Shown: piece after piece, positions 1-64,000 of the stretch
Layout: each line of letters opens with the position of its first letter
How positions within the stretch are numbered: position 1 is the stretch's first letter
Assembly (NCBI GenBank): GCA_037783545.1
Contig: JBBELK010000376.1
Span: 682,001 to 746,000, forward strand
Direction: 5' to 3'
Source: Henricia sp. BOLD:AAB3569
Lineage: Eukaryota > Echinodermata > Asteroidea > Spinulosida > Echinasteridae
DNA length: 64,000 nucleotides
Notes under the pieces: model-generated
The model's input: only the letters and a program-made list of their open reading frames with translations
Databases searched by the model: none
Told to the model about the DNA's origin: nothing
Position numbers and translations under genes: made by a program

Positions 1-1046
1 CTGCGAGGTGGATGTTTGGTGCTCAATTTCCTTCTTGAAGTCAGTAAGCTTGTCCTCGAAGTAGGACCTGAACGAGTCCAATAATTCTAAAAATGGAGAA
101 TTAGTCCCGGAATTGCCCGAGCACACAGCGTATTTTATTCAGACATTCCGCTGTATGGTAACACGGCGTTGAGAAAGAAAATTTAGTACATCCTGTCTGT
201 GGCGTGCGAAAAACATAAGTGACCAATGCGCTCAAGCATGCATGTTTATACTGCTTTGCTACAATTGTTATTCAATGCACTACTGCACCTGTGCCCCAAG
301 TATGCGACACGCTCCTGCTTCTTTAAAAAATACATTTGCAAATTTCCAATGAAAATTTATAACAAGCGAAATTAAATTCTTCAAAACGTCAAAAGATACA
401 CCACTTACACAGTGCGCCCTCTATACTCTTTAAGCACAGCCCAGAGGTCGACATGTTTGAAAATTATCCCTCCACTGCGGTGGCCAAATAGAGCACTTTC
501 CTGCCCTCATTTTAGCTACAACGAGTTGCAAGCCCACCGACCAGGCTGTGTGTCAGCATGCAGCCGTTTCTTCACCTCCTATTAGATTTGGGGTTCCTAA
601 AGCGATTTATCCAGAAATTTATCAAACCCGGAGGCCGGAGGTACCCGGAGGTAGATTGTTTTTTTGCCCGAGGTTGATGTAAAGTTTACGTCAGTGCTAG
701 AGGAGATCTGCAAACAAGGGAAACGATACTGTTAATTACAAAGTTGCACGATTTTACACATTAACATTAATGGCAACATAATGACATCAATTATGGCATG
801 ATAAATATTCAGTCATAGATTCACACCTTTTTGTCGGTGCCTTGCGTGTACTTTTACTCTATTGCGTCGCGGTCAGTGATCTATGGTTTGCCGCCAACGC
901 TGCACCACTGTCTGAAGTTAACCGCCGTACCGTTTTTGCATTGTCTTAATGCCGCCCAAGTCACGGTCTAAGCGGTTAAAAGCAGCAGCGCTTGCTTAGT
1001 TGGCATCATTTTCACTCTGCCAAGCATTCTGTAGATAACTCGTGAT
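1..1046. other. Upstream flank of nanos, no gene seen
   Basis: AT-rich sequence with no ORF or RNA gene I can support. It must contain any promoter and 5' UTR of the nanos-like gene that follows. A pyrimidine-rich stretch ending in AG around 1065-1085 could be a 3' splice site, so an upstream non-coding exon is possible but not shown. Confidence 0.5.
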
Positions 1047-1643
1047 ATGTACATGTATTCCTGCAGCTCTCTTTTCCTCCAAGAGGTCACTGAGATGGTC
1101 ACCGAGCCAAAACAGTTTGACCGTTTTCGTGATTATTTCGGCCTTGCCAGTCTCATCACCAAGACACGTTCTCCTTATACCAAGACCAACTCGGAATCGC
1201 AACCATCCCAAGATCACGTCTTTCAGCACCAGGCTCAAGACAAGAAACCAAGCCAACAGGCCAGCAGCAGCGACAGCGGACCCGTTACCGGGTTCCGTCC
1301 TTTTACCATCGATGAGCTGGAACGAGAGGTCCAACCGCCTCGACGGGAAAATCGCTGGGTGGTCAAACCCACCTGGTGCGTCTTCTGTAAGAACAACGGA
1401 GAGAGCGAAGCAGTGTTCACCTCTCACGCGCTCAAGAACGGCCATGACAAGACAGTCTGTCCAAGACTTCGGGCATACATCTGTCCGCTGTGTGGAGCTA
1501 GCGGAGATGACGCCCACACCGTTAAGTACTGTCCGACCAACCTGGGAAGTCTTCAGCCAGAACCGTCCAAGACAGCCACCAACCTAGGGGTGTTCATCAG
1601 CGACAGGATGCTTTCCTCGATTGGTTCAACAATTTCGGTGTAA
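1047..1643 (+). CDS. nanos: Nanos homologue (CCHC-type zinc finger translational repressor)
   Basis: The 198-residue protein carries the complete Nanos zinc finger. The first finger is C111, C114, H127, C138 (C-X2-C-X12-H-X10-C) and the second is C146, C149, H157, C162 (C-X2-C-X7-H-X4-C), including the family-typical [18 protein letters not shown] stretch. Residues 24-36 ([13 protein letters not shown]) resemble the N-terminal NOT1-interacting motif that recruits the CCR4-NOT deadenylase in known Nanos proteins. The middle is Ser/Gln/Pro-rich and probably disordered. Nanos proteins act with Pumilio on mRNA 3' UTRs in germline and stem cells. The coding region is one exon, as is common for nanos. 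The first ATG is 1047, but Met17 (1095) has the better context (GAG before, G after) and lies just before the conserved motif, so it may be the true start. Confidence 0.93.
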
Positions 1644-1828
1644 CTTGTACCAACAAAACATCCAAAAAGAGAATTTCTGCCATTTGCTAATAATACGTCT
1701 TATTACATTGATCTATACATTTTTAAAAACTTAAAACAAAACAAAACAAACAACGAGTTCCGTCCGTACTACTGGCTGTGCTCGTAAATATAAGGGGGCT
1801 TTTCCGATTGCTTTTCGTTCTGGCTCAG
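1644..1828 (+). other. Likely nanos 3' UTR / spacer before the array
   Basis: A-rich, with no clear AATAAA. The sequence cgtaaata near 1783-1790 is one base from a Pumilio element (TGTANATA), which would fit nanos autoregulation but is weak. The 7SL array begins directly after this stretch. Confidence 0.35.
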
Positions 1829-2067
1829 CTCTTTTCTTGTTTTCGTTCTCTCAGAAAAAGGAGCGAATACTTCCCAACGAGACCGCCTTTGGGTTGCCAC
1901 AAAGAGCGCAGCTGTAAAGGTGGTCTTGGCTGAGCTTTATAACCTAACAAGCATAAATGTTCGGCCACTGTTGGGGACGATATTTTATTTGTCATCGTTG
2001 GAATAATTAATTATATTGCAGTCTTGTGAACTAGTGTTGATGCTGCCACTGACTTGTTTGATCGAAG

Positions 2068-2117
2068 GTCGTTAGGGCCGAGTGGATAAGACGTTGTACT
2101 TGAAATCCAAAGGGATT
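2068..2117 (+). pseudogene. tRNA-Ser fragment (3' half deleted)
   Basis: The 5' half through the anticodon arm (cttgaaa loop, TGA anticodon) is followed directly by post-tRNA spacer; variable loop, T arm and acceptor 3' strand are missing. It has several private substitutions, fitting an array-edge relic. Confidence 0.75.
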
Positions 2118-2198
2118 TGTTGAAGGGTCTTCTGGTTTTTTTTGTCGGGTAAGGTATTTGAGAAAAGTTCATGAGAATATATTTGCAACTGCTCACTG

Positions 2199-2501
2199 GC
2201 TAGGCGTTGTGGCGTGCGCCTGTAATCCAGCCACTTTGCAAACCGGAGTTGGCGGATTGCATGAGTTCGGGAGTCCCTGTGGGTTTGTTTCTACTGTGAC
2301 GATCGGGTGTCCACGCTGAGCTCGGCATCGGCATGGTCAATCTGGCGAAGGCCGGGGAGACCAGGTTGACTGAGGAGGGGCGAACCAGTCCAGGGCGGAA
2401 ACGCAGCAGACAAAAGTCCCCGTGTGGAGCAGCAGCGGGACCGCACTCGAGAACAGTAGTCTACTCGCAACCCGGACAATAAGGTGAGACCCAACTCTTT
2501 T
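2199..2501 (+). ncRNA. 7SL: 7SL (SRP) RNA, left outlying copy
   Basis: Full length (303 nt) with UGUAAU and the complete S domain. It differs from the core consensus at several places, e.g. gctagg at the 5' end and gggagacc in helix 6. It ends in TTTT. Its upstream tRNA is truncated. As the most divergent complete copy on the left, it may be a relic. Confidence 0.85.
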
Positions 2502-2656
2502 CTTTTTTTCGTTCTCTCAGAAAAAGGAGCGAATACTTCCCAACGAGGCCGCCTTTGGGTTGCCACAAAGAGCGCAGCTGTAAAGGTGGTCTTGGCTGAG
2601 CTTTATAACCTAACAAGCATAAAGTTTGGCCACTGTTGGGGACGATATTTTATTTG

Positions 2657-2682
2657 TCGAGAACAGTAGTCTACTCGCAACC
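2657..2682 (+). pseudogene. 7SL 3'-end fragment (left piece)
   Basis: Array spacer ending at 2656 jumps directly to the 7SL 3' domain (tcgagaacagtagtctac...), which is then cut by the insertion that starts at 2683. The fragment resumes at 5135. Confidence 0.75.
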
Positions 2683-2746
2683 TAGTCTTTCGGAAAGACT
2701 GCCTTTTTGCGCGCAATACACGATGTACATAGACTATTCACCATTG

Positions 2747-2765
2747 GCCGCCAGAGGGCGCACCT
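2747..2765 (+). repeat. Subterminal inverted repeat, left; CTCF-like motif
   Basis: The sequence gccgccagagggcgcacct is matched in inverse orientation at 5071-5089 with one mismatch. With its flank it also resembles the CTCF core (CCNSYAGRKGGCRS). Confidence 0.6.
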
Positions 2766-4023
2766 GAAATACAGTCGAAAAGACAGTCTTTCATATTCCG
2801 TATAAATCGCTCGCAAAATACCGAGCGAATTCCTGGCATACCTTTGTGTGACACGTTGAAATGCGTGACGTCATCTAATTTCCATAATTCACAACAGCTC
2901 TGGTCTGTCTGGTACCCAGAGTACACACTGGACAGGACAGTGCATACAAATGTCGCTGCTTTTCCAGTCGCTGATCGCAAACATGATATGAGGCAAACAC
3001 GTTGTCCACGGACAAAGCTATCTTGCGCGTTGCACTCAGTGGCTCGCCTGTACCGTACGTCCGGGCCTTGCCGCTTGCCGGCCTGCGTTGCTCGTACGGT
3101 GGGGTTAGACCCGTGAACGGGTCTACGGTCGGGTGTGATGATTGGGCGGCCAGTGAAGACGAAGCATTTTCGTTCCAAGTTGGGAATCGAAAAGTTCAAA
3201 GGCTATCAAAGACTGGCATTTAGAGATTTTCTTGGGGCATTTTCTGCTTGGTCACGATTTTATTTCATCGCTTACGCATGGAGGAAGAAAACGACTGGGA
3301 TTGTTTTCTTCTCCTCTATACTATGGCATGCTTGTCATATTATTGGCTTCGGTAAAAAAAAAAAGTGCTAAACGATTTCAGAGAAGTTATCCACTACTAG
3401 TTTTCACTAAAATGACTTGCAAGCATCAGTTAGTTCAGATATGATAGAAAAAAACCAAAATTTAGGAGTGAATTAATCTGAGTGAAGAACCACCTACTTT
3501 CTTAAAAACTACTAATTTCACTCACTATCACATGCTTTGTACACAATGTTTGAAGTAATTGTACATTACAAAAGTAATTGTACATTTTCTAAAGTCAAAT
3601 ATGACCCATTTGATTTTCATTTAGGCCAACAAAAAATAAGCCAAATTGTTGTGACCCAAGGATCGACCTTTTACGGCCTATTTAAAACAATACTTTTTTT
3701 TCTGATTCTTCGTGCATGTTTTTGTTTTTACAGCAAGCAGAATTGCAGAAAATTAATTAGAGCAACTTGCTTGCATAAGCCTCCGAAAATATACTGGAAT
3801 AACGTTTAATGGAACAAATTTAAATTTGATGTTTATTAGTTTACTAAATGTTTAAAATTTAACAATTTTCAGTGCTTTGAGGAGAATGCTTTGAGAAGGC
3901 CCATTAATTTTGTGGATATGAAGCTATTTTTACGAATTCCAGGGAACAACAGCAAACTACTTTGTAGATAGGACAGAAGCCCTTGAAGGAAATTTGCACA
4001 GTTTGGTTAACTAAAAACAAAAT

Positions 4024-4685
4024 GGAAATGTTCGTCAACATTGTCTGATTCATTAGTTTAATATTTGCAGAAATAATTTGAATTTTTAGGTTGAATTCCA
4101 TATCCGACCACTTATAAACGTCTTTATTCTGTAAATGAAAAATAAACAATGCATGTTAGAACAAGTTTGATGATAAAAATGAGAAATAAAATTATGACAT
4201 GTCTGATTTTAGGCCCCCAACCTGGATTTCCATTGTTATAAAAACATGTAAAATTTTAGTTTAGTTGTAAAAACCATGGTGTAAAAACTAAGAGAGGAAT
4301 TTTCATGATTTTTTAATTTTTTCCCACTGCTGTCCAACATTGTCCAAGGAAATGTTCGTCAACATTGTCTGATTCATTAGTTCAATATTTCACTTAAAGT
4401 GCAGAAATAATTTGAATTTTTAGGTTGAATTCCATATCCGACCACTATAAACGTCTTTATTTTGTATTAAATGAAAAATAAACAATGTATGTTAGAACAA
4501 GTTTGATGATAAAAATGAGAAATAAAATTATGACATGTCTGATTTTAGGCCCCCAGCCTGGATTTCCATTGTTATAAAACCATGTAAAATTTTAGTTTAG
4601 TTGTAAAAACCATGGTGTAAAAACTAAGAGAGAGAAATTTTCATGATTTTTAGATTTTTTCCCACTGTTGTCCAACATTGTTCAA
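4024..4685. repeat. 324-bp tandem duplication, two copies
   Basis: 4024-4347 and 4348-4685 are near-identical direct copies (both start ggaaatgttcgtcaac and end with tgtccaacattg). Small indels separate them, e.g. extra cacttaaagtg in the second copy. AT-rich, non-coding. Confidence 0.85.
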
Positions 4686-5070
4686 TGTTTTGGCCATGGC
4701 ATTGGGTCTTAAATCTACACGGACAGGCACCCCCGGCCGGGGACAGGAAGTCACCGGGCTGGGCTGGGCGCGCACTCGTACCGAGAAATGCCGCTTCTCG
4801 GCAGGCAATGCACCACGGTCACTGCACGAAAACGGCCCGATATCATTTTCGCGCGGCACGGTGAATCACTAGCACTGCACACGTACAAAATGTACACGGC
4901 AAGTTACCATCCCACATGACCTAATTATGGAGGCATCGCTTTCTCTTCTACGCAGGCGCCCATAATTTTTGACCTTGCTGTTTAATTATTCATGTGCTTC
5001 CATTAAGGTTATCGAACTTTTTTCTTACGGAGTAATCAAGACCAAGTTTTCGAGTTCACGTTGTAAGTGT

Positions 5071-5089
5071 AGGTACGCCCTCTGGCGGC
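5071..5089 (-). repeat. Subterminal inverted repeat, right; CTCF-like motif
   Basis: Inverse match to 2747-2765 (aggtacgccctctggcggc on the + strand). The two sites face each other across about 2.3 kb. Confidence 0.6.
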
Positions 5090-5134
5090 TAAAATGAACA
5101 ATGTGGGGATCGCGAACTCGGTCTTGCATCAAGA

Positions 5135-5175
5135 CTACTCGCAACCCGGACAATAAGATGAGACCCAACTCTTTT
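5135..5175 (+). pseudogene. 7SL 3'-end fragment (right piece)
   Basis: Continuation of the fragment interrupted at 2682. It runs through gagacccaactctttt, the normal 7SL 3' end, and into ordinary array spacer. Confidence 0.8.
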
Positions 5176-5408
5176 CATTTTTTCGTACTCTCAGAAAAAA
5201 AGAGGCGAATACTTCCCAACGAGGCCGCCTTTGGGTTGCCACAAAGAGCGCAGCTGTAAAGGTGGTCTTGGCTGAGCTTTATAACCTAACAAGCATAAAG
5301 TTTGGCCACTGTTGGGGACGATATTTTATTTGTCATCGTTGGAATCATTACTGATATTGCAGTCTTGTAAACTAGTGTTGATGCTGCCACTGACTTGTTT
5401 TATCCAAG

Positions 5409-5489
5409 GTCGCGGTGGCCGAGTGGTTAATGCGTTGGACTTGAAATCCAATGGGATGTCCTGCGTAGGTTTGAATCCTGCCCACGACG
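5409..5489 (+). tRNA. tRNA-Ser(UGA)-like, best-preserved anticodon stem
   Basis: TGA anticodon in the loop CTTGAAA with a fully paired stem (TTGGA/TCCAA), unlike core copies. A box TGGCCGAGTGG is intact. The T loop reads TTTGAAT, losing the invariant C, and the acceptor stem has a C-A mismatch, so function is doubtful. Confidence 0.65.
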
Positions 5490-5580
5490 GTTTGTGATTT
5501 GTTGAATGGTCTTCTGTTTTTTTTGTCGGGTAAGGTATTTGAAGAAACGTTCATGAGAAAATATTTTCAACTGCTCACTG

Positions 5581-5882
5581 GCTGGGCGTTGTGGCGTGCG
5601 CCTGTAATCCAGCCACTTTGGAAGCCGGGGTTGGTGGATCGCATGAGTTCGGGAGTCCCTGTGGGTTTGTTTCTACTGTGCCGATCGGGTGTCCACGCTG
5701 ATCTCGGCATCTGCATGGTCAATCTGGCGAAGGCCGGGGTGACCAGGTTGACTGGGGAGGGGCGAACCTGTCCAGGGCGGAAACGCAGCAGACAAAAGTC
5801 CCCGTGTGGACAGCAGCGGGACCGCACTCGAGAACAGTAGTCTACTCGCAACCCGGACAATAAGGTGAGACCCAACTCTTTT
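5581..5882 (+). ncRNA. 7SL: 7SL RNA copy
   Basis: 302 nt. It shares tgtgccgatcggg, catctgcatgg and the one-base-shorter gtgtggacagcag with the copy at 24461, so these two are recent relatives despite lying 19 kb apart. Confidence 0.92.
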
Positions 5883-5932
5883 CTTGTTTTCGTTCTCTCA
5901 GAAAAAGGAGCGAATACTTCCCAACGAGGCCG

Positions 5933-5952
5933 CCTTTGGGTTGCCACAAAGA
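5933..5952. repeat. Target-site duplication, 3' side of Tx1 LINE
   Basis: The 20-bp cctttgggttgccacaaaga is identical to 12931-12950. It is a normal part of each array spacer and forms a small hairpin (CTTTG/CAAAG). Confidence 0.95.
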
Positions 5953-7064
5953 CTTTTTTTGACTTTTCAAAAGGACATCTTTATTGCATCTTCAGTAATG
6001 ATAACAATAATATTTACAAAGTAAAAAACGAAAACATAAGATTAACACAAAGATGCAAAATCTAAGTCAAAATAAGTACATAGATATATTAGTGAACAGA
6101 ATAATTGATTTGGTATTTAGTAAAGTAACATAATAAGTTGAACACATTGTAGGTCTCATTAGGGATAGTAAATAGGAAACTATGTTACTTGAATATACTT
6201 TTAAACAAATAAGAAAATAACTGATCAACAAAACAAAATAGTTCATAATACATGTTAAATCATGAAACAAAGGCGTATTTAAACATACACAAGTGGCGCT
6301 CCACTTACAAAGAAGAAAAAAGACGATACATTCTTGACAACAACACAGAGAAAGAAGGAGAGAAGAAAAAAGTGGGTACCCATCCGGGGAGGAATGGGTA
6401 GGGAAGGCCAGGGGCCGCCAACCACAGCATGCGGGCGCAATGCGCCCGCAAGTGGCGACCTCCGTCCACGGGGGTAGGAGGAGGGACGTGTTGTTGTCAC
6501 TTAGATTGGATTAGAAAAAAACAAGAAGAAAGAAAACAGAAGAGAAACATGAGTGAAGACTGAGAGGGGATCACCAATGCCCGGACCGGAGGCTACGCCA
6601 TGTCTCGACAAAAGCCGAGCAGCCGATCCGGACACTAGCAAGGAGATTCACGTCAGCAAGCCCGCCCCCACACCGGAGGGACGGGCAAGCCGACGCAACA
6701 TAAAAAGAAAGACAAAAAGACAAAATAAAGAGCGGGGGTTGGGGCGGACGCCGGTGCCCAGATCGGAGGCAACTGCCATGTCTCGACAAAAGCCGAGCAG
6801 CCGATCTAGACACCAGCAAGAAGATTTACGCCAGCAAACCCACATCCAGACCGGAGGTATACACCATGTCTCGACAAGTCGAGCAGCCGATCCAGGGGCA
6901 AGAGAGCCGACGCAAAATCCCAGGACAAAAAAAGGGGGGAAATTATAAAAAAAAAAGACAGAATGGCTCGAAACCCGGAAAGCGTGGCATACAGCCTGTC
7001 TCGCTAAAAGCGAGCAAACGCTCCGGGAGACGAGCCGAAGAAGAGTCACAGGGAAATATGAAAG
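5953..7064 (-). other. Tx1 LINE 3' UTR
   Basis: 1.1 kb between the ORF2 stop and the A-rich end. The GC-rich part (6580-7040) holds three copies of a short motif able to form a hairpin, and the distal part is AT-rich. Small ORFs here are not supported as genes. Confidence 0.75.
6597..6892 (-). repeat. Direct repeats in LINE 3' UTR with hairpin motif
   Basis: Copies at 6597-6628, 6775-6806 and 6863-6892 share catgtctcgacaaaagccga and then gcagccgatc, and each is preceded by a ccggaggc-type box. CTCG/CGAG can pair around the aaaagc loop. The third copy lacks three bases of the loop. These could be recognition structures for the element's own reverse transcriptase, which is an inference. Confidence 0.7.
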
Positions 7065-10000
7065 TTATATCAACCACGTCATCATACCGTTGTTGTATTC
7101 AAAGATTGCGTTGTTAATTGACCATTTTTGGTGAAAACGAGGGAGATTGTTGATTGATTTGTAAAATGAGAAATTTATTAGAATTTTGAATTTGAGATTG
7201 TGTTTCCAGATGATGAGAGGGTCGACGAAGTGAGAAGTATGGTAGAGAAAATAGATGGTGTTTTTGCAGCTGATGAGAGAATTCGACAATCGAACTGTCT
7301 CCTTGCTGCGACTCTTCGCGTGCGGGATGAGGGCCCAGTAGAGGTCAAAGTTCAGTTGTGTAGAAGGAAGAAGGCGACTTAGCATCTGATGAAGAGTTGT
7401 GAGGATTGGCTGGATTGCTGGGCAGGTGATGAATAGGTGCTTGATTGAGCCCGGCTCTCCGCACCATCCACAGGAAGCAGATCTGTCGGGTATGATGTGA
7501 CTTAGTACAGCAAGCGATGGAAGGATGTTGTGAAAAAGCTTGAACTGTACGTCGTCCTCTTTCTTTGTTGAGTGCAGGTGATATAATTGTTTCCATTGAA
7601 TGGAAGTTCCAGGATTCAGAAAGCCGTTTTCATGCCAGTGTGAAGATAACGGAGAAGACGAAGTGTTGAAGATATTGTAGATGACTTTGGATGGTGCGGA
7701 GAGTCCATTTTGTATTGAAGAGAAGACAAAATTGACGGGAGTGTCCGGAAATGGTGGGAGAGCGCAGAGTTGAGAAACGGGAAGACGACATCCATTAACG
7801 CAGAAGACAGTTGGGAAGTGCTGAAGTAGTGACAGATGGATACGGTGAAGATCTTGTTCAAGAAGACGAAGCGAGGGTGGGCGGAGTCCTTGGAGGGGGA
7901 AATGGAAGGTCCGGGCGTCAATCCAGAGAGCGGTGTTAAAGTCGATGAGATGGCGGACGAGAAGAATACCGCACGCTTTGAGCCGCAGGGGAGGCATAGC
8001 GTCACCATCAGCTGCATCATTAAGTAGGCTAGCAATTGGTAAATTAATGACGTGGTTGATATTGTCAGGTCGCGTTTCCAATCGAGCCCCGGACGCCGTC
8101 CAGGCACGCAGTATGTCACTGTAGAAGCAGGGAAGGCGAGAGTGGAATTTCGGATCAGTGTTGAAGTGAAAAAGTTGGAAATCATAACCCAGTTTCTTGT
8201 ACTGTCTTAAGAAATGGCGGAAGAGTAGGAAACTGGGATGGGGGGAGAGGTCGAGAAAACGTTGTATAGTGCGAAGTCGAAATGTCATAATGCGTGCCTG
8301 GAGGCGTGCCAGACCCATCCCTCCATTGTCAGGTTTTTGATACAAAAGTTCCTTTTTAAGGTGGTGCTGCTTGCGGGACCAGACGAAATTGACAAGACTT
8401 TCTTGGAGTTCACGGATAACATTGTCTGGAGGAGAAAGAACAGCAATGCAGTGGAAGATTTTTGAAGCGGCAAGTTGATTAGCAATTAAAACTTTTCCTT
8501 TGAAAGAAAGAGAGTAAAGACGGTGAAACCAGGAATTAAGAGTTTTGTTAAGTTTTTCTTTGCATTTAATCCAGTTTTGTTTTATGTAGTTATTTGTGTT
8601 CCCAAGGTGAACTCCAAGAAAGGCAAGTCCTTCGCTATTCCAAGAAAAACCCAGAGGATTGTCTTTCCGTCCGGTCCAGGATCCGACCCACAATCCCTGG
8701 GACTTCCGGGTATTGAGACATGCAGAAGAGGCGCTGCTAAAGAGGTCATATACCTCTTCAGCAACGTTAAAGCCTGCGTCGGAGGTGATAAAGAGAGACA
8801 CGTCGTCTGCGTACGCCGACACAGAGACAGATGAGTTTGTATCAGGAATATGAAACGAATAGGGAGAAAGTTTTAGTCTAAGTTTATTGATGAGTGGTTC
8901 AATGGCGATTGAGTACAGCAGCCCCGAGAGCGGGCATCCCTGCCTTATTCCTTTCTCAAATGGGAAAGGAGAGGTCAGGGAGCCACCGACCTTAACAAGG
9001 CTCTCGGCGCTGCCGTACAAAATGTCGATGTGTCGGATGAAACGATCCCCAAAGCCCATGGCCCTCATTGTGTTAAACAAGTAGCCGTGGTCAACGTTAT
9101 CAAAGGCTTTCTTCTGATCAAGGTTGACCACGGCTAAAGGCAAGTCATTAGCATTAAAGTAAAATAAAATATCCCGAATTAAATTTAAATTATCATATAT
9201 TGATCGGCCCGGGACACAGTAGGTCTGGTCGGGGCCGTCGACGCTGCCAATGCATTGCTTTAACCTGCCGGCAAGCAACTTGGCAAAAATCTTGTAGTCA
9301 GTGTTTGAAAGGGAGACGGGCCGCCAATTGGTAATATCGGCCAAGTCACCCTTCTTGGGCAAAAGGGTGATGACAGCACGTCTCAAGGAATGAGGAAGGG
9401 AACCTGAGGAGAAGGAAGCGTTGAGAACGGCAAGAAAATCATTTTTGAGAGTGGGCCAGAAGCACTGACAAAATTCTGAAGAGAGGCCGTCAAGACCGGG
9501 CGTTTTGTTTTTGCCAAGTTCCCTGACGGCGAGGTCGAGTTCCTGCAGAGATAGAGGGCGCTCGAGGTCCTCTGAGTCTGCAGGGTCAAGTTGATTTAAT
9601 CCAATTAACAGTTCGCCGAGGGCGCTCTTGTCTGTTGGAGTAGAAGTGTAGAGGGACTGGTAAAAGTCATGGATATGGGTTTTGATTTCTTTAGGATTAT
9701 CGGTGATTTGCCCAGTGGCAAGACGAATTCTAGAGATGTGTTTAGAAGCAGAGTTGTTTTTTTCCAAGTTGAAGAAGAATGTGGAGCAGGTGTCAGTTTC
9801 ATTAGTGAATTTGAAGCGGGATCTGACAAGAGCGCCCTCCGCTTCACACTTTAACAGAAAATTTAAATTGTCCCTATGCCCCTTAAGAGCGTCTCTTATT
9901 TCTAAAGTGAAGTCTGGCGCAGACTGAAGATCGTTTATTTTTTTGTTAAGTTGAAAGAGTGTTTGACGTTTTTGGCGAGCGATTTTACTGCTATACATCT

Positions 10001-10943
10001 GGGTGATGGACTTTATGTGGGACTTTCCAAAGTCCCACCACGAGGCTAGATCTGGAAAGTCTCCTTTTTTAATTGTCCAATCAGCCCAGAAGTGGTTTAT
10101 AATGTCTTTGTAGTTGTCATCATCTAAGAGAGAGTTATTAAAATGCCAGTAAGCACTCCCTCTTTGAATTCGAGAGGGGAAAGTAAACGCAATACTGACA
10201 GCACTGTGATCGGAGAGAGAACAGGGAATAATAGACACAGAATTAACCGAGGGGCATAAGGAGGAAGGAATGTAAACACGATCTAACCTGGCTTTATAAA
10301 CACCCTGCACAGAGGCTGGGTAGTTATGAAACCAGGTGAACTCTTGTTTGTTGGGATTCAGTCTGCGCCAGGCATCACAAAGGGACAATGCATTGACAGC
10401 GCCCCTGAGAGCCATGACGACTTTGGGTCTACGCTCAACCAACGTACGCAGACGATCAACAAGAGGATTAAGACAACAATTGAAATCACCTCCTATTATG
10501 ACATTGTCACTGAAGCTGGAACTATGGTCCACAAAGGATTGAATGGCTTTAAGAGCAGTATCGTTATTTTGTGGAATTAAAGTATTGTAGAGGTGAAAAA
10601 CAGTATCTTGAAATTTAAATTTAGTGTAATGAATATAACCGGGGAAAATAGAAGAATGAGAGAGAACATCAATTTTGTTGGATTTTATGAGCGTGGTGAC
10701 TCCCGATCCGGGGGTGGGCCCGGGAGAACAGTGGGGGCTGTGGGACCATACGTTCCAGCACGAGTTTTGTTCTTTTAAAGTATATGTTTCTTGAAGGAAA
10801 ATAATATCAGGGCTATTACCAAGGGTATCAGTGAACATTTTGAGAGCAGTATTTTTTATGGGGGATAGGCATCCCCCCGTGTTAAGAGTGAGCAATGACA
10901 ATGTCATGACGCAGGCCAAAAACACACGCAAAGAAACCTCCAT
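7065..10943 (-). CDS. Tx1-type LINE ORF2: endonuclease/reverse transcriptase
   Basis: An intact 1292-residue ORF. The N-terminal apurinic-endonuclease domain shows FLQET (about residue 49), IIGGDFN (about 150), DRVYIPSSL and LSDHSAVS (about 244). The reverse transcriptase shows NWRPVSLSN (about 538), GIRQGCPLSG (about 669) and the catalytic YADD (about 711). The C-terminus has a CX2CX8HX4C knuckle (CGWCGE...HLFITC, about 1159), as in L1/Tx1 ORF2 proteins. It nicks the target and copies the LINE RNA there by target-primed reverse transcription. No stop or frameshift is visible, so this ORF could still be active. The likely start is Met1 at 10943; the ORF1 stop lies about 135 bp upstream. Confidence 0.95.
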   Translation of the reverse strand: MEVSLRVFLACVMTLSLLTLNTGGCLSPIKNTALKMFTDTLGNSPDIIFLQETYTLKEQNSCWNVWSHSPHCSPGPTPGSGVTTLIKSNKIDVLSHSSIFPGYIHYTKFKFQDTVFHLYNTLIPQNNDTALKAIQSFVDHSSSFSDNVIIGGDFNCCLNPLVDRLRTLVERRPKVVMALRGAVNALSLCDAWRRLNPNKQEFTWFHNYPASVQGVYKARLDRVYIPSSLCPSVNSVSIIPCSLSDHSAVSIAFTFPSRIQRGSAYWHFNNSLLDDDNYKDIINHFWADWTIKKGDFPDLASWWDFGKSHIKSITQMYSSKIARQKRQTLFQLNKKINDLQSAPDFTLEIRDALKGHRDNLNFLLKCEAEGALVRSRFKFTNETDTCSTFFFNLEKNNSASKHISRIRLATGQITDNPKEIKTHIHDFYQSLYTSTPTDKSALGELLIGLNQLDPADSEDLERPLSLQELDLAVRELGKNKTPGLDGLSSEFCQCFWPTLKNDFLAVLNASFSSGSLPHSLRRAVITLLPKKGDLADITNWRPVSLSNTDYKIFAKLLAGRLKQCIGSVDGPDQTYCVPGRSIYDNLNLIRDILFYFNANDLPLAVVNLDQKKAFDNVDHGYLFNTMRAMGFGDRFIRHIDILYGSAESLVKVGGSLTSPFPFEKGIRQGCPLSGLLYSIAIEPLINKLRLKLSPYSFHIPDTNSSVSVSAYADDVSLFITSDAGFNVAEEVYDLFSSASSACLNTRKSQGLWVGSWTGRKDNPLGFSWNSEGLAFLGVHLGNTNNYIKQNWIKCKEKLNKTLNSWFHRLYSLSFKGKVLIANQLAASKIFHCIAVLSPPDNVIRELQESLVNFVWSRKQHHLKKELLYQKPDNGGMGLARLQARIMTFRLRTIQRFLDLSPHPSFLLFRHFLRQYKKLGYDFQLFHFNTDPKFHSRLPCFYSDILRAWTASGARLETRPDNINHVINLPIASLLNDAADGDAMPPLRLKACGILLVRHLIDFNTALWIDARTFHFPLQGLRPPSLRLLEQDLHRIHLSLLQHFPTVFCVNGCRLPVSQLCALPPFPDTPVNFVFSSIQNGLSAPSKVIYNIFNTSSSPLSSHWHENGFLNPGTSIQWKQLYHLHSTKKEDDVQFKLFHNILPSLAVLSHIIPDRSASCGWCGEPGSIKHLFITCPAIQPILTTLHQMLSRLLPSTQLNFDLYWALIPHAKSRSKETVRLSNSLISCKNTIYFLYHTSHFVDPLIIWKHNLKFKILINFSFYKSINNLPRFHQKWSINNAIFEYNNGMMTWLI

Positions 10944-11078
10944 ATTAAAGGAAATGAGAAAAGACAGTGATATTAACGATCAAGAGATTTTAAGAGTGTA
11001 CCTATCCTCTTCTGCATGGGCTTACCGATAGGGGCGTGGTTTTTTAGAGGTTTGAGTTGTTTTACCAGTCCATGGATG

Positions 11079-12747
11079 TTAGACGTGAATTTCTTTGCAA
11101 ACTGGACTGTTTTTTTGTTTACCCTTCACCAAGACAATAAATTTTATGAGATCTTCCGACGACAGGGGGCCACGGGATGTAGGGAGGATATCAGACGTCA
11201 GATCATCTTCCGCCTGAGTATCCTCCCATTGCATAGAGTCGGTGTCGGTGTTCTGACCGCCGGGAGTCGAAAGTACGGAAGTCTGTGAGAGAGGCATGGG
11301 AGAGGAAACAGATGGACCAGGAGTGTCAGTGGAGGGGGCGGAGGTGGGTGGGGCGGGAACAGGGGTAATTGATGGAGCTGAAGTGGGTGGGGCTGAGGTG
11401 GGTGGGGCTAGAGTAGGATGGACTGGAGTGGGTTGTGCTGGAATGGGAGGGGCATTGGCCACACGAGGAGAAGGAGCGGGTGAAGAAACCGGTGTCTGGG
11501 CCTCGAGGGCCTGGGAGAGAGAAGGAGATTGTGACGAACTAGGGCTCATGGCTGTCTTAGCCATTTTGTGAACAGGAGAGGTAGATTTGAGGGGAGTCAG
11601 TTTGAAGGGAACAGGGGGCGATTTGGGTGGGGGGGGTTCTTGCGTTTAGTCAAGACTTCAGAAAATGTTCTGTGAGGAGCAGGGGGAGAGCCGAAGTTTG
11701 TCACATTCTCATTTGTCGTTGAACTGGAGGAGGAGGGTTGGGACGGGGTTGTGACCCCGCGGGTTACACCCGCATCGACCACGGAGCCGGACGACGAGTT
11801 CGGTGCGCCAGAATTGGCAGCACCGTTCGCTCCCGAGGCACAAGCCGGGGCTGACCCGCCTTTCCTACCAGGGTGGTTAGACGGGCCGGGGGCGGGCGCA
11901 GCCGCGCGGGGAGGTTTGGGTGGGGGTGCTTTGGGAGGGGTGGTGGCAGAAGAGATGGGATTGTTGGGTTTAGACAATTTGGGTGGGTGTTTGTGGTCAG
12001 ATTTTTTGTTTTTTCCGTGCATGAATACGGGTGGTGGGTTTAGAGGATTGTCTACGGTGGGGTCCGGTTGTTTTTCAGGGTTGGAAGGGTGTTTCTTGCA
12101 GTTTTTCCTTACGTGCCCGAACTCCCGGCAGAGGAAACACCGAACCGACTCAGTTGTTAGGAAAACACGATAGTTGGCTCCAGAAAATGTAAAATTTATG
12201 TGGTCGGGGGATTAATGTTAGGATTAAGAAGGATCTGGACCTGTCGTCGGAAGCTCATTATGTTTAATTGTTTCTTGTTTTTAATTCCCAGGGGGATCGG
12301 ACGGATCTGCGACACCACCTTGCAAAAGGATGATAGTTGGGCCGCAATGACTCCGTTCGGGATTTCTGGGTATACGTTTGAGAGTGTTAGCCGGGTAGTA
12401 GGGCGATTGAGTGGTGTAAGCTCGATAAAGCCGCCATCGTAGGCGAGTCCTGTGTGGACTGCGTCGATGACTTCTGTTCTCGAGCTTAAGTAAAAAGCAA
12501 TTCTGCCATTAGAAATCCTTGACGCGGAGACAATAGATTGTTGTGGTAGTTGGTCTGCAAAGGAGTTCATGTAATCCTGAACGGAGACATTGTCGACCGC
12601 ATGGAAAAACACTCCATTGTTCCTGGTGACCCCTTGAAAGGGCTCGTCACCGGGAACAATGGGGCCAGCAGAGCAAGACGCGGTACTGCTTGTCTGGCCA
12701 TGCATGGCTGGTTGCGCTTGGCTGACCTTAATGGTCAGCCATAGCAA
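11079..12747 (-). pseudogene. Tx1-type LINE ORF1 with two frameshifts
   Basis: Three overlapping frames read as one RNA-binding protein of about 555 residues: an RRM-like N-terminal part (12747 to about 12205), a CCHC knuckle (CFLCREFGHVRKNC, coded near 12100-12145), then Pro/Ala/Ser/Thr-rich sequence ending at 11079. Frame changes are near 12205 (a run of five G on the + strand) and between about 11600 and 11640. Both lie at homopolymer runs, so sequencing error is an alternative to true decay. The family's ORF1 coats LINE RNA. Met15 (12705) is an alternative start. Confidence 0.8.
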
Positions 12748-12930
12748 TAAACCTAAGAAATATACAATATTTTAACTACAAAATACACCAAAATTACTAA
12801 ACCTGACAATTCGAGGGCGGTCCAGCAGAATCAGTGTATAATGTCGGTCACAATGATATAAAATTTGTGACCATAATACGCTCAAAAACGAAGTTTTCTT
12901 ACGATTCCCGGAGCTCGATGTAAAACACGA
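12748..12930 (-). other. Tx1 LINE 5' UTR
   Basis: 183 bp between the 5' target duplication and ORF1. No internal motif recognised. Confidence 0.7.
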
Positions 12931-12950
12931 CCTTTGGGTTGCCACAAAGA
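12931..12950. repeat. Target-site duplication, 5' side of Tx1 LINE
   Basis: Identical to 5933-5952 over 20 bp. From here the array spacer continues unbroken. Confidence 0.95.
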
Positions 12951-13064
12951 GCGCAGCTGTAAAGGTGGTCTTGGCTGAGCTTTATAACCTAGCCAGCATA
13001 AAGTTAGGGACGATATTTTATTTGTCATCGTTGGAATCATTGCCACTGACTTGTTTTATCGAAG

Positions 13065-13145
13065 GTCGCGGTGGCCGAGTGGTTAAGGCGTTGGACTTGA
13101 AATCAAATGGGATGTTCCGCGTAGGTTCGAATACTGCCCACGACG
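13065..13145 (+). tRNA. tRNA-Ser(UGA)-like, core type
   Basis: 81 nt with a long variable arm, A box TGGCCGAGTGG and anticodon TGA. It carries the three core-array defects: a C-A pair in the acceptor stem (GTCGCGG/CCACGAC), TTGGA/TCAAA in the anticodon stem, and ACTGC in place of CCTGC in the T stem. Confidence 0.65.
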
Positions 13146-13227
13146 ATTTGTTGAAGGGTCTTCTGTTTTTTTGTCGGGTAAGGTATTTGAGAAAAGTTCA
13201 TGAGAATATATTTTGAACTGCTCACTG

Positions 13228-13530
13228 GCTGGGCGTTGTGGCGTGCGCCTGTAATCCAGCCACTTTGGAAGCCGCGGTTGGTGGATCGCATGAGTTCGGG
13301 AGTCCCTGTGGGTTTGTTTCTACTGTGACGATCGAGTGTCCACGCTGAGCTCGGCATCGGCATGGTCAATCTGGCGAAGGCCCGGGTGACCAGGTTGACT
13401 GAGGAGGGGCGAACCGGTCCAGGGCGGAAACGCAGCAGACAAAAGTCCCCGTGTGGAGCAGCAGCGGGACCGCACTCGAGAACAGTAGTCTACTCGCAAC
13501 CCGGACAATAAGGTGAGACCCAACTCTTTT
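13228..13530 (+). ncRNA. 7SL: 7SL RNA copy
   Basis: Full length. Private changes: gatcgagtgt where other copies and vertebrate 7SL have gatcgggtgt, and gccgcggttgg. Last unit before the first short unit. Confidence 0.92.
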
Positions 13531-13763
13531 CTTGTTTTCGTTCTCTCAGAAAAAAAGGAGCGAATACTTCCCAACGAGGCCGCCTTTGGGTTGCCACAAA
13601 GAGCGCAGCTGTAAAGGTGGTCTTGGCTGAGCTTTATAACCTAGCCAGCATAAAGTTTGGGCACTGTTAGGGACGATATTTTATTTGTCATCGTTGGAAT
13701 CATTACTGATATTGCAGTCTTGTAAACTAGTGTTGATGCTGCCACTGACTTGTTTTATCGAAC

Positions 13764-13844
13764 GTCGCGGTGGCCGAGTGGTTAAGGCGTTGGACTTGAA
13801 ATCAAATGGAATGTTCCGCGTAGGTTCGAATACTGCCCACGACT
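13764..13844 (+). tRNA. tRNA-Ser(UGA)-like
   Basis: Core-type defects plus aatggaatg in the variable arm. The base after the acceptor stem is T rather than the usual G. Confidence 0.6.
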
Positions 13845-13934
13845 GTTTGTGATTTGTTGAAGGGTCTTCTGTTTTTTTTGTCGGGTAAGGTATTTGAGAA
13901 AAGTTCATGAGAATATATTTTCAACTGCTCACTG

Positions 13935-14043
13935 GCTGGGCGTTGTGGCGTTCGCCTGTAATCCAGCCACTTTGGAAGCCGGGGTTGGTGGATCGCATGA
14001 GTTCGGGAGTCCCTGTGGGTTTGTTTCTACTGTGACGATCGGG
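13935..14043 (+). pseudogene. 7SL 5'-domain stub (109 nt)
   Basis: Normal 7SL start and 5' (Alu-type) domain up to gatcggg, then direct fusion to the spacer at atggaatcatt. The S domain, 3' domain and terminator are gone. The next tRNA follows 70 bp later, so a transcript started here would run into that tRNA. Confidence 0.88.
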
Positions 14044-14113
14044 ATGGAATCATTACTGATATTGCAGTCTTGTAAACTAGTGTTGATGCTGCCACTGACT
14101 TGTTTTATCGAAG

Positions 14114-14194
14114 GTCGCGGTGGCCGAGTGGTTAAGGCGTTGGATTTGAAATCAAATGGGATGTTCCGCATAGGTTCGAATATTGCCCACGACG
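14114..14194 (+). tRNA. tRNA-Ser(UGA)-like, stub-linked type
   Basis: Shares ggatttgaaatc, gcatagg and aatattgcc with the copies at 17967, 20429 and 23585; the last two features break or weaken the T stem. Always follows a 7SL stub. Confidence 0.6.
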
Positions 14195-14284
14195 GTTTGT
14201 GATTTGTTGAAGGGTCTTCTGTTTTTTTTGTCGGGTAAGGTATTTGAGAAAAGTTCATGAGAATATATTTTCAACTGCTCACTG

Positions 14285-14587
14285 GCTGGGCGTTGTGGCG
14301 TGCGCCTGTAATCCAGCCACTTTGGAAACCGGGGTTGGTGGATCACATGAGTTCGGGAGTCCCTGTGGGTTTGTTTCTACTGTGACGATCGGGTGTCCAC
14401 GCTGAGCTCGGCATCGGCATGGTCAATCTGGCGAAGGCCCGGGTGACCAGGTTGACTGAGGAGGGGCGAACCGGTCCAGGGCGGAAACGCAGCAGACAAA
14501 AGTCCCCGTGTGGAGCAGCAGCGGGACCGCACTCGAGAACAGTAGTCTACGCGCAACCCGGACAATAAGGTGAGACCCAACTCTTTT
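14285..14587 (+). ncRNA. 7SL: 7SL RNA copy
   Basis: Full length. Subtype with gaaaccggg, gatcacatg and ctacgcgcaaccc, shared with 18138, 20600 and 23756. Confidence 0.92.
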
Positions 14588-14818
14588 CTTGTTTTCGTTC
14601 TCTCAGAAAAAGGAGCGAATACTTCCCAACGAGGCCGCCTTTGGGTTGCCACAAAGAGCGCAGCTGTAAAGGTGGTCTTGGCTAACTTTATAACCTAGCA
14701 AGCATAACGTTTGGCCACTGTTGGAGACGATATTTTATTTGTCATCGTTGGAATCATTACTGATATTGCAGTCTTGTAAACTATGTGTTGATGCTGCCAC
14801 TGACTTGTTTTATCGAAG

Positions 14819-14900
14819 GTCGCGGTGGCCGAATGGTTAAAGGCGTTGGACTTGAAATCAAATGGGATGTTCCGTGTAGGTTCGAATACTGCCCACGACA
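14819..14900 (+). tRNA. tRNA-Ser(UGA)-like, 82-nt type
   Basis: One extra A in the D loop (ggttaaaggcg), A box changed to GGCCGAATGG, and final base A instead of G. Same subtype at 18672, 21134 and 24289. Confidence 0.55.
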
Positions 14901-14990
14901 GTTTGTGATTTGTTGAAGGGTCTTCTGGTTTTTTTGTCGGGTAAGGTATTTGAGAAAAGTTCATGAGAATATATCTTCAAATGCTCACTG

Positions 14991-15293
14991 GCTGGGCGTT
15001 GTGGCGTGCGCCTGTAATCCAGCCACTTTGGAAGCCGGGGTTGGTGGATCGCATGAGTTCGGGAGTCCCTGTGGGTTTGTTTCTACTGTGACGATCGGGT
15101 GTCCACGCTGATCTCGGCATCGGCATTGTCAAGCTGGCGAAGGCCGGGGTGACCAGGTTGACTGGGGAGGGGCGAACCGGTCCAGGGCGGAAACGCAGCA
15201 GACAAAAGTCCCCGTGTGGAGCAGCAGCGGGACCGCACTCGAGAACAGTAGTCTACTCGCAACCCGGACAATAAGGTGAGACCCAACTCTTTT
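14991..15293 (+). ncRNA. 7SL: 7SL RNA copy
   Basis: Full length. Subtype with cattgtcaagctgg in helix 6, which alters the pairing with tgacc. Shared with 18844 and 21306. Confidence 0.92.
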
Positions 15294-15525
15294 CTTGTTT
15301 TCGTTCTCTCAGAAAAAAGGAGCGAATACTTCCCAACGAGGCCGCCTTTGGGTTGCCACAAAGAGCGCAGCTGTAAAGGTGGTCTTGGCTGAGCTTTATA
15401 ACCTAGCCAGCATAAAGTTTGGGCACTGTTAGGGACGATATTTTATTTGTCATCGTTGGAATCATTACTGATATTGCAGTCTTGTAAACTAGTGTTGATG
15501 CTGCCACTGACTTGTTTTATCGAAG

Positions 15526-15606
15526 GTCGCGGTGGCCGAGTGGTTAAGGCGTTGGACTTGAAATCAAATGAGATGTTCCGCGTAGGTTCGAATACTGCCC
15601 ACGACG
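15526..15606 (+). tRNA. tRNA-Ser(UGA)-like
   Basis: Core-type with aatgagatg in the variable arm. Confidence 0.62.
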
Positions 15607-15695
15607 GTTTGTGATTTGTTGAAGGGTCTTCTGTTTTTTTGTTGGGTAAGGTATTTGAGAAAAGTTCATGAGAAAATATTTTCAACTGCTCACTG

Positions 15696-15997
15696 GCTGG
15701 GCGTTGTGGCGTGCGCCTGTAATCCAGCCACTTTGGAAGCCGGGGTTGGTGGATCGCATGAGTTCGGGAGTCCCTGTGGGTTTGTTTCTACTGTGACGAT
15801 CGGGTGTCCACGCTGATCTCGGCATCGGCATGGTCAATCTGGCGAAGGCCGGGGTGACCAGGTTGACTGGGGAGGGGCTAACCTGTCCAGGGCGGAAACG
15901 CAGCAGACAAAAGTCCCCGTGTGGACAGCAGCGGGACCGCACTCGAGAACAGTAGTCTACTCGCAACCCGGACAATAAGGTGAGACCCAACTCTTTT
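15696..15997 (+). ncRNA. 7SL: 7SL RNA copy
   Basis: 302 nt with gctaacctgtccag and the shorter gtgtggacagcag. Upstream TATA-like run is aaaatatttt rather than aatatatttt. Confidence 0.9.
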
Positions 15998-16228
15998 CTT
16001 GTTTTCGTTCTCTCAGAAAAAGGAGCGAATACTTCCCAACGAGGCCGCCTTTGGGTTGCCACAAAGAGCGCAGCTGTAAAGGTGGTCTTGGCTGAACTTT
16101 ATAACCTAGCAAGCATAAAGTTTGGCCACTGTTGGAGGCGATATTTTATTTGTCATCGTTGGAATCATTACTGATATTGTAGTCTTGTAAACTAGTGTTG
16201 ATGCTGCCACTGACTTGTTTTATCGAAG

Positions 16229-16309
16229 GTCGCGGTGGCCGAGTGGTTAAGGCGTTGGACTTGAAATCAAATGGGATGTTCCGCGTAGGTTCGAATACTG
16301 CCCACGACG
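16229..16309 (+). tRNA. tRNA-Ser(UGA)-like, core type
   Basis: Matches the core consensus, with the three shared stem defects. Followed by a shorter link (cgatttgttg). Confidence 0.65.
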
Positions 16310-16329
16310 ATTTGTTGAAGGGTCTTCTG

Positions 16330-16338
16330 TTTTTTTTT
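16330..16338 (+). terminator. Pol III-type T-run after tRNA (representative)
   Basis: Nine T, 21 bp after the tRNA; a T7-T9 run is present at this place in most units. It should end RNA polymerase III transcription from the tRNA before it reaches the 7SL start. Confidence 0.65.
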
Positions 16339-16370
16339 GTCGGGTAAGGTATTTGAAAAAAGTTCATGAG

Positions 16371-16380
16371 AATATATTTT
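16371..16380 (+). promoter_or_regulatory. TATA-like box before 7SL (representative)
   Basis: aatatatttt lies 14-23 bp before the 7SL start in nearly all units. TATA-like elements occur before some Pol III genes; the spacing is slightly short of the usual -25 to -30, so the assignment is tentative. Confidence 0.4.
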
Positions 16381-16393
16381 CAACTGCTCACTG

Positions 16394-16696
16394 GCTGGGC
16401 GTTGTGGCGTGCGCCTGTAATCCAGCCACTTTGGAAGCCGGGGTTGGTGGATCGCATGAGTTCGGGAGTCCCTGTGGGTTTGTTTCTACTGTGACGATCG
16501 GGTGTCCACGCTGATCTCGGCATCGGCATGGTCAATCTGGCGAAGGCCGGGGTGACCAGGTTGACTGGGGAGGGGCGAACCGGTCCAGGGCGGAAACGCA
16601 GCAGACAAAAGTCCCCGTGTGGAGCAGCAGCGGGACCGCACTCGAGAACAGTAGTCTACTCGCAACCCGGACAATAAGGTGAGACCCAACTCTTTT
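16394..16696 (+). ncRNA. 7SL: 7SL RNA copy, consensus-like (reference copy)
   Basis: 303 nt. 7SL RNA is the scaffold of the signal recognition particle, which pauses ribosomes and brings them to the ER. Seen here: a 5' domain starting gctgggcgttgtggcg with TGTAATCC (the SRP9/14-binding U-turn); the hinge gatcgggtgtcc, identical to vertebrate 7SL; helix 6 as ggtcaatctggc-GAAG-gccggggtgacc, a GNAR tetraloop for SRP19; helix 8 with cGGAAacg and the AGCAG internal loop for SRP54; 3' strand gagacccaactctttt ending in T4. The S domain is complete, so this is not an Alu-like SINE. Length and motif order match animal 7SL. No disabling change is visible. Confidence 0.95.
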
Positions 16697-16917
16697 CTTG
16701 TTTTCGTTCTCTCAGAAAAAAGGAGCGAATACTTCCCAACGAGACCGCCTTTGGGTTGCCACAAAGAGCGCAGCTGTAAAGGTGGTCTTGGCTGAGCTTT
16801 ATAACCTAGCCAGCATAAAGTTAGGGACGATATTTTATTTGTCATCGTTGGAATCTTTACTGATATTGCAGTCTTGTAAACTAGTGTTGATGCTGCCACT
16901 GACTTGTTTTATCGAAG

Positions 16918-16998
16918 GTCGCGGTGGCCGAGTGGTTAAGGCGTTGGACTTGATATCAAATGGGATGTCCCGCGTAGGTTCACATACTGCCCACGACG
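16918..16998 (+). tRNA. tRNA-Ser(UGA)-like, B-box variant
   Basis: Anticodon loop CTTGATA and T arm aggttcacatactg, which damages the B box. Shared with 22537; 27445 has the same T-arm change. Confidence 0.55.
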
Positions 16999-17087
16999 TT
17001 TTGTGATTTGTTGAACGGTCTTCTGTTTTTTTGTCGGGTAAGGTATTTGAGAAAAGTTCATGAGAATATATTTTCAACTGCTCACTG

Positions 17088-17389
17088 GCTGGGCGTTGTG
17101 GCGTGCGCCTGTAATCCAGCCACTTTGGAAGCCGGGGTTGGTGGATCGCATGAGTTCGGGAGTCCCTGTGGGTTTGTTTCTACTGTGACGATCGGGTGTC
17201 CACGCTGATCTCGGCATCGGCATGGTCAATCTGGCGAAGGCCCGGGTGACCAGGTTGACTGGGGAGGGGCGAACCGGTCCAGGCGGAAACGCAGCAGACA
17301 AAAGTCCCCGTGTGGAGCAGCAGCGGGACCGCACTCGAGAACAGTAGTCTACTCGCAACCCGGACAATAAGGTGAGACCCAACTCTTTT
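17088..17389 (+). ncRNA. 7SL: 7SL RNA copy, helix-8 deletion
   Basis: 302 nt. One G is missing in helix 8 (ccaggcgg for ccagggcgg), which may weaken the SRP54 site. The same lesion occurs at 22707. Confidence 0.9.
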
Positions 17390-17622
17390 CTTGTTTTCGT
17401 TGTCTCAGAAAAAAAGGAGCGAATACTTCCCAACGAGGCTGCCTTTGGGTTGCCACAAAGAGCGCAGCTGTAAAGGTGGTCTTGGCTGAGCTTCATAACC
17501 TAGCAAGCATAAAGTTTGGCCACTGTTGGGGACGATATTTTATTTGTCATCGTTGAAATCATTACTGATATTGCAGTCTTGTAAACTAGTGTTGATGCTG
17601 CCACTGACTTGTTTTATCGAAG

Positions 17623-17703
17623 GTCGCGGTGGCCGAGTGGTTAAGGCGTTGGACTTGAAATCAAATGGGATGTTCCGCGTAGGTTCGAATACTGCCCACG
17701 ACG
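17623..17703 (+). tRNA. tRNA-Ser(UGA)-like, core type
   Basis: Core consensus with the three shared stem defects; lies upstream of a 7SL stub. Confidence 0.65.
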
Positions 17704-17787
17704 ATTTGTTGAAGGGTCTTCTGTTTTTTTTTGTCGGGTAAGGTATTTGAGAAAAGTTCATGAGAATATATTTTCAACTGCTCACTG

Positions 17788-17896
17788 GCTGGGCGTTGTG
17801 GTGTTCGCCTGTAATCCAGCCACTTTGGAAGCCGGGGTTGGTGGATCGCATGAGTTCGGGAGTCCCTGTGGGTTTGTTTCTACTGTGACGATCGGG
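17788..17896 (+). pseudogene. 7SL 5'-domain stub
   Basis: Same junction (gatcggg/atggaatc) as the stub at 13935; carries the change tggtgttcgcc. Confidence 0.88.
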
Positions 17897-17966
17897 ATGG
17901 AATCATTACTGATATTGCAGTCTTGTAAACTAGTGTTGATGCTGCCACTGACTTGTTTTATCGAAG

Positions 17967-18047
17967 GTCGCGGTGGCCGAGTGGTTAAGGCGTTGGATTT
18001 GAAATCAAATGGGATGTTCCGCATAGGTTCGAATATTGCCCACGACG
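17967..18047 (+). tRNA. tRNA-Ser(UGA)-like, stub-linked type
   Basis: As 14114 (ggatttg, gcatagg, aatattg). 3853 bp downstream of it with colinear neighbours. Confidence 0.6.
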
Positions 18048-18137
18048 GTTTGTGATTTGTTGAAGGGTCTGCTGTTTTTTTTGTCGGGTAAGGTATTTGA
18101 GAAAAGTTCATGAGAATATATTTCCAACTGCTCACTG

Positions 18138-18440
18138 GCTGGGCGTTGTGGCGTGCGCCTGTAATCCAGCCACTTTGGAAACCGGGGTTGGTGGATCACA
18201 TGAGTTCGGGAGTCCCTGTGGGTTTGTTTCTACTGTGACGATCGGGTGTCCACGCTGAGCTCGGCATCGGCATGGTCAATCTGGCGAAGGCCCGGGTGAC
18301 CAGGTTGACTGAGGAGGGGCGAACCGGTCCAGGGCGGAAACGCAGCAGACAAAAGTCCCCGTGTGGAGCAGCAGCGGGACCGCACTCGAGAACAGTAGTC
18401 TACGCGCAACCCGGACAATAAGGTGAGACCCAACTCTTTT
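18138..18440 (+). ncRNA. 7SL: 7SL RNA copy
   Basis: Full length; subtype of 14285 (gaaaccggg, gatcacatg, ctacgcgca). Confidence 0.92.
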
Positions 18441-18671
18441 CTTGTTTTCGTTCTCTCAGAAAAAGGAGCGAATACTTCCCAACGAGGCCGCCTTTGGGTT
18501 GCCACAAAGAGCGCAGCTGTAAAGGTGGTCTTGGCTAACTTTATAACCTAGCAAGCATAACGTTTGGCCACTGTTGGAGACGATATTTTATTTGTCATCG
18601 TTGGAATCATTACTGATATTGCAGTCTTGTAAACTATGTGTTGATGCTGCCACTGACTTGTTTTATCGAAG

Positions 18672-18753
18672 GTCGCGGTGGCCGAATGGTTAAAGGCGTT
18701 GGACTTGAAATCAAATGGGATGTTCCGTGTAGGTTCGAATACTGCCCACGACA
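18672..18753 (+). tRNA. tRNA-Ser(UGA)-like, 82-nt type
   Basis: As 14819: extra A in the D loop and altered A box. Confidence 0.55.
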
Positions 18754-18843
18754 GTTTGTGATTTGTTGAAGGGTCTTCTGGTTTTTTTGTCGGGTAAGGT
18801 ATTTGAGAAAAGTTCATGAGAATATATCTTCAAATGCTCACTG

Positions 18844-19146
18844 GCTGGGCGTTGTGGCGTGCGCCTGTAATCCAGCCACTTTGGAAGCCGGGGTTGGTGG
18901 ATCGCATGAGTTCGGGAGTCCCTGTGGGTTTGTTTCTACTGTGACGATCGGGTGTCCACGCTGATCTCGGCATCGGCATTGTCAAGCTGGCGAAGGCCGG
19001 GGTGACCAGGTTGACTGGGGAGGGGCGAACCGGTCCAGGGCGGAAACGCAGCAGACAAAAGTCCCCGTGTGGAGCAGCAGCGGGACCGCACTCGAGAACA
19101 GTAGTCTACTCGCAACCCGGACAATAAGGTGAGACCCAACTCTTTT
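18844..19146 (+). ncRNA. 7SL: 7SL RNA copy
   Basis: Full length; subtype of 14991 (cattgtcaagctgg). Confidence 0.92.
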
Positions 19147-19378
19147 CTTGTTTTCGTTCTCTCAGAAAAAAGGAGCGAATACTTCCCAACGAGGCCGCCT
19201 TTGGGTTGCCACAAAGAGCGCAGCTGTAAAGGTGGTCTTGGCTGAGCTTTATAACCTAGCCAGCATAAAGTTTGGGCACTGTTAGGGACGATATTTTATT
19301 TGTCATCGTTGGAATCATTACTGATATTGCAGTCTTGTAAACTAGTGTTGATGCTGCCACTGACTTGTTTTATCGAAC

Positions 19379-19459
19379 GTCGCGGTGACCGAGTGGTTAA
19401 GACGTTGGACTTGAAATCAAATGGAATGTTCCGCGTAGGTTCGAATACTGCCCACGACG
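19379..19459 (+). tRNA. tRNA-Ser(UGA)-like, A-box variant
   Basis: A box TGACCGAGTGG (G to A at the third position) and ttaagacg in the D arm, besides the core defects. Shared with 21842. Confidence 0.55.
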
Positions 19460-19549
19460 GTTTGTGATTTGTTGAAGGGTCTTCTGTTTATTTTGTCGGG
19501 TAAGGTATTTGAGAAAAGTTCATGAGAATATATGTTCAACTGCTCACTG

Positions 19550-19852
19550 GCTGGGCGTTGTGGCGTGCGCCTGTAATCCAGCCACTTTGGAAGCCGGGGT
19601 TGGTGGATCGCATGAGTTCGGGAGTCCCTGTGGGTTTGTTTCTACTGTGACGATCGGGTGTCCACGCTGATCTCGGCATCGGCATGGTCAATCTGGCGGA
19701 GGCCGGGGTGACCAGGTTGACTGGGGAGGGGCGAACCGGTCCAGGGCGGAAACGCAGCAGACAAAAGTCCCCGCGTGGAGCAGCAGCGGGACCGCACTCG
19801 AGAACAGTAGTCTACTCGCAACCCGGACAATAAGGTGAGACCCAACTCTTTT
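19550..19852 (+). ncRNA. 7SL: 7SL RNA copy, GGAG tetraloop
   Basis: Full length. The helix 6 loop is GGAG (ctggcggaggcc) instead of GAAG; both fit GNAR, and GGAG is the human form. Confidence 0.92.
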
Positions 19853-20085
19853 CTTGTTTTCGTTCTCTCAGAAAAAAAGGAGCGAATACTTCCCAACGAG
19901 GCCGCCTTTGGGTTGCCACAAAGAGCGCAGCTGTAAAGGTGGTCTTGGCTGAGCTTGATAACCTAGCCAGCATAACGTTTGGGCACTGTTGGGGACGATA
20001 TTTTATTTGTCATCGTTGGAATCATTACTGATATTGCAGTCTTGTAAACTAGTGTTGATGCTGCCACTGACTTGTTTTATCGAAG

Positions 20086-20166
20086 GTCGCGGTGGCCGAG
20101 TGGTTAAGGCGTTGGACTTGAAATCAAATGGGATGTTCCGCGTAGGTTCGAATACTGCCCACGACG
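20086..20166 (+). tRNA. tRNA-Ser(UGA)-like, core type
   Basis: Core consensus with shared stem defects; upstream of a stub. Confidence 0.65.
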
Positions 20167-20249
20167 ATTTGTTGAAGGGTCTTCTGTTTTTTTTGTCGGG
20201 TAAGGTATTTGAGAAAAGTTCATGAGAATATATTTTCAACTGCTCACTG

Positions 20250-20358
20250 GCTGGGCGTTGTGGTGTTCGCCTGTAATCCAGCCACTTTGGAAGCCGGGGT
20301 TGGTGGATCGCATGAGTTCGGGAGTCCCTGTGGGTTTGTTTCTACTGTGACGATCGGG
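20250..20358 (+). pseudogene. 7SL 5'-domain stub
   Basis: Same junction and tggtgttcgcc change as 17788, from which it is offset by 2462 bp. Confidence 0.88.
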
Positions 20359-20428
20359 ATGGAATCATTACTGATATTGCAGTCTTGTAAACTAGTGTTG
20401 ATGCTGCCACTGACTTGTTTTATCGAAG

Positions 20429-20509
20429 GTCGCGGTGGCCGAGTGGTTAAGGCGTTGGATTTGAAATCAAATGGGATGTTCCGCATAGGTTCGAATATTG
20501 CCCACGACG
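20429..20509 (+). tRNA. tRNA-Ser(UGA)-like, stub-linked type
   Basis: As 14114 and 17967. Confidence 0.6.
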
Positions 20510-20599
20510 GTTTGTGATTTGTTGAAGGGTCTGCTGTTTTTTTTGTCGGGTAAGGTATTTGAGAAAAGTTCATGAGAATATATTTTCAACTGCTCACTG

Positions 20600-20902
20600 G
20601 CTGGGCGTTGTGGCGTGCGCCTGTAATCCAGCCACTTTGGAAACCGGGGTTGGTGGATCACATGAGTTCGGGAGTCCCTGTGGGTTTGTTTCTACTGTGA
20701 CGATCGGGTGTCCACGCTGAGCTCGGCATCGGCATGGTCAATCTGGCGAAGGCCCGGGTGACCAGGTTGACTGAGGAGGGGCGAACCGGTCCAGGGCGGA
20801 AACGCAGCAGACAAAAGTCCCCGTGTGGAGCAGCAGCGGGACCGCACTCGAGAACAGTAGTCTACGCGCAACCCGGACAATAAGGTGAGACCCAACTCTT
20901 TT
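20600..20902 (+). ncRNA. 7SL: 7SL RNA copy
   Basis: Full length; subtype of 14285. Confidence 0.92.
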
Positions 20903-21133
20903 CTTGTTTTCGTTCTCTCAGAAAAAGGAGCGAATACTTCCCAACGAGGCCGCCTTTGGGTTGCCACAAAGAGCGCAGCTGTAAAGGTGGTCTTGGCTAA
21001 CTTTATAACCTAGCAAGCATAACGTTTGGCCACTGTTGGAGACGATATTTTATTTGTCATCGTTGGAATCATTACTGATATTGCAGTCTTGTAAACTATG
21101 TGTTGATGCTGCCACTGACTTGTTTTATCGAAG

Positions 21134-21215
21134 GTCGCGGTGGCCGAATGGTTAAAGGCGTTGGACTTGAAATCAAATGGGATGTTCCGTGTAGGTTCGA
21201 ATACTGCCCACGACA
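21134..21215 (+). tRNA. tRNA-Ser(UGA)-like, 82-nt type
   Basis: As 14819. Confidence 0.55.
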
Positions 21216-21305
21216 GTTTGTGATTTGTTGAAGGGTCTTCTGGTTTTTTTGTCGGGTAAGGTATTTGAGAAAAGTTCATGAGAATATATCTTCAAATGCT
21301 CACTG

Positions 21306-21608
21306 GCTGGGCGTTGTGGCGTGCGCCTGTAATCCAGCCACTTTGGAAGCCGGGGTTGGTGGATCGCATGAGTTCGGGAGTCCCTGTGGGTTTGTTTCTA
21401 CTGTGACGATCGGGTGTCCACGCTGATCTCGGCATCGGCATTGTCAAGCTGGCGAAGGCCGGGGTGACCAGGTTGACTGGGGAGGGGCGAACCGGTCCAG
21501 GGCGGAAACGCAGCAGACAAAAGTCCCCGTGTGGAGCAGCAGCGGGACCGCACTCGAGAACAGTAGTCTACTCGCAACCCGGACAATAAGGTGAGACCCA
21601 ACTCTTTT
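21306..21608 (+). ncRNA. 7SL: 7SL RNA copy
   Basis: Full length; subtype of 14991. Confidence 0.92.
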
Positions 21609-21841
21609 CTTGTTTTCGTTCTCTCAGAAAAAAAGGAGCGAATACTTCCCAACGAGGCCGCCTTTGGGTTGCCACAAAGAGCGCAGCTGTAAAGGTGGTC
21701 TTGGCTGAGCTTTATAACCTAGCCAGCATAAAGTTTGGGCACTGTTAGGGACGATATTTTATTTGTCATCGTTGGAATCATTACTGATATTGCAGTCTTG
21801 TAAACTAGTGTTGATGCTGCCACTGACTTGTTTTATCGAAC

Positions 21842-21922
21842 GTCGCGGTGACCGAGTGGTTAAGACGTTGGACTTGAAATCAAATGGAATGTTCCGCGTA
21901 GGTTCGAATACTGCCCACGACG
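21842..21922 (+). tRNA. tRNA-Ser(UGA)-like, A-box variant
   Basis: As 19379 (tgaccgag, ttaagacg). Confidence 0.55.
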
Positions 21923-22012
21923 GTTTGTGATTTGTTGAAGGGTCTTCTGTTTTTTTTGTCGGGTAAGGTATTTGAGAAAAGTTCATGAGAATATATGTTC
22001 AACTGCTCACTG

Positions 22013-22315
22013 GCTGGGCGTTGTGGCGTGCGCCTGTAATCCAGCCACTTTGGAAGCCGGGGTTGGTGGATCGCATGAGTTCGGGAGTCCCTGTGGGTTT
22101 GTTTCTACTGTGACGATCGGGTGTCCACGCTGATCTCGGCATCGGCATGGTCAATCTGGCGAAGGCCGGGGTGACCAGGTTGACTGGGGAGGGGCGAACC
22201 GGTCCAGGGCGGAAACGCAGCAGACAAAAGTCCCCGTGTGGAGCAGCAGCGGGACCGCACTCGAGAACAGTAGTCTACTCGCAACCCGGACAATAAGGTG
22301 AGACCCAACTCTTTT
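22013..22315 (+). ncRNA. 7SL: 7SL RNA copy, consensus-like
   Basis: Full length; matches the reference copy at 16394, offset 5619 bp. Confidence 0.94.
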
Positions 22316-22536
22316 CTTGTTTTCGTTCTCTCAGAAAAAAGGAGCGAATACTTCCCAACGAGACCGCCTTTGGGTTGCCACAAAGAGCGCAGCTGTAAAG
22401 GTGGTCTTGGCTGAGCTTTATAACCTAGCCAGCATAAAGTTAGGGACGATATTTTATTTGTCATCGTTGGAATCATTACTGATATTGCAGTCTTGTAAAC
22501 TAGTGTTGATGCTGCCACTGACTTGTTTTATCGAAG

Positions 22537-22617
22537 GTCGCGGTGGCCGAGTGGTTAAGGCGTTGGACTTGATATCAAATGGGATGTCCCGCGTAGGTTC
22601 ACATACTGCCCACGACG
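22537..22617 (+). tRNA. tRNA-Ser(UGA)-like, B-box variant
   Basis: As 16918 (cttgata loop, ggttcacat). Confidence 0.55.
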
Positions 22618-22706
22618 TTTTGTGATTTGTTGAACGGTCTTCTGTTTTTTTGTCGGGTAAGGTATTTGAGAAAAGTTCATGAGAATATATTTTCAACTGC
22701 TCACTG

Positions 22707-23008
22707 GCTGGGCGTTGTGGCGTGCGCCTGTAATCCAGCCACTTTGGAAGCCGGGGTTGGTGGATCGCATGAGTTCGGGAGTCCCTGTGGGTTTGTTTCT
22801 ACTGTGACGATCGGGTGTCCACGCTGATCTCGGCATCGGCATGGTCAATCTGGCGAAGGCCCGGGTGACCAGGTTGACTGGGGAGGGGCGAACCGGTCCA
22901 GGCGGAAACGCAGCAGACAAAAGTCCCCGTGTGGAGCAGCAGCGGGACCGCACTCGAGAACAGTAGTCTACTCGCAACCCGGACAATAAGGTGAGACCCA
23001 ACTCTTTT
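22707..23008 (+). ncRNA. 7SL: 7SL RNA copy, helix-8 deletion
   Basis: Same one-base deletion as 17088, showing that the lesion was copied with the block. Confidence 0.9.
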
Positions 23009-23241
23009 CTTGTTTTCGTTGTCTCAGAAAAAAAGGAGCGAATACTTCCCAACGAGGCTGCCTTTGGGTTGCCACAAAGAGCGCAGCTGTAAAGGTGGTC
23101 TTGGCTGAGCTTCATAACCTAGCAAGCATAAAGTTTGGCCACTGTTGGGGACGATATTTTATTTGTCATCGTTGAAATCATTACTGATATTGCAGTCTTG
23201 TAAACTAGTGTTGATGCTGCCACTGACTTGTTTTATCGAAG

Positions 23242-23322
23242 GTCGCGGTGGCCGAGTGGTTAAGGCGTTGGACTTGAAATCAAATGGGATGTTCCGCGTA
23301 GGTTCGAATACTGCCCACGACG
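23242..23322 (+). tRNA. tRNA-Ser(UGA)-like, core type
   Basis: Core consensus with shared stem defects; upstream of a stub. Confidence 0.65.
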
Positions 23323-23405
23323 ATTTGTTGAAGGGTCTTCTGTTTTTTTTGTCGGGTAAGGTATTTGAGAAAAGTTCATGAGAATATATTTTCAACTGCT
23401 CACTG

Positions 23406-23514
23406 GCTGGGCGTTGTGGTGTTCGCCTGTAATCCAGCCACTTTGGAAGCCGGGGTTGGTGGATCGCATGAGTTCGGGAGTCCCTGTGGGTTTGTTTCTA
23501 CTGTGACGATCGGG
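23406..23514 (+). pseudogene. 7SL 5'-domain stub
   Basis: Same junction as 13935, 17788 and 20250. Confidence 0.88.
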
Positions 23515-23584
23515 ATGGAATCATTACTGATATTGCAGTCTTGTAAACTAGTGTTGATGCTGCCACTGACTTGTTTTATCGAAG

Positions 23585-23665
23585 GTCGCGGTGGCCGAGT
23601 GGTTAAGGCGTTGGATTTGAAATCAAATGGGATGTTCCGCATAGGTTCGAATATTGCCCACGACG
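23585..23665 (+). tRNA. tRNA-Ser(UGA)-like, stub-linked type
   Basis: As 14114. Confidence 0.6.
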
Positions 23666-23755
23666 GTTTGTGATTTGTTGAAGGGTCTGCTGTTTTTTTT
23701 GTCGGGTAAGGTATTTGAGAAAAGTTCATGAGAATATATTTTCAACTGCTCACTG

Positions 23756-24057
23756 GCTGGGCGTTGTGGCGTGCGCCTGTAATCCAGCCACTTTGGAAAC
23801 CGGGGTTGGTGGATCACATGAGTTCGGGAGTCCCTGTGGGTTTGTTTCTACTGTGACGATCGGGTGTCCACGCTGAGCTCGGCATCGGCATGGTCAATCT
23901 GGCGAAGGCCCGGGAGACCAGGTTGACTGAGGAGGGGCGAACCGGTCCAGGGCGGAAACGCAGCAGACAAAAGTCCCCGTGTGGAGCAGCAGCGGGACCG
24001 CACTCGAGAACAGAGTCTACGCGCATCCCGGACAATAAGGTGAGACCCAACTCTTTT
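23756..24057 (+). ncRNA. 7SL: 7SL RNA copy
   Basis: 302 nt. Subtype of 14285 with private changes: gggagacc in helix 6, gaacagagtc (one base lost) and gcgcatcccgg in the 3' domain. Confidence 0.9.
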
Positions 24058-24288
24058 CTTGTTTTCGTTCTCTCAGAAAAAGGAGCGAATACTTCCCAAC
24101 GAGGCCGCCTTTGGGTTGCCACAAAGAGCGCAGCTGTAAAAGTGGTCTTGGCTAACTTTATAACCTAGCAAGCATAACGTTTGGCCACTGTTGGAGACGA
24201 TATTTTATTTGTCATCGTTGGAATCATTACTGATATTGCAGTCTTGTAAACTATGTGTTGATGCTGCCACTGACTTGTTTTATCGAAG

Positions 24289-24370
24289 GTCGCGGTGGCC
24301 GAATGGTTAAAGGCGTTGGACTTGAAATCAAATGGGATGTTCCGTGTAGGTTCGAATACTGCCCACGACA
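24289..24370 (+). tRNA. tRNA-Ser(UGA)-like, 82-nt type
   Basis: As 14819. Confidence 0.55.
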
Positions 24371-24460
24371 GTTTGTGATTTGTTGAAGGGTCTTCTGTTT
24401 TTTTTGTCGGGTAAGGTATTTGAGAAAAGTTCATGAGAATATATTTTCAAATGCTCACTG

Positions 24461-24762
24461 GCTGGGCGTTGTGGCGTGCGCCTGTAATCCAGCCACTTTG
24501 GAAGCCGGGGTTGGTGGATCGCATGAGTTCGGGAGTCCCTGTGGGTTTGTTTCTACTGTGCCGATCGGGTGTCCACGCTGATCTCGGCATCTGCATGGTC
24601 AATCTGGCGAAGGCCGGGGTGACCAGGTTGACTGGGGAGGGGCGAACCTGTCCAGGGCGGAAACGCAGCAGACAAAAGTCCCCGTGTGGACAGCAGCGGG
24701 ACCGCACTCGAGAACAGTAGTCTACTCGCAACCCGGACAATAAGGTGAGACCCAACTCTTTT
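24461..24762 (+). ncRNA. 7SL: 7SL RNA copy
   Basis: 302 nt; near twin of the copy at 5581 (tgtgccgatcggg, catctgcatgg, shorter gtgtggacagcag). Confidence 0.92.
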
Positions 24763-24993
24763 CTTGTTTTCGTTCTCTCAGAAAAAGGAGCGAATACTTC
24801 CCAACGAGGCCGCCTTTGGGTTGCCACAAAGAGCGCAGCTGTAAAGGTGGTCTTGGCTGAACTTTATAACCTAGCAAGCATAAAGTTTGGCCACTGTTGG
24901 AGGCGATATTTTATTTGTCATCGTTGGAATCATTACTGATATTGTAGTCTTGTAAACTAGTGTTGATGCTGCCACTGACTTGTTTTATCGAAG

Positions 24994-25074
24994 GTCGCGG
25001 TGGCCGAGTGGTTAAGGCGTTGGACTTGAAATCAAATGGGATGTTCCGCGTAGGTTCGAATACTGCCCACGACG
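24994..25074 (+). tRNA. tRNA-Ser(UGA)-like, core type
   Basis: Core consensus with shared stem defects; colinear with 16229 at an offset of 8765 bp. Confidence 0.65.
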
Positions 25075-25159
25075 ATTTGTTGAAGGGTCTTCTGTTTTTT
25101 TTTTGTCGGGTAAGGTATTTGAAAAAAGTTCATGAGAATATATTTTCAACTGCTCACTG

Positions 25160-25462
25160 GCTGGGCGTTGTGGCGTGCGCCTGTAATCCAGCCACTTTGG
25201 AAGCCGGGGTTGGTGGATCGCATGAGTTCGGGAGTCCCTGTGGGTTTGTTTCTACTGTGACGATCGGGTGTCCACGCTGATCTCGGCATCGGCATGGTCA
25301 ATCTGGCGAAGGCCGGGGTGACCAGGTTGACTGGGGAGGGGCGAACCGGTCCAGGGCGGAAACGCAGCAGACAAAAGTCCCCGTGTGGAGCAGCAGCGGG
25401 ACCGCACTCGAGAACAGTAGTCTACTCGCAACCCGGACAATAAGGTGAGACCCAACTCTTTT
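25160..25462 (+). ncRNA. 7SL: 7SL RNA copy, consensus-like
   Basis: Full length; matches 16394. Confidence 0.94.
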
Positions 25463-25684
25463 CTTGTTTTCGTTCTCTCAGAAAAAAGGAGCGAATACTT
25501 CCCAACGAGGCCGCCTTTGGGTTGCCACAAAGAGCGCAGCTGTAAAGGTGGTCTTGGCTGAACTTTATAACCTACCAAGCATAAAGTTAGAGACGATATT
25601 TTATTTGTCATCGATGGAATCATTACTGATATTGCAGTCTTGTAAACTATGTGTTGATGCTGCCACTGACTTGTTTTATCGAAC

Positions 25685-25765
25685 GTCGCGGTGGCCGAGT
25701 GGTTAAGCCGTTGGAGTTGAAATCAAATGGGATGTTCCGCGTAGGTTCGAATACTGCCCACGACG
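25685..25765 (+). tRNA. tRNA-Ser(UGA)-like
   Basis: Private changes aagccgttggagttgaaa: the anticodon loop starts GTTGAAA. Core stem defects present. Confidence 0.58.
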
Positions 25766-25855
25766 GTTTGTGATTTGTTGAAGGGTCTTCTGGTTTTTTT
25801 GTCGGGTAAGGTATTTGAGAAAAGTTCATGAGAATATATTTTCAACTGCTCACTG

Positions 25856-25964
25856 GCTGGGCGTTGTGGCGTGCGCCTGTAATCCAGCCACTTTGGAAGC
25901 CGGGGTTGGTGGATCGCATGAGTTCGGGAGTCCCTGTGGGTTTGTTTATACTGTGACGATCGGG
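25856..25964 (+). pseudogene. 7SL 5'-domain stub, variant junction
   Basis: Junction gatcggg/ttggaatc instead of gatcggg/atggaatc, and the 5' domain has tggcgtgcgcc. It may be a separate deletion event or a diverged copy. Confidence 0.85.
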
Positions 25965-26034
25965 TTGGAATCATTACTGATATTGCAGTCTTGTAAACTA
26001 GTGTTGATGCTGCCACTGACTTGTTTTATCGAAG

Positions 26035-26115
26035 GTCGCTGTGGCCGAGTGGTTAAGTCGTTGGACTTGAAATCAAATGGGATGTTCCGCATAGGTTCGA
26101 ATACTGCCCACGACG
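26035..26115 (+). tRNA. tRNA-Ser(UGA)-like
   Basis: gtcgctgtggcc (acceptor change) and aagtcgttgg in the D arm, plus core stem defects. Confidence 0.55.
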
Positions 26116-26204
26116 GTTTGTGATTTGTTGAAGGGTCTTCTGTTTTTTTGTCGGGTAAGGTATTTGAGAAAAGTTCATGAGAATATATTTTCAACTGCTC
26201 ACTG

Positions 26205-26507
26205 GCTGGGCGTTGTGGCGTGCGCCTGTAATCCAGCCACTTTGGAAGCCGGGGTTGGTGGATCGCATGAGTTCGGGAGTCCCTGTGGGTTTCTTTCTAC
26301 TGTGACGATCGGGTGTCCACGCTGATCTCGGCATCGGCATGGACAATCTGGCGAAGGCCGAGGTGACCAGGTTGACTGGGGAGGGGCGAACCGGTCCAGG
26401 GCGGAAACGCAGCAGACAAAAGTCCCCGTGTGGAGCAGCAGCGGGACCGCACTCGAGAACAGTAGTCTACTCGCAACCCGGACAATAAGGTGAGACCCAA
26501 CTCTTTT
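26205..26507 (+). ncRNA. 7SL: 7SL RNA copy
   Basis: Full length; private gggtttctttc, catggacaatc and ggccgaggtgacc. Confidence 0.92.
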
Positions 26508-26740
26508 CTTGTTTTCGTTCTCTCAGAAAAAAAGGAGCGAATACTTCCCAACGAGGCCGCCTTTGGGTTGCCACAAAGAGCGCAGCTGTAAAGGTGGTCT
26601 TGGCTGAGCTTTATAACCTAGCCAGCATAAAGTTTGGGCACTGTTAGGGACGATATTTTATTTGTCATCGTTGGAATCATTACTGATATTGCAGTCTTGT
26701 AAACTAGTGTTGATGCTGCCACTGACTTGTTTTATCGAAG

Positions 26741-26821
26741 GTCGCGGTGGCCGAGTGGTTAAGGCGTTGGACTTGAAATCAAATGGGATGTTCCGAGTAG
26801 GTTCGAATACTGCCCACGACA
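26741..26821 (+). tRNA. tRNA-Ser(UGA)-like
   Basis: Core type with ccgagtagg in the variable/T arm region and final base A. Confidence 0.6.
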
Positions 26822-26910
26822 GTTTGTGATTTGTTGAAGGGTCTTCTGTTTTTTTGTCGGGTAAGGTATTTGAGAAAAGTTCATGAGAATATATTTTCAA
26901 CTGCTCACTG

Positions 26911-27213
26911 GCTGGGCGTTGTGGCGTGCGCCTGTAATCCAGCCACTTTGGAAGCCGGGGTTGGTGGATCGCATGAGTTCGGGAGTCCCTGTGGGTTTCT
27001 TTCTACTGTGACGATCGGGTGTCCACGCTGAGCTCGGCATCGGCATGGTCAATCTGGCGAAGGCCCGGGTGACCAGGTTGACTGAGGAGGGGCGAACCGG
27101 TCCAGGGCGGAAACGCAGCAGACAAAAGTCCCCGTGTGGAGCAGCAGCGGGACCGCACTCGAGAACAGTAGTCTACTCGCAACCCGGACAATAAGGTGAC
27201 ACCCAACTCTTTT
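26911..27213 (+). ncRNA. 7SL: 7SL RNA copy
   Basis: Full length; gggtttctttc shared with 26205, and gtgacaccc near the 3' end where others have gtgagaccc. Confidence 0.92.
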
Positions 27214-27444
27214 CTTGTTTTCGTTCTCTCAGAAAAAGGAGCGAATACTTCCCAACGAGGCCGCCTTTGGGTTGCCACAAAGAACGCAGCTGTAAAGGTG
27301 GTCTTGGCTGAGCTTTATAACCTAACAAGCATAAAGTTTGGCCACTGTTGGGGACGATATTTTATTTGTCATCGTTGGAATCATTACTGATATTGCAGTC
27401 TTGTGGACTAGTGTTGATGCTGCCACTGACTTGTTTTATCGAAG

Positions 27445-27525
27445 GTCGCGGTGGCCGAGAGGTTAAGGCGTTGGACTTGAAATCAAATGGGATGTCCCGC
27501 GTAGGTTCACATACTGCCCACGACG
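27445..27525 (+). tRNA. tRNA-Ser(UGA)-like
   Basis: A box TGGCCGAGAGG (T to A), T arm ggttcacat; both internal promoter boxes are altered. Confidence 0.5.
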
Positions 27526-27614
27526 GTTTGTGATTTGTTGAAGGGTCTTCTGTTTTTTTGTCGGGTAAGGTATTTGAGAAAAGTTCATGATAATTTATTT
27601 CCAATTGCTCACTG

Positions 27615-27728
27615 GCTGCGTTGTGGCGTGCGCCTGTAATCCAGCCACTTTGGAAGCCAGGGTTAGTGGATCGCATGAGTTCGGGAGTCCCTGTGGGTTT
27701 GTTTCTACTGTGACGATCGGGTGTCCAC
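27615..27728 (+). pseudogene. 7SL 5' part, split by a LINE
   Basis: Begins gctgcgttg (two G lost) and stops after gatcgggtgtccac, where the LINE begins. The remainder lies at 30914-31102. Confidence 0.9.
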
Positions 27729-27732
27729 ATCG

Positions 27733-30477
27733 GGTGTTCTATAATTGCTCTAACTGAAACTTGGCTTAAGAATCCATCTCCTAACGAATTTACTCTACCT
27801 GGATATAAACTTGTCACAGTAAATAGACCTGATAAAATCGGTGGGGGTGTTGCACTATACATCAAAACCGGTATTGACTATGAAATATTGAAAGACTTTA
27901 GTAATTACTCCCCATCCATGGAATCCTTGTTTGTTGAAATTAGAAATCCTTCTGGAAAAAATATTATATTTGGAGTAGTTTATAAACCATCAAGTGCACC
28001 CTTCAACGAATTTATGGATAGATTAGAGATCATACCAAAGAATATCGATGAGTGGTAAACAATGCTTACTCTGTGGTGACTTTAATATAAATTTAATGGA
28101 CCAAGAAAATAGTTGTACTCAAACATTTTTGGATATTATGTACTCTTATACTCTTATTCCTTTAATAAATAAACCAACTAGGATTACGAAAAATTCAGCT
28201 ACATTAATCGACAATATATTTACCAATATATTACCGGTGCCCAAATCTACAATCTTAATTTCTGACCTAAGTGACCACCTACCAGTATCTACAACATTAC
28301 CTTTAGTTAAACAGAATAAAAATCCAACCCTCCATTCGAATCGCATTTACTCAAATGAAAGTCTAAATAAATTAAACGAAGACCTAACTCTAGCAGACTG
28401 GTCCTCCGTATATAATTCTAGTGACGTAAACGAAGCTTACAATCAATTTCATAACATCTTCTGGTGTTCGTACAATAAAAATATACCCCTAAGGAAGTCT
28501 AAAAAAAACAAGAACAAGCCTAAAGCACCATGGTTAACACAATCCTTATTAAAGTCAATTAATCTAAAAAATAAATTATATCGTAAATTTATCGCAAAGC
28601 CAAATGAAACCAACCACGCTAATGACACCAGGTACAAAAATATATTGACGAATGTATTACGTGCAGCAAAAAAAACAGTATTACCATACTCAGTTTAATA
28701 AGGAAAAAAACAACATAAAAAATACATGGAATATTATTAACTCAATCCTAAATAGAAACAACTCTAATCAGACTTTGACAACAATGAAAGTAAATGGAAA
28801 TTCAGTTGATGATCCAGCAACAATTGCTCATCACTTTAACAGTTATTTTGCTAACATAGGTCCTAATCTTGCTCAAAATATTCCGGACAGTGAAACTGAT
28901 TTTACAGAATATCTCTCTGAACCAAATAACAACAGTATGTTTCTAGCTCCCGCAACAAAATATGAGATACGAGATATTGTTATGAATCTTGCTAACAAAA
29001 CAAGTTGTGGTATGGATGGCATTAGCATGGCTACAATTTAAAAAGTTATTGATTCTATTTCTGAACCTCTTACGCATATAATAAATTTATCATTGTCAAC
29101 TGGTGTTGTTCCTTCTGATTTAAAGATAGCTAAGGTTATTCCTATATTTAAAAATGGTGAGCCTGACCAATTTGGTAATTATAGACCGATATCGCTGTTA
29201 CCTAGCTTTTCTTATAAATACTTGAGAAGATTGTTCATATTACAACTGTAGAGTTTTTGTAGATAAACAATATCTTGTCAAATTTTCAATTTGGTTTCAG
29301 GTCTAAACACTCTACGACTCACGCTATACTTCAGCTATGTAACACAATTACATCTGCATTTGAAAGTTCTAAGCACACTCTGGGTATTTTTCTTGACTTT
29401 TCAAAAGCGTTTGATACTCTAGATCATGACATACTTCTTCAAAAACTCTCCCATCATGGCATACGAGGTATTTCTCTTGACTGGTTCAGAAGCTATCTGT
29501 CGCAAAGAAAACAAAGAGTTGTAATTAATGGACACACATCTTCCTTTCGTTCGGTAACATGTGGCGTTCCCCAGGGATCAATCCTTGGACCACTTCTTTT
29601 TTTAATATACATTAACGATTTTACTAAATCTTTAGATATTTTAACATTTATACTTTTTGCCGATGATTCTAACTTATTCTTTAGTCATAAAAATATCTCT
29701 ACTTTAATAAATGTAGTCAACAGTGAACTTAAAAACATATCTAACTCGGTAAAAGCTAACAAACTATCGTTCAATATTAAGAAAACCTGTTGTATGTTAT
29801 TTAGTAATTCTCTAAGTAAGTTGCCGATAGACATTTGTATTGAAAATGACAAAATTAACGAAGTTGATAATGTGAAATTCCTGGGCATCTTTATTGACAA
29901 CAAGCTTTCATGGAAAACGCATATAGATTATGTATGTAAACTTATCTCAAAAAATATTAGTGTAATTGCCAGACTTAGATCATTTTTACCTCCAAACATT
30001 TGTATTATATTGTATAACAGTTTGATTTTGCCTTACATCAACTATGGAATATTAGCCTGGGGCAATGCCGCTAAAAGGTTTATAAACAGGTTATTCCTTC
30101 TTCAGAAAAGAGCTATCCGCATCATTACTTGTTCAAGTTTTTTGGCGCACACAGATCCGCTCTTTAAACAATATGAACTATTAAAAATTTGCGACATTTA
30201 TCAATCCCAGGTAGCCATATTCATGTTCCAGATAACCAAAAATGCCATTCCAAATTGTCTTACTTCACTATTTATGCAAAATAAACATGTGCATACCCAT
30301 CATACCAGACAGGCCAGCCATTTCCATATCCCAGAAATTCGCACTGCACTCGGGAAAAAAAACTTAACATATGATGGTCCAAAATTGTGGAATTCACTTC
30401 ATCCTAATTTAAAATGCATAGACAGATTAACAGCTTTTAAAAAAGAACTAAAATCTCAAATTCTAGAAAAATACTAG
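27733..30477 (+). pseudogene. CR1/L2-type LINE ORF2 remnant (endonuclease + RT)
   Basis: Endonuclease pieces: TETWL, GGGVALYI, VVYKPS, then after a frameshift near 28040 LLCGDFNINL and SDHLPVST. After another frameshift near 28680 comes a linker with MDGISMATI, a stop at 29039, then NYRPISLLP. The last open stretch (29275-30477, 400 residues) has GFRSKHST, LDFSKAFDTLDH, GVPQGSILGPLLFLIYINDF, and FADD (about residue 128), followed by the LGIFIDNKLSW and NYGILAWGN regions usual for CR1/jockey-type elements. At least two frameshifts and one stop make it dead. Confidence 0.9.
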
Positions 30478-30913
30478 TTTATACCTATTGTTTCACTCAA
30501 TTTTGATTTGTATTTTGCATGACTGCGACTTCAATGCTTGTTTGTTTATTTTGCTTACATGTTGTAGTTTCGCCACTTATTTCAAGTACCACCATATTGC
30601 TAATTTCCCAATAATGCTAAATTAATCTGCTTAACAATCGGTTCCTCCTTGTTTTAACTGGCTTCTAAATATTCTACCCTTGTGTTAGTATAGGGGTTAC
30701 ACTATTATTTGCAATTTCACTTTATATCATCTTATCGAAAACTAATGTAAAAATTTATATGGATTCCCACACTAGACAAGCTATGCTTTTTGTGGGTTTC
30801 CACCATATTTATATGCAACAGTATTTAAACTTACAACATAGTATTGTCAAAAATAATAGATTACTGTGTGTGTAAATGCATATATGGAAATAAAGTGAAG
30901 TTGATTGATTGAA
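30478..30913 (+). other. CR1/L2-type LINE 3' UTR
   Basis: AT-rich; ends gaaataaagtgaag then ttgattgattga, directly followed by 7SL sequence. Confidence 0.75.
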
Positions 30914-31102
30914 ACGCTGAGCTCGGCATCGGCATGGTCAATCTGGCGAAGGCCCGGGTGACCAGGTTGACTGAGGAGGGGCGAACCGGTCCAGGGCGGA
31001 AACGCAGCAGACAAAAGTCCCCGTGTGGAGCAGCAGCGGGACCGCACTCGAGAACAGTAGTCTACGCGCAACCCGGACAATAAGGTGAGACCCAACTCTT
31101 TT
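30914..31102 (+). pseudogene. 7SL 3' part, split by a LINE
   Basis: S and 3' domains from acgctgagctcgg onward, continuing 27728. Both halves are otherwise ordinary array sequence, so the insertion post-dates this unit. Confidence 0.9.
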
Positions 31103-31329
31103 TTTGTTTTCGTTCTCTCAGAAAAAGGAGCGAATACTTCCCAACGAGGCCGCCTTTGGGTTGCCACAAAGAGCGCAGCTGTAAAGGTGGTCTTGGCTGA
31201 ACTTTATAACCTAGCAAGCATAAAGTTTGGCCACTGTTGGAGGCGATATTTTATTTGTCATCGTTGGAATCATTACTGATATTGCAGTCTTGTAAACTAG
31301 TGTTGATGCTGCCACTGACTTGTTTTATC

Positions 31330-31398
31330 GAGTGGTTAAGGCGTTTGACTTGAAATTAAATAGGATGTTCCGCATAGGTTCGAATACTGCCCATGACG
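31330..31398 (+). pseudogene. tRNA-Ser-like, 5' end deleted
   Basis: Acceptor 5' strand and A-box start are missing (atcg joins agtggttaag); the anticodon stem and acceptor 3' end are further mutated (ttaaatagg, ccatgac). Confidence 0.75.
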
Positions 31399-31488
31399 GT
31401 TTGTGATTTGTTGAAGGGTCGTCTGTTTTTTTTGTCGGGTAAGGTATTTGAGAAAAGTTCATGAGAATATATTTTCAACTGCTCACTG

Positions 31489-31790
31489 GCTGGGCGTTGT
31501 GGCGTGCGCCTGTAATCCAGCCACTTTGGAAGCCGGGGTTGGCGGTACACATGAGATCGGGAGTCCCGGTGGGTTTGATTATACTGCGACGATCGGGTGT
31601 CCAGGCTGAGCTCGGCATCGGCATGGTCAATCTGGCGAAGGCCGGGGTGACCAGGTTGTCTGAGGAGGGGCGAACCGGTCCTGGGCGGAAACGCAGCAGA
31701 CAGAAGTCCCCGTGTGGAGCAGCAGCGGGACCGCACTCGAGAACAGTAGTCTACTCGCAACCCGGACAATAAGGTGAGACCTAACTCTTT
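31489..31790 (+). ncRNA. 7SL: 7SL RNA copy, right outlying
   Basis: 302 nt but diverged: ggtacacatgagatc, gtccaggctg, gttgtctgagg, cagacagaag. It ends in TTT followed by A, so the terminator is weak. Possibly a pseudogene. Confidence 0.8.
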
Positions 31791-32017
31791 ACTTGTTTTC
31801 GTTCTCTCAGCAAAATGAGCGAATACTTCCCAACGAGGCCGCCTTTGCGTTGCCACAAAGAGCGCTGCTGTAAAGGTGGTCTTGGTTCAACTTTATAACC
31901 TAACAAGCATAATGTTCGGTAACTGTTGGGGACGATATTTGTCATCGTTGGAATCATTACTGATATTGCAGTCTTCTGAACTAGTGTTGATGCTGCCACT
32001 GACTTGTTTTAGCGAAG

Positions 32018-32112
32018 GTCGTGGTGACGCTGGCCAAGTGGTTATAATTGTAAGGCGTTGGACTTGAAATCCAATGGGATGTCCCGCGTAGGTTCGAATC
32101 CTGCCCACGACG
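32018..32112 (+). pseudogene. tRNA-Ser(UGA)-like with intact stems but D-arm inserts
   Basis: Acceptor (GTCGTGG/CCACGAC), anticodon (TTGGA/TCCAA) and T (GTAGG/CCTGC) stems are paired, and the B box GGTTCGAATCC is perfect. However, 6 extra nt precede the A box and 8 lie in the D loop, giving 95 nt. It preserves bases the core array has lost. Confidence 0.7.
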
Positions 32113-32156
32113 TTTTGTGATTTGTGATTTTTAACTGCTCACTTTCACTGCTTCAC

Positions 32157-32299
32157 TGACCAGGTTGGCTGAGGAGGGGCGAACCGGTCGAGGGCGGACA
32201 CGCAGCAAACAAAAGTCCCCGTGTGGACCAGCAGCGGGACCGCACTCGAAAATAGTAGTCTACTCGCAACCCGGACAATAAGGTGAGACCCAACTCTTT
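32157..32299 (+). pseudogene. 7SL 3' fragment
   Basis: From helix 6 (gaccaggttgg) to the 3' end; the 5' half is absent. Confidence 0.85.
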
Positions 32300-32526
32300 A
32301 CTTTTTTTCGTTCTCTCAGCAAAATGAGCGAATACTTCCCAACGAGGCCGCCTTTGCGTTGCCACAAAGAGCGCTGCTGTTAAGGTGGTCTTGGTTCAAC
32401 TTTATAACCTAACAAGCATAATGTTCGGTAACTGTTGGGGACGATATTTGTCATCGTTGGAATCATTACTGATATTGCAGTCTTCTGAACTAGTGTTGAT
32501 GCTGCCACTGACTTGTTTTAGCGAAG

Positions 32527-32621
32527 GTCGTGGTGACGCTGGCCAAGTGGTTATAATTGTAAGGCGTTAGACTTGAAATCCAATGGGATGTCCTGCTTAG
32601 GTTCGAATCCTGCCCACGACG
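32527..32621 (+). pseudogene. tRNA-Ser(UGA)-like, duplicate of 32018
   Basis: Same D-arm inserts as the copy 509 bp upstream; private gcgttagac and tcctgctt changes. Confidence 0.7.
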
Positions 32622-32929
32622 TTTTGTGATTTGTTAAAGGGTCTTCTGTTTTTTTGTCGGGTGAGGTATTTGCAAAACGTTTATGAGAATTTATGTTTAA
32701 CTGCTCACTTGATATGTCGGTCATGTCGGGTCAAGTCAAGTAGTCACGACCGTAAATTTGTTTCAAAAATAATGAGTCTAAACGCTGAAACTTGGATTTG
32801 TGTGGGCTATTTTTGTTAATCTGGCCAATGCTCCATGTTTAAACAAAGCTTAGTCTTATGTTTCTGGACATACAATTCGGTCCTCAAAATTACAAAAAAA
32901 GGTCTCCCTCTCCTTAAGTCCCAAGTCAA

Positions 32930-33030
32930 GTTAAATACTGCCTTTGAGTCTCAAGTCAAGTCAAGTTAGTGAAAATTGGGACTCGAGTCGACTCGAGTCC
33001 CGAGTCTTGAGTCCCAGTCTTTACAACACC
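32930..33030. repeat. GACTCGAGTC-rich simple repeat
   Basis: Degenerate runs of caagtcaagt and gactcgagtc; a larger patch of the same kind is at 43690-44140. Confidence 0.6.
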
Positions 33031-33130
33031 ACTGAGACCTGGTCAAACAGGTCTCGCTAGTTATGTAGTCTAAAAGTGCCAACTAACCATTAAGACCTGG
33101 TCAAACAGGCTTCGCGAGTTAGTTCATAGC

Positions 33131-33195
33131 CACTGAGACCTGGATTCGAAATCCAATAGGAATTTCCCGCGCATGTTCGAAACCTGCCTACGACG
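33131..33195 (+). pseudogene. tRNA-Ser-like 3' half, CGA anticodon loop
   Basis: tggattcgaaatcca gives an anticodon loop TTCGAAA (CGA, still serine). The T arm and acceptor 3' strand follow; the 5' half is missing. Confidence 0.6.
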
Positions 33196-33276
33196 TTTTG
33201 TGATTTATTTTTAAAAACAAATTTCAGTGAGGTATTTGCGAAAAGTTCATGAGAATTGATTTTCAACTGCTCACCG

Positions 33277-33500
33277 GCTGGGCGTTGTGGCGCGCGCCTG
33301 TAATTCAGCCACTTTGGAAGCCGGGGTTGGCGGATCGCATGTGGGTTTGTTTCTGCTGTGACAATCAGGTGTCCACGCTGAGCTCGGCATCGGCATGGTC
33401 AATCTGGCGAAGGCTTGGGTGGCCAGGTTGACTGAGAAGGGGCGAACCGGGACCGCACTCGAAAACAGCAGTCATCTGTAAGGTGAGACCCAACACTTTT
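33277..33500 (+). pseudogene. 7SL with internal deletions
   Basis: 5' domain and part of the S domain (to gcgaaccgg), then a jump to gaccgcactcg and a shortened 3' end. Confidence 0.85.
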
Positions 33501-33607
33501 CTTTTTTAGGTCTCTCAGAAAAAGGAGCGAATACTTCCCAACGAGGCCGCCTTTGGGTTGCCACAAAGAACTAGTGTTGATGCTGCCACTGACTTGTTTT
33601 ATCGAAT

Positions 33608-33674
33608 GTCGTGGTGGCCGAGTGGTTAAGGCATTGGACTTGTAATCCAATGGGTTTTCCCGCGCAGGTTCGAG
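33608..33674 (+). pseudogene. tRNA-Ser-like, truncated; anticodon TGT
   Basis: Good acceptor 5' strand, A box and paired anticodon stem, but the loop reads CTTGTAA and the gene stops within the T arm (ggttcgag). This marks the right edge of the array. Confidence 0.65.
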
Positions 33675-34385
33675 GGCGCTGTTTCGTTTAATTACGTCAT
33701 CACTTAATTTTAGAAAGCCCGAGGGCCTGACACTAACACTGTTGACCCATCTCAATACCTTCTACCAGTTTCAAACCAAGGGTCACTTCCGGTTTCAACC
33801 GAAAATGAGCAAGGTCTACGGAAGGTCATCGCCATATTTTGTAGATACCCCACCCTAGTTGAACCTTATACCGTTAACCATATTCAGATATCTCTCACCA
33901 CTTTCAAATGGAAAGGCAAAATTTGTTTGACCAATAGGAAATGAGGTCAAAGGTCAAGGCATGTGCGCATCTTAGAGACGTTCGTTAGTGATCGATCGTA
34001 TATGGCTAAGGAATCAAGATCGAAGGTCAAACGTTTAATTTGTTATTGATTTTTAAATATTTAATTATTTAATCATCTTGTCGGTAAAGGGCGCTATATT
34101 TCGTATGATGACGTCATCGCTTATATTTTTGGAAAGCTTGGGGCCTCCGCAAAGAGTTATATATAGAAAACTAGAGTGCGCACTCAGAAGTGAGCAAGGT
34201 CAAAGGCCATCGCCATCTTTTTTTGATACCCCACCCTAATATAACCCTAACACCGTGACCCCATCCGGATATATCTTACGACTTTCAAATGACAAGGCAA
34301 AATCTGTTTGATCAAAGGTCAAAGCATGTGCGCATCTTAAAGATCGTATATGGCGAAAGAATCAGGATCGTAGGTCAAAAGGTTG
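33675..34385. repeat. Tandem duplication, two diverged copies
   Basis: Copy 1 (33675-34045) and copy 2 (34087-34385) share gacgtcatc, gagcaaggtc, ataccccaccct, gactttcaaatg, ggcaaaat, gcatgtgcgcatctta and gatcgtatatggc in order. No coding sequence. Confidence 0.8.
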
Positions 34386-35989
34386 ATTTTTTAAAATTGA
34401 TCCTTGAATATTTAATTTATTTAATTTCATGCCCCTTTAATCCGACAGCTGATATTTCATCGTTACGTCACTGGTACTGTGCACTAGACCACGTAGTGAC
34501 CAATGTGCATATCAAGTTTGAAGTGCCAAACAAATTCAGAACGAAAACAAAGGCAAAACATAAATAAACAAATTAGTGCTTTAGTTGAACAACATATATA
34601 TACAACCCCCAAATTAATCCATCTCTGAAATTGACAGTTCCAAACAAAAGTTCTGTACAGATGTATTGTATACAACACTGGAAAATGAGTTGTTCCACGT
34701 ACAGAGATAACAAATACATTTTATAAATAATTTACATTTCATCTCATCCATATTATTCACTATTTTATTTGACTATACGATATTACACTTTTACAAATAT
34801 AAAGCTGTGTTTTAAATTCTTGTTTAATAAAAGAAATAGGCTTATAATGTACTGCTTAATGTTATATCAAATTATCTGTGTACAAATGTGTTTATAATCT
34901 ACACATAATAGAATGTTATTTTCACCTTCCTAAAATCCACACTATCAAAGTCTTTACCTCAAGTCTTTGGCTAACACACTTAGTAAAACAAAATATATAC
35001 AAATACCATCTCAAATATCTTCAAACACATAAATTTCCACATTAATTCATGATAAACTTTTCCTTTTTGCACAAATTACACATTACAAAAATATACGTAT
35101 GAAAAGAAAAAACTACGGTTAATTATTAACTTCTATATGATTTTTGGCTTTTAATTAATTGTTAATGTGAAAGACTTTTTAAAATGTCTGTATTTCGTAC
35201 ATCACATATAAAAACTTCAGAAACTGCACCAACTACATAGAATTAATATGGAACATTCAAACAAATAAATAAAAATGTATGTATTTCGGAAAATCAGTCA
35301 TGACATGCGACTGCTTCAAACTTTATAGTTAGGGACTGAGCGTGCAAAGAACAAAATTTACATAATATCTTACATGCACAAATTCGAAGCACAATTTTGA
35401 GTGTTTCATTAACAATAAATAAAAGCTGTATCACATGCACATACTTCAAAGTGACTGTAGTTACCGGTACTTTGAAAGTCCACTTGAAATATTTCTTGGG
35501 TTAACGGTGAAGATTTATAAATTATGTTATCATCAGGGAAATTCCTCCATTTAACTAAATTCATTGTGACGAAATCTATATCCAAGAGGTTCTTTTGACG
35601 GACTCGGAGACATAATAATGAATATTTGTAATGCGCCGGTATCCATCAGAAAGATGCTCAGGGCTTATTTTGATGAGGCAAATCAGCAATATGTAAACTC
35701 GCTTCGTTTGGTTAAGTGAAATAGACGGCTTCCCACTTTCTCACTGCAAGTGTATGAGGTTTGTTGAAATTACATGTACCCGAGACCGCCCATAGAAAGT
35801 CATAGGTAATCATGAAAGTCATGGACTTCCCAATTTTCACTTAAAATACAATACATCATTAATTAAATAACATAATTTGATAGGACCTCACCTAAATAAA
35901 TCATATCAAGAACACCACCAACATTAAGTATCTTTACAAAGGCAGCCAGAAGAAACGTCGAATGTACAGTACTAATGTTAAAGGAGCGT

Positions 35990-36290
35990 GTCCAGATCAC
36001 ATTTTTGAGCACCCCCGCCCAACATTTTTCCATAGTTTGATACCATAACATTTTCTCATTACCATTCTGAAATTTCGCGCTCTCAATCCACATATTTTCA
36101 AGGATATCGTCCAAAAACCACCGATGTTTTGTAAACTAATTCATACGGTTACATAAAGCAGTGCAGTAATTAAACCAACCATGCCAACCTTTTTGCTTCT
36201 ACATCCAAATTGAGGATTGCAAATTTCCCGTTTTCTTGTCATGGATAGTATTTTGGGGAGGTATTTGATATGGTTGTTGGGTAAATCCAT
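35990..36290 (-). repeat. Dispersed repeat, inverted relative at 47735-47990
   Basis: Shares, in opposite orientation, ttaccattctgaaa, gcgctctcaatcc, gttttgtaaacta, catccaaat and gtattttggggaggtattt with the later copy. Confidence 0.75.
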
Positions 36291-38308
36291 TTTGTCGAAA
36301 AATCTGGTCACGCTCCCTTCGGCGTGTACAGACATCATACAATTGTGAAAGTGTAAAGTGCAAAAAAGGACGATATCATGCCACAACGTAGCTTTAGCAA
36401 CCAATAAAATGAAATGAAATAAACGGAACAAGCAACGCAAAATGAGCAATACAAAAATAAAAGAACCAAACAAAACATGCACTTGCAAGCACAACATGCA
36501 AAATATACAAGCAAAATATACAAACATAAATAAACTAACTTAATCAAAAGCATGGAGTTGTAAAACAGAGTGCAACACTCCCTCCCTATTCGGTTGCAAG
36601 TGAGCTTAGGAAGACAGTTTCAAAGTCTATTTCTATGGGGGCAGATACTCTTAGCGACTTTAAGTAAATTTGAAATTTGATTTCATTTTGTTATAAAACC
36701 GATAACTCTGCAGAAAAATACAATATAGTACGCTCTCAAATATATTACAGACTAGTCTACATTTTAAAAAAAACATGCTTTCAATTTGTTGACATACCCA
36801 AATGATTATAATGCATATACTGGTAGTTTTTACATACTGTAATTCGCTGCCCACAATTATGTTGTTTTTTTTAATATGGGGATTAAGGCATTTTGTACAG
36901 AAAAATAATGCACCGAAAACTACTATTGTTTGAAATTAAATGATTAAAGTAATTCAACAGCAAGTTTTATGAGGAGTATTTACACAATAGTAAGATTAAA
37001 GAATCCAAAAATTAGAAGGAATTTGGCACATCTTGGTACTGATCGACTGATATTGGGAAAAAGCAATAAGCGCGACCAACACGTGCGTGACAGTACAGTC
37101 ACAAGCTTGCTGTATTACTTTACTATTATTATTAACGCAAGTACATTTCATTGCTGTGAAAAACCAAATCTTAGTTGTTATATGTTACAAGTGTTTAAAA
37201 AACTTGCATGAAGTGCAACATTGTCAACTATTGGAAAACAACTGCTTTCCGCACTTCTCTGATTTATGAACCGTTGGTAGTATGTTATTTTAGAGGGCAT
37301 TTTTGACCTTCAAGGTTTTACATATAAATCTATAACAATAATTATATACTCAACTCACATAAAATGGATTAAGACTCAAGACACTGTTTACCGAGTAAAG
37401 ACTCCAACTGTACTACTTAACCCCTTCGCGACGAGAAACAGCATATGCAGTTTTAAGTGTGCATGTCTTGGGGCTGTTATACACAATTACCAGTGAAATC
37501 CTCATGTGATAGAAGTGGTGTATGACCAGTTTTAGAAGACTGTTTCATTACCATGACAATCTCATGGAATATTTGCTGGTAACCTAATTTTATCAAGCAA
37601 AGTTTTTCATGCTTAAGCAGCTCTATGAAATTGGCCCTTGGGTTGGGCCTGTGCCCTTGAGCTATAGGCACTCAACCACAATTACTCAATCCTTCGGAAG
37701 GAATGTCAAACCGTTGGTCCAGTGTGTTGTGTAACACATTTAAAAGATTTCAGAGCAATCTTTCGTGAAGAGTAAGTGGATTCACCAGTGTCTATGGCTG
37801 TCAGCTGCCAATTGGCACCACCCACTTATGTATCTCAATGTTTGGGTGGAAGACACTTCAGTTCATTAAAACATTTTATTATAATGTGAAGCGTACATAA
37901 ATGCAATATTTTTTAATTTAATCAACAATTCATTTCAAACGTAGATAAGTACAGTGTGTACTGTTTCAAGTACTGTTTTGTTTATTAAAATACACGTCAT
38001 CCAATGACAAGGTGGAAAATGGCCTCTCCTCTAGGGTTGTATATAGTCGAGTCCGTCACAAGTCCTCACAAGCCTTCACAAGTCCCTGGGTCTTAATTCA
38101 AGTCACAAGCTATTCAAATAAACTCCAACAAAGGCATTCCTTTGTGCGTGTCCATCCTTTGCTTCTTGTTACTAGACTTGTGACAACCTTGTGCAGGACT
38201 TGTCACTGACTTGTGATTGACTTGTGATTGTATCGGCTCTGGACTTGTGATAGTCTTGTGATGGACTCGACAACAACCCTGCTCTCCTCCCATCTCCCAA
38301 AGAAACCA

Positions 38309-38423
38309 GGGGCGCGTTCAATAGTACAATACGTACGCCGGTATTGGGTATCTCCTATACCTTCACCGTTGAAGGTATTGTCGGTATACATAGGCCTACG
38401 TATTGCGCTATTGAACACGCCCC
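38309..38423. mobile_element. Foldback (MITE-like) element
   Basis: About 27-bp inverted ends (ggggcgcgttcaatagtaca... versus its complement at 38397-38423). The interior is also partly palindromic. Confidence 0.75.
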
Positions 38424-38579
38424 AGTACAAACGTAAGTTAATTAGAAGTACATGTACTGTGAATATTGCTTTTGTTACTTTGCTTTGTTGTTCACCTATA
38501 TGCAAGAGAAAAGTTGGGTTGTTCGTAAAAACCTGCTTTTTAGGAGAATATACAACTAACTGTATGTGCCTCATAGCTC

Positions 38580-38870
38580 ATCAGATAGTAGAACTCTGAC
38601 CAGTGCGTCAAAGGTCTTGATTAGCGACCCGATGATGCCATATGATTTTTCTCTCTTCCCATATTTGGCACCACACCAAATACTATACGTTTGTTACTTT
38701 GCTCACTTGCACATCTGTGTAACACCAAGACAAAAGTTACGTGCTTATATAAAAACCTGCTATATTTCTTAGCCCAGCTGGCAGAGAATCTGCGTGGTGT
38801 CAGAGGTCTCGAGTTTAAGTACCGATGAGGACCATGCATTTGATTTTTCTTTAACCCCATATTTAAGCAA
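38580..38870 (+). repeat. tRNA-like SINE fragments, two copies
   Basis: tagcccagctggcagag (A-box-like) and ggtctcgagtttaa (B-box-like) near 38770-38820. A related stretch lies at 38582-38660. Each is followed by catatttg or catatttaagc. Confidence 0.4.
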
Positions 38871-39268
38871 AGTGAAGGGAACCGTTCAGATAATTGGTGA
38901 AGATTGAAGAAATTCCACAAACAGTGAGCTTAATTTAGTTTGACTTTAGTTCGATGTTTTGAAGATATTTTGAACAAATTTTTCTGAAATAATGCTTCAT
39001 TAAATCACAGGTCTTTAACAGAATTCTAAACTAAGACCTTTGATAAACGGGGCAGATGAGACTATTTTTTCTTCTGTGTTACATTGATGTGTAAATAGGA
39101 AAAGTAACAAACAAACCTGGCAAAATCGTGTTTGTTTCAATTTTGTCAATTAAGTTTCCATGTATTCTGTTGTTAAACTGTAAAATTCTGATGCTCTACA
39201 TATTTGATATGCTACACTTGTGCCCCTCAAGTGTCTTCGATAAACATAACAATCTCATTACATAGATT

Positions 39269-39278
39269 TTTATTTATT
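39269..39278 (-). promoter_or_regulatory. Candidate polyadenylation signal for the SLC9A gene
   Basis: Overlapping AATAAA on the minus strand, about 610 bp after the stop codon. The sequence between is assumed to be 3' UTR. Confidence 0.3.
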
Positions 39279-39884
39279 TCATTTATATACCGAGTTTAAT
39301 TAACTTAAACAGTTAAAGAAACTAGTTCGGGCCTTGCAAACAGTAATACAATTAGTACATGTACAGTGAAAATATAATTAACTACCAATTTCACACGAAC
39401 TTAAAAGGACCGCAGTACAATATCAAAATAATGTATGCAGATCATAATATTGAGTCCTTTTTTGCAAGGAGTACAGGCTTTCACTTTTGTTTCCTTGAAT
39501 AATAAGTAATCATATGTAATTGGATTTACAAGTACTACTTGTACTCGGATACGTGTAGTATCTGGTCTAAATAATATACCCCTTATAGTGATAATAGACC
39601 CCTTTAGTGCTTAGCAATACTTGGCACCAGGGTTGAAGTCGAGTTTTCCACAAGTCCACCACAAGTCCCTGGGTGTTAATTCAAGTCACAAGCTACTCCG
39701 ATGAACTGCAGCAAAGGCATTTTTTTCGTGCATGTTCATCCCTTGTTGCTTGTAACGGACTTTACTCCAACCCTGATAAGTATACTTAGGTAAAAGTGCT
39801 ACTCAAATCGTAGCCAGACATTTTATGTCAGATAAAGTGATACTGTTGTGACTGATACATGTATTTAACTCTTTGGATATAAAG

Positions 39885-40258
39885 CTATAACACCGTTTCC
39901 TGATCTTCTTTGTTTTGTGACGTTTCATCGTCAATAGATACCTCTTGTTCAGCCACAAAGAGGCTATTTGCAGGTCGAAACTCGACGTCATCAGGTGACA
40001 CATCAAGCGCTGACGAATCGCTTGACGACTTCCACGGCAACTGTTCGGCGGCCGTCAGGGGCGCGGAGTCGTTAGTCATGCTGTCTGACGGAGAGACGTC
40101 CGCGGATTTGATGACAGTGTTCTTACGAGGGCTGGGTGGAGCTTCCGTGATGAAATGCTGGGGGTTCATCTCAGCCCGTACTGAGACAACTGCATCGCTG
40201 TCCGTCTTCCAGGGGAGCGTTTTTTCGCAGGCTGTCTGAACATTTTCTTCATTATTCT
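39885..40258 (-). CDS. slc9a3-like: SLC9A (NHE) exon, last coding: cytoplasmic tail end
   Basis: Acceptor ttctgaaattgcag at 40259; the phase joins the preceding exon exactly (split Glu codon) and the reading frame ends at 39885. The 124-codon tail is acidic and Ser-rich, with two similar motifs, TLPWKTDSD and QLPWKSSSD. NHE3-type tails also end in a poorly conserved phospho-regulated region. The exon lies 10 kb after the previous one. Confidence 0.8.
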
Positions 40259-40579
40259 CTGCAATTTCAGAACATGGACAGTATTATATTGCGAACAGGA
40301 TGTATCAAGTTTTGTTTTGCCGTGAAAGTCACAAGGCATGCAGAATGGAAAATGCATGCATGATCGATGCAATCTAACTAAGATGGGTACATGCTCTTCA
40401 AACAAACAAAATGATGATCCGTAAACTAATTTAACACCACGAAATTAAATGTCCTGGAAACACACTGCTAATTAGTGAGAGTAAAATGTGATGTTCATGG
40501 GAGAATATACATGTATGTATATAATGTTCATAAGATGCTGGTGATATAATCCTCTGTACTGGCAGTGCAAATACATGTA

Positions 40580-42130
40580 CAGTGGAACCTCGACAATAAG
40601 AGCACCGTTAGTATGACATTATGCTCACAATAAGGACGATCTTAGACCCAGTTCCTTCTTTATTGTTTTCATTCCTAATAATATGTGCCTTCACGGAATT
40701 CTAGTACACCGTACAGGAGCGCTATTATGTTTGATCGTGCACAAATGAATGGGATTTCGCAGTAGAGTGAAGATCTTGGCCGCTACAAACTCGTAAAACG
40801 TGGCGAATTTGTGTTTTTTTATGCAAGTGTCACCTGGTAGATAGAGCTTAGATACAGATTCAACCTACTGTTTTGAGATTTTATTGGCATCTACGGGTGA
40901 AATACAGCACGCCGCGACGGCTGAACTGACAAGACTTCCGGGACAAGACTACAGGCACTGGCAAACCGTGCCTATAGCGTCTGTACCAAGTTCGTGACAA
41001 TCAGTATTTCACCCCTACATGTATATGGCAATATAATCTCAAAACAGATATGCAGTAGATATCTGTATCCGAGCTCTATCGTACCAGGGGTCGATTTCAC
41101 AAAGATTTGCGACGCATTATTATTATTGTTATTTATTTAGCCATTCCTGCAATACAGAAAATAGACAATACAGAAAATAGGCAAGGTGCAACAAAAGTAA
41201 CATTTACTGTGATCTAGGACATGCTGCCCCAAATCCATCGTAAATGCTGAAATCCATTGCAACTCGCCAAACTATTCGTAAGTTTACAACAGGTTTTAGG
41301 GTAAGTCCCAAAACTAGGGGTCCAGCACATTTGGTGTCCCAGTTATGTACGACACCAGTTATGCTTCAAATGTCGCCACTCATCAGGCTCATCACAAATT
41401 CTCAGTACTAGCTATAGACTATGGCCTGTGATTATAGGGGATAGCACCAATTTCTTGAATATTTTGTTCTGTGATTGCTGACAAATATTAGAAACAAAAG
41501 ACCATAAAGGCTCATAATTTGTTCCATTATATTGAATAAGAATTTGGTGTCCCGGGTTACATACGCCAATAAAAATTTGCTGTAGACTGAGTTTGCATTA
41601 ACCTTGGTGCCTCACCAACACAAAAACGTTAAATTTAAGTGGCATTTATGAAAATAAAAATTAATATTTTCTACTGCAAAACCACTTTCAATCACTAAAC
41701 ACACTTGGAAATCTTTAAAAGCATGTCACACTTTTGGACCCCTAATTTTGAAAATTACCCTTTATAGTTTGCAATTTGTTGACAAAACTGCTACTGCACG
41801 GTGCATGCTCTACAATCTTTGGGCAGAACCCTTCGCAAAGCTGTTGTGATTACCTACATGTATTTGGTATTTGATAGTTGTAACTTTGCGACGGGTTCAT
41901 CAGTTGTTATACGACGCGTCGCAAATTATTTCTTTGTGAAATCGACCCCAGGTAACAATTATTGTGTTAAAAACACAAATTCCAAACGTTTTACGAGTTT
42001 GAAACGGCCGCTTCCATTCGTTTATTCAAACTTAGTACTCCTGTGTGATGTACTAGAATTCTGTTCCATCATGCAATGTACGCAGGGATTTGTGAGGAAA
42101 CCATAAAGGTTTATTAACGAGGTTCAACTG
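40580..42130. mobile_element. Pogo-like foldback with nested foldback
   Basis: Outer ends cagtggaacctcg and cgaggttcaactg are of the CAGTNGAACCTCG type known from pogo/Tc1-mariner elements. Outer arms (to about 40820 and from about 41950) are imperfect complements. No transposase remains. Confidence 0.7.
41087..41949. mobile_element. Inner TIR element
   Basis: Inverted ends ggggtcgatttcacaaaga (41087) and tctttgtgaaatcgacccc (41949), followed inward by tttgcgacgc or its complement; sits inside the pogo-like foldback. A further hairpin (40833-41088) abuts it. Confidence 0.7.
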
Positions 42131-43689
42131 TGCAAGTGCACTAAACAAATTCCTACAAAGCTGTTAAGTGTCAAGCACACAATAAGAAAACAGTGTTACC
42201 CTATGTACAGACCTCAACCTATGTATGTTGAAACTGGGTTGGCAATATGTGGCACGTGGGATGGGATTATAACACACATGTATGACTTCCATGGGGAAAA
42301 CTGTTACCAGCTTGACTATATCATCATCACTGCAATATATGTACCATTTGGATGATAAATGAAGAAAAGTTGGATTGATGAAAAATCTAGATTTTCATCT
42401 ATATCATACCTTGGATGACATGTAAAAAGCTCATAATATCTAGAGATTTATTAGGATAAATAAATGCACATATTAATGACCACTGGTTGGACAATGCTGC
42501 TTCAGGTTTTACTAAGACACATTACAAAATATATACATGTATGAACAATTTGAAGATCAATGCTAACAATTCAACATCTATACATCTCTGTCTTGATATT
42601 TCTTATTATGCCGTTTGTGTTAAATCTAAGAGAGACTGGGGAATTAGGGCACTCTCAGGGAATCAAACTGGGAACCAGGGCTTTGCACACATTTTATTTC
42701 ATTTATGCTACCCTGCACTGTCAATCAAAAATGTTGTCATTTAACAACTGAAAGTATAGCACTGCCCTTTGTGCGAGTCCCAATAAGTTTCATTGGTGAC
42801 TTTCTAGCTTGATATGCAAATTCTATTATGAGACAGTCACATTGATGACAATATCGAAGCCTATTAATTAGTGACAAAATTTCTGTCCGAATAGCCTGAT
42901 CCTGATAATATTTATAATTCTTTTTTTTTTAAATCAGAATTGTAGTCTTGAACGTGCCAACGGCAATTTTGTTTAGGTAAATAAACACGCACATGCACAA
43001 AAAGCAAAACCTTGACCATGATGAAAAGCTAATGTAGCCTTGCCCAAGACAATGCACTAAATAACAGTGTAAATTTGCTTCAACGAAAAACAGGCCGATA
43101 GAATACTAAAGTGTGACGTCAGTTACCATGGTAATTGGATCTAAACATTCGCTGGTAATCTGAAATGTCCATTGGTATAGCGCAGGAAAGCTGGTTTTAG
43201 TTTAGACCCAATAACGTTTTCACTTTAGTAGTCTATTCTGGAATAAAATAAGCATTTTTAAACATCACAGATACTTTCTAGTTTCTACCCGAGTTACTCT
43301 ACCCAACACATTAACTGTTTATGAAACATTTAATATGGAAGGGTGAAGTACACATGTATGTAGGTCTCTACGCTGATCGCCACTCATGCTCGGTTGCCAA
43401 AATTTAAAAGAAATCACAGAACGTTAATACAATACAGAAACAAATCACGGCAGGCAGGGGTATGTACGAACTTGTCTTGCTTCTCCACAGTACAACTCGT
43501 TGTTGCACATGTAGTACAATGCTCAAATGTAGTTCTGACTGTGGTGGTTAGTATCAAACATTTCAAAAACGAAATGCAATCCATACTCTGACTGAAAGAT
43601 CAAGGAGGCGGACAAGTATTAGTAACGTGTATGAACACCTCTTATGGCAAGGCTAACTACACCAGCCGTTGAGGCAGGTTGCAGTGTTA

Positions 43690-44140
43690 CAGGACTCGAG
43701 TCCAACTCGAGTCAACATTTCCGTGACTCGGACTCGACTCGAGTCAAGTTGGAAAATGACTCTGACTCGACCATGATGACTCGGACTCGAACATGGCGAC
43801 TCGTGACTTACAAGTCAAACAAAGAAAAAAAGAAGAAAAAACATATATATTCGCGCACTTAACGCAGGATTCTTGGGTGAAAAACACAGTACGACGCGAT
43901 AATATTATGTACACTGCCCCGCCAGGCCGGCAAAGGAGCGCACGGTACGAGCACACCCTCATTTCACATATTGTGTGTACGAAACTATAGTAGATTGAGT
44001 TTCATTTTGGCAAACAAGTGACTCGTGACTTGGACTCTGACTCGAGGAAAGTGACTTGTGACTCGGACTCGGGGCTATGACTCGAGACTCGGACTCAAAC
44101 TTAGACTCAAAATCGATATTGGTGACTTGACTACAACACT
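43690..44140. repeat. GACTCGAGTC/ACTCGGACTC simple repeat
   Basis: Two clusters of palindromic gactcgagtc and gactcggactc units around a non-repetitive insert (43800-44020). Confidence 0.7.
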
Positions 44141-44210
44141 GGCAGGTTGTGCCACTCTGAAATGCTCCCTGAGAATCTGCACTTCTAGGACTTTTAGATA
44201 TGAGGCTCCA

Positions 44211-44330
44211 GCAGCCGATTTCACGAAACTTTACGCAATAGCGCAAGTCCAACTTACGCCATTACTTGCGCAATAATGTGTGGCATATGTGGACTTGCGC
44301 AATTGCGTAAGGTTTCGTGAAATCGGCTGC
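44211..44330. mobile_element. Short foldback element
   Basis: Arms of about 45 bp: gcagccgatttcacgaaac... and its complement ending aatcggctgc. Confidence 0.8.
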
Positions 44331-44615
44331 AGATGTCAGCTCATTCCCCATAGGCTTAGGCTAATCAGGTTGAAAGCCCTTTATAATTACAGGATTCTCC
44401 CAAGAAAAAAGAAAATTCCATTGCTGTGGGAATCACTTTGTTCAAACCTGGATGAAATCATTGAAGCGGAACAGTCCTGAAAGCGATTGGTTCAAGATCA
44501 GTACCTTGTTATCCACAAGTTTTTTTCTGATCAAGAATTGATATTTTAGGAAAATTGCATTTCTTTTTTTCCCCCTGCTTATAGGCACAGGCTCCGTCAA
44601 TGCGCGCATAAAAAC

Positions 44616-44686
44616 AAATTCGTGCCACAAAATACGCAGCTCCATAGCAAAGGCATGGAGCTGCGTATTTCGTGGCACAAATTTGG
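44616..44686. repeat. Near-perfect hairpin
   Basis: Arms of about 30 bp (aattcgtgccac...cagctccat and complement) around a loop of about 10 bp. Confidence 0.75.
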
Positions 44687-45249
44687 CCTCACGTGCGGAT
44701 TGACTAGCCTCTGCCTTTTAATTAATTCACTCCCAACAAACATGCATCTACAGCACAAAATGGGATTGAATTACATTCAGTAAACAAAAACTAAACCAAG
44801 ACCATAACCTCTCATAACACACTTGAATGAAGTTGAAATGAAGTATTAGTATCAAATCAACTATGCTAATCCATCTGTCATGCAGCTGCGCAGCAACAAT
44901 ATATGTGTACTATACATGACCCAATCTGAGAAATGTTGAGAGAAAACACCTTGATTGGGAAAACAAACCTAATAGATACATTCTGTCCAAAAATGCCGCA
45001 ATGGTTGTATTTTAAATTCAACCAAGACCTAAACGAGTAATGAATAAAATAGAGCTACGTCTGTTCTATGAACAGAGCGTTGGGCTTTTTCACAGTTTGT
45101 TCAACTTAAAAAAATATTCTTACCTAGCGAAAATATATTTTGTAAGCTTACCAACTATTTAACTTTAAAATAGACGATTTGCGTCTGAAACATTATAGAT
45201 GCAATGTGTTCGGGGTGGGTTAAGGACAAAGGTGAAGGGTTAAAATAGA

Positions 45250-46960
45250 GTATTGAAAGAGGTTGAAATAAAGTATTGTCATGATGACATCACCAAAATA
45301 TATAATACACTAAGGTCCAATACAGTGACCATCGATTTGGCAAATGGAAAAAAAGTAGTATTTTCAAATTATGAGGTAGCCGATGACGTCATCATAAAGT
45401 CACACATTTATGAGGATGACTACTTCAAGGTTTAGGAGTGTACCAAGTTCATACCGTGTGCCGTTTTTGATTTAGGCCTTTGTTGTCTAAAAATACACTT
45501 TTTTGCCATTTTTATATAATAATTACATAATCAATGACGTTATGTTGGCATCATACTATCATCAAGATCCCTTGTCTGTGGGCCATAACTGTACCAAGTG
45601 TCAAGTTCATACCTTGTTGCATTTTTGAGTTAGGTGGTTTTTTTCCCCCTTCTTTTGGTAAAAAAATCCAGTTTTAAAACAGTTTCCAAATTATTATAAT
45701 TAGGTCACAGATGACGTCATCGTAAGGGATCCACAGTCTAAGACCTAGGACTATGCCATGTTTCAAGTTTATACCCTGTTTTTAGTCAAGAAATCTACTT
45801 TTTAAGTATTTTTTTAAAATATTATAACAAAGCAACCGATGACGTCAGGCTTCAAATTGTACCAAATTTGAAGTTCATACCTCGTTCGGTTCTCCAGTTA
45901 GGCTGCATTTTGTTAAAAATGTGATTTTTTGAATTGGCTAAACTTTGACCTTCAATTGACCCAGGAAGAAAGTGTCAGGTGGAAAATCCCCACACAATGA
46001 AAATTGTAGCCTATGATATGATCTACATGTATATGAAGACCGTGAGTCACATATGGTTTTGGAAAGGGCAACATTTTAAAAACGTCATGGTGACATCATA
46101 CATGCTTCTGGAATTCCGGGACCTATATATATGCCTGTACATATAGGCTGCGTTCGGGCGTGTACTCGTGTTAACACGAGTTATAACCCTGCGCGCGTGA
46201 ACGGCAAGAATAACGACACTCGGGTCAGTGAGAGTATGCTCTCACTACTCCCCAACAAATGGGGAGTGTGCTCGTACTCCTGTCAAGTGTCATGTGATCT
46301 GTACGAAGATGGTGGAATATGGGTGGGATTTTTGGTGAATTTGCCCAACGTGTCAACTTAATAACTGAAACAATAACTCACTAAGGTTCGTTTTAGACGG
46401 CATCAAAGGTTCTCACGACTTACGGCCTGTATTTCCTCAGTTTCCTGTGAGCAATGAAACGGCATTTTTTTGTGCAGTGATGGCAAGAGACGTCCATCTT
46501 CACTGATTGCCATTCGCGCATGCGGAATGCCGACTTGCCGTTCGCGTGATGTGACCCGAGTGCAATGCGCACGCATTACTCCCGAGTAACGAGAACTGCA
46601 CGCCCGAACGCAGCCATAGTTTCATGAAGACCAAGCATAGTTTCATGGGCAATATTGCTCCATACGTACAAACAATACAAAAACTGTGATTTTTGAATTG
46701 GGTGAACTTTGACCTTCAATTGACCCCGGAAGGAAGGGTCAGATGAAAATGCCTACACAAAGAAAATTGTAGTCCATAATCTGATCTGTCTGTGCCAAAT
46801 ATGAAGACCCTGGGTCACGTGGTTTTGGCAAGGAAAGCATACCGTATTTTTGTCATTTTCAGCTTTTTAGGCATTTTTAACCTATTATAATTATGTAACC
46901 AACGACGTCATTCTTAGGTGCACACCTCTTATACTATGTCTTTGATGTGACCATGAATAA
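45250..46960. repeat. Diverged direct-repeat block with GACGTCATC motifs
   Basis: Recurring gtaccaag..caagttcatacc, gacgtcat and ttttttgaattgg..aactttgaccttcaattgaccc units. The last unit is repeated on either side of the MITE at 46146-46615. Confidence 0.7.
46146..46615. mobile_element. MITE with 17-bp terminal inverted repeats
   Basis: Ends ggctgcgttcgggcgtg and cacgcccgaacgcagcc match perfectly; ata on both sides may be the target duplication. 470 bp, no transposase. Confidence 0.85.
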
Positions 46961-47734
46961 ATATAACTGGAAATGTAAAAATAAAATAGAGCTTGTGTTT
47001 TGTTCCATCACAAATGGAACAAAACTTTGCAGTGTACCCAACATAAAACTCTTTGTCAGATGAATGTTGCGAGTGAAGATGACTGGCCAAAGTGCGATCA
47101 AATTATAGCCAGTCATACATGTACTAAAGGAATAATGCATGAATCATACATGTATTTTTCATACATAGCACAAGTTTTAAGATACTTTTTATTATAACCC
47201 AAAATTGTCCTATCTTGGGCAGAATGTACCTGGAAATAAACTTGATGTCTAGTGTTTATTTGTCAAAAACACAAGAAGTTTAGTCAGAAATGTTGAGTCT
47301 TGTCAAAATGTATGTATGTGTATCAATGTACTTCTCTCAAAATGGGTCACATACACGTATACTCTAACACTAGTACATGTATAAACTAAACATTCATGTA
47401 AAATACAATATTTGAACAGAAAACACTCAAAACAATTTACTTAATTATTCCGTCTGCTCTCTGTGTTTGGCCGACTTTCAAAGAGAATTGTATTTTACAC
47501 TACGTTGTTTGTTTATCACCACAAATCTCCCCTCCTCCGTCATCGAGTCACAGCTAGCTGTAGAAAGAGGTATACTGCTGCAATACACAGATTTAGGTCT
47601 TTACATGATGTTGGAATTGTAATTTCTATTTGACACAGTAACGAGTGGGTAAAGGTAGGATTTTTCTATTGAAGAAGCTTGTTTAGATTTATCAAGGAAA
47701 TAGATTTTGTTCTAACCTAATAATAATATAAAAT

Positions 47735-47990
47735 ACCTCCCCAAAATGCTATCCATAGGAAGAAAACGGAAAATGTGCAATCTCCGATTTGGATGTGAAG
47801 CAAAAAGTTGGAGTAATCACTGAACTGCTTTATGGAACTGGATAAATTAGTTTACAAAACATTGCTTTTTTTTAACGATAAAAACAATATACGGATTGAG
47901 AGCGCAGACTTTCAGAATGGTAATTGAGAAAAATATGACACATTATATGATATCAAAATCTCATCACCCATGAGGTAAGTAGTAAGGGAG
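47735..47990 (+). repeat. Dispersed repeat, inverted relative of 35990-36290
   Basis: See 35990-36290; about 12 kb away, opposite strand. Confidence 0.75.
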
Positions 47991-49389
47991 GTCAATAAAG
48001 TGATCTGGTCAAGCACCTTTAAATGGCATGAAGTCATATTAAAAATGTCCCATGGCAACAATAAAATTAGACTGGTTCCCGCTCCACATATTCCACATAC
48101 AACGACTGAATATGAGGACCGGCTACCGTAGTGTTTAGAAATAGCACTAAGCATTACGTCATGCTTTTTTTTTTTAGGAGCGCATAACCGTTAATTCTTA
48201 AAGCGCGAATTTGAGAAGGGTTATGCCATATTTGGCCAATAAAACACATGCCCATTATAGCATCAAAAATCAAATTCAAACCTTAATTGTCTGCATCATC
48301 GTAAAATAAACACGCGGCGAAACACTGACGAATTGTACCCGATGATTAACGATAACGTCCAGGGGTGCATTCGGGAACCTTCAGAAAAAGGAGGAATTCC
48401 TCCCGCTTCAATATGGCGGACTAACATGTATACTGGCGGTTGCCGGACCTAAATATCATCTGAGAATAGTCAGGATATTTTGGTCTGGGAACCAGACTAC
48501 AATAAAATCAAAGCAGCATTCAGATCGTGGAAAAATGGTTTTGCGTGCATCTTTGCCATTAACTTCCATTTGGGCTGAATTTCTGCTTTTGCGCAGTCTA
48601 TCGTGACACGCAATGCACAGTGAGCTGTGCTGAAGCTCCAATTTGATATGCCTAAATTGTGACTATAATGTGCCATAATGTGTATCTCATACAGCAGAAG
48701 AGTGAAATTTTCCATTTTGGCCTGGTCGTGGGCATTTTCTGCGATGTCAGCCTGGCAGTCTCACTGCAAGACCTGTCCCTGACTGGTAGCAGACTTGTGG
48801 CAGACTGATAACACAAACACTAATGACCGCAAGACTACATGTACATACGAGTAATCAAGGACCAGTCACACAACTACCGGTATGCATGACTAGTTGTGCA
48901 ACTGGTACCGTAGTGACTGGTTTTGCTTCATCGTCGTTGTTGCCACACAATTCGCCCTTCTCCTGGCAACTTTTGCTTTGCTTTGAATATCTAGCATTTT
49001 CCGCTAATGATTTCACTGGACGGCCCAGACCACTGAATAGGTTTTTTTTTTTTTTGGAGCAGTTGACATCATGGTTTTTCTTCGCGAACGTACCCACTGG
49101 AGCAACCAGCTGTTGTGACAGTTCTGCGAGGAGCTAACAAATTGGTGTACAGACTAAAACACCTAATAACGAAACACACCTGGCAGTCTGGCTCCCTGCC
49201 ACTATCACATGTTCAACGCATCGCTAGCCTCGCACGAACACGTATAGGAGTGCGTACCTCCCACCGCGGATGTCTCACAGTACCGGTTGCAGTGTGTGTA
49301 CTGCCACAGGGCTTATGCCTCGTTAGCCCCTACACTGTCCACCGTGGAACAAGCTCCCGTTACTCTGACTCTCTGAATCAAAATTTTAC

Positions 49390-49757
49390 GTTCAATTTTT
49401 CATAGTTACATGTATGTATAACTTTGTTTCATACCCTGAATAAATAGTCTCTTTTGTCAAATACTTTAATATTTTGAAAAAAAATTGGCGCTGAATTTGG
49501 TGCAGTACTGCAGTAATACACGTTCATACGGCTGGAAACAAAACTAACTCTCAAGAACATGTGATTTATCTGAACCAGAAATGTCGTTCGGATAAATCAC
49601 AGAACGTTTATTTTTTTAAATAATGCTCAAAAACTGCAAAATTTTGTGGTTTCTTTTTGGGACCTTTTTCGGAAAGACCTTCAGATTCATGTACATGTAT
49701 AGGTCTACATGTATTTCGAGCCCAAAATAGCCCAACAAAGCCGGTGTGTTCCTTTAA
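49390..49757 (-). mobile_element. Partial copy of the AAAGGNACACACCGGC-end element
   Basis: Ends gccggtgtgttcctttaa; its interior (gctattttgggctcgaaat, gtatgaaacaaagtt on the reverse strand) matches 57843-58150 in inverse orientation. Confidence 0.7.
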
Positions 49758-49889
49758 CAAACCTCCCAGCCACCGAAGACATTATGCAGGGCCTTTTTAT
49801 GATTCCTTGTAACCTATTGTAATTGTTTTATACCCCAGTGTGACTTAGGTTGAAGACAAATTATATGACAGGAAAACCTAAAAACAGGA

Positions 49890-50190
49890 ACAACAGCATT
49901 ATATAACTACATTTGTAAAAAAATAATGTTGATAAACTGCATTGTAGAAATTTGAAGATGCAGTAATACTTGAAAATCCATGCATGTTTTTTTGTGTATG
50001 AATGAATGGTAAAAAAGTTGTCTGCAGACAACTTTTTTAAAAACCACCTTCAGTTGGCAATTTCTCCCACAAAGGTACCATTTTACACAAAAAGAATCAT
50101 TTAGTGTTTGTCACCATTGCTATCAACACTTTCAGTGGTTTTTTTTTCTTGTCAACTCCTTGAGTAAAATTTTGGGTAACTTTGGGGCTT
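49890..50190 (+). repeat. Dispersed 300-bp repeat, copy 1
   Basis: Shares gttgataaact, gtctgcagacaa, tggcaattt, cacaaaggta, accattttacaca, gtttgt(c/t)accattgctatca and cttgtcaa with 62585-62895, and inversely with 60980-61230. Confidence 0.8.
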
Positions 50191-50261
50191 TAATCGAATG
50201 TACCCATTTAGTTGGAGCCATGTTGGCAGAGCCTTTTGGGGAGTGCTTATTTTCTTCTTAC

Positions 50262-50381
50262 CCGTTGATCCGTAGTCCTGATTATCAAAGCTTCCCCTGG
50301 CTTGGAAAGTAATTCCTTCATCTTCGTCCTCTTCGGATGTGACAATCACAGCTGGGTGCTCCTTAGATGCTGGTAGGTGTT
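50262..50381 (-). CDS. slc9a3-like: SLC9A (NHE) exon: acidic linker
   Basis: 120 bp between acceptor tttatcacactag and donor gtaagaag, phase 1 to phase 1. Encodes a hydrophilic segment with an EEDEDEG cluster; acidic patches are common in NHE tails. Confidence 0.8.
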
Positions 50382-50508
50382 CTAGTGTGATAAACACAAA
50401 GTAAATAAACATATGTGAAAAGTGGCAATATGAATATTTTTAGTTATCCCATGAGCATGAGTAGAATACGGCACAATGTACGTAGTGCATACACAGTATG
50501 TATTCCAT

Positions 50509-50926
50509 ATAGAGCGTGATCCAATTCCGTCCATCACGCGTGAGGGATGGAAATCAAGAGACAAATGCGCCTTTCCTCAGTCAACAACAAATGAAAACTA
50601 AAGTGAACCTGTTTGTTTACCTTCTACTGATGTTAATACACACACCCAGTTTATCACATGTTGAAATTGACTTCACAGTTTTATGCGGAGGTTGTTTTTA
50701 TGCGTGAGGGACAGATAATCAATACAATTTTTTTTAAAGCAATTTTTTTTCAACTATTTCTTGAAAATGTGATGGCACAGTGTGCCCAGTAAAATTTATT
50801 CTGTTTATTTTTGTAATATGATTGTAAAATATGGACGTTTCTTTACAGATCGAGGTATTATTTTGAATAATTTAAGAAATTTTGAAATCTTCATCCAGTG
50901 TTTACTAGTTTTGGATCACGCTCTAT
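50509..50926. mobile_element. MITE with AGAGCGTGATCC ends
   Basis: Ends atagagcgtgatccaa and ttggatcacgctctat; 418 bp. A reverse-oriented relative is at about 58620-59146. Confidence 0.8.
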
Positions 50927-51055
50927 ACAAAAGGCAGCTCGTGTGGAACAACAAATTTATCTTTACTTGATGCCCTATACCCAGCATGATATGTGACCAA
51001 GGGACTCCCCCTACACCACATCAACACACTCTTCCCTTTTGTTAATAGAGCCTAC

Positions 51056-51269
51056 CTGGTTCTTGTGGGGAGGGTTGTGACTTGATGGCATTCCTATCGT
51101 TAGCGTGATTGTGCACTGCCAGGTTCAGCAATGATTTGTTGTTAGCCTTGTGAGCCAGCTTCTGGTTCTTGCGGGAGATGCGTCGTAACTGGATCTTCAT
51201 ACTGCGATGCATCAGCATGGACGGTTCCTGGATGTCGGCGTCTATGTTGCGAGAGCGCCGATGAGCATT
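51056..51269 (-). CDS. slc9a3-like: SLC9A (NHE) exon: basic tail segment
   Basis: 214 bp, acceptor ttgtttacgcag, donor gtaggctc, phase 0 to 1. Encodes NAHRRSRN..., LMHRSMKIQLRRISRKNQKL, a basic stretch aligning in style with the FHRTM-type region of NHE3 tails, the region of calmodulin/NHERF-type regulation in vertebrates. Confidence 0.85.
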
Positions 51270-53648
51270 CTGCGTAAACAATAACAGGCAAGTTTAGAGT
51301 TTTATTTTGCTTTTTTCGCTTTGTTTTTTGCACATCGCTTTACCGACTCTTCAACTTGAAAATATAACAAATTACTTTTTGCGTACAAAGGGTTACAATT
51401 AATTTTTAGAAACTTTTCGTTTCTGGTGGTGTATTTCCGCTTTTCCCCTTGGGAAACACTACTGATGGTTGAATAAAGTTTACGCTTTCTGAACATGCTC
51501 ACTTTTTTACTCAGGAGTAATGCCAAACTAATTTATTAGTTTATAATCGACATGATGAGCAGCAACAAATTGACTGCCTTTGCTTTTATCTTCTCTCAGA
51601 ACAGAAGATAACTAAAGCCTAATTGTCTGACAAAATACCTTTCTAAAGCCTCCCTGTGGGCTATTTCACAATACATGTAAGTGGTCATTTGAGTAAATTA
51701 CAGTATAACCCATCCTGGATAACTTTATCAGTGCAAATACATGTTATGAGTGATTTTATATGATGGGTAATATGAAGGACAAGCTACAGAACTATTTTTA
51801 CATAATTCTACGAGTTATTCGTTTTGAATTTCTCTATTTACATGCACTTTTAACACCATTTTGGAGTCTCATTTCAAGTTTTTCATTATTTTAAGTGGAA
51901 TCATTTGTTGATGATGCATTATTGTGGTGAATTTGGTGATCAATCATGGATATATAGTGTTCAACAATATTGTGAAACTTGGGTTGGTGTAATTCGGTCA
52001 AAAAATGTTAATTTTATGAACATTTCAAAATAAAGTGGATTTCCCGTTAAATAAAATATGGTAATGTCCTCTCCAGAACAAGGTATTCATGACAATGGAA
52101 TAGTTTGGAAATATGTACTCACAAGTATGTTTGTATCATCTACAGGACACATTTGATGGAGTAAATATGACAATTTGATCGTGGGAGAGATTTGAGTAAA
52201 TATTATCAAGATCATATTCAGGGTTGTGGAAAATCCGTTAAACATTTGTCCTCTCCAGGACAGCAGTTAATTATAATATAACATGTCAACCATGATCGAA
52301 ATATTTTATGTTATGTTTGTAAAATTAACAGTACCATTCCTTCTAACAGGACATTGCATGGCATTACCATTTCAACATTTAGTCTGGCCATTATATTGTG
52401 ATGTTCTGTGTTTAACAAAATGTCCTCTCCAGACAACCAATTACAAATCATTATTTCATTGGAAAAAATAAACATGTTAATCATAATGCCACGCTCTGAT
52501 ATTTTAGGAATTATTAGTATACATCCTGAAGTTTTTAGATCAACAGAGTTTTTGTGAGTTGGACAAGTTTGAAATTTGACCCCCATTTGCTAGTGAGACT
52601 GAAAGTGTACACTTATTGTTAAATAGCCCCTGTACAGTAAGGTAAAAAAAAGTGGATTCCAAGCAATAAAGTCAAGTTGTTACGAATCCAACAGTATTTA
52701 CTGCCAAAAATCCAGGGACATCGTGGCCAAAAGTACCGGGAAAAAACGGCAACGTTGATGTCGTCGTGAAGTTCGAGCCCTAGACTGCTGTCAACAGCAG
52801 CTTGACAAGACTGAGCGTGTCTAATTGCATTGTTTTGTTTTTTTTTAAGAAAAAAAAGCTTTGACGTGCAGGGTTGAAAGTGACGCGCGCGCTAACGCTA
52901 AACATGTTTGTTTTTTTGGCCAACTTACGTTGCAGAACAGATCTCACAGATGTCCCACAAGCACCTTGATGATCTTGAGACGGTACACATGTATGTCTGC
53001 TATCTCCCCTCGGCCTGCGGCCTTGAGGAAATATCAGACATACCGTCCCAAGATCACCTCGGGACGTTAGTTTGCACAATCACCCTCATGAGCAGTCAGT
53101 ATTTGTATACTAGACCACAAGGCTACCGACTAAAACATTTTGCAGCACCAACCATATTTTCACTAGACCAAAGCCAGGAAAATACTCGGTTGCTGTTTAA
53201 ATTGAAGGAAATGACAAAAAGCACTGGAACGTTGCAGTGTGGTAAATCGGTCCATTATTGCCAAAAATAGGTGCCTAGTCTGGGGGAAGGGGAACTGAAG
53301 ACCCCACCCAAGGGGTCATTGAAGGGTCAGACAATTTAACCCAAAAAAGCAACAAAAAAAAAAAAATATAACAAATAAAGAAAAAGAAAAAAAAGATTTT
53401 TCTTAATGGAGTTATTTTCGTGACATTCCATACCACACTATTGGTCTAGTGCAGTACAGAAAGCATTAGAACAACGTTTAAATTACTGGTCTTGGCCAGA
53501 GGTCCAGTCCGTATTTTCTAGTTGTATTTATACCAATTTAACACTGGCCATCTTACCAATTCAAGAAAATGAACTTTAGGTGAAAGAGCACATTAATCCC
53601 TTACGATCAGAAACGATAAACTGCAGCTAGCATTTTACTAACGCTTAC

Positions 53649-53787
53649 ATGTTTCTGAGGTTTGAACATGTTCTCAGCCAGAAGGTCCAGATGGTGGGAG
53701 GATGACTCATGGACAAGCTTATTGGATACATTCTTGCCTACTTGCCTCATGTCCAGGCAGGGTATGCTGTCATTGACTGGTAGTGCA
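53649..53787 (-). CDS. slc9a3-like: SLC9A (NHE) exon: CLDM segment
   Basis: 139 bp, acceptor ctgatccttaacag, donor gtaagcgt. Encodes a segment with IPCLDMRQV and LLAENMFKPQKH, matching the CLDMQ and L-x-x-NLYKPR-like landmarks of NHE2/3/5 tails, which is the main reason to prefer that subgroup over NHE1. Confidence 0.88.
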
Positions 53788-53984
53788 CTGTTAAGGATCA
53801 GGAGAGGAAAGTTAGGAAGTAATTGGCAGCGGATACGCCTGTTTTCGGGTGATGTGTACATTTCCGGGGGATGTGCACATCTTAGGGAATGTGCACTTCT
53901 TCAGAGGATGTGCATGACTTCCGGGAAATTGGCATGTTTTTGTGCATGTCTCAAAAAATGCATACATCTTGAAGATGCACACAT

Positions 53985-54300
53985 GTGAAAGATGTGCACA
54001 TTTCAAGGCAATGCACACATCTCGAGGCAATGCGCACGTCTCGAGGCGATGCGCACGTCTCGAGGCGATGCGCACGTCTCGAGGGGATGCGCACGTCTCG
54101 AGGGGATGCGCACGTCTCGAGGGGATGCGCACGTCTCGAGGGGATGCGCACGTCTCGGGTGGGTTGCGCACGTCTCGAGGGGGTTGCGCACGTCTCGAGG
54201 GGATGCACACGTCTCGAGGAGATGCACACGTCTCGAGGGGATGCACACGTCTCGAGGGGATGCGCACGTCTCGAGGGGATGCGCACATGTCTGAAAGATG
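53985..54300. repeat. 19-bp minisatellite
   Basis: About 15 units of cgtctcgaggggatgcgca, decaying into looser atgcacacatct-type copies out to about 53860 and 54440. Because 19 is not a multiple of 3, it is open in several frames on both strands, giving spurious ORFs. It lies in an SLC9A intron. Confidence 0.92.
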
Positions 54301-54587
54301 TACATGTCTGGGAGATACACACGTCTCAAGGAAGTGCACTTATAGGGAGAAGTGCACATTTCGAAGGATGCATACTTCTATGGGGATGCACGCATGTTTG
54401 AGAATGTGAAATGTTCATGTCTCGGAGGATGCACATATGTGTATCTTGGGGATCAACGTATCTTGGGGATCTCTGGGATGAAAAATATTTTGGAAGGTAC
54501 AATGTACCAAGCCAAACCTTTTAGAAATTCCTCAAAAATGGATTTAAAAATCTCACGTATAAATAAATTGTTCAGAGCAAGACCAAC

Positions 54588-54812
54588 CTGAATGAGGGCT
54601 GTGAGGAAAAGGCCAGCAAGTCTGATGATTGATTGCGCAGCATGTTGGACATTGACTGGCCCGGTGGTAGTGCAAAAGACCCATGCTCCTTGATGTAATC
54701 CATTGCATCCTTCTCATTCAGCTTGCTGAAGACGGCCAGGATCTTCGGGTCACCAACTTTGCGTTCACGTAGCAGAACGGGCTCCACAAATCTCTTGTTG
54801 AATGTCTCCCAT
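54588..54812 (-). CDS. slc9a3-like: SLC9A (NHE) exon: cytoplasmic regulatory domain
   Basis: 225 bp, acceptor ttgtaccctttccaccag, donor gttggtct. Encodes RWETFNKRFVEPVLL, then KILAVFSKLNEKDAMDYIKEHG, the conserved stretch following the membrane domain in plasma-membrane NHEs (compare ILNVFHELNLKDA in NHE3). Phase 2 at both ends. Confidence 0.93.
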
Positions 54813-54841
54813 CTGGTGGAAAGGGTACAAATTTAGTACTC

Positions 54842-54999
54842 GACTATAGACCGTATCAAATAGCCGCCATTTCGTGGGGCACCTTTTGTTACTTAAACCG
54901 TTCAACAATGGAAGCACAATATGTGTAACCATGAATGTCCTCAAGGAACAAAGAAACTGCCCCACGAAATGGCGGCTATTCGATACGGTTTATCGAGTC
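54842..54999. mobile_element. Foldback touching an SLC9A 3' splice region
   Basis: Arms of about 40 bp (accgtatcaaatagccgcca... and complement) around a loop of about 70 bp. It begins 30 bp upstream of the exon at 54812. Confidence 0.85.
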
Positions 55000-55638
55000 A
55001 ATTAAAATAATTTGAATATTCCAATCAAATTAGCTTATGTCATAGGGCATTTTCACGGTAACCGACGTTACAATTGCACACTTTTTGCCTTCTTAATTGT
55101 TACATCTAAGTATAATTAAGAATAATTAGGTATGGTTTTACATGTACGAGCCACTTCTATTGAACAAATGGGTGGTAAGTTTTTCACCGTACATGTAGCT
55201 ATAATTCTGTAGTAGAAGTGAGTAAAAAAGTGTCGGTAACTGAAAAAAAGACACCAAGAAACTAGGTGCAAAATCATTTTCTAATATCTCATATTTCTGA
55301 AATGTTGGCATGGTTAATTTTATGTGGCAGTATTATCGGGTTTTGAAGTACATGTATACAAGATAAAAAGACATTCAGCCAGTTTCATTTTTAAGTTAGT
55401 ACCACCTTAAAGAGAACATGTCGGTAACTGAAGTTACGTAACTGACGTTACATTGCCTTTTGCCATGCAGTTTTCTTAGAACATATCAATTATGTCTGTC
55501 AACCAGAAACTCGTACAGTACTGTCATTACATACATTGTAACTATCAAAAGCATAGGCAGCCATCCTGGGGAGAGGGAAGGGTGGGGCAGAGGGGGAGGG
55601 GAATCCTCAGCAGGCCGAAATCTGAGTCCTGAGTCCTT

Positions 55639-56418
55639 GGGCCTTTTCCCATGGCACTTTAACCCCGAGATAACCCGGGTAACAGAAAAATTTAACACCG
55701 AGATTACCCGGGTTAAGGGTTCGTTTCCCACGGCAAATCTCGGGGTTACGAATTACCCGGGTTATCTGGCCAAAAATGCCACTTAACCCGGGTAATTTCT
55801 AGCCCTGCTCGGGAGGTGGGTTAACCCACCAATCTCGGAGTTAACGGCGACCTTGAGAGGACTCTCCGGGTTAACGTTTGTCGTGGGAAACGACGACAAT
55901 AGCCTACCCGGGTAGGCTATTTAGCGAATTTAATTCTTGCCGCAATAATGATTGGGTCAAAGGTTGCAAGTGCGCCCGCGCTTGTCAAACTGGTATACTC
56001 TTCTGAAGGTAGTGACATTAAAGTGTACAACAAAATACGCGTGGGGCCAGTAACAAAGCACACATCAATAAATATGATTAAACATGCGAAATATTAACAG
56101 CAAAATTGCCAGCGATGTTTCTGTGTCGTCCGTCATGTTTGTGTGTGCGCGCGCAGCCTGATCGATCGATCAATTTTCCACACGCAATGGTTTCTGGGTA
56201 TTTGTGCTGATTGGTGTACCCGGGTACGTGCGCATGCAGAAATGCCCAGGGAAAAGGGTCGCTGTTGTACCCGTGTAAGAGACGACCTGGGTAAGTGCTT
56301 CTCCTGGTTAACGCTTGTCGTGTGAAAAGAAACTCCGGGTTAAATGTAACCCGGGCTATTTACCGCTACCCGGGGTAGAAAAGTTACCCGGGTCGGAGGT
56401 GGGTAGTGGGAAAAGGCC
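55639..56418. mobile_element. MITE-like element with ACCCGGGT motifs
   Basis: Terminal ggccttttccca and tgggaaaaggcc; the interior repeats acccgggt and gtttcccacggc in both orientations. Confidence 0.75.
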
Positions 56419-57842
56419 TCTAGTTTAATTTTAGGTGCAATGCTGTCAAGTGCCAATGATTGTGCCTATGATCTCCGACAGTTCATACGGTACGTTTGCT
56501 TTAGGCCGAGCAATGTACACTTTGGGAGGTGAAATACATTTAGAGTTATTAAAATCATTTCATATTACCAAAGTTTCATTTCACATATGTTCCAAAGATT
56601 TTTAGGTGCTAACATAACTTATAATAGACATTTAAAATAATTTCAGGTACTCGTAAGAATATCCTTTTTGTAAAACACATTCTAATATATGTACCGTTAT
56701 TTTTTTTCCCAAACCTTTCCCAAACATTCGAGTCATTACATGTACGTCATTGTACCTTCCGGGTCTGAACTTAAAAACCATGACCCGAGTCCGGACTCGA
56801 GTCCTACAGCGCTGTTGACTGTTGTACAAAATGTATGTGTACTCTGTCCATGTCCAAAGTTGAAAGGTAGGACAGTCAAAAACGTTGTAAAGTGCAATTT
56901 TTGAGTCTTTCTACGGTAAAATGGGCATTTTGGTAACACGGACCATATTTTCCAGAAAATATCTTTGCTTTTTTTTGGTCAAAAAATAAATAAATGTAAC
57001 ACAAGTGTACCGTCCCGGTTACAAGCGTATATTGGAAATTTGAACACAGGGTTTTTAGAAAGGCATGTTGTCACACTATTTGTAACCCTTTTTGGGCCTA
57101 AGTTATTTCTTCAGAACAACTTAAACTTATTTCTTTTATTTTGAGACCAGACAAAGGTATTTCCTCGAAAATACGGTCTGTATTGCCAAAATGCCCCCTT
57201 TACTGTGGAAAGACCTATTTATAAAACCTGAAACTGTTTACTTTGTTGAATGTTTAGTTTTTGGTATCAGTCCACTTGTAAAATGGCAAATTGCTTTGTA
57301 ACAGGTCTGTCTACTTCAAACTTCCTTCCCATAGGTACTCAGAAGCAAATAAACAAGGAAATATCTCTGCAAATGCCTGTCATTTATCAAACTTCTTATC
57401 ACAATAGTCAATATCACAAAATGTGTAAACAAAATTGAACTAAAACTGCAGATAGAGTTATCACAGAAACTTGATCTAAAAAACACACACACAATAAATT
57501 CAGAATATTGAACAGGCTTAATTTCTACTAACGCAATTTGCTGTAACATTTGAAAATTCTTTAATGCCCTGGTAATAGTGATTGCCCAGTACCACCAAAT
57601 AATGTCAAATGGATTATTCCAACTACACATGTACGGTCAATCTCATAGATTTTTGCAAAATTTACTGACATTATTCAGTCATTATGAGAAAACTCCAAAA
57701 CCCATACTTTTGATCTTGCTATTTTTACTACAACTTTGAATGCCCATGTCTCCAGTTTGGACTGTCGGACAAAGATGATTTTTAAATCTAAGTTAAAGCC
57801 TATACATGTAGGCCTACTTTGCAAACTTCTTTCAGATTTAGG

Positions 57843-58611
57843 TTAAAGGAACACACCGGCTTTGTTGGGCTATTTTGGGCTCGAAATAGACCCATACATT
57901 ATTCTGAAGCGCTTTCCAGAGTAAATTAGATATATCCTGAAAAGACGACATCAAATTTAGGCGTTTTTGAGCATTTTTCAAAAATTCAAGGTCACGTGAC
58001 TTTTCGGAACTAGATTCTGGTTCCGAGTTAGTTTTGTGTCCAGCCGCATGAAAGTTTCTTACTGCAGAACTGCAAATTCAACTCTGATTTTCCCCCAATA
58101 TTTATAAGTAATTGACAAACGAGAGACTATTTATACAGGTATGAAACAAAGTTGAACATAGGTATGAAAATTCAAACATAAATGTTTATTTCGAGAGTCC
58201 GGAGAATGGGAGCGAGCGCGTGCTACGGCAGGCTACCGGAAGTGTAGGATATTTGCCCCGCGCAGCACGGCAAATAGCATGAGTGCACACACGGCCGGGG
58301 GTGTTGCTCCGGTGTACGTTTGTGAAGAAAAAACATGATGCCGACTCCAGTGAAATCGTGAGCAGAAAATTGGAGATATCCTGAGTAGGAGAAGAGCGAA
58401 TCGTTTGTGACAAAGTCCTGAGGCTCGCACGTAGTTGCAACAGCTGGTAGAGCGTATAACCTGTCTTTTGACTGTTTTTGTTAATTTTGCACTTCTTTAG
58501 TAAATTACACGACATTTTGATGATTTTTTTTCACAACGACCATCAAAAAAGTATTGTCAATGCTGCTACATCACTAAATCATGTAAACAGTAGGCCGGTG
58601 TGTACCTTTAA
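57843..58611. mobile_element. TIR element (TTAAAGGNACACACCGGC ends)
   Basis: Left ttaaaggaacacaccggc and right gccggtgtgtacctttaa; 769 bp. Shares its left part with 49390-49757. Confidence 0.8.
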
Positions 58612-58619
58612 TATTAAAA

Positions 58620-59146
58620 TAAAGTTTATTGTCATTTAAGGTTTCAAGAAATAGTTGAAAATGCATGTAAAAAATTGTAGTTTTTGTCAATTTTATTGAT
58701 TGTCCGTCTCTCAGGCATAAAAACAACCTCTGCATAAAACTGTAAAGTCAATTTCAACATGTGATAAACTGGGTGTGTGTATTAACATCAGTAGCAGGTA
58801 AGGCGCAAGGTCAAAATAGAAACGGTCTGTATACCGTGAAACGGTACATAAACGATACACGGTTTTGAGTGAGCAAGCAAACGGTTCAGCTGGTCTGGCC
58901 AAACGGTAGGTAATTGGCAGTGTTCAACCTGCCCGTGTTCGCTGAACATACGGTTTTCTGCCCACAGACAAACGGTTCCAAGAGGGATTAACTCGAACCG
59001 TTTACCGGTATACAGACCGTTTGTATTTTGACCTCGCGCCTAAACATACAGGTTAACTTTAGTTTTCATTTCGTTTTCAGGAAAGCCATTTGTCTCTTGA
59101 TTTCCGTCCCTCACGTGAGGGACGGAATTGGATCACGCTCTGTACT
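58620..59146 (-). mobile_element. MITE related to 50509-50926, with nested foldback
   Basis: Reverse-strand match to the earlier MITE, interrupted at 58800-59042 by a foldback with ends aggcgcaaggtcaaaata and tattttgacctcgcgcct. Confidence 0.78.
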
Positions 59147-59216
59147 CTTTTTCAAAACCATTTTAAGGTATTTTCTTCTGAAAATATTTGTTATTCTGAA
59201 GGGATGTAAGCATTAC

Positions 59217-59287
59217 CTGTCTCTCCAGTGGTGGTGTCCATACTGCCCTAATATCTCTTCAATCCCTACCATAAGGTGATCTTCAAG
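59217..59287 (-). CDS. slc9a3-like: SLC9A (NHE) exon: start of cytoplasmic tail
   Basis: 71 bp, acceptor ccattttcccttttag, donor gtaatgct. Encodes LEDHLMVGIEEILGQYGHHHWRD, a hallmark of plasma-membrane Na+/H+ exchangers just after the last membrane helix (compare DHLLTGIEDICGHYGHHHW of NHE1). With the next five exons it gives about 380 residues of tail in a continuous frame. NHEs exchange Na+ for H+ across the plasma membrane and the tail is the regulatory part. Membrane-domain exons are expected beyond 64000. Confidence 0.93.
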
Positions 59288-59999
59288 CTAAAAGGGAAAA
59301 TGGTGTACCCTCGTTAACCTTGATGTAACTGGCCTTTAATAGAAATTACATTCCTGTGTCCAAGGCAGATGTCTAAAAACATGTTAAAGGAAAGGAAACG
59401 CTTGTTGGAATTATCAACAAATAAAATTGGCTATCTACTTTTACTACCTGATATTAACTGAAACTCTCATGGGAATCCATATGGCACCTGTTTCCATCAT
59501 CAGCGATACAATTAATATTAATGATAAACATTAAAGCCAATGTGGCTACATGTATGTGCTGCACCGTTTAAAATCTCGAAGATGTTTGCCATGCATTAGT
59601 TGCATGGATGACATCATCAAATTCTTGTTTTTAACACGCCATGATACAGTGTATATATGCATGTATGTAAAAATTTGTTGTGACCCGACTCACACCCTCT
59701 TCAGTCTGAGGACCAAACTTTAAAATATGTCAACTTACATGTATATGAAGCTTATTTAGACGCAAATTAAAAGTTTTTTTAAAAAAATGGTCAGAAGAGA
59801 TATTCTACTTTGTTGGCGATACTCTCGAGAATTAGTGAACCATCTGCAAATATTTCCTCTACCTTTAACTACTCTACTACCAAATGGATGGTTCAAATAT
59901 TCTACATGTACAGTAGGGGGACTGCAATTAAATGAAATAAGGTTCATGTAATTATTGCAGAGGCTATCCAAATGAAATTGACAACAATTGAAAATTTAC

Positions 60000-60275
60000 A
60001 TTAAATAAAATGTAATAATAATGTAATGGTGGACACTTGTATAGTGCACATGTCTACCCAAGGGTACTCCTGGCGCAGTTGCCATTAACATTATCGCTGC
60101 CATCAGGAAATCACCAGAACCATTTCGCTTCAACTAGGTGGCTACCTGTCCAAGGCGCAACAGTTAGATTGTGTCTTGCCCACGGACACAAACACATTGG
60201 CACAAGTGGGGCTCGAACCCATAACCCTTAGATCACGAGCACGGCTGTATACCCACTAGACCACACGTCTAGTAG
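60000..60275 (-). mobile_element. tRNA-derived SINE
   Basis: On the minus strand a tRNA-like head has A box tggtctagtgggta and B box gggttcgagcccc, followed by an unrelated body. AT-rich flank on the 3' side. Confidence 0.7.
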
Positions 60276-60979
60276 TACATCCTCAAACTTCTGTACAGAA
60301 AGTCATTCTAACATATGAAGTGTACATGTACGTGCACTAATAATTGAATGTTCTCAAACGTTTTAGTAAAATTGTAGAAATTACTCTCAGAGTAAGGAAA
60401 GGCAAAATGTAACATTGTTCAGTCTTAACCATTTTTTTCTAACTTTGAGGGATTACCGCAAGCCCTATTTTTTTCTTCCAAGTAATGTGAGGTGGTTTCT
60501 GGCTAGAATATGCAAATATTACAAACATACAGTACTTTGCAATTAAAGCATGACATGAGAAATGGGTATTTTTTCCCCACATGTTCCTTTCACAAAATGT
60601 GAAAAAATGTCTCTGTCCCCTCCACTCCACTTTCAACCTGCACACCGCCCCTCCCCCATACCCACTCACCCAACCACTCCCAAATTTGTTAAAACATTTG
60701 AAAATCTTCCTTTCTAACCTGGTATTTCACCTAAGAAAATAAATGGGGGGCGGTAGGCGATTTGAAAAGAATTTAGTTCCCATTCACATTGTCACATGTA
60801 CAAATGTACTTGTAACTTCCTTTCATCTGCAATTACATGTATGTGTGGCATATACATGTATCTGCAATGGAATGTGCATAAATCAAACCGTGACCACTAA
60901 AAGCAACATTGCAACAACTAGTGGAACGTATGGAATTTTATACAACACTGATTTGCTGAGCAGATTGAAGACAGATTAA

Positions 60980-61230
60980 AGGCCATTGTATAATTTGCAA
61001 TGACCCAATTTTGTTTCTCATGAGTTGGCAAGAAAAACCTTATTCAAAGTGTTGATAGCAATGGTAACAAACACCACATGAAATTATTTTCTTCCAAAAT
61101 GGTATTTCATGTTGGAAATTGACAACCGAAGGTAGTTTTTAAAAAAATTACCATTCACTTGTACACAAAATCCATATAGATTTTAAGGTTTTCTGAAGCA
61201 TTGATGCATAAGTAGCTAAAATTTCCTCAG
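60980..61230 (-). repeat. Dispersed 300-bp repeat, copy 2 (inverted)
   Basis: Reverse complement of the family at 49890 and 62585; has lost the ctgcag core. Confidence 0.7.
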
Positions 61231-61399
61231 GCTAGTTTACTAACTTTCTTGTATGTATGTTACACTCTTATTCCACGAATCTGTAAACAAGTTTTATCTT
61301 GCAAATGATACACAGGGTCTTCAGTCAAGTGAGTTAGTTTGCAGATACCACCGTAAGACCTACTTCTTTATCTATACACTGCCAAAATTGATTTTCTTA

Positions 61400-61740
61400 C
61401 TTGAGAAACATTTTCTTGAAACGAGAAAATATATCTTATTTTAAGAAAACTGCTGTGAATTCTATGTTGCCGTTAGAAATATTTTCTCGAAATGCTAGAA
61501 TGTGTTAGCTGTTTTGTGTAATTTTCTTAAAACGAGAAACTATATCTTATTTTAAGAAAACTGCTTTGAATTCTATGTTGGCGTTAGAAATAATTTCTCG
61601 TCATTAAGAAAACATTTTCCTACATTAAAGATATTTTCTCAAAACGAGAATATTTTGAAATTTTTCCGAAATCAAACATTTTCTCAAAACAAGAATATTT
61701 TTGACCAATCTCAGAATACTTTTCTAAAAACAAGATTTTT
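61400..61740. repeat. Tandem TTCTTGAAACGAGAAAAT repeat
   Basis: Two copies of a unit of about 110 bp (61403-61490 and 61520-61605), then shorter inverted pieces with ctcaaaacgagaata. Confidence 0.75.
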
Positions 61741-62584
61741 CCCTTTCCATTCAGCATGTTCATAAATTGTGTATATTGAATACAGCACGAGCATGCATAT
61801 ACATACAAAACTTTTTCATCATCTGCACTTGGTTTTTAAAAGAAATGAGCGTTTTTTTAACCTATCGTGTAAGCCACCATTTTCCAGTCGGAGATGACGT
61901 CACACTGCGCAACTTAGTGCCACAGGCTCGACTGCGCACGCGAGTTGTGAAAAATGTGTGCGTGTAAAAAAGTGTGGCCGAGCACGGGCAATATCGGGCA
62001 CCACGCGGCATGGAGAACCCGCGGCATCGCACCGGTGTGGCATCGCATACACATGAATGGAATCACAGTGCGTGTGGCTGACTTAGCCGTGATAATTTTC
62101 CAAGACTTTAGCTGTAGTTTGACTTGGGATTCCCTGGTTGTTTCATAACAATTGCACTTATAATTGCTAAACATCGTATTCTCATCCGAAATTTCATCCT
62201 GTTCCCGTAATTGAGAATGCCCGGAATTATTTTCACATACGAAAGCCGCAAATTTCGGCATTTCGCTTGCTGACGATTATGGCAGTTGCGCAACGTGACG
62301 TCATCAGTTTCACAAAGTGAATACTAACGTGCGATGTGATTGGTTGATCGAAATAGGACAATGCAAGATGGCAGCGCCCATGAGATGCTTTTAGGCGCAC
62401 TATTTTTCGTTTTTTCCGGGGATCTGCGCAATTACATCTTCTGATTTGAGTGGAAATAGGTAGGGAAATATGATTTTTAGAGGAAATCTGCCAACTAACC
62501 CATTTGACTGAAGATGTCCTTTAAATGATTGGACAACTTTCAAAAACAGGGACAGCCATTTCACAACTTACAATGTAACTAAAG

Positions 62585-62895
62585 GGTAATGTTGATAAAC
62601 TACTTTGTAGAAATTTAGCCACATACGATGCAGTAATACATGTACTTCAGAAAATCTTTAAAAATCCATGCACGGTATTTGTGTTCAATGAATGGTACAA
62701 CAATTGTCTGCAGACAATTTATTTTGTCTAAAAAGCACATTCAGCTGGCAATTTCACCCACAAAGGTATCATTTTACACAAGGAAAATTCATGTTGTGTT
62801 TGTTACCATTGCTATCAGCACTTTCAGTCTGTTTTTTCTTGTCAAATCATGAAGTAAAATTCTGAGTAACTCCAAAGTATGTACTGAGGCTTTAA
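62585..62895 (+). repeat. Dispersed 300-bp repeat, copy 3
   Basis: Longest match to 49890-50190, including gtctgcagacaa and the final gtaactcc/gaggcttta block. Confidence 0.8.
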
Positions 62896-64000
62896 GATCA
62901 TGTTTTTATTAGGGTTGTTGAGTCAGACTGCAGTCTGACTCAAATCCATTACCCTTTCTTACATACTTGAGACTTGACTTGAAAGATTGACTTGTTAGAC
63001 ATTAATAGGTATAAAATTTCCTTCTTTTAAATACGTTTTCTTTTCAACACGTTAGAATAGGCTTGATATTAATACTGTGTCAGGACAAACATGGTACAAA
63101 TATAAACCTTGTCTAAAATTTGCCATCACATGCCTACATATTTCACCCATCGTGGCGCCTCCCATATATATATATAAAGCTATCTTGCAACATAAGTCGG
63201 TTTTAAAGTCGATATGCTCCTTGGGCATATTTGTGTTGCAAAAAAATATATACACCCTTAAAAAAGGTACATGTACCTTTGCTGAGTGCCTATATATGTT
63301 GGATTAATATTAATCTTGAGTAATGTAAATATTGTTCTTTTAGGTCCTTTTTGCCAGGTATTGTGATACTCGAGAGCACACTCAAACATTTCTAGGTGAC
63401 AATATGGTCTTTATTATGGTACTGCTGGTATGTAAACATTTGTATACATATTAAAAAACATGTTTACGTACCATGCCTCACCTGGTTCGAAACCCTTACT
63501 GAAATATTAGTGACACACTTTGGTATCTTATTGTAACTAAGGTGTGAACTTGAAACGTATTTGGGATGAATAAATATAAAATGTGTCGCCCAAACTGGGT
63601 GCACCAACACACGTGTACTCTTTAAAAGTATCGAGTGAGTGCACCCAGTATACAGTTTTAATACATACGTCGGGTAAAGGCACAACAAACACTAATTCAT
63701 AAATACCTTGGACAGTTTACGCATCCCTATTGGCTGAAAGCACGTCACATGGGCAGTCTTAAATTAGCGATAAAGAATAGTGATAATGCCCGGCTGGCTG
63801 TCCCGCGTTTGTGCCGTAGTCAGCGCGTATATGGAAAACGCACATGCACAAAGAAACTGCACGCGCCTGAAAACAAATTGTGCACTAATATCCATGTCGT
63901 GTGCGTGCAAAATATGGCAAAACGACGAGCTAATTTTGGTGAATTTTACCGATTTACACGAAAAGGTATTTATGAATGGGATTAAAAGTAGGTTTGGCCA

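Follow-up and report, generated by a model that had tools for sequence, protein, structure and literature searches.

The 64,000-nucleotide stretch of DNA analysed here (the window), from an animal that is probably an echinoderm, contains 21 full-length 7SL (SRP RNA) genes, all on the forward strand and alternating with tRNA-Ser(UGA)-like genes, as determined by cmscan, ARAGORN and BLAST (Table 1). The initial annotation had counted at least 21 such genes in one orientation, and the 21 found by cmscan agree with this. It had also proposed an Infernal search of the window with SRP and tRNA models, which in our hands (cmscan at the gathering threshold) returned 23 Metazoa_SRP and 23 tRNA-family matches. 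The Metazoa_SRP matches, all forward, comprised the 21 full-length copies, one partial copy and one degenerate copy. Each full-length copy covered positions 1-299 of model RF00017 and scored 211.1-228.5 bits against a cut-off of 70, with E-values of 2e-56 to 2e-61 that rule out chance, so that the poor covariance scores named beforehand as an argument against 7SL identity were not observed. The identity first read from motifs is therefore upheld by full-length covariance matches in which the conserved motifs are kept. ARAGORN called 20 tRNA-Ser(UGA) genes in the window, all on the forward strand.

BLAST mapping of this part of the array added 25 full tRNA-like copies and 5 partial ones, along with 11 partial 7SL pieces, and showed that 19 of the 21 full 7SL genes are preceded on their own strand by a full tRNA-like sequence within 200 bp. 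Units are spaced ~694-707 bp apart where they are complete, 1045-1057 bp apart where a truncated ~350-bp unit intervenes, and several kb apart at retrotransposon interruptions; the truncated units recur at regular places in the array. The junctions of the longer retrotransposon carry duplicated target bases on both sides.

Table 1. Positions of the array, its 7SL and tRNA-like sequences, and its retrotransposons within the window
Feature	Positions	Strand	Evidence
Block C of 7SL/tRNA-Ser array (full extent in window), retrotransposon insertions inside	1829..33673	+	BLAST maps
7SL gene 1	2199..2500	+	RF00017 211.6 bits
7SL gene 2	5581..5881	+	RF00017 216.9 bits
7SL gene 3	13228..13529	+	RF00017 227.8 bits
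7SL gene 4	14285..14586	+	RF00017 224.9 bits
7SL gene 5	14991..15292	+	RF00017 215.7 bits
7SL gene 6	15696..15996	+	RF00017 212.8 bits
7SL gene 7	16394..16695	+	RF00017 225.3 bits
7SL gene 8	17088..17388	+	RF00017 213.9 bits
7SL gene 9	18138..18439	+	RF00017 224.9 bits
7SL gene 10	18844..19145	+	RF00017 215.7 bits
7SL gene 11	19550..19851	+	RF00017 222.9 bits
7SL gene 12	20600..20901	+	RF00017 224.9 bits
7SL gene 13	21306..21607	+	RF00017 215.7 bits
7SL gene 14	22013..22314	+	RF00017 225.3 bits
7SL gene 15	22707..23007	+	RF00017 213.9 bits
7SL gene 16	23756..24056	+	RF00017 216.8 bits
7SL gene 17	24461..24761	+	RF00017 216.9 bits
7SL gene 18	25160..25461	+	RF00017 225.3 bits
7SL gene 19	26205..26506	+	RF00017 216 bits
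7SL gene 20	26911..27212	+	RF00017 228.5 bits
7SL gene 21	31489..31790	+	RF00017 211.1 bits
Partial 7SL	30900..31053	+	RF00017 103 bits, model 97-251
Degenerate 7SL	33277..33499	+	RF00017 78.6 bits
tRNA-Ser(UGA)-like, top score in window	5409..5489	+	RF00005 51.3 bits; ARAGORN
tRNA-Ser(UGA)-like	13065..13145	+	42.8 bits; ARAGORN
tRNA-Ser(UGA)-like	13764..13844	+	42.3 bits; ARAGORN
tRNA-Ser(UGA)-like	14114..14194	+	31.6 bits; ARAGORN
tRNA-Ser(UGA)-like	14819..14900	+	42.4 bits; ARAGORN
tRNA-Ser(UGA)-like	15526..15606	+	42.8 bits; ARAGORN
tRNA-Ser(UGA)-like	16229..16309	+	42.8 bits; ARAGORN
tRNA-Ser-like	16918..16998	+	32.7 bits; no ARAGORN call
tRNA-Ser(UGA)-like	17623..17703	+	42.8 bits; ARAGORN
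tRNA-Ser(UGA)-like	17967..18047	+	31.6 bits; ARAGORN
tRNA-Ser(UGA)-like	18672..18753	+	42.4 bits; ARAGORN
tRNA-Ser(UGA)-like	20086..20166	+	42.8 bits; ARAGORN
tRNA-Ser(UGA)-like	20429..20509	+	31.6 bits; ARAGORN
tRNA-Ser(UGA)-like	21134..21215	+	42.4 bits; ARAGORN
tRNA-Ser-like	22537..22617	+	32.7 bits; no ARAGORN call
tRNA-Ser(UGA)-like	23242..23322	+	42.8 bits; ARAGORN
tRNA-Ser(UGA)-like	23585..23665	+	31.6 bits; ARAGORN
tRNA-Ser(UGA)-like	24289..24370	+	42.4 bits; ARAGORN
tRNA-Ser(UGA)-like	24994..25074	+	42.8 bits; ARAGORN
tRNA-Ser(UGA)-like	25684..25766	+	ARAGORN only
tRNA-Ser(UGA)-like	26741..26821	+	41.7 bits; ARAGORN
tRNA-Ser(UGA)-like	27445..27525	+	36.6 bits; ARAGORN
Degenerate tRNA-like	32032..32104	+	30 bits
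Degenerate tRNA-like	33608..33666	+	30.2 bits
Non-LTR retrotransposon (AP-type endonuclease + RT) in array spacer	5953..12930	-	RVT_1 + Exo_endo_phos in 7065-10979(-)
Second retrotransposon remnant (RT), separating array pieces	28027..30477	+	RVT_1 in 29263-30477(+); array interruption

Extent of the array and divergence of its 7SL genes

BLAST maps of the examined parts of contig C376 gave 102 full-length array 7SL copies in three blocks: A, with 78 at 311-417k; B, with 3 at 430-432k; and C, the 21 of the window. A full-length tRNA-like sequence lies 82-92 bp 5' of the 7SL in 99 of these 102. A whole-genome search with an exact helix-8 pattern returned 101 matches (reversed control, 0), and all of the 100 matches listed fell within 311-713k of C376. 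There are 55 distinct 7SL sequences among the 102 copies, fixed substitutions and the anticodon set the blocks apart, and the examined stretches of blocks A and C contain no N bases. Covariance scoring of array copies covered blocks A and C; in block A, matches of ~303 bases scored 207.5-222 bits and one 265-base match scored 132.2 bits.

A single canonical 7SL gene, scoring 257.9 bits, is located on another contig (C525). The array 7SL is ~79% identical to this gene, full array copies score ~30-50 bits below it, and the canonical form is the closer of the two to the Rfam consensus, the array branch having evolved faster (36 changes versus 15 on the canonical branch). The array form differs in its altered helix 5/6, with a helix 6 loop of GAAG instead of GGAG. 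Degenerate dispersed 7SL pieces were few in a genome search in which 30 of 47 candidates were scored, with tRNA plus 7SL on C30 and C917 and 7SL alone on C64.

The motifs of the array 7SL are preserved. UGUAAU, the SRP9/14 site, and the helix 6 GNAR loop are kept in 102/102 copies, the helix 8 GGAA loop with AGCAG in 101, the 5' GCTGGGCG in 98, and both the loop GTGGCG and the CCAGG ahead of the helix 8 loop in 97. All 102 have a T4 (Pol III terminator) near the 3' end. Between -35 and -13, TATATTTT or TTTATTTT is found in 89 of 102 units, and an A/T run of at least 8 in 96; the ATF-like TGACG present upstream of the canonical gene is absent from all 102.

We evaluated base pairing with a test that was polarised by the Rfam consensus and used a covariance-model alignment, with the lean towards structure that this brings: after at most 47 changes on the array branch, 97 of 120 pairs remain relative to 98 in the ancestor, a net loss of one pair, whereas random placement leaves 83.5 (s.d. 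3.1, maximum 96; ~14 pairs lost) and 0 of 5000 shuffles reached the observed value. Double compensated pairs on this branch numbered 7, compared with a null mean of 1.08 and maximum of 6, and an unpolarised comparison of the array with the canonical gene agreed. The loss of so few pairs despite up to 47 changes indicates that the array 7SL evolved as a structured RNA and, judging from these alignments, that most of the change separating it from the canonical gene arose under structural selection.

Variation among copies was also lower in the 7SL than in the pooled rest of the unit, both in blocks A+B (48/302 versus 132/441 segregating sites, p 1e-5) and in block C (39/302 versus 108/439, p 8e-5), where the tRNA-7SL spacer (14/90) and 3' flank (5/40) vary about as little as the 7SL. 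Between blocks, the 7SL differs at 7/302 sites and four other unit parts at 23/323 (p 0.005), a contrast that fades to p 0.057 once the 114 bases directly 5' of the tRNA, identical between block consensuses, are included. Avoidance of pair breaking among the present 7SL variants was at the level of chance (18/49, null 18.3; 19/40, null 20.7).

The tRNA-like half of the unit

The initial annotation had described a linked pair of genes. The linkage is real, and the anticodon is UGA in 25/25 full tRNA-like copies of block C, but the tRNA half is damaged in every copy scored. In blocks A+B the anticodon is UAA in 83/83 full copies and UGA in none. Of the 108 full copies, 7 have other lengths and 101 are 81 nt long; we scored the stems of these 101 (78 in A+B, 23 in C) and found 2-11 mismatches per copy (3-5 in A+B, 2-11 in C). 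The acceptor stem was complete in 0/101. The D stem was complete in 0/78 copies of A+B (0-1 of 3 pairs kept) and 14/23 of C, the anticodon stem in 78/78 and 1/23, and the T stem in 36/78 and 1/23, respectively. All 78 scored A+B copies retain an intact A box and B-box core and carry a discriminator G; in block C, the B-box core is lost in all 23 scored. Judged by intact stems, the scored array copies do not qualify as tRNA-Ser(UGA) genes, and with this half damaged the unit is unlike two working genes. Between blocks the tRNA half diverges as fast as the spacer (7/88 differences). Elsewhere in the genome, tRNA-Ser genes score 64 bits (C96 and C429) and 43.9 bits (C9). Reading the letters of the copy at 5409..5489, we noted a D-stem mismatch and an altered T loop. 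The 102 copies in three blocks, the single canonical gene and the difference in anticodon between blocks go beyond what had initially been annotated.

Proposed origin, alternatives and known systems

With moderate confidence, we interpret the array as a second, divergent class of 7SL genes that has been amplified together with a tRNA passenger in decay; it might form a distinct, high-dose class of SRP RNA gene. Its mode of growth, its transcription, the assembly of its RNA into SRP and a role in the germline or early embryo are inferences, the last by analogy with sea urchin U1/U2 repeat genes. In the founder, a 7SL gene would have followed a tRNA-Ser(UGA) gene at a distance of ~90 bp. Duplication of this ~706-bp unit would have given rise to the 102 or more full copies, in three blocks on one contig, with unequal exchange or conversion within blocks keeping copies similar. 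Pol III would start on each copy through the internal 5' sequence and the AT-rich, TATA-like stretch near -25 and stop at T4, and transcription of the array would raise the SRP RNA dose. The tRNA half, its proper cloverleaf lost, would either be carried along as a passenger or, at the most, offer TFIIIC a spare landing site upstream.

The initial annotation had left dosage and satellite as alternatives, and the structural selection on the 7SL, together with its lower variation than the pooled rest of the unit, favors a functional gene battery, although the present variants show no avoidance of pairs. A satellite, in which a once-functional 7SL/tRNA pair was tandemly amplified and functionless copies now multiply by unequal exchange, is less probable but a serious contender: it would explain the good 7SL quality by a recent founder that was functional until amplification, and it is consistent with that chance-level pair breaking, the mismatches in each of the 101 scored tRNA-like copies, the regularly recurring truncated units, the retrotransposons inside the array and the degenerate pieces on C30, C917 and C64. 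It accounts poorly for the reduced per-site 7SL variation in both block sets and for T4 ends in every copy and tested motifs in 97-102 of 102. That the array is an assembly artefact, in which a few real units were joined over and over, is very improbable; tandem repeats are hard to assemble, and one contig of the same assembly carries three head-to-tail mitochondrial COX1 copies, but the 55 distinct 7SL sequences, the block-specific substitutions and anticodon, the insertions and other sequence that part array pieces, and the lack of N bases in the stretches examined all argue against it.

The tRNA-like sequence might instead persist because its A and B boxes serve the 7SL as an upstream promoter, and not as a tRNA, much as tRNA genes do for 7SL and snRNA genes in trypanosomatids. 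Blocks A+B, with both boxes intact and the D stem nearly gone, the 114 identical bases 5' of the tRNA and the missing TGACG element would fit, but the B-box core is gone from block C, the tRNA half has diverged as fast as spacer, and its direction is that of the 7SL, not divergent, making this improbable. Least credible of all is that the UAA blocks encode a mis-sense tRNA, with a serine-type body reading leucine UUA codons. Discriminator G marks serine identity, and it accompanies an intact anticodon stem in all scored A+B copies and a complete split of anticodons between blocks (UAA in A+B, UGA in C); however, the D and acceptor stems are never complete there, and making a tRNA of this kind should do harm.

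In trypanosomatids, 7SL and snRNA genes are driven by boxes that belong to a tRNA or tRNA-like gene lying upstream, the tRNA-like sequence not folding as a cloverleaf (PMC4950102). In both cases a Pol III small RNA gene sits beside a tRNA or tRNA-like gene, and the boxes of that neighbour may be important; in trypanosomatids, box A faces the other way, ~104 bp upstream (PMC4950102), whereas the array tRNA is on the same strand, farther away and in tandem. Unlike that system, the array has lost the B box in one block, and we rejected a trypanosomatid-type, tRNA-driven 7SL on the grounds of shared strand and a B-box core in 0/23 block C copies, a rejection that applies to the divergent arrangement and not to a promoter role in some other geometry. 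Alu and hagfish SINE1 are 7SL-derived SINEs, and the array resembles them in its many 7SL-derived copies. These copies, however, are full-length, tandem, on one contig and with a shared spacer; a SINE requires many dispersed copies, and was rejected because the 100 listed pattern matches share one contig and dispersed pieces are few and degenerate in a search that scored 30 of 47 candidates. Both SINEs are named in PMC10886601.

In searches of the open-access literature, no animal array of 7SL-tRNA units came up. The expectation that no such animal array had been described holds within these searches; for SRP RNA arrays as such there is a precedent: PMC11067881 reports tandem arrays of rRNA, U1, U2, U5, U6, U3 and tRNA genes in Hydractinia, and of 5S, SRP RNA and tRNA in the H. 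echinata draft. As in the array here, small RNA genes of these animals number in the tens to hundreds, near-identical in gene and in spacer, and SRP RNA is among them; unlike here, the passages concerned describe no SRP-tRNA unit, canonical/array split or damaged partner gene (PMC11067881). The precedent that Hydractinia sets for SRP RNA arrays is a brief one (PMC11067881).

Within echinoderms, sea urchin U1 and U2 snRNAs have developmentally regulated forms, with a U1 gene repeat and a switch (cited in PMC4291461). The likeness is of an echinoderm small RNA with repeat genes; the RNAs and promoter types are other ones, and in this genome it is the single 7SL gene, not the array, that is nearer the Rfam consensus. 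Details of the U1/U2 repeat genes were reportedly given by Santiago and Marzluff in 1989, Nash in 1989 and Stefanovic in 1991. By analogy, the array possibly has a germline or embryonic role; the specific proposal that ~100 genes supply an oocyte and early-embryo class of SRP RNA and the single canonical gene the adult is one we advance only tentatively, as rather unlikely.

To our knowledge, each animal is usually assumed to have a single, invariant SRP RNA. In the paired tRNA, with its block-dependent anticodon, each block has clearly fixed damage of its own while the other half of the unit stays sound. If the tentative oocyte and early-embryo proposal were true, the RNA at the core of protein secretion would switch during development, and SRP particles of eggs and embryos would contain a different RNA. 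With one canonical gene and ~100 fold-keeping copies, 79% identical to it, the question of whether animals have SRP RNAs specialised for particular tissues or stages becomes directly testable.

Organisation of the 7SL array and its neighbours

The initial annotation had described an array of at least 21 full-length 7SL (SRP RNA) genes paired with tRNA-Ser(UGA) genes. As cmscan found 21 full-length Metazoa_SRP genes in the window (211.1-228.5 bits, all on the plus strand) and ARAGORN called 20 tRNA-Ser(UGA), both the count and the 7SL identity were correct; cmscan also reported one partial and one degenerate Metazoa_SRP match and 23 tRNA-family matches. The array was then mapped by BLAST, with one 7SL and one tRNA copy as queries, over C376:305001-425000, C376:427834-433484 and the window with its flanks (C376 is the source contig, in an assembly of 740.7 Mb and 2104 contigs; the window spans its positions 682001-746000). 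These stretches held 102 full-length 7SL copies and 19 partial pieces, in three blocks (see table), together with 108 full and 6 partial tRNA-like copies. Of the 102 full 7SL copies, 99 were preceded on their own strand by a full tRNA-like copy at a distance of 82-92 bp; of the remaining three, one lay in block A and the others in block C. Spacing along the minus strand of block A was below 800 bp in 66 of 71 steps, 65 of which measured 704-708 bp and one 691 bp. Truncated units of ~350 bp, carrying the first ~107 bases of 7SL, recurred at regular places in the window, pointing to a higher-order repeat in which several units are grouped.

Coordinates of the array blocks and other features (C, contigs of the assembly, G000; L, separately read stretches with local coordinates)
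Feature	Position	Strand	Remarks
Block A	C376:311-417 kb	72 on -, 6 on +	78 full 7SL (BLAST)
Block B	C376:430-432 kb	-	3 full 7SL (BLAST)
Block C	the window	+	21 full 7SL (BLAST)
Truncated units	window about 13700-27500		
Retrotransposon, window copy	window 5953-12930		
Retrotransposon, other array copies	C376:305-311k, 311.9-318.9k, 337-344k, 376-383k, 402-409k		
nanos zinc-finger gene	window 1035-1643		beside array
Second nanos-like copy	L017:9195-9864	-	between block A pieces
Histone 3' UTR stem-loop match	L017:9130-9175	-	39.1 bits (cut-off 34)
Vault RNA match	L017:8782-8900	-	52.5 bits (cut-off 34); between block A pieces
Vault RNA match	L018:669-787	-	56.5 bits (cut-off 34); between block A pieces
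Minisatellite	window 53842-54288		19/38/57-bp units
Tandem arrays, period near 161 bp	C608:128-186k and C731:118-330k (L060, L061)		
Mitochondrial COX1	G000:C955 and C2104		three copies and a single copy

A non-LTR retrotransposon with an AP-type endonuclease and a reverse transcriptase, which we take to be Tx1/L1-like, had six copies within the array. The 10 of their junctions that could be read agreed, lying at unit position 373 and/or 354, and about 20 bases of the target were duplicated. In the 376-383k copy, the outer end was rearranged and joined at unit position 80. Similarity was 98.2-99.1% among the window copy and four copies from block A but about 95% among the units that flank them, so that the window and block A copies look like independent insertions; duplication is possible inside block A, where the flanks are as alike as the elements. 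Eight further copies of the element were read outside the array: four lay in another satellite, again at a similar site, ACAAGGA (C1493, C103, C24, C124; L063, L064, L066, L068), and those on C28, C1550 and C190 and at C376:443.9k had other flanks. These copies rule out strict site specificity, and despite the one junction common to the six array copies we therefore claim only a preference for it.

The nanos gene and the second nanos-like copy, which is without part of the zinc finger, were 89% identical over 1.1 kb, and the histone stem-loop match lay directly 3' of the latter. Mitochondrial COX1 occurred as three head-to-tail copies at 16,221-bp spacing on one contig, probably an assembly concatemer, beside a 16,221-bp single copy. 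It read well with TGA=Trp, AGR=Ser, AAA=Asn and ATA=Ile, presumably the echinoderm mitochondrial code, and its product gave strong cytochrome oxidase matches in the PDB.

The canonical gene and constraint on the 7SL fold

The best 7SL match in the genome search was a single gene on contig C525 (299 bases, 257.9 bits), hereafter the canonical gene. Its higher score ruled out the window as the chief 7SL locus, and the array was therefore treated as a second 7SL class. Among the 40 of 115 candidates scored with the canonical gene as query, it matched itself (100%), then full or near-full array copies (78-80%) and then truncated array copies, with no match on further contigs. A genome-wide scan for an exact 28-base helix-8 string, which accepts the array or the canonical letter and misses copies with an altered pattern, gave 101 matches (28 forward, 73 reverse), and the reversed pattern, used as a control, gave 0 and 0. 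The 100 matches listed, including all 28 forward, fell within C376:311-713k; the one reverse match not listed presumably belongs to the canonical gene, which carries the pattern. The confinement of the 100 listed matches to C376 argues against a 7SL SINE or an LTR element carrying a Pol III gene, of the Helenus/Ajax type described in PMC10886601.

In a covariance-model alignment, two window copies each showed 63 differences to the canonical gene over 299 positions and formed 96 and 97 of the 120 model pairs, compared with 97 in the canonical gene, whereas random changes left 75.5 pairs (s.d. 4.1, maximum 90 in 2000 sets). Relative to the canonical gene, the array copies had lost seven pairs and acquired six or seven, and 8 pairs were altered on both sides versus 1.6 expected (maximum 7). 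Polarisation by the Rfam consensus made 36 changes array-derived and 15 canonical-derived. When every ambiguous change was assigned to the array branch, its 47 changes took the pairs from 98 to 97, versus 83.5 (s.d. 3.1, maximum 96) in shuffles that kept the base spectrum of the observed changes, none of 5000 reaching 97; doubly changed pairs numbered 7 versus 1.08 (maximum 6). These pair tests are to be read with the tendency of a covariance-model alignment to favour structure, and the array copies shown carry just three inserted bases. Because pair retention exceeded that in the shuffles, the array lineage was constrained to keep the 7SL fold during most of the time since it separated.

The tRNA-like half and upstream elements

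Stem scoring covered the 101 tRNA-like copies with a length of 81 bases and excluded 7 that were longer or shorter. A complete acceptor stem was found in none, with 3-5 stem mismatches in the 78 copies of blocks A and B and 2-11 in the 23 of block C; on these counts a working tRNA in the array unit was rejected. In blocks A and B all 78 scored copies retained 0-1 of 3 D-stem pairs together with an intact A box, B-box core and anticodon stem, whereas among the 23 of block C one had a complete anticodon stem, none the B-box core and 21 the A box. The tRNA damage therefore differs from block to block. The anticodon was UAA in all 83 copies of blocks A and B, which is why ARAGORN named block A copies tRNA-Leu, and UGA in all 25 of block C. 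As degenerate dispersed pieces on C30 and C917, which retain the tRNA-7SL order, have a UGA-type anticodon (read from the letters), UGA is likely ancestral. Array copies among those listed scored about 30-51 bits; elsewhere, tRNA-Ser genes on C96 (CGA) and C429 (UGA) scored 64 bits and one on C9 (UGA, damaged acceptor) 43.9. Among the 40 of 158 candidates scored, one undamaged tRNA-Ser(UGA), that on C429, was seen outside the array, and there may be more. In 700 bases read from the arrays of ~161-bp period, ARAGORN called one tRNA-Ser(CGA) and two tRNA-Ser(AGA).

Upstream of the canonical gene we read TGACG and a TATA-like stretch; neither TGACG nor its complement occurred within 80 bases upstream in any of the 102 array units. 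At -35 to -13, TATATTTT or TTTATTTT was present in 89 of 102 units and an A/T run of at least 8 in 96. All 102 units had a T run between the tRNA-like copy and 7SL (6-14 T in 101, 4 T in one), which makes a single dicistronic tRNA-7SL transcript unlikely. The ~114 bases just 5' of the tRNA showed 0 differences between block consensuses, while the other five parts compared all differed, which points to conservation of an element in this stretch or to a conversion tract.

Variation among copies and interpretation of the array

Segregating sites were fewer in 7SL than in the pooled rest of the unit, both in blocks A and B (48/302 versus 132/441, p 1e-5) and in block C (39/302 versus 108/439, p 8e-5), although two parts of the block C unit, the spacer between tRNA and 7SL (14/90) and the 3' flank (5/40), were about as invariable as 7SL. 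Block consensuses differed at 7/302 positions in 7SL, 7/88 in the tRNA, 7/82 in the tRNA-7SL spacer, 6/114 in the far spacer and 3/39 in the 3' flank, and the contrast of 7SL with the rest between blocks gave p 0.005 without the 114-base upstream part and 0.057 with it. Each of seven motifs tested, like the terminal T4, was kept in 97-102 of the 102 array 7SL copies. A test for ongoing selection on pairing among present copies saw none (pair breaks 18/49 versus 18.3 by chance, and 19/40 versus 20.7). We read this pattern as probable class-level constraint under which selection on any one copy is weak, as a large set of redundant genes would be expected to show. The main rival reading is that the array is a satellite; if young and derived from a functional founder, it would vary in a similar way.

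SRP RNA arrays, named for the Hydractinia echinata draft among tandem ncRNA arrays of Hydractinia (PMC11067881), and 7SL driven by a tRNA in trypanosomatids (PMC4950102) are already known. Among the open-access papers listed we found neither a 7SL-tRNA tandem unit nor a two-class 7SL in an animal. On sequence grounds, the array is most likely a 7SL gene battery, in which every copy would start from its own Pol III promoter and stop at T4; its closest echinoderm analogy would be the sea urchin U1/U2 genes, which are reported to be developmentally regulated (studies cited in PMC4291461).
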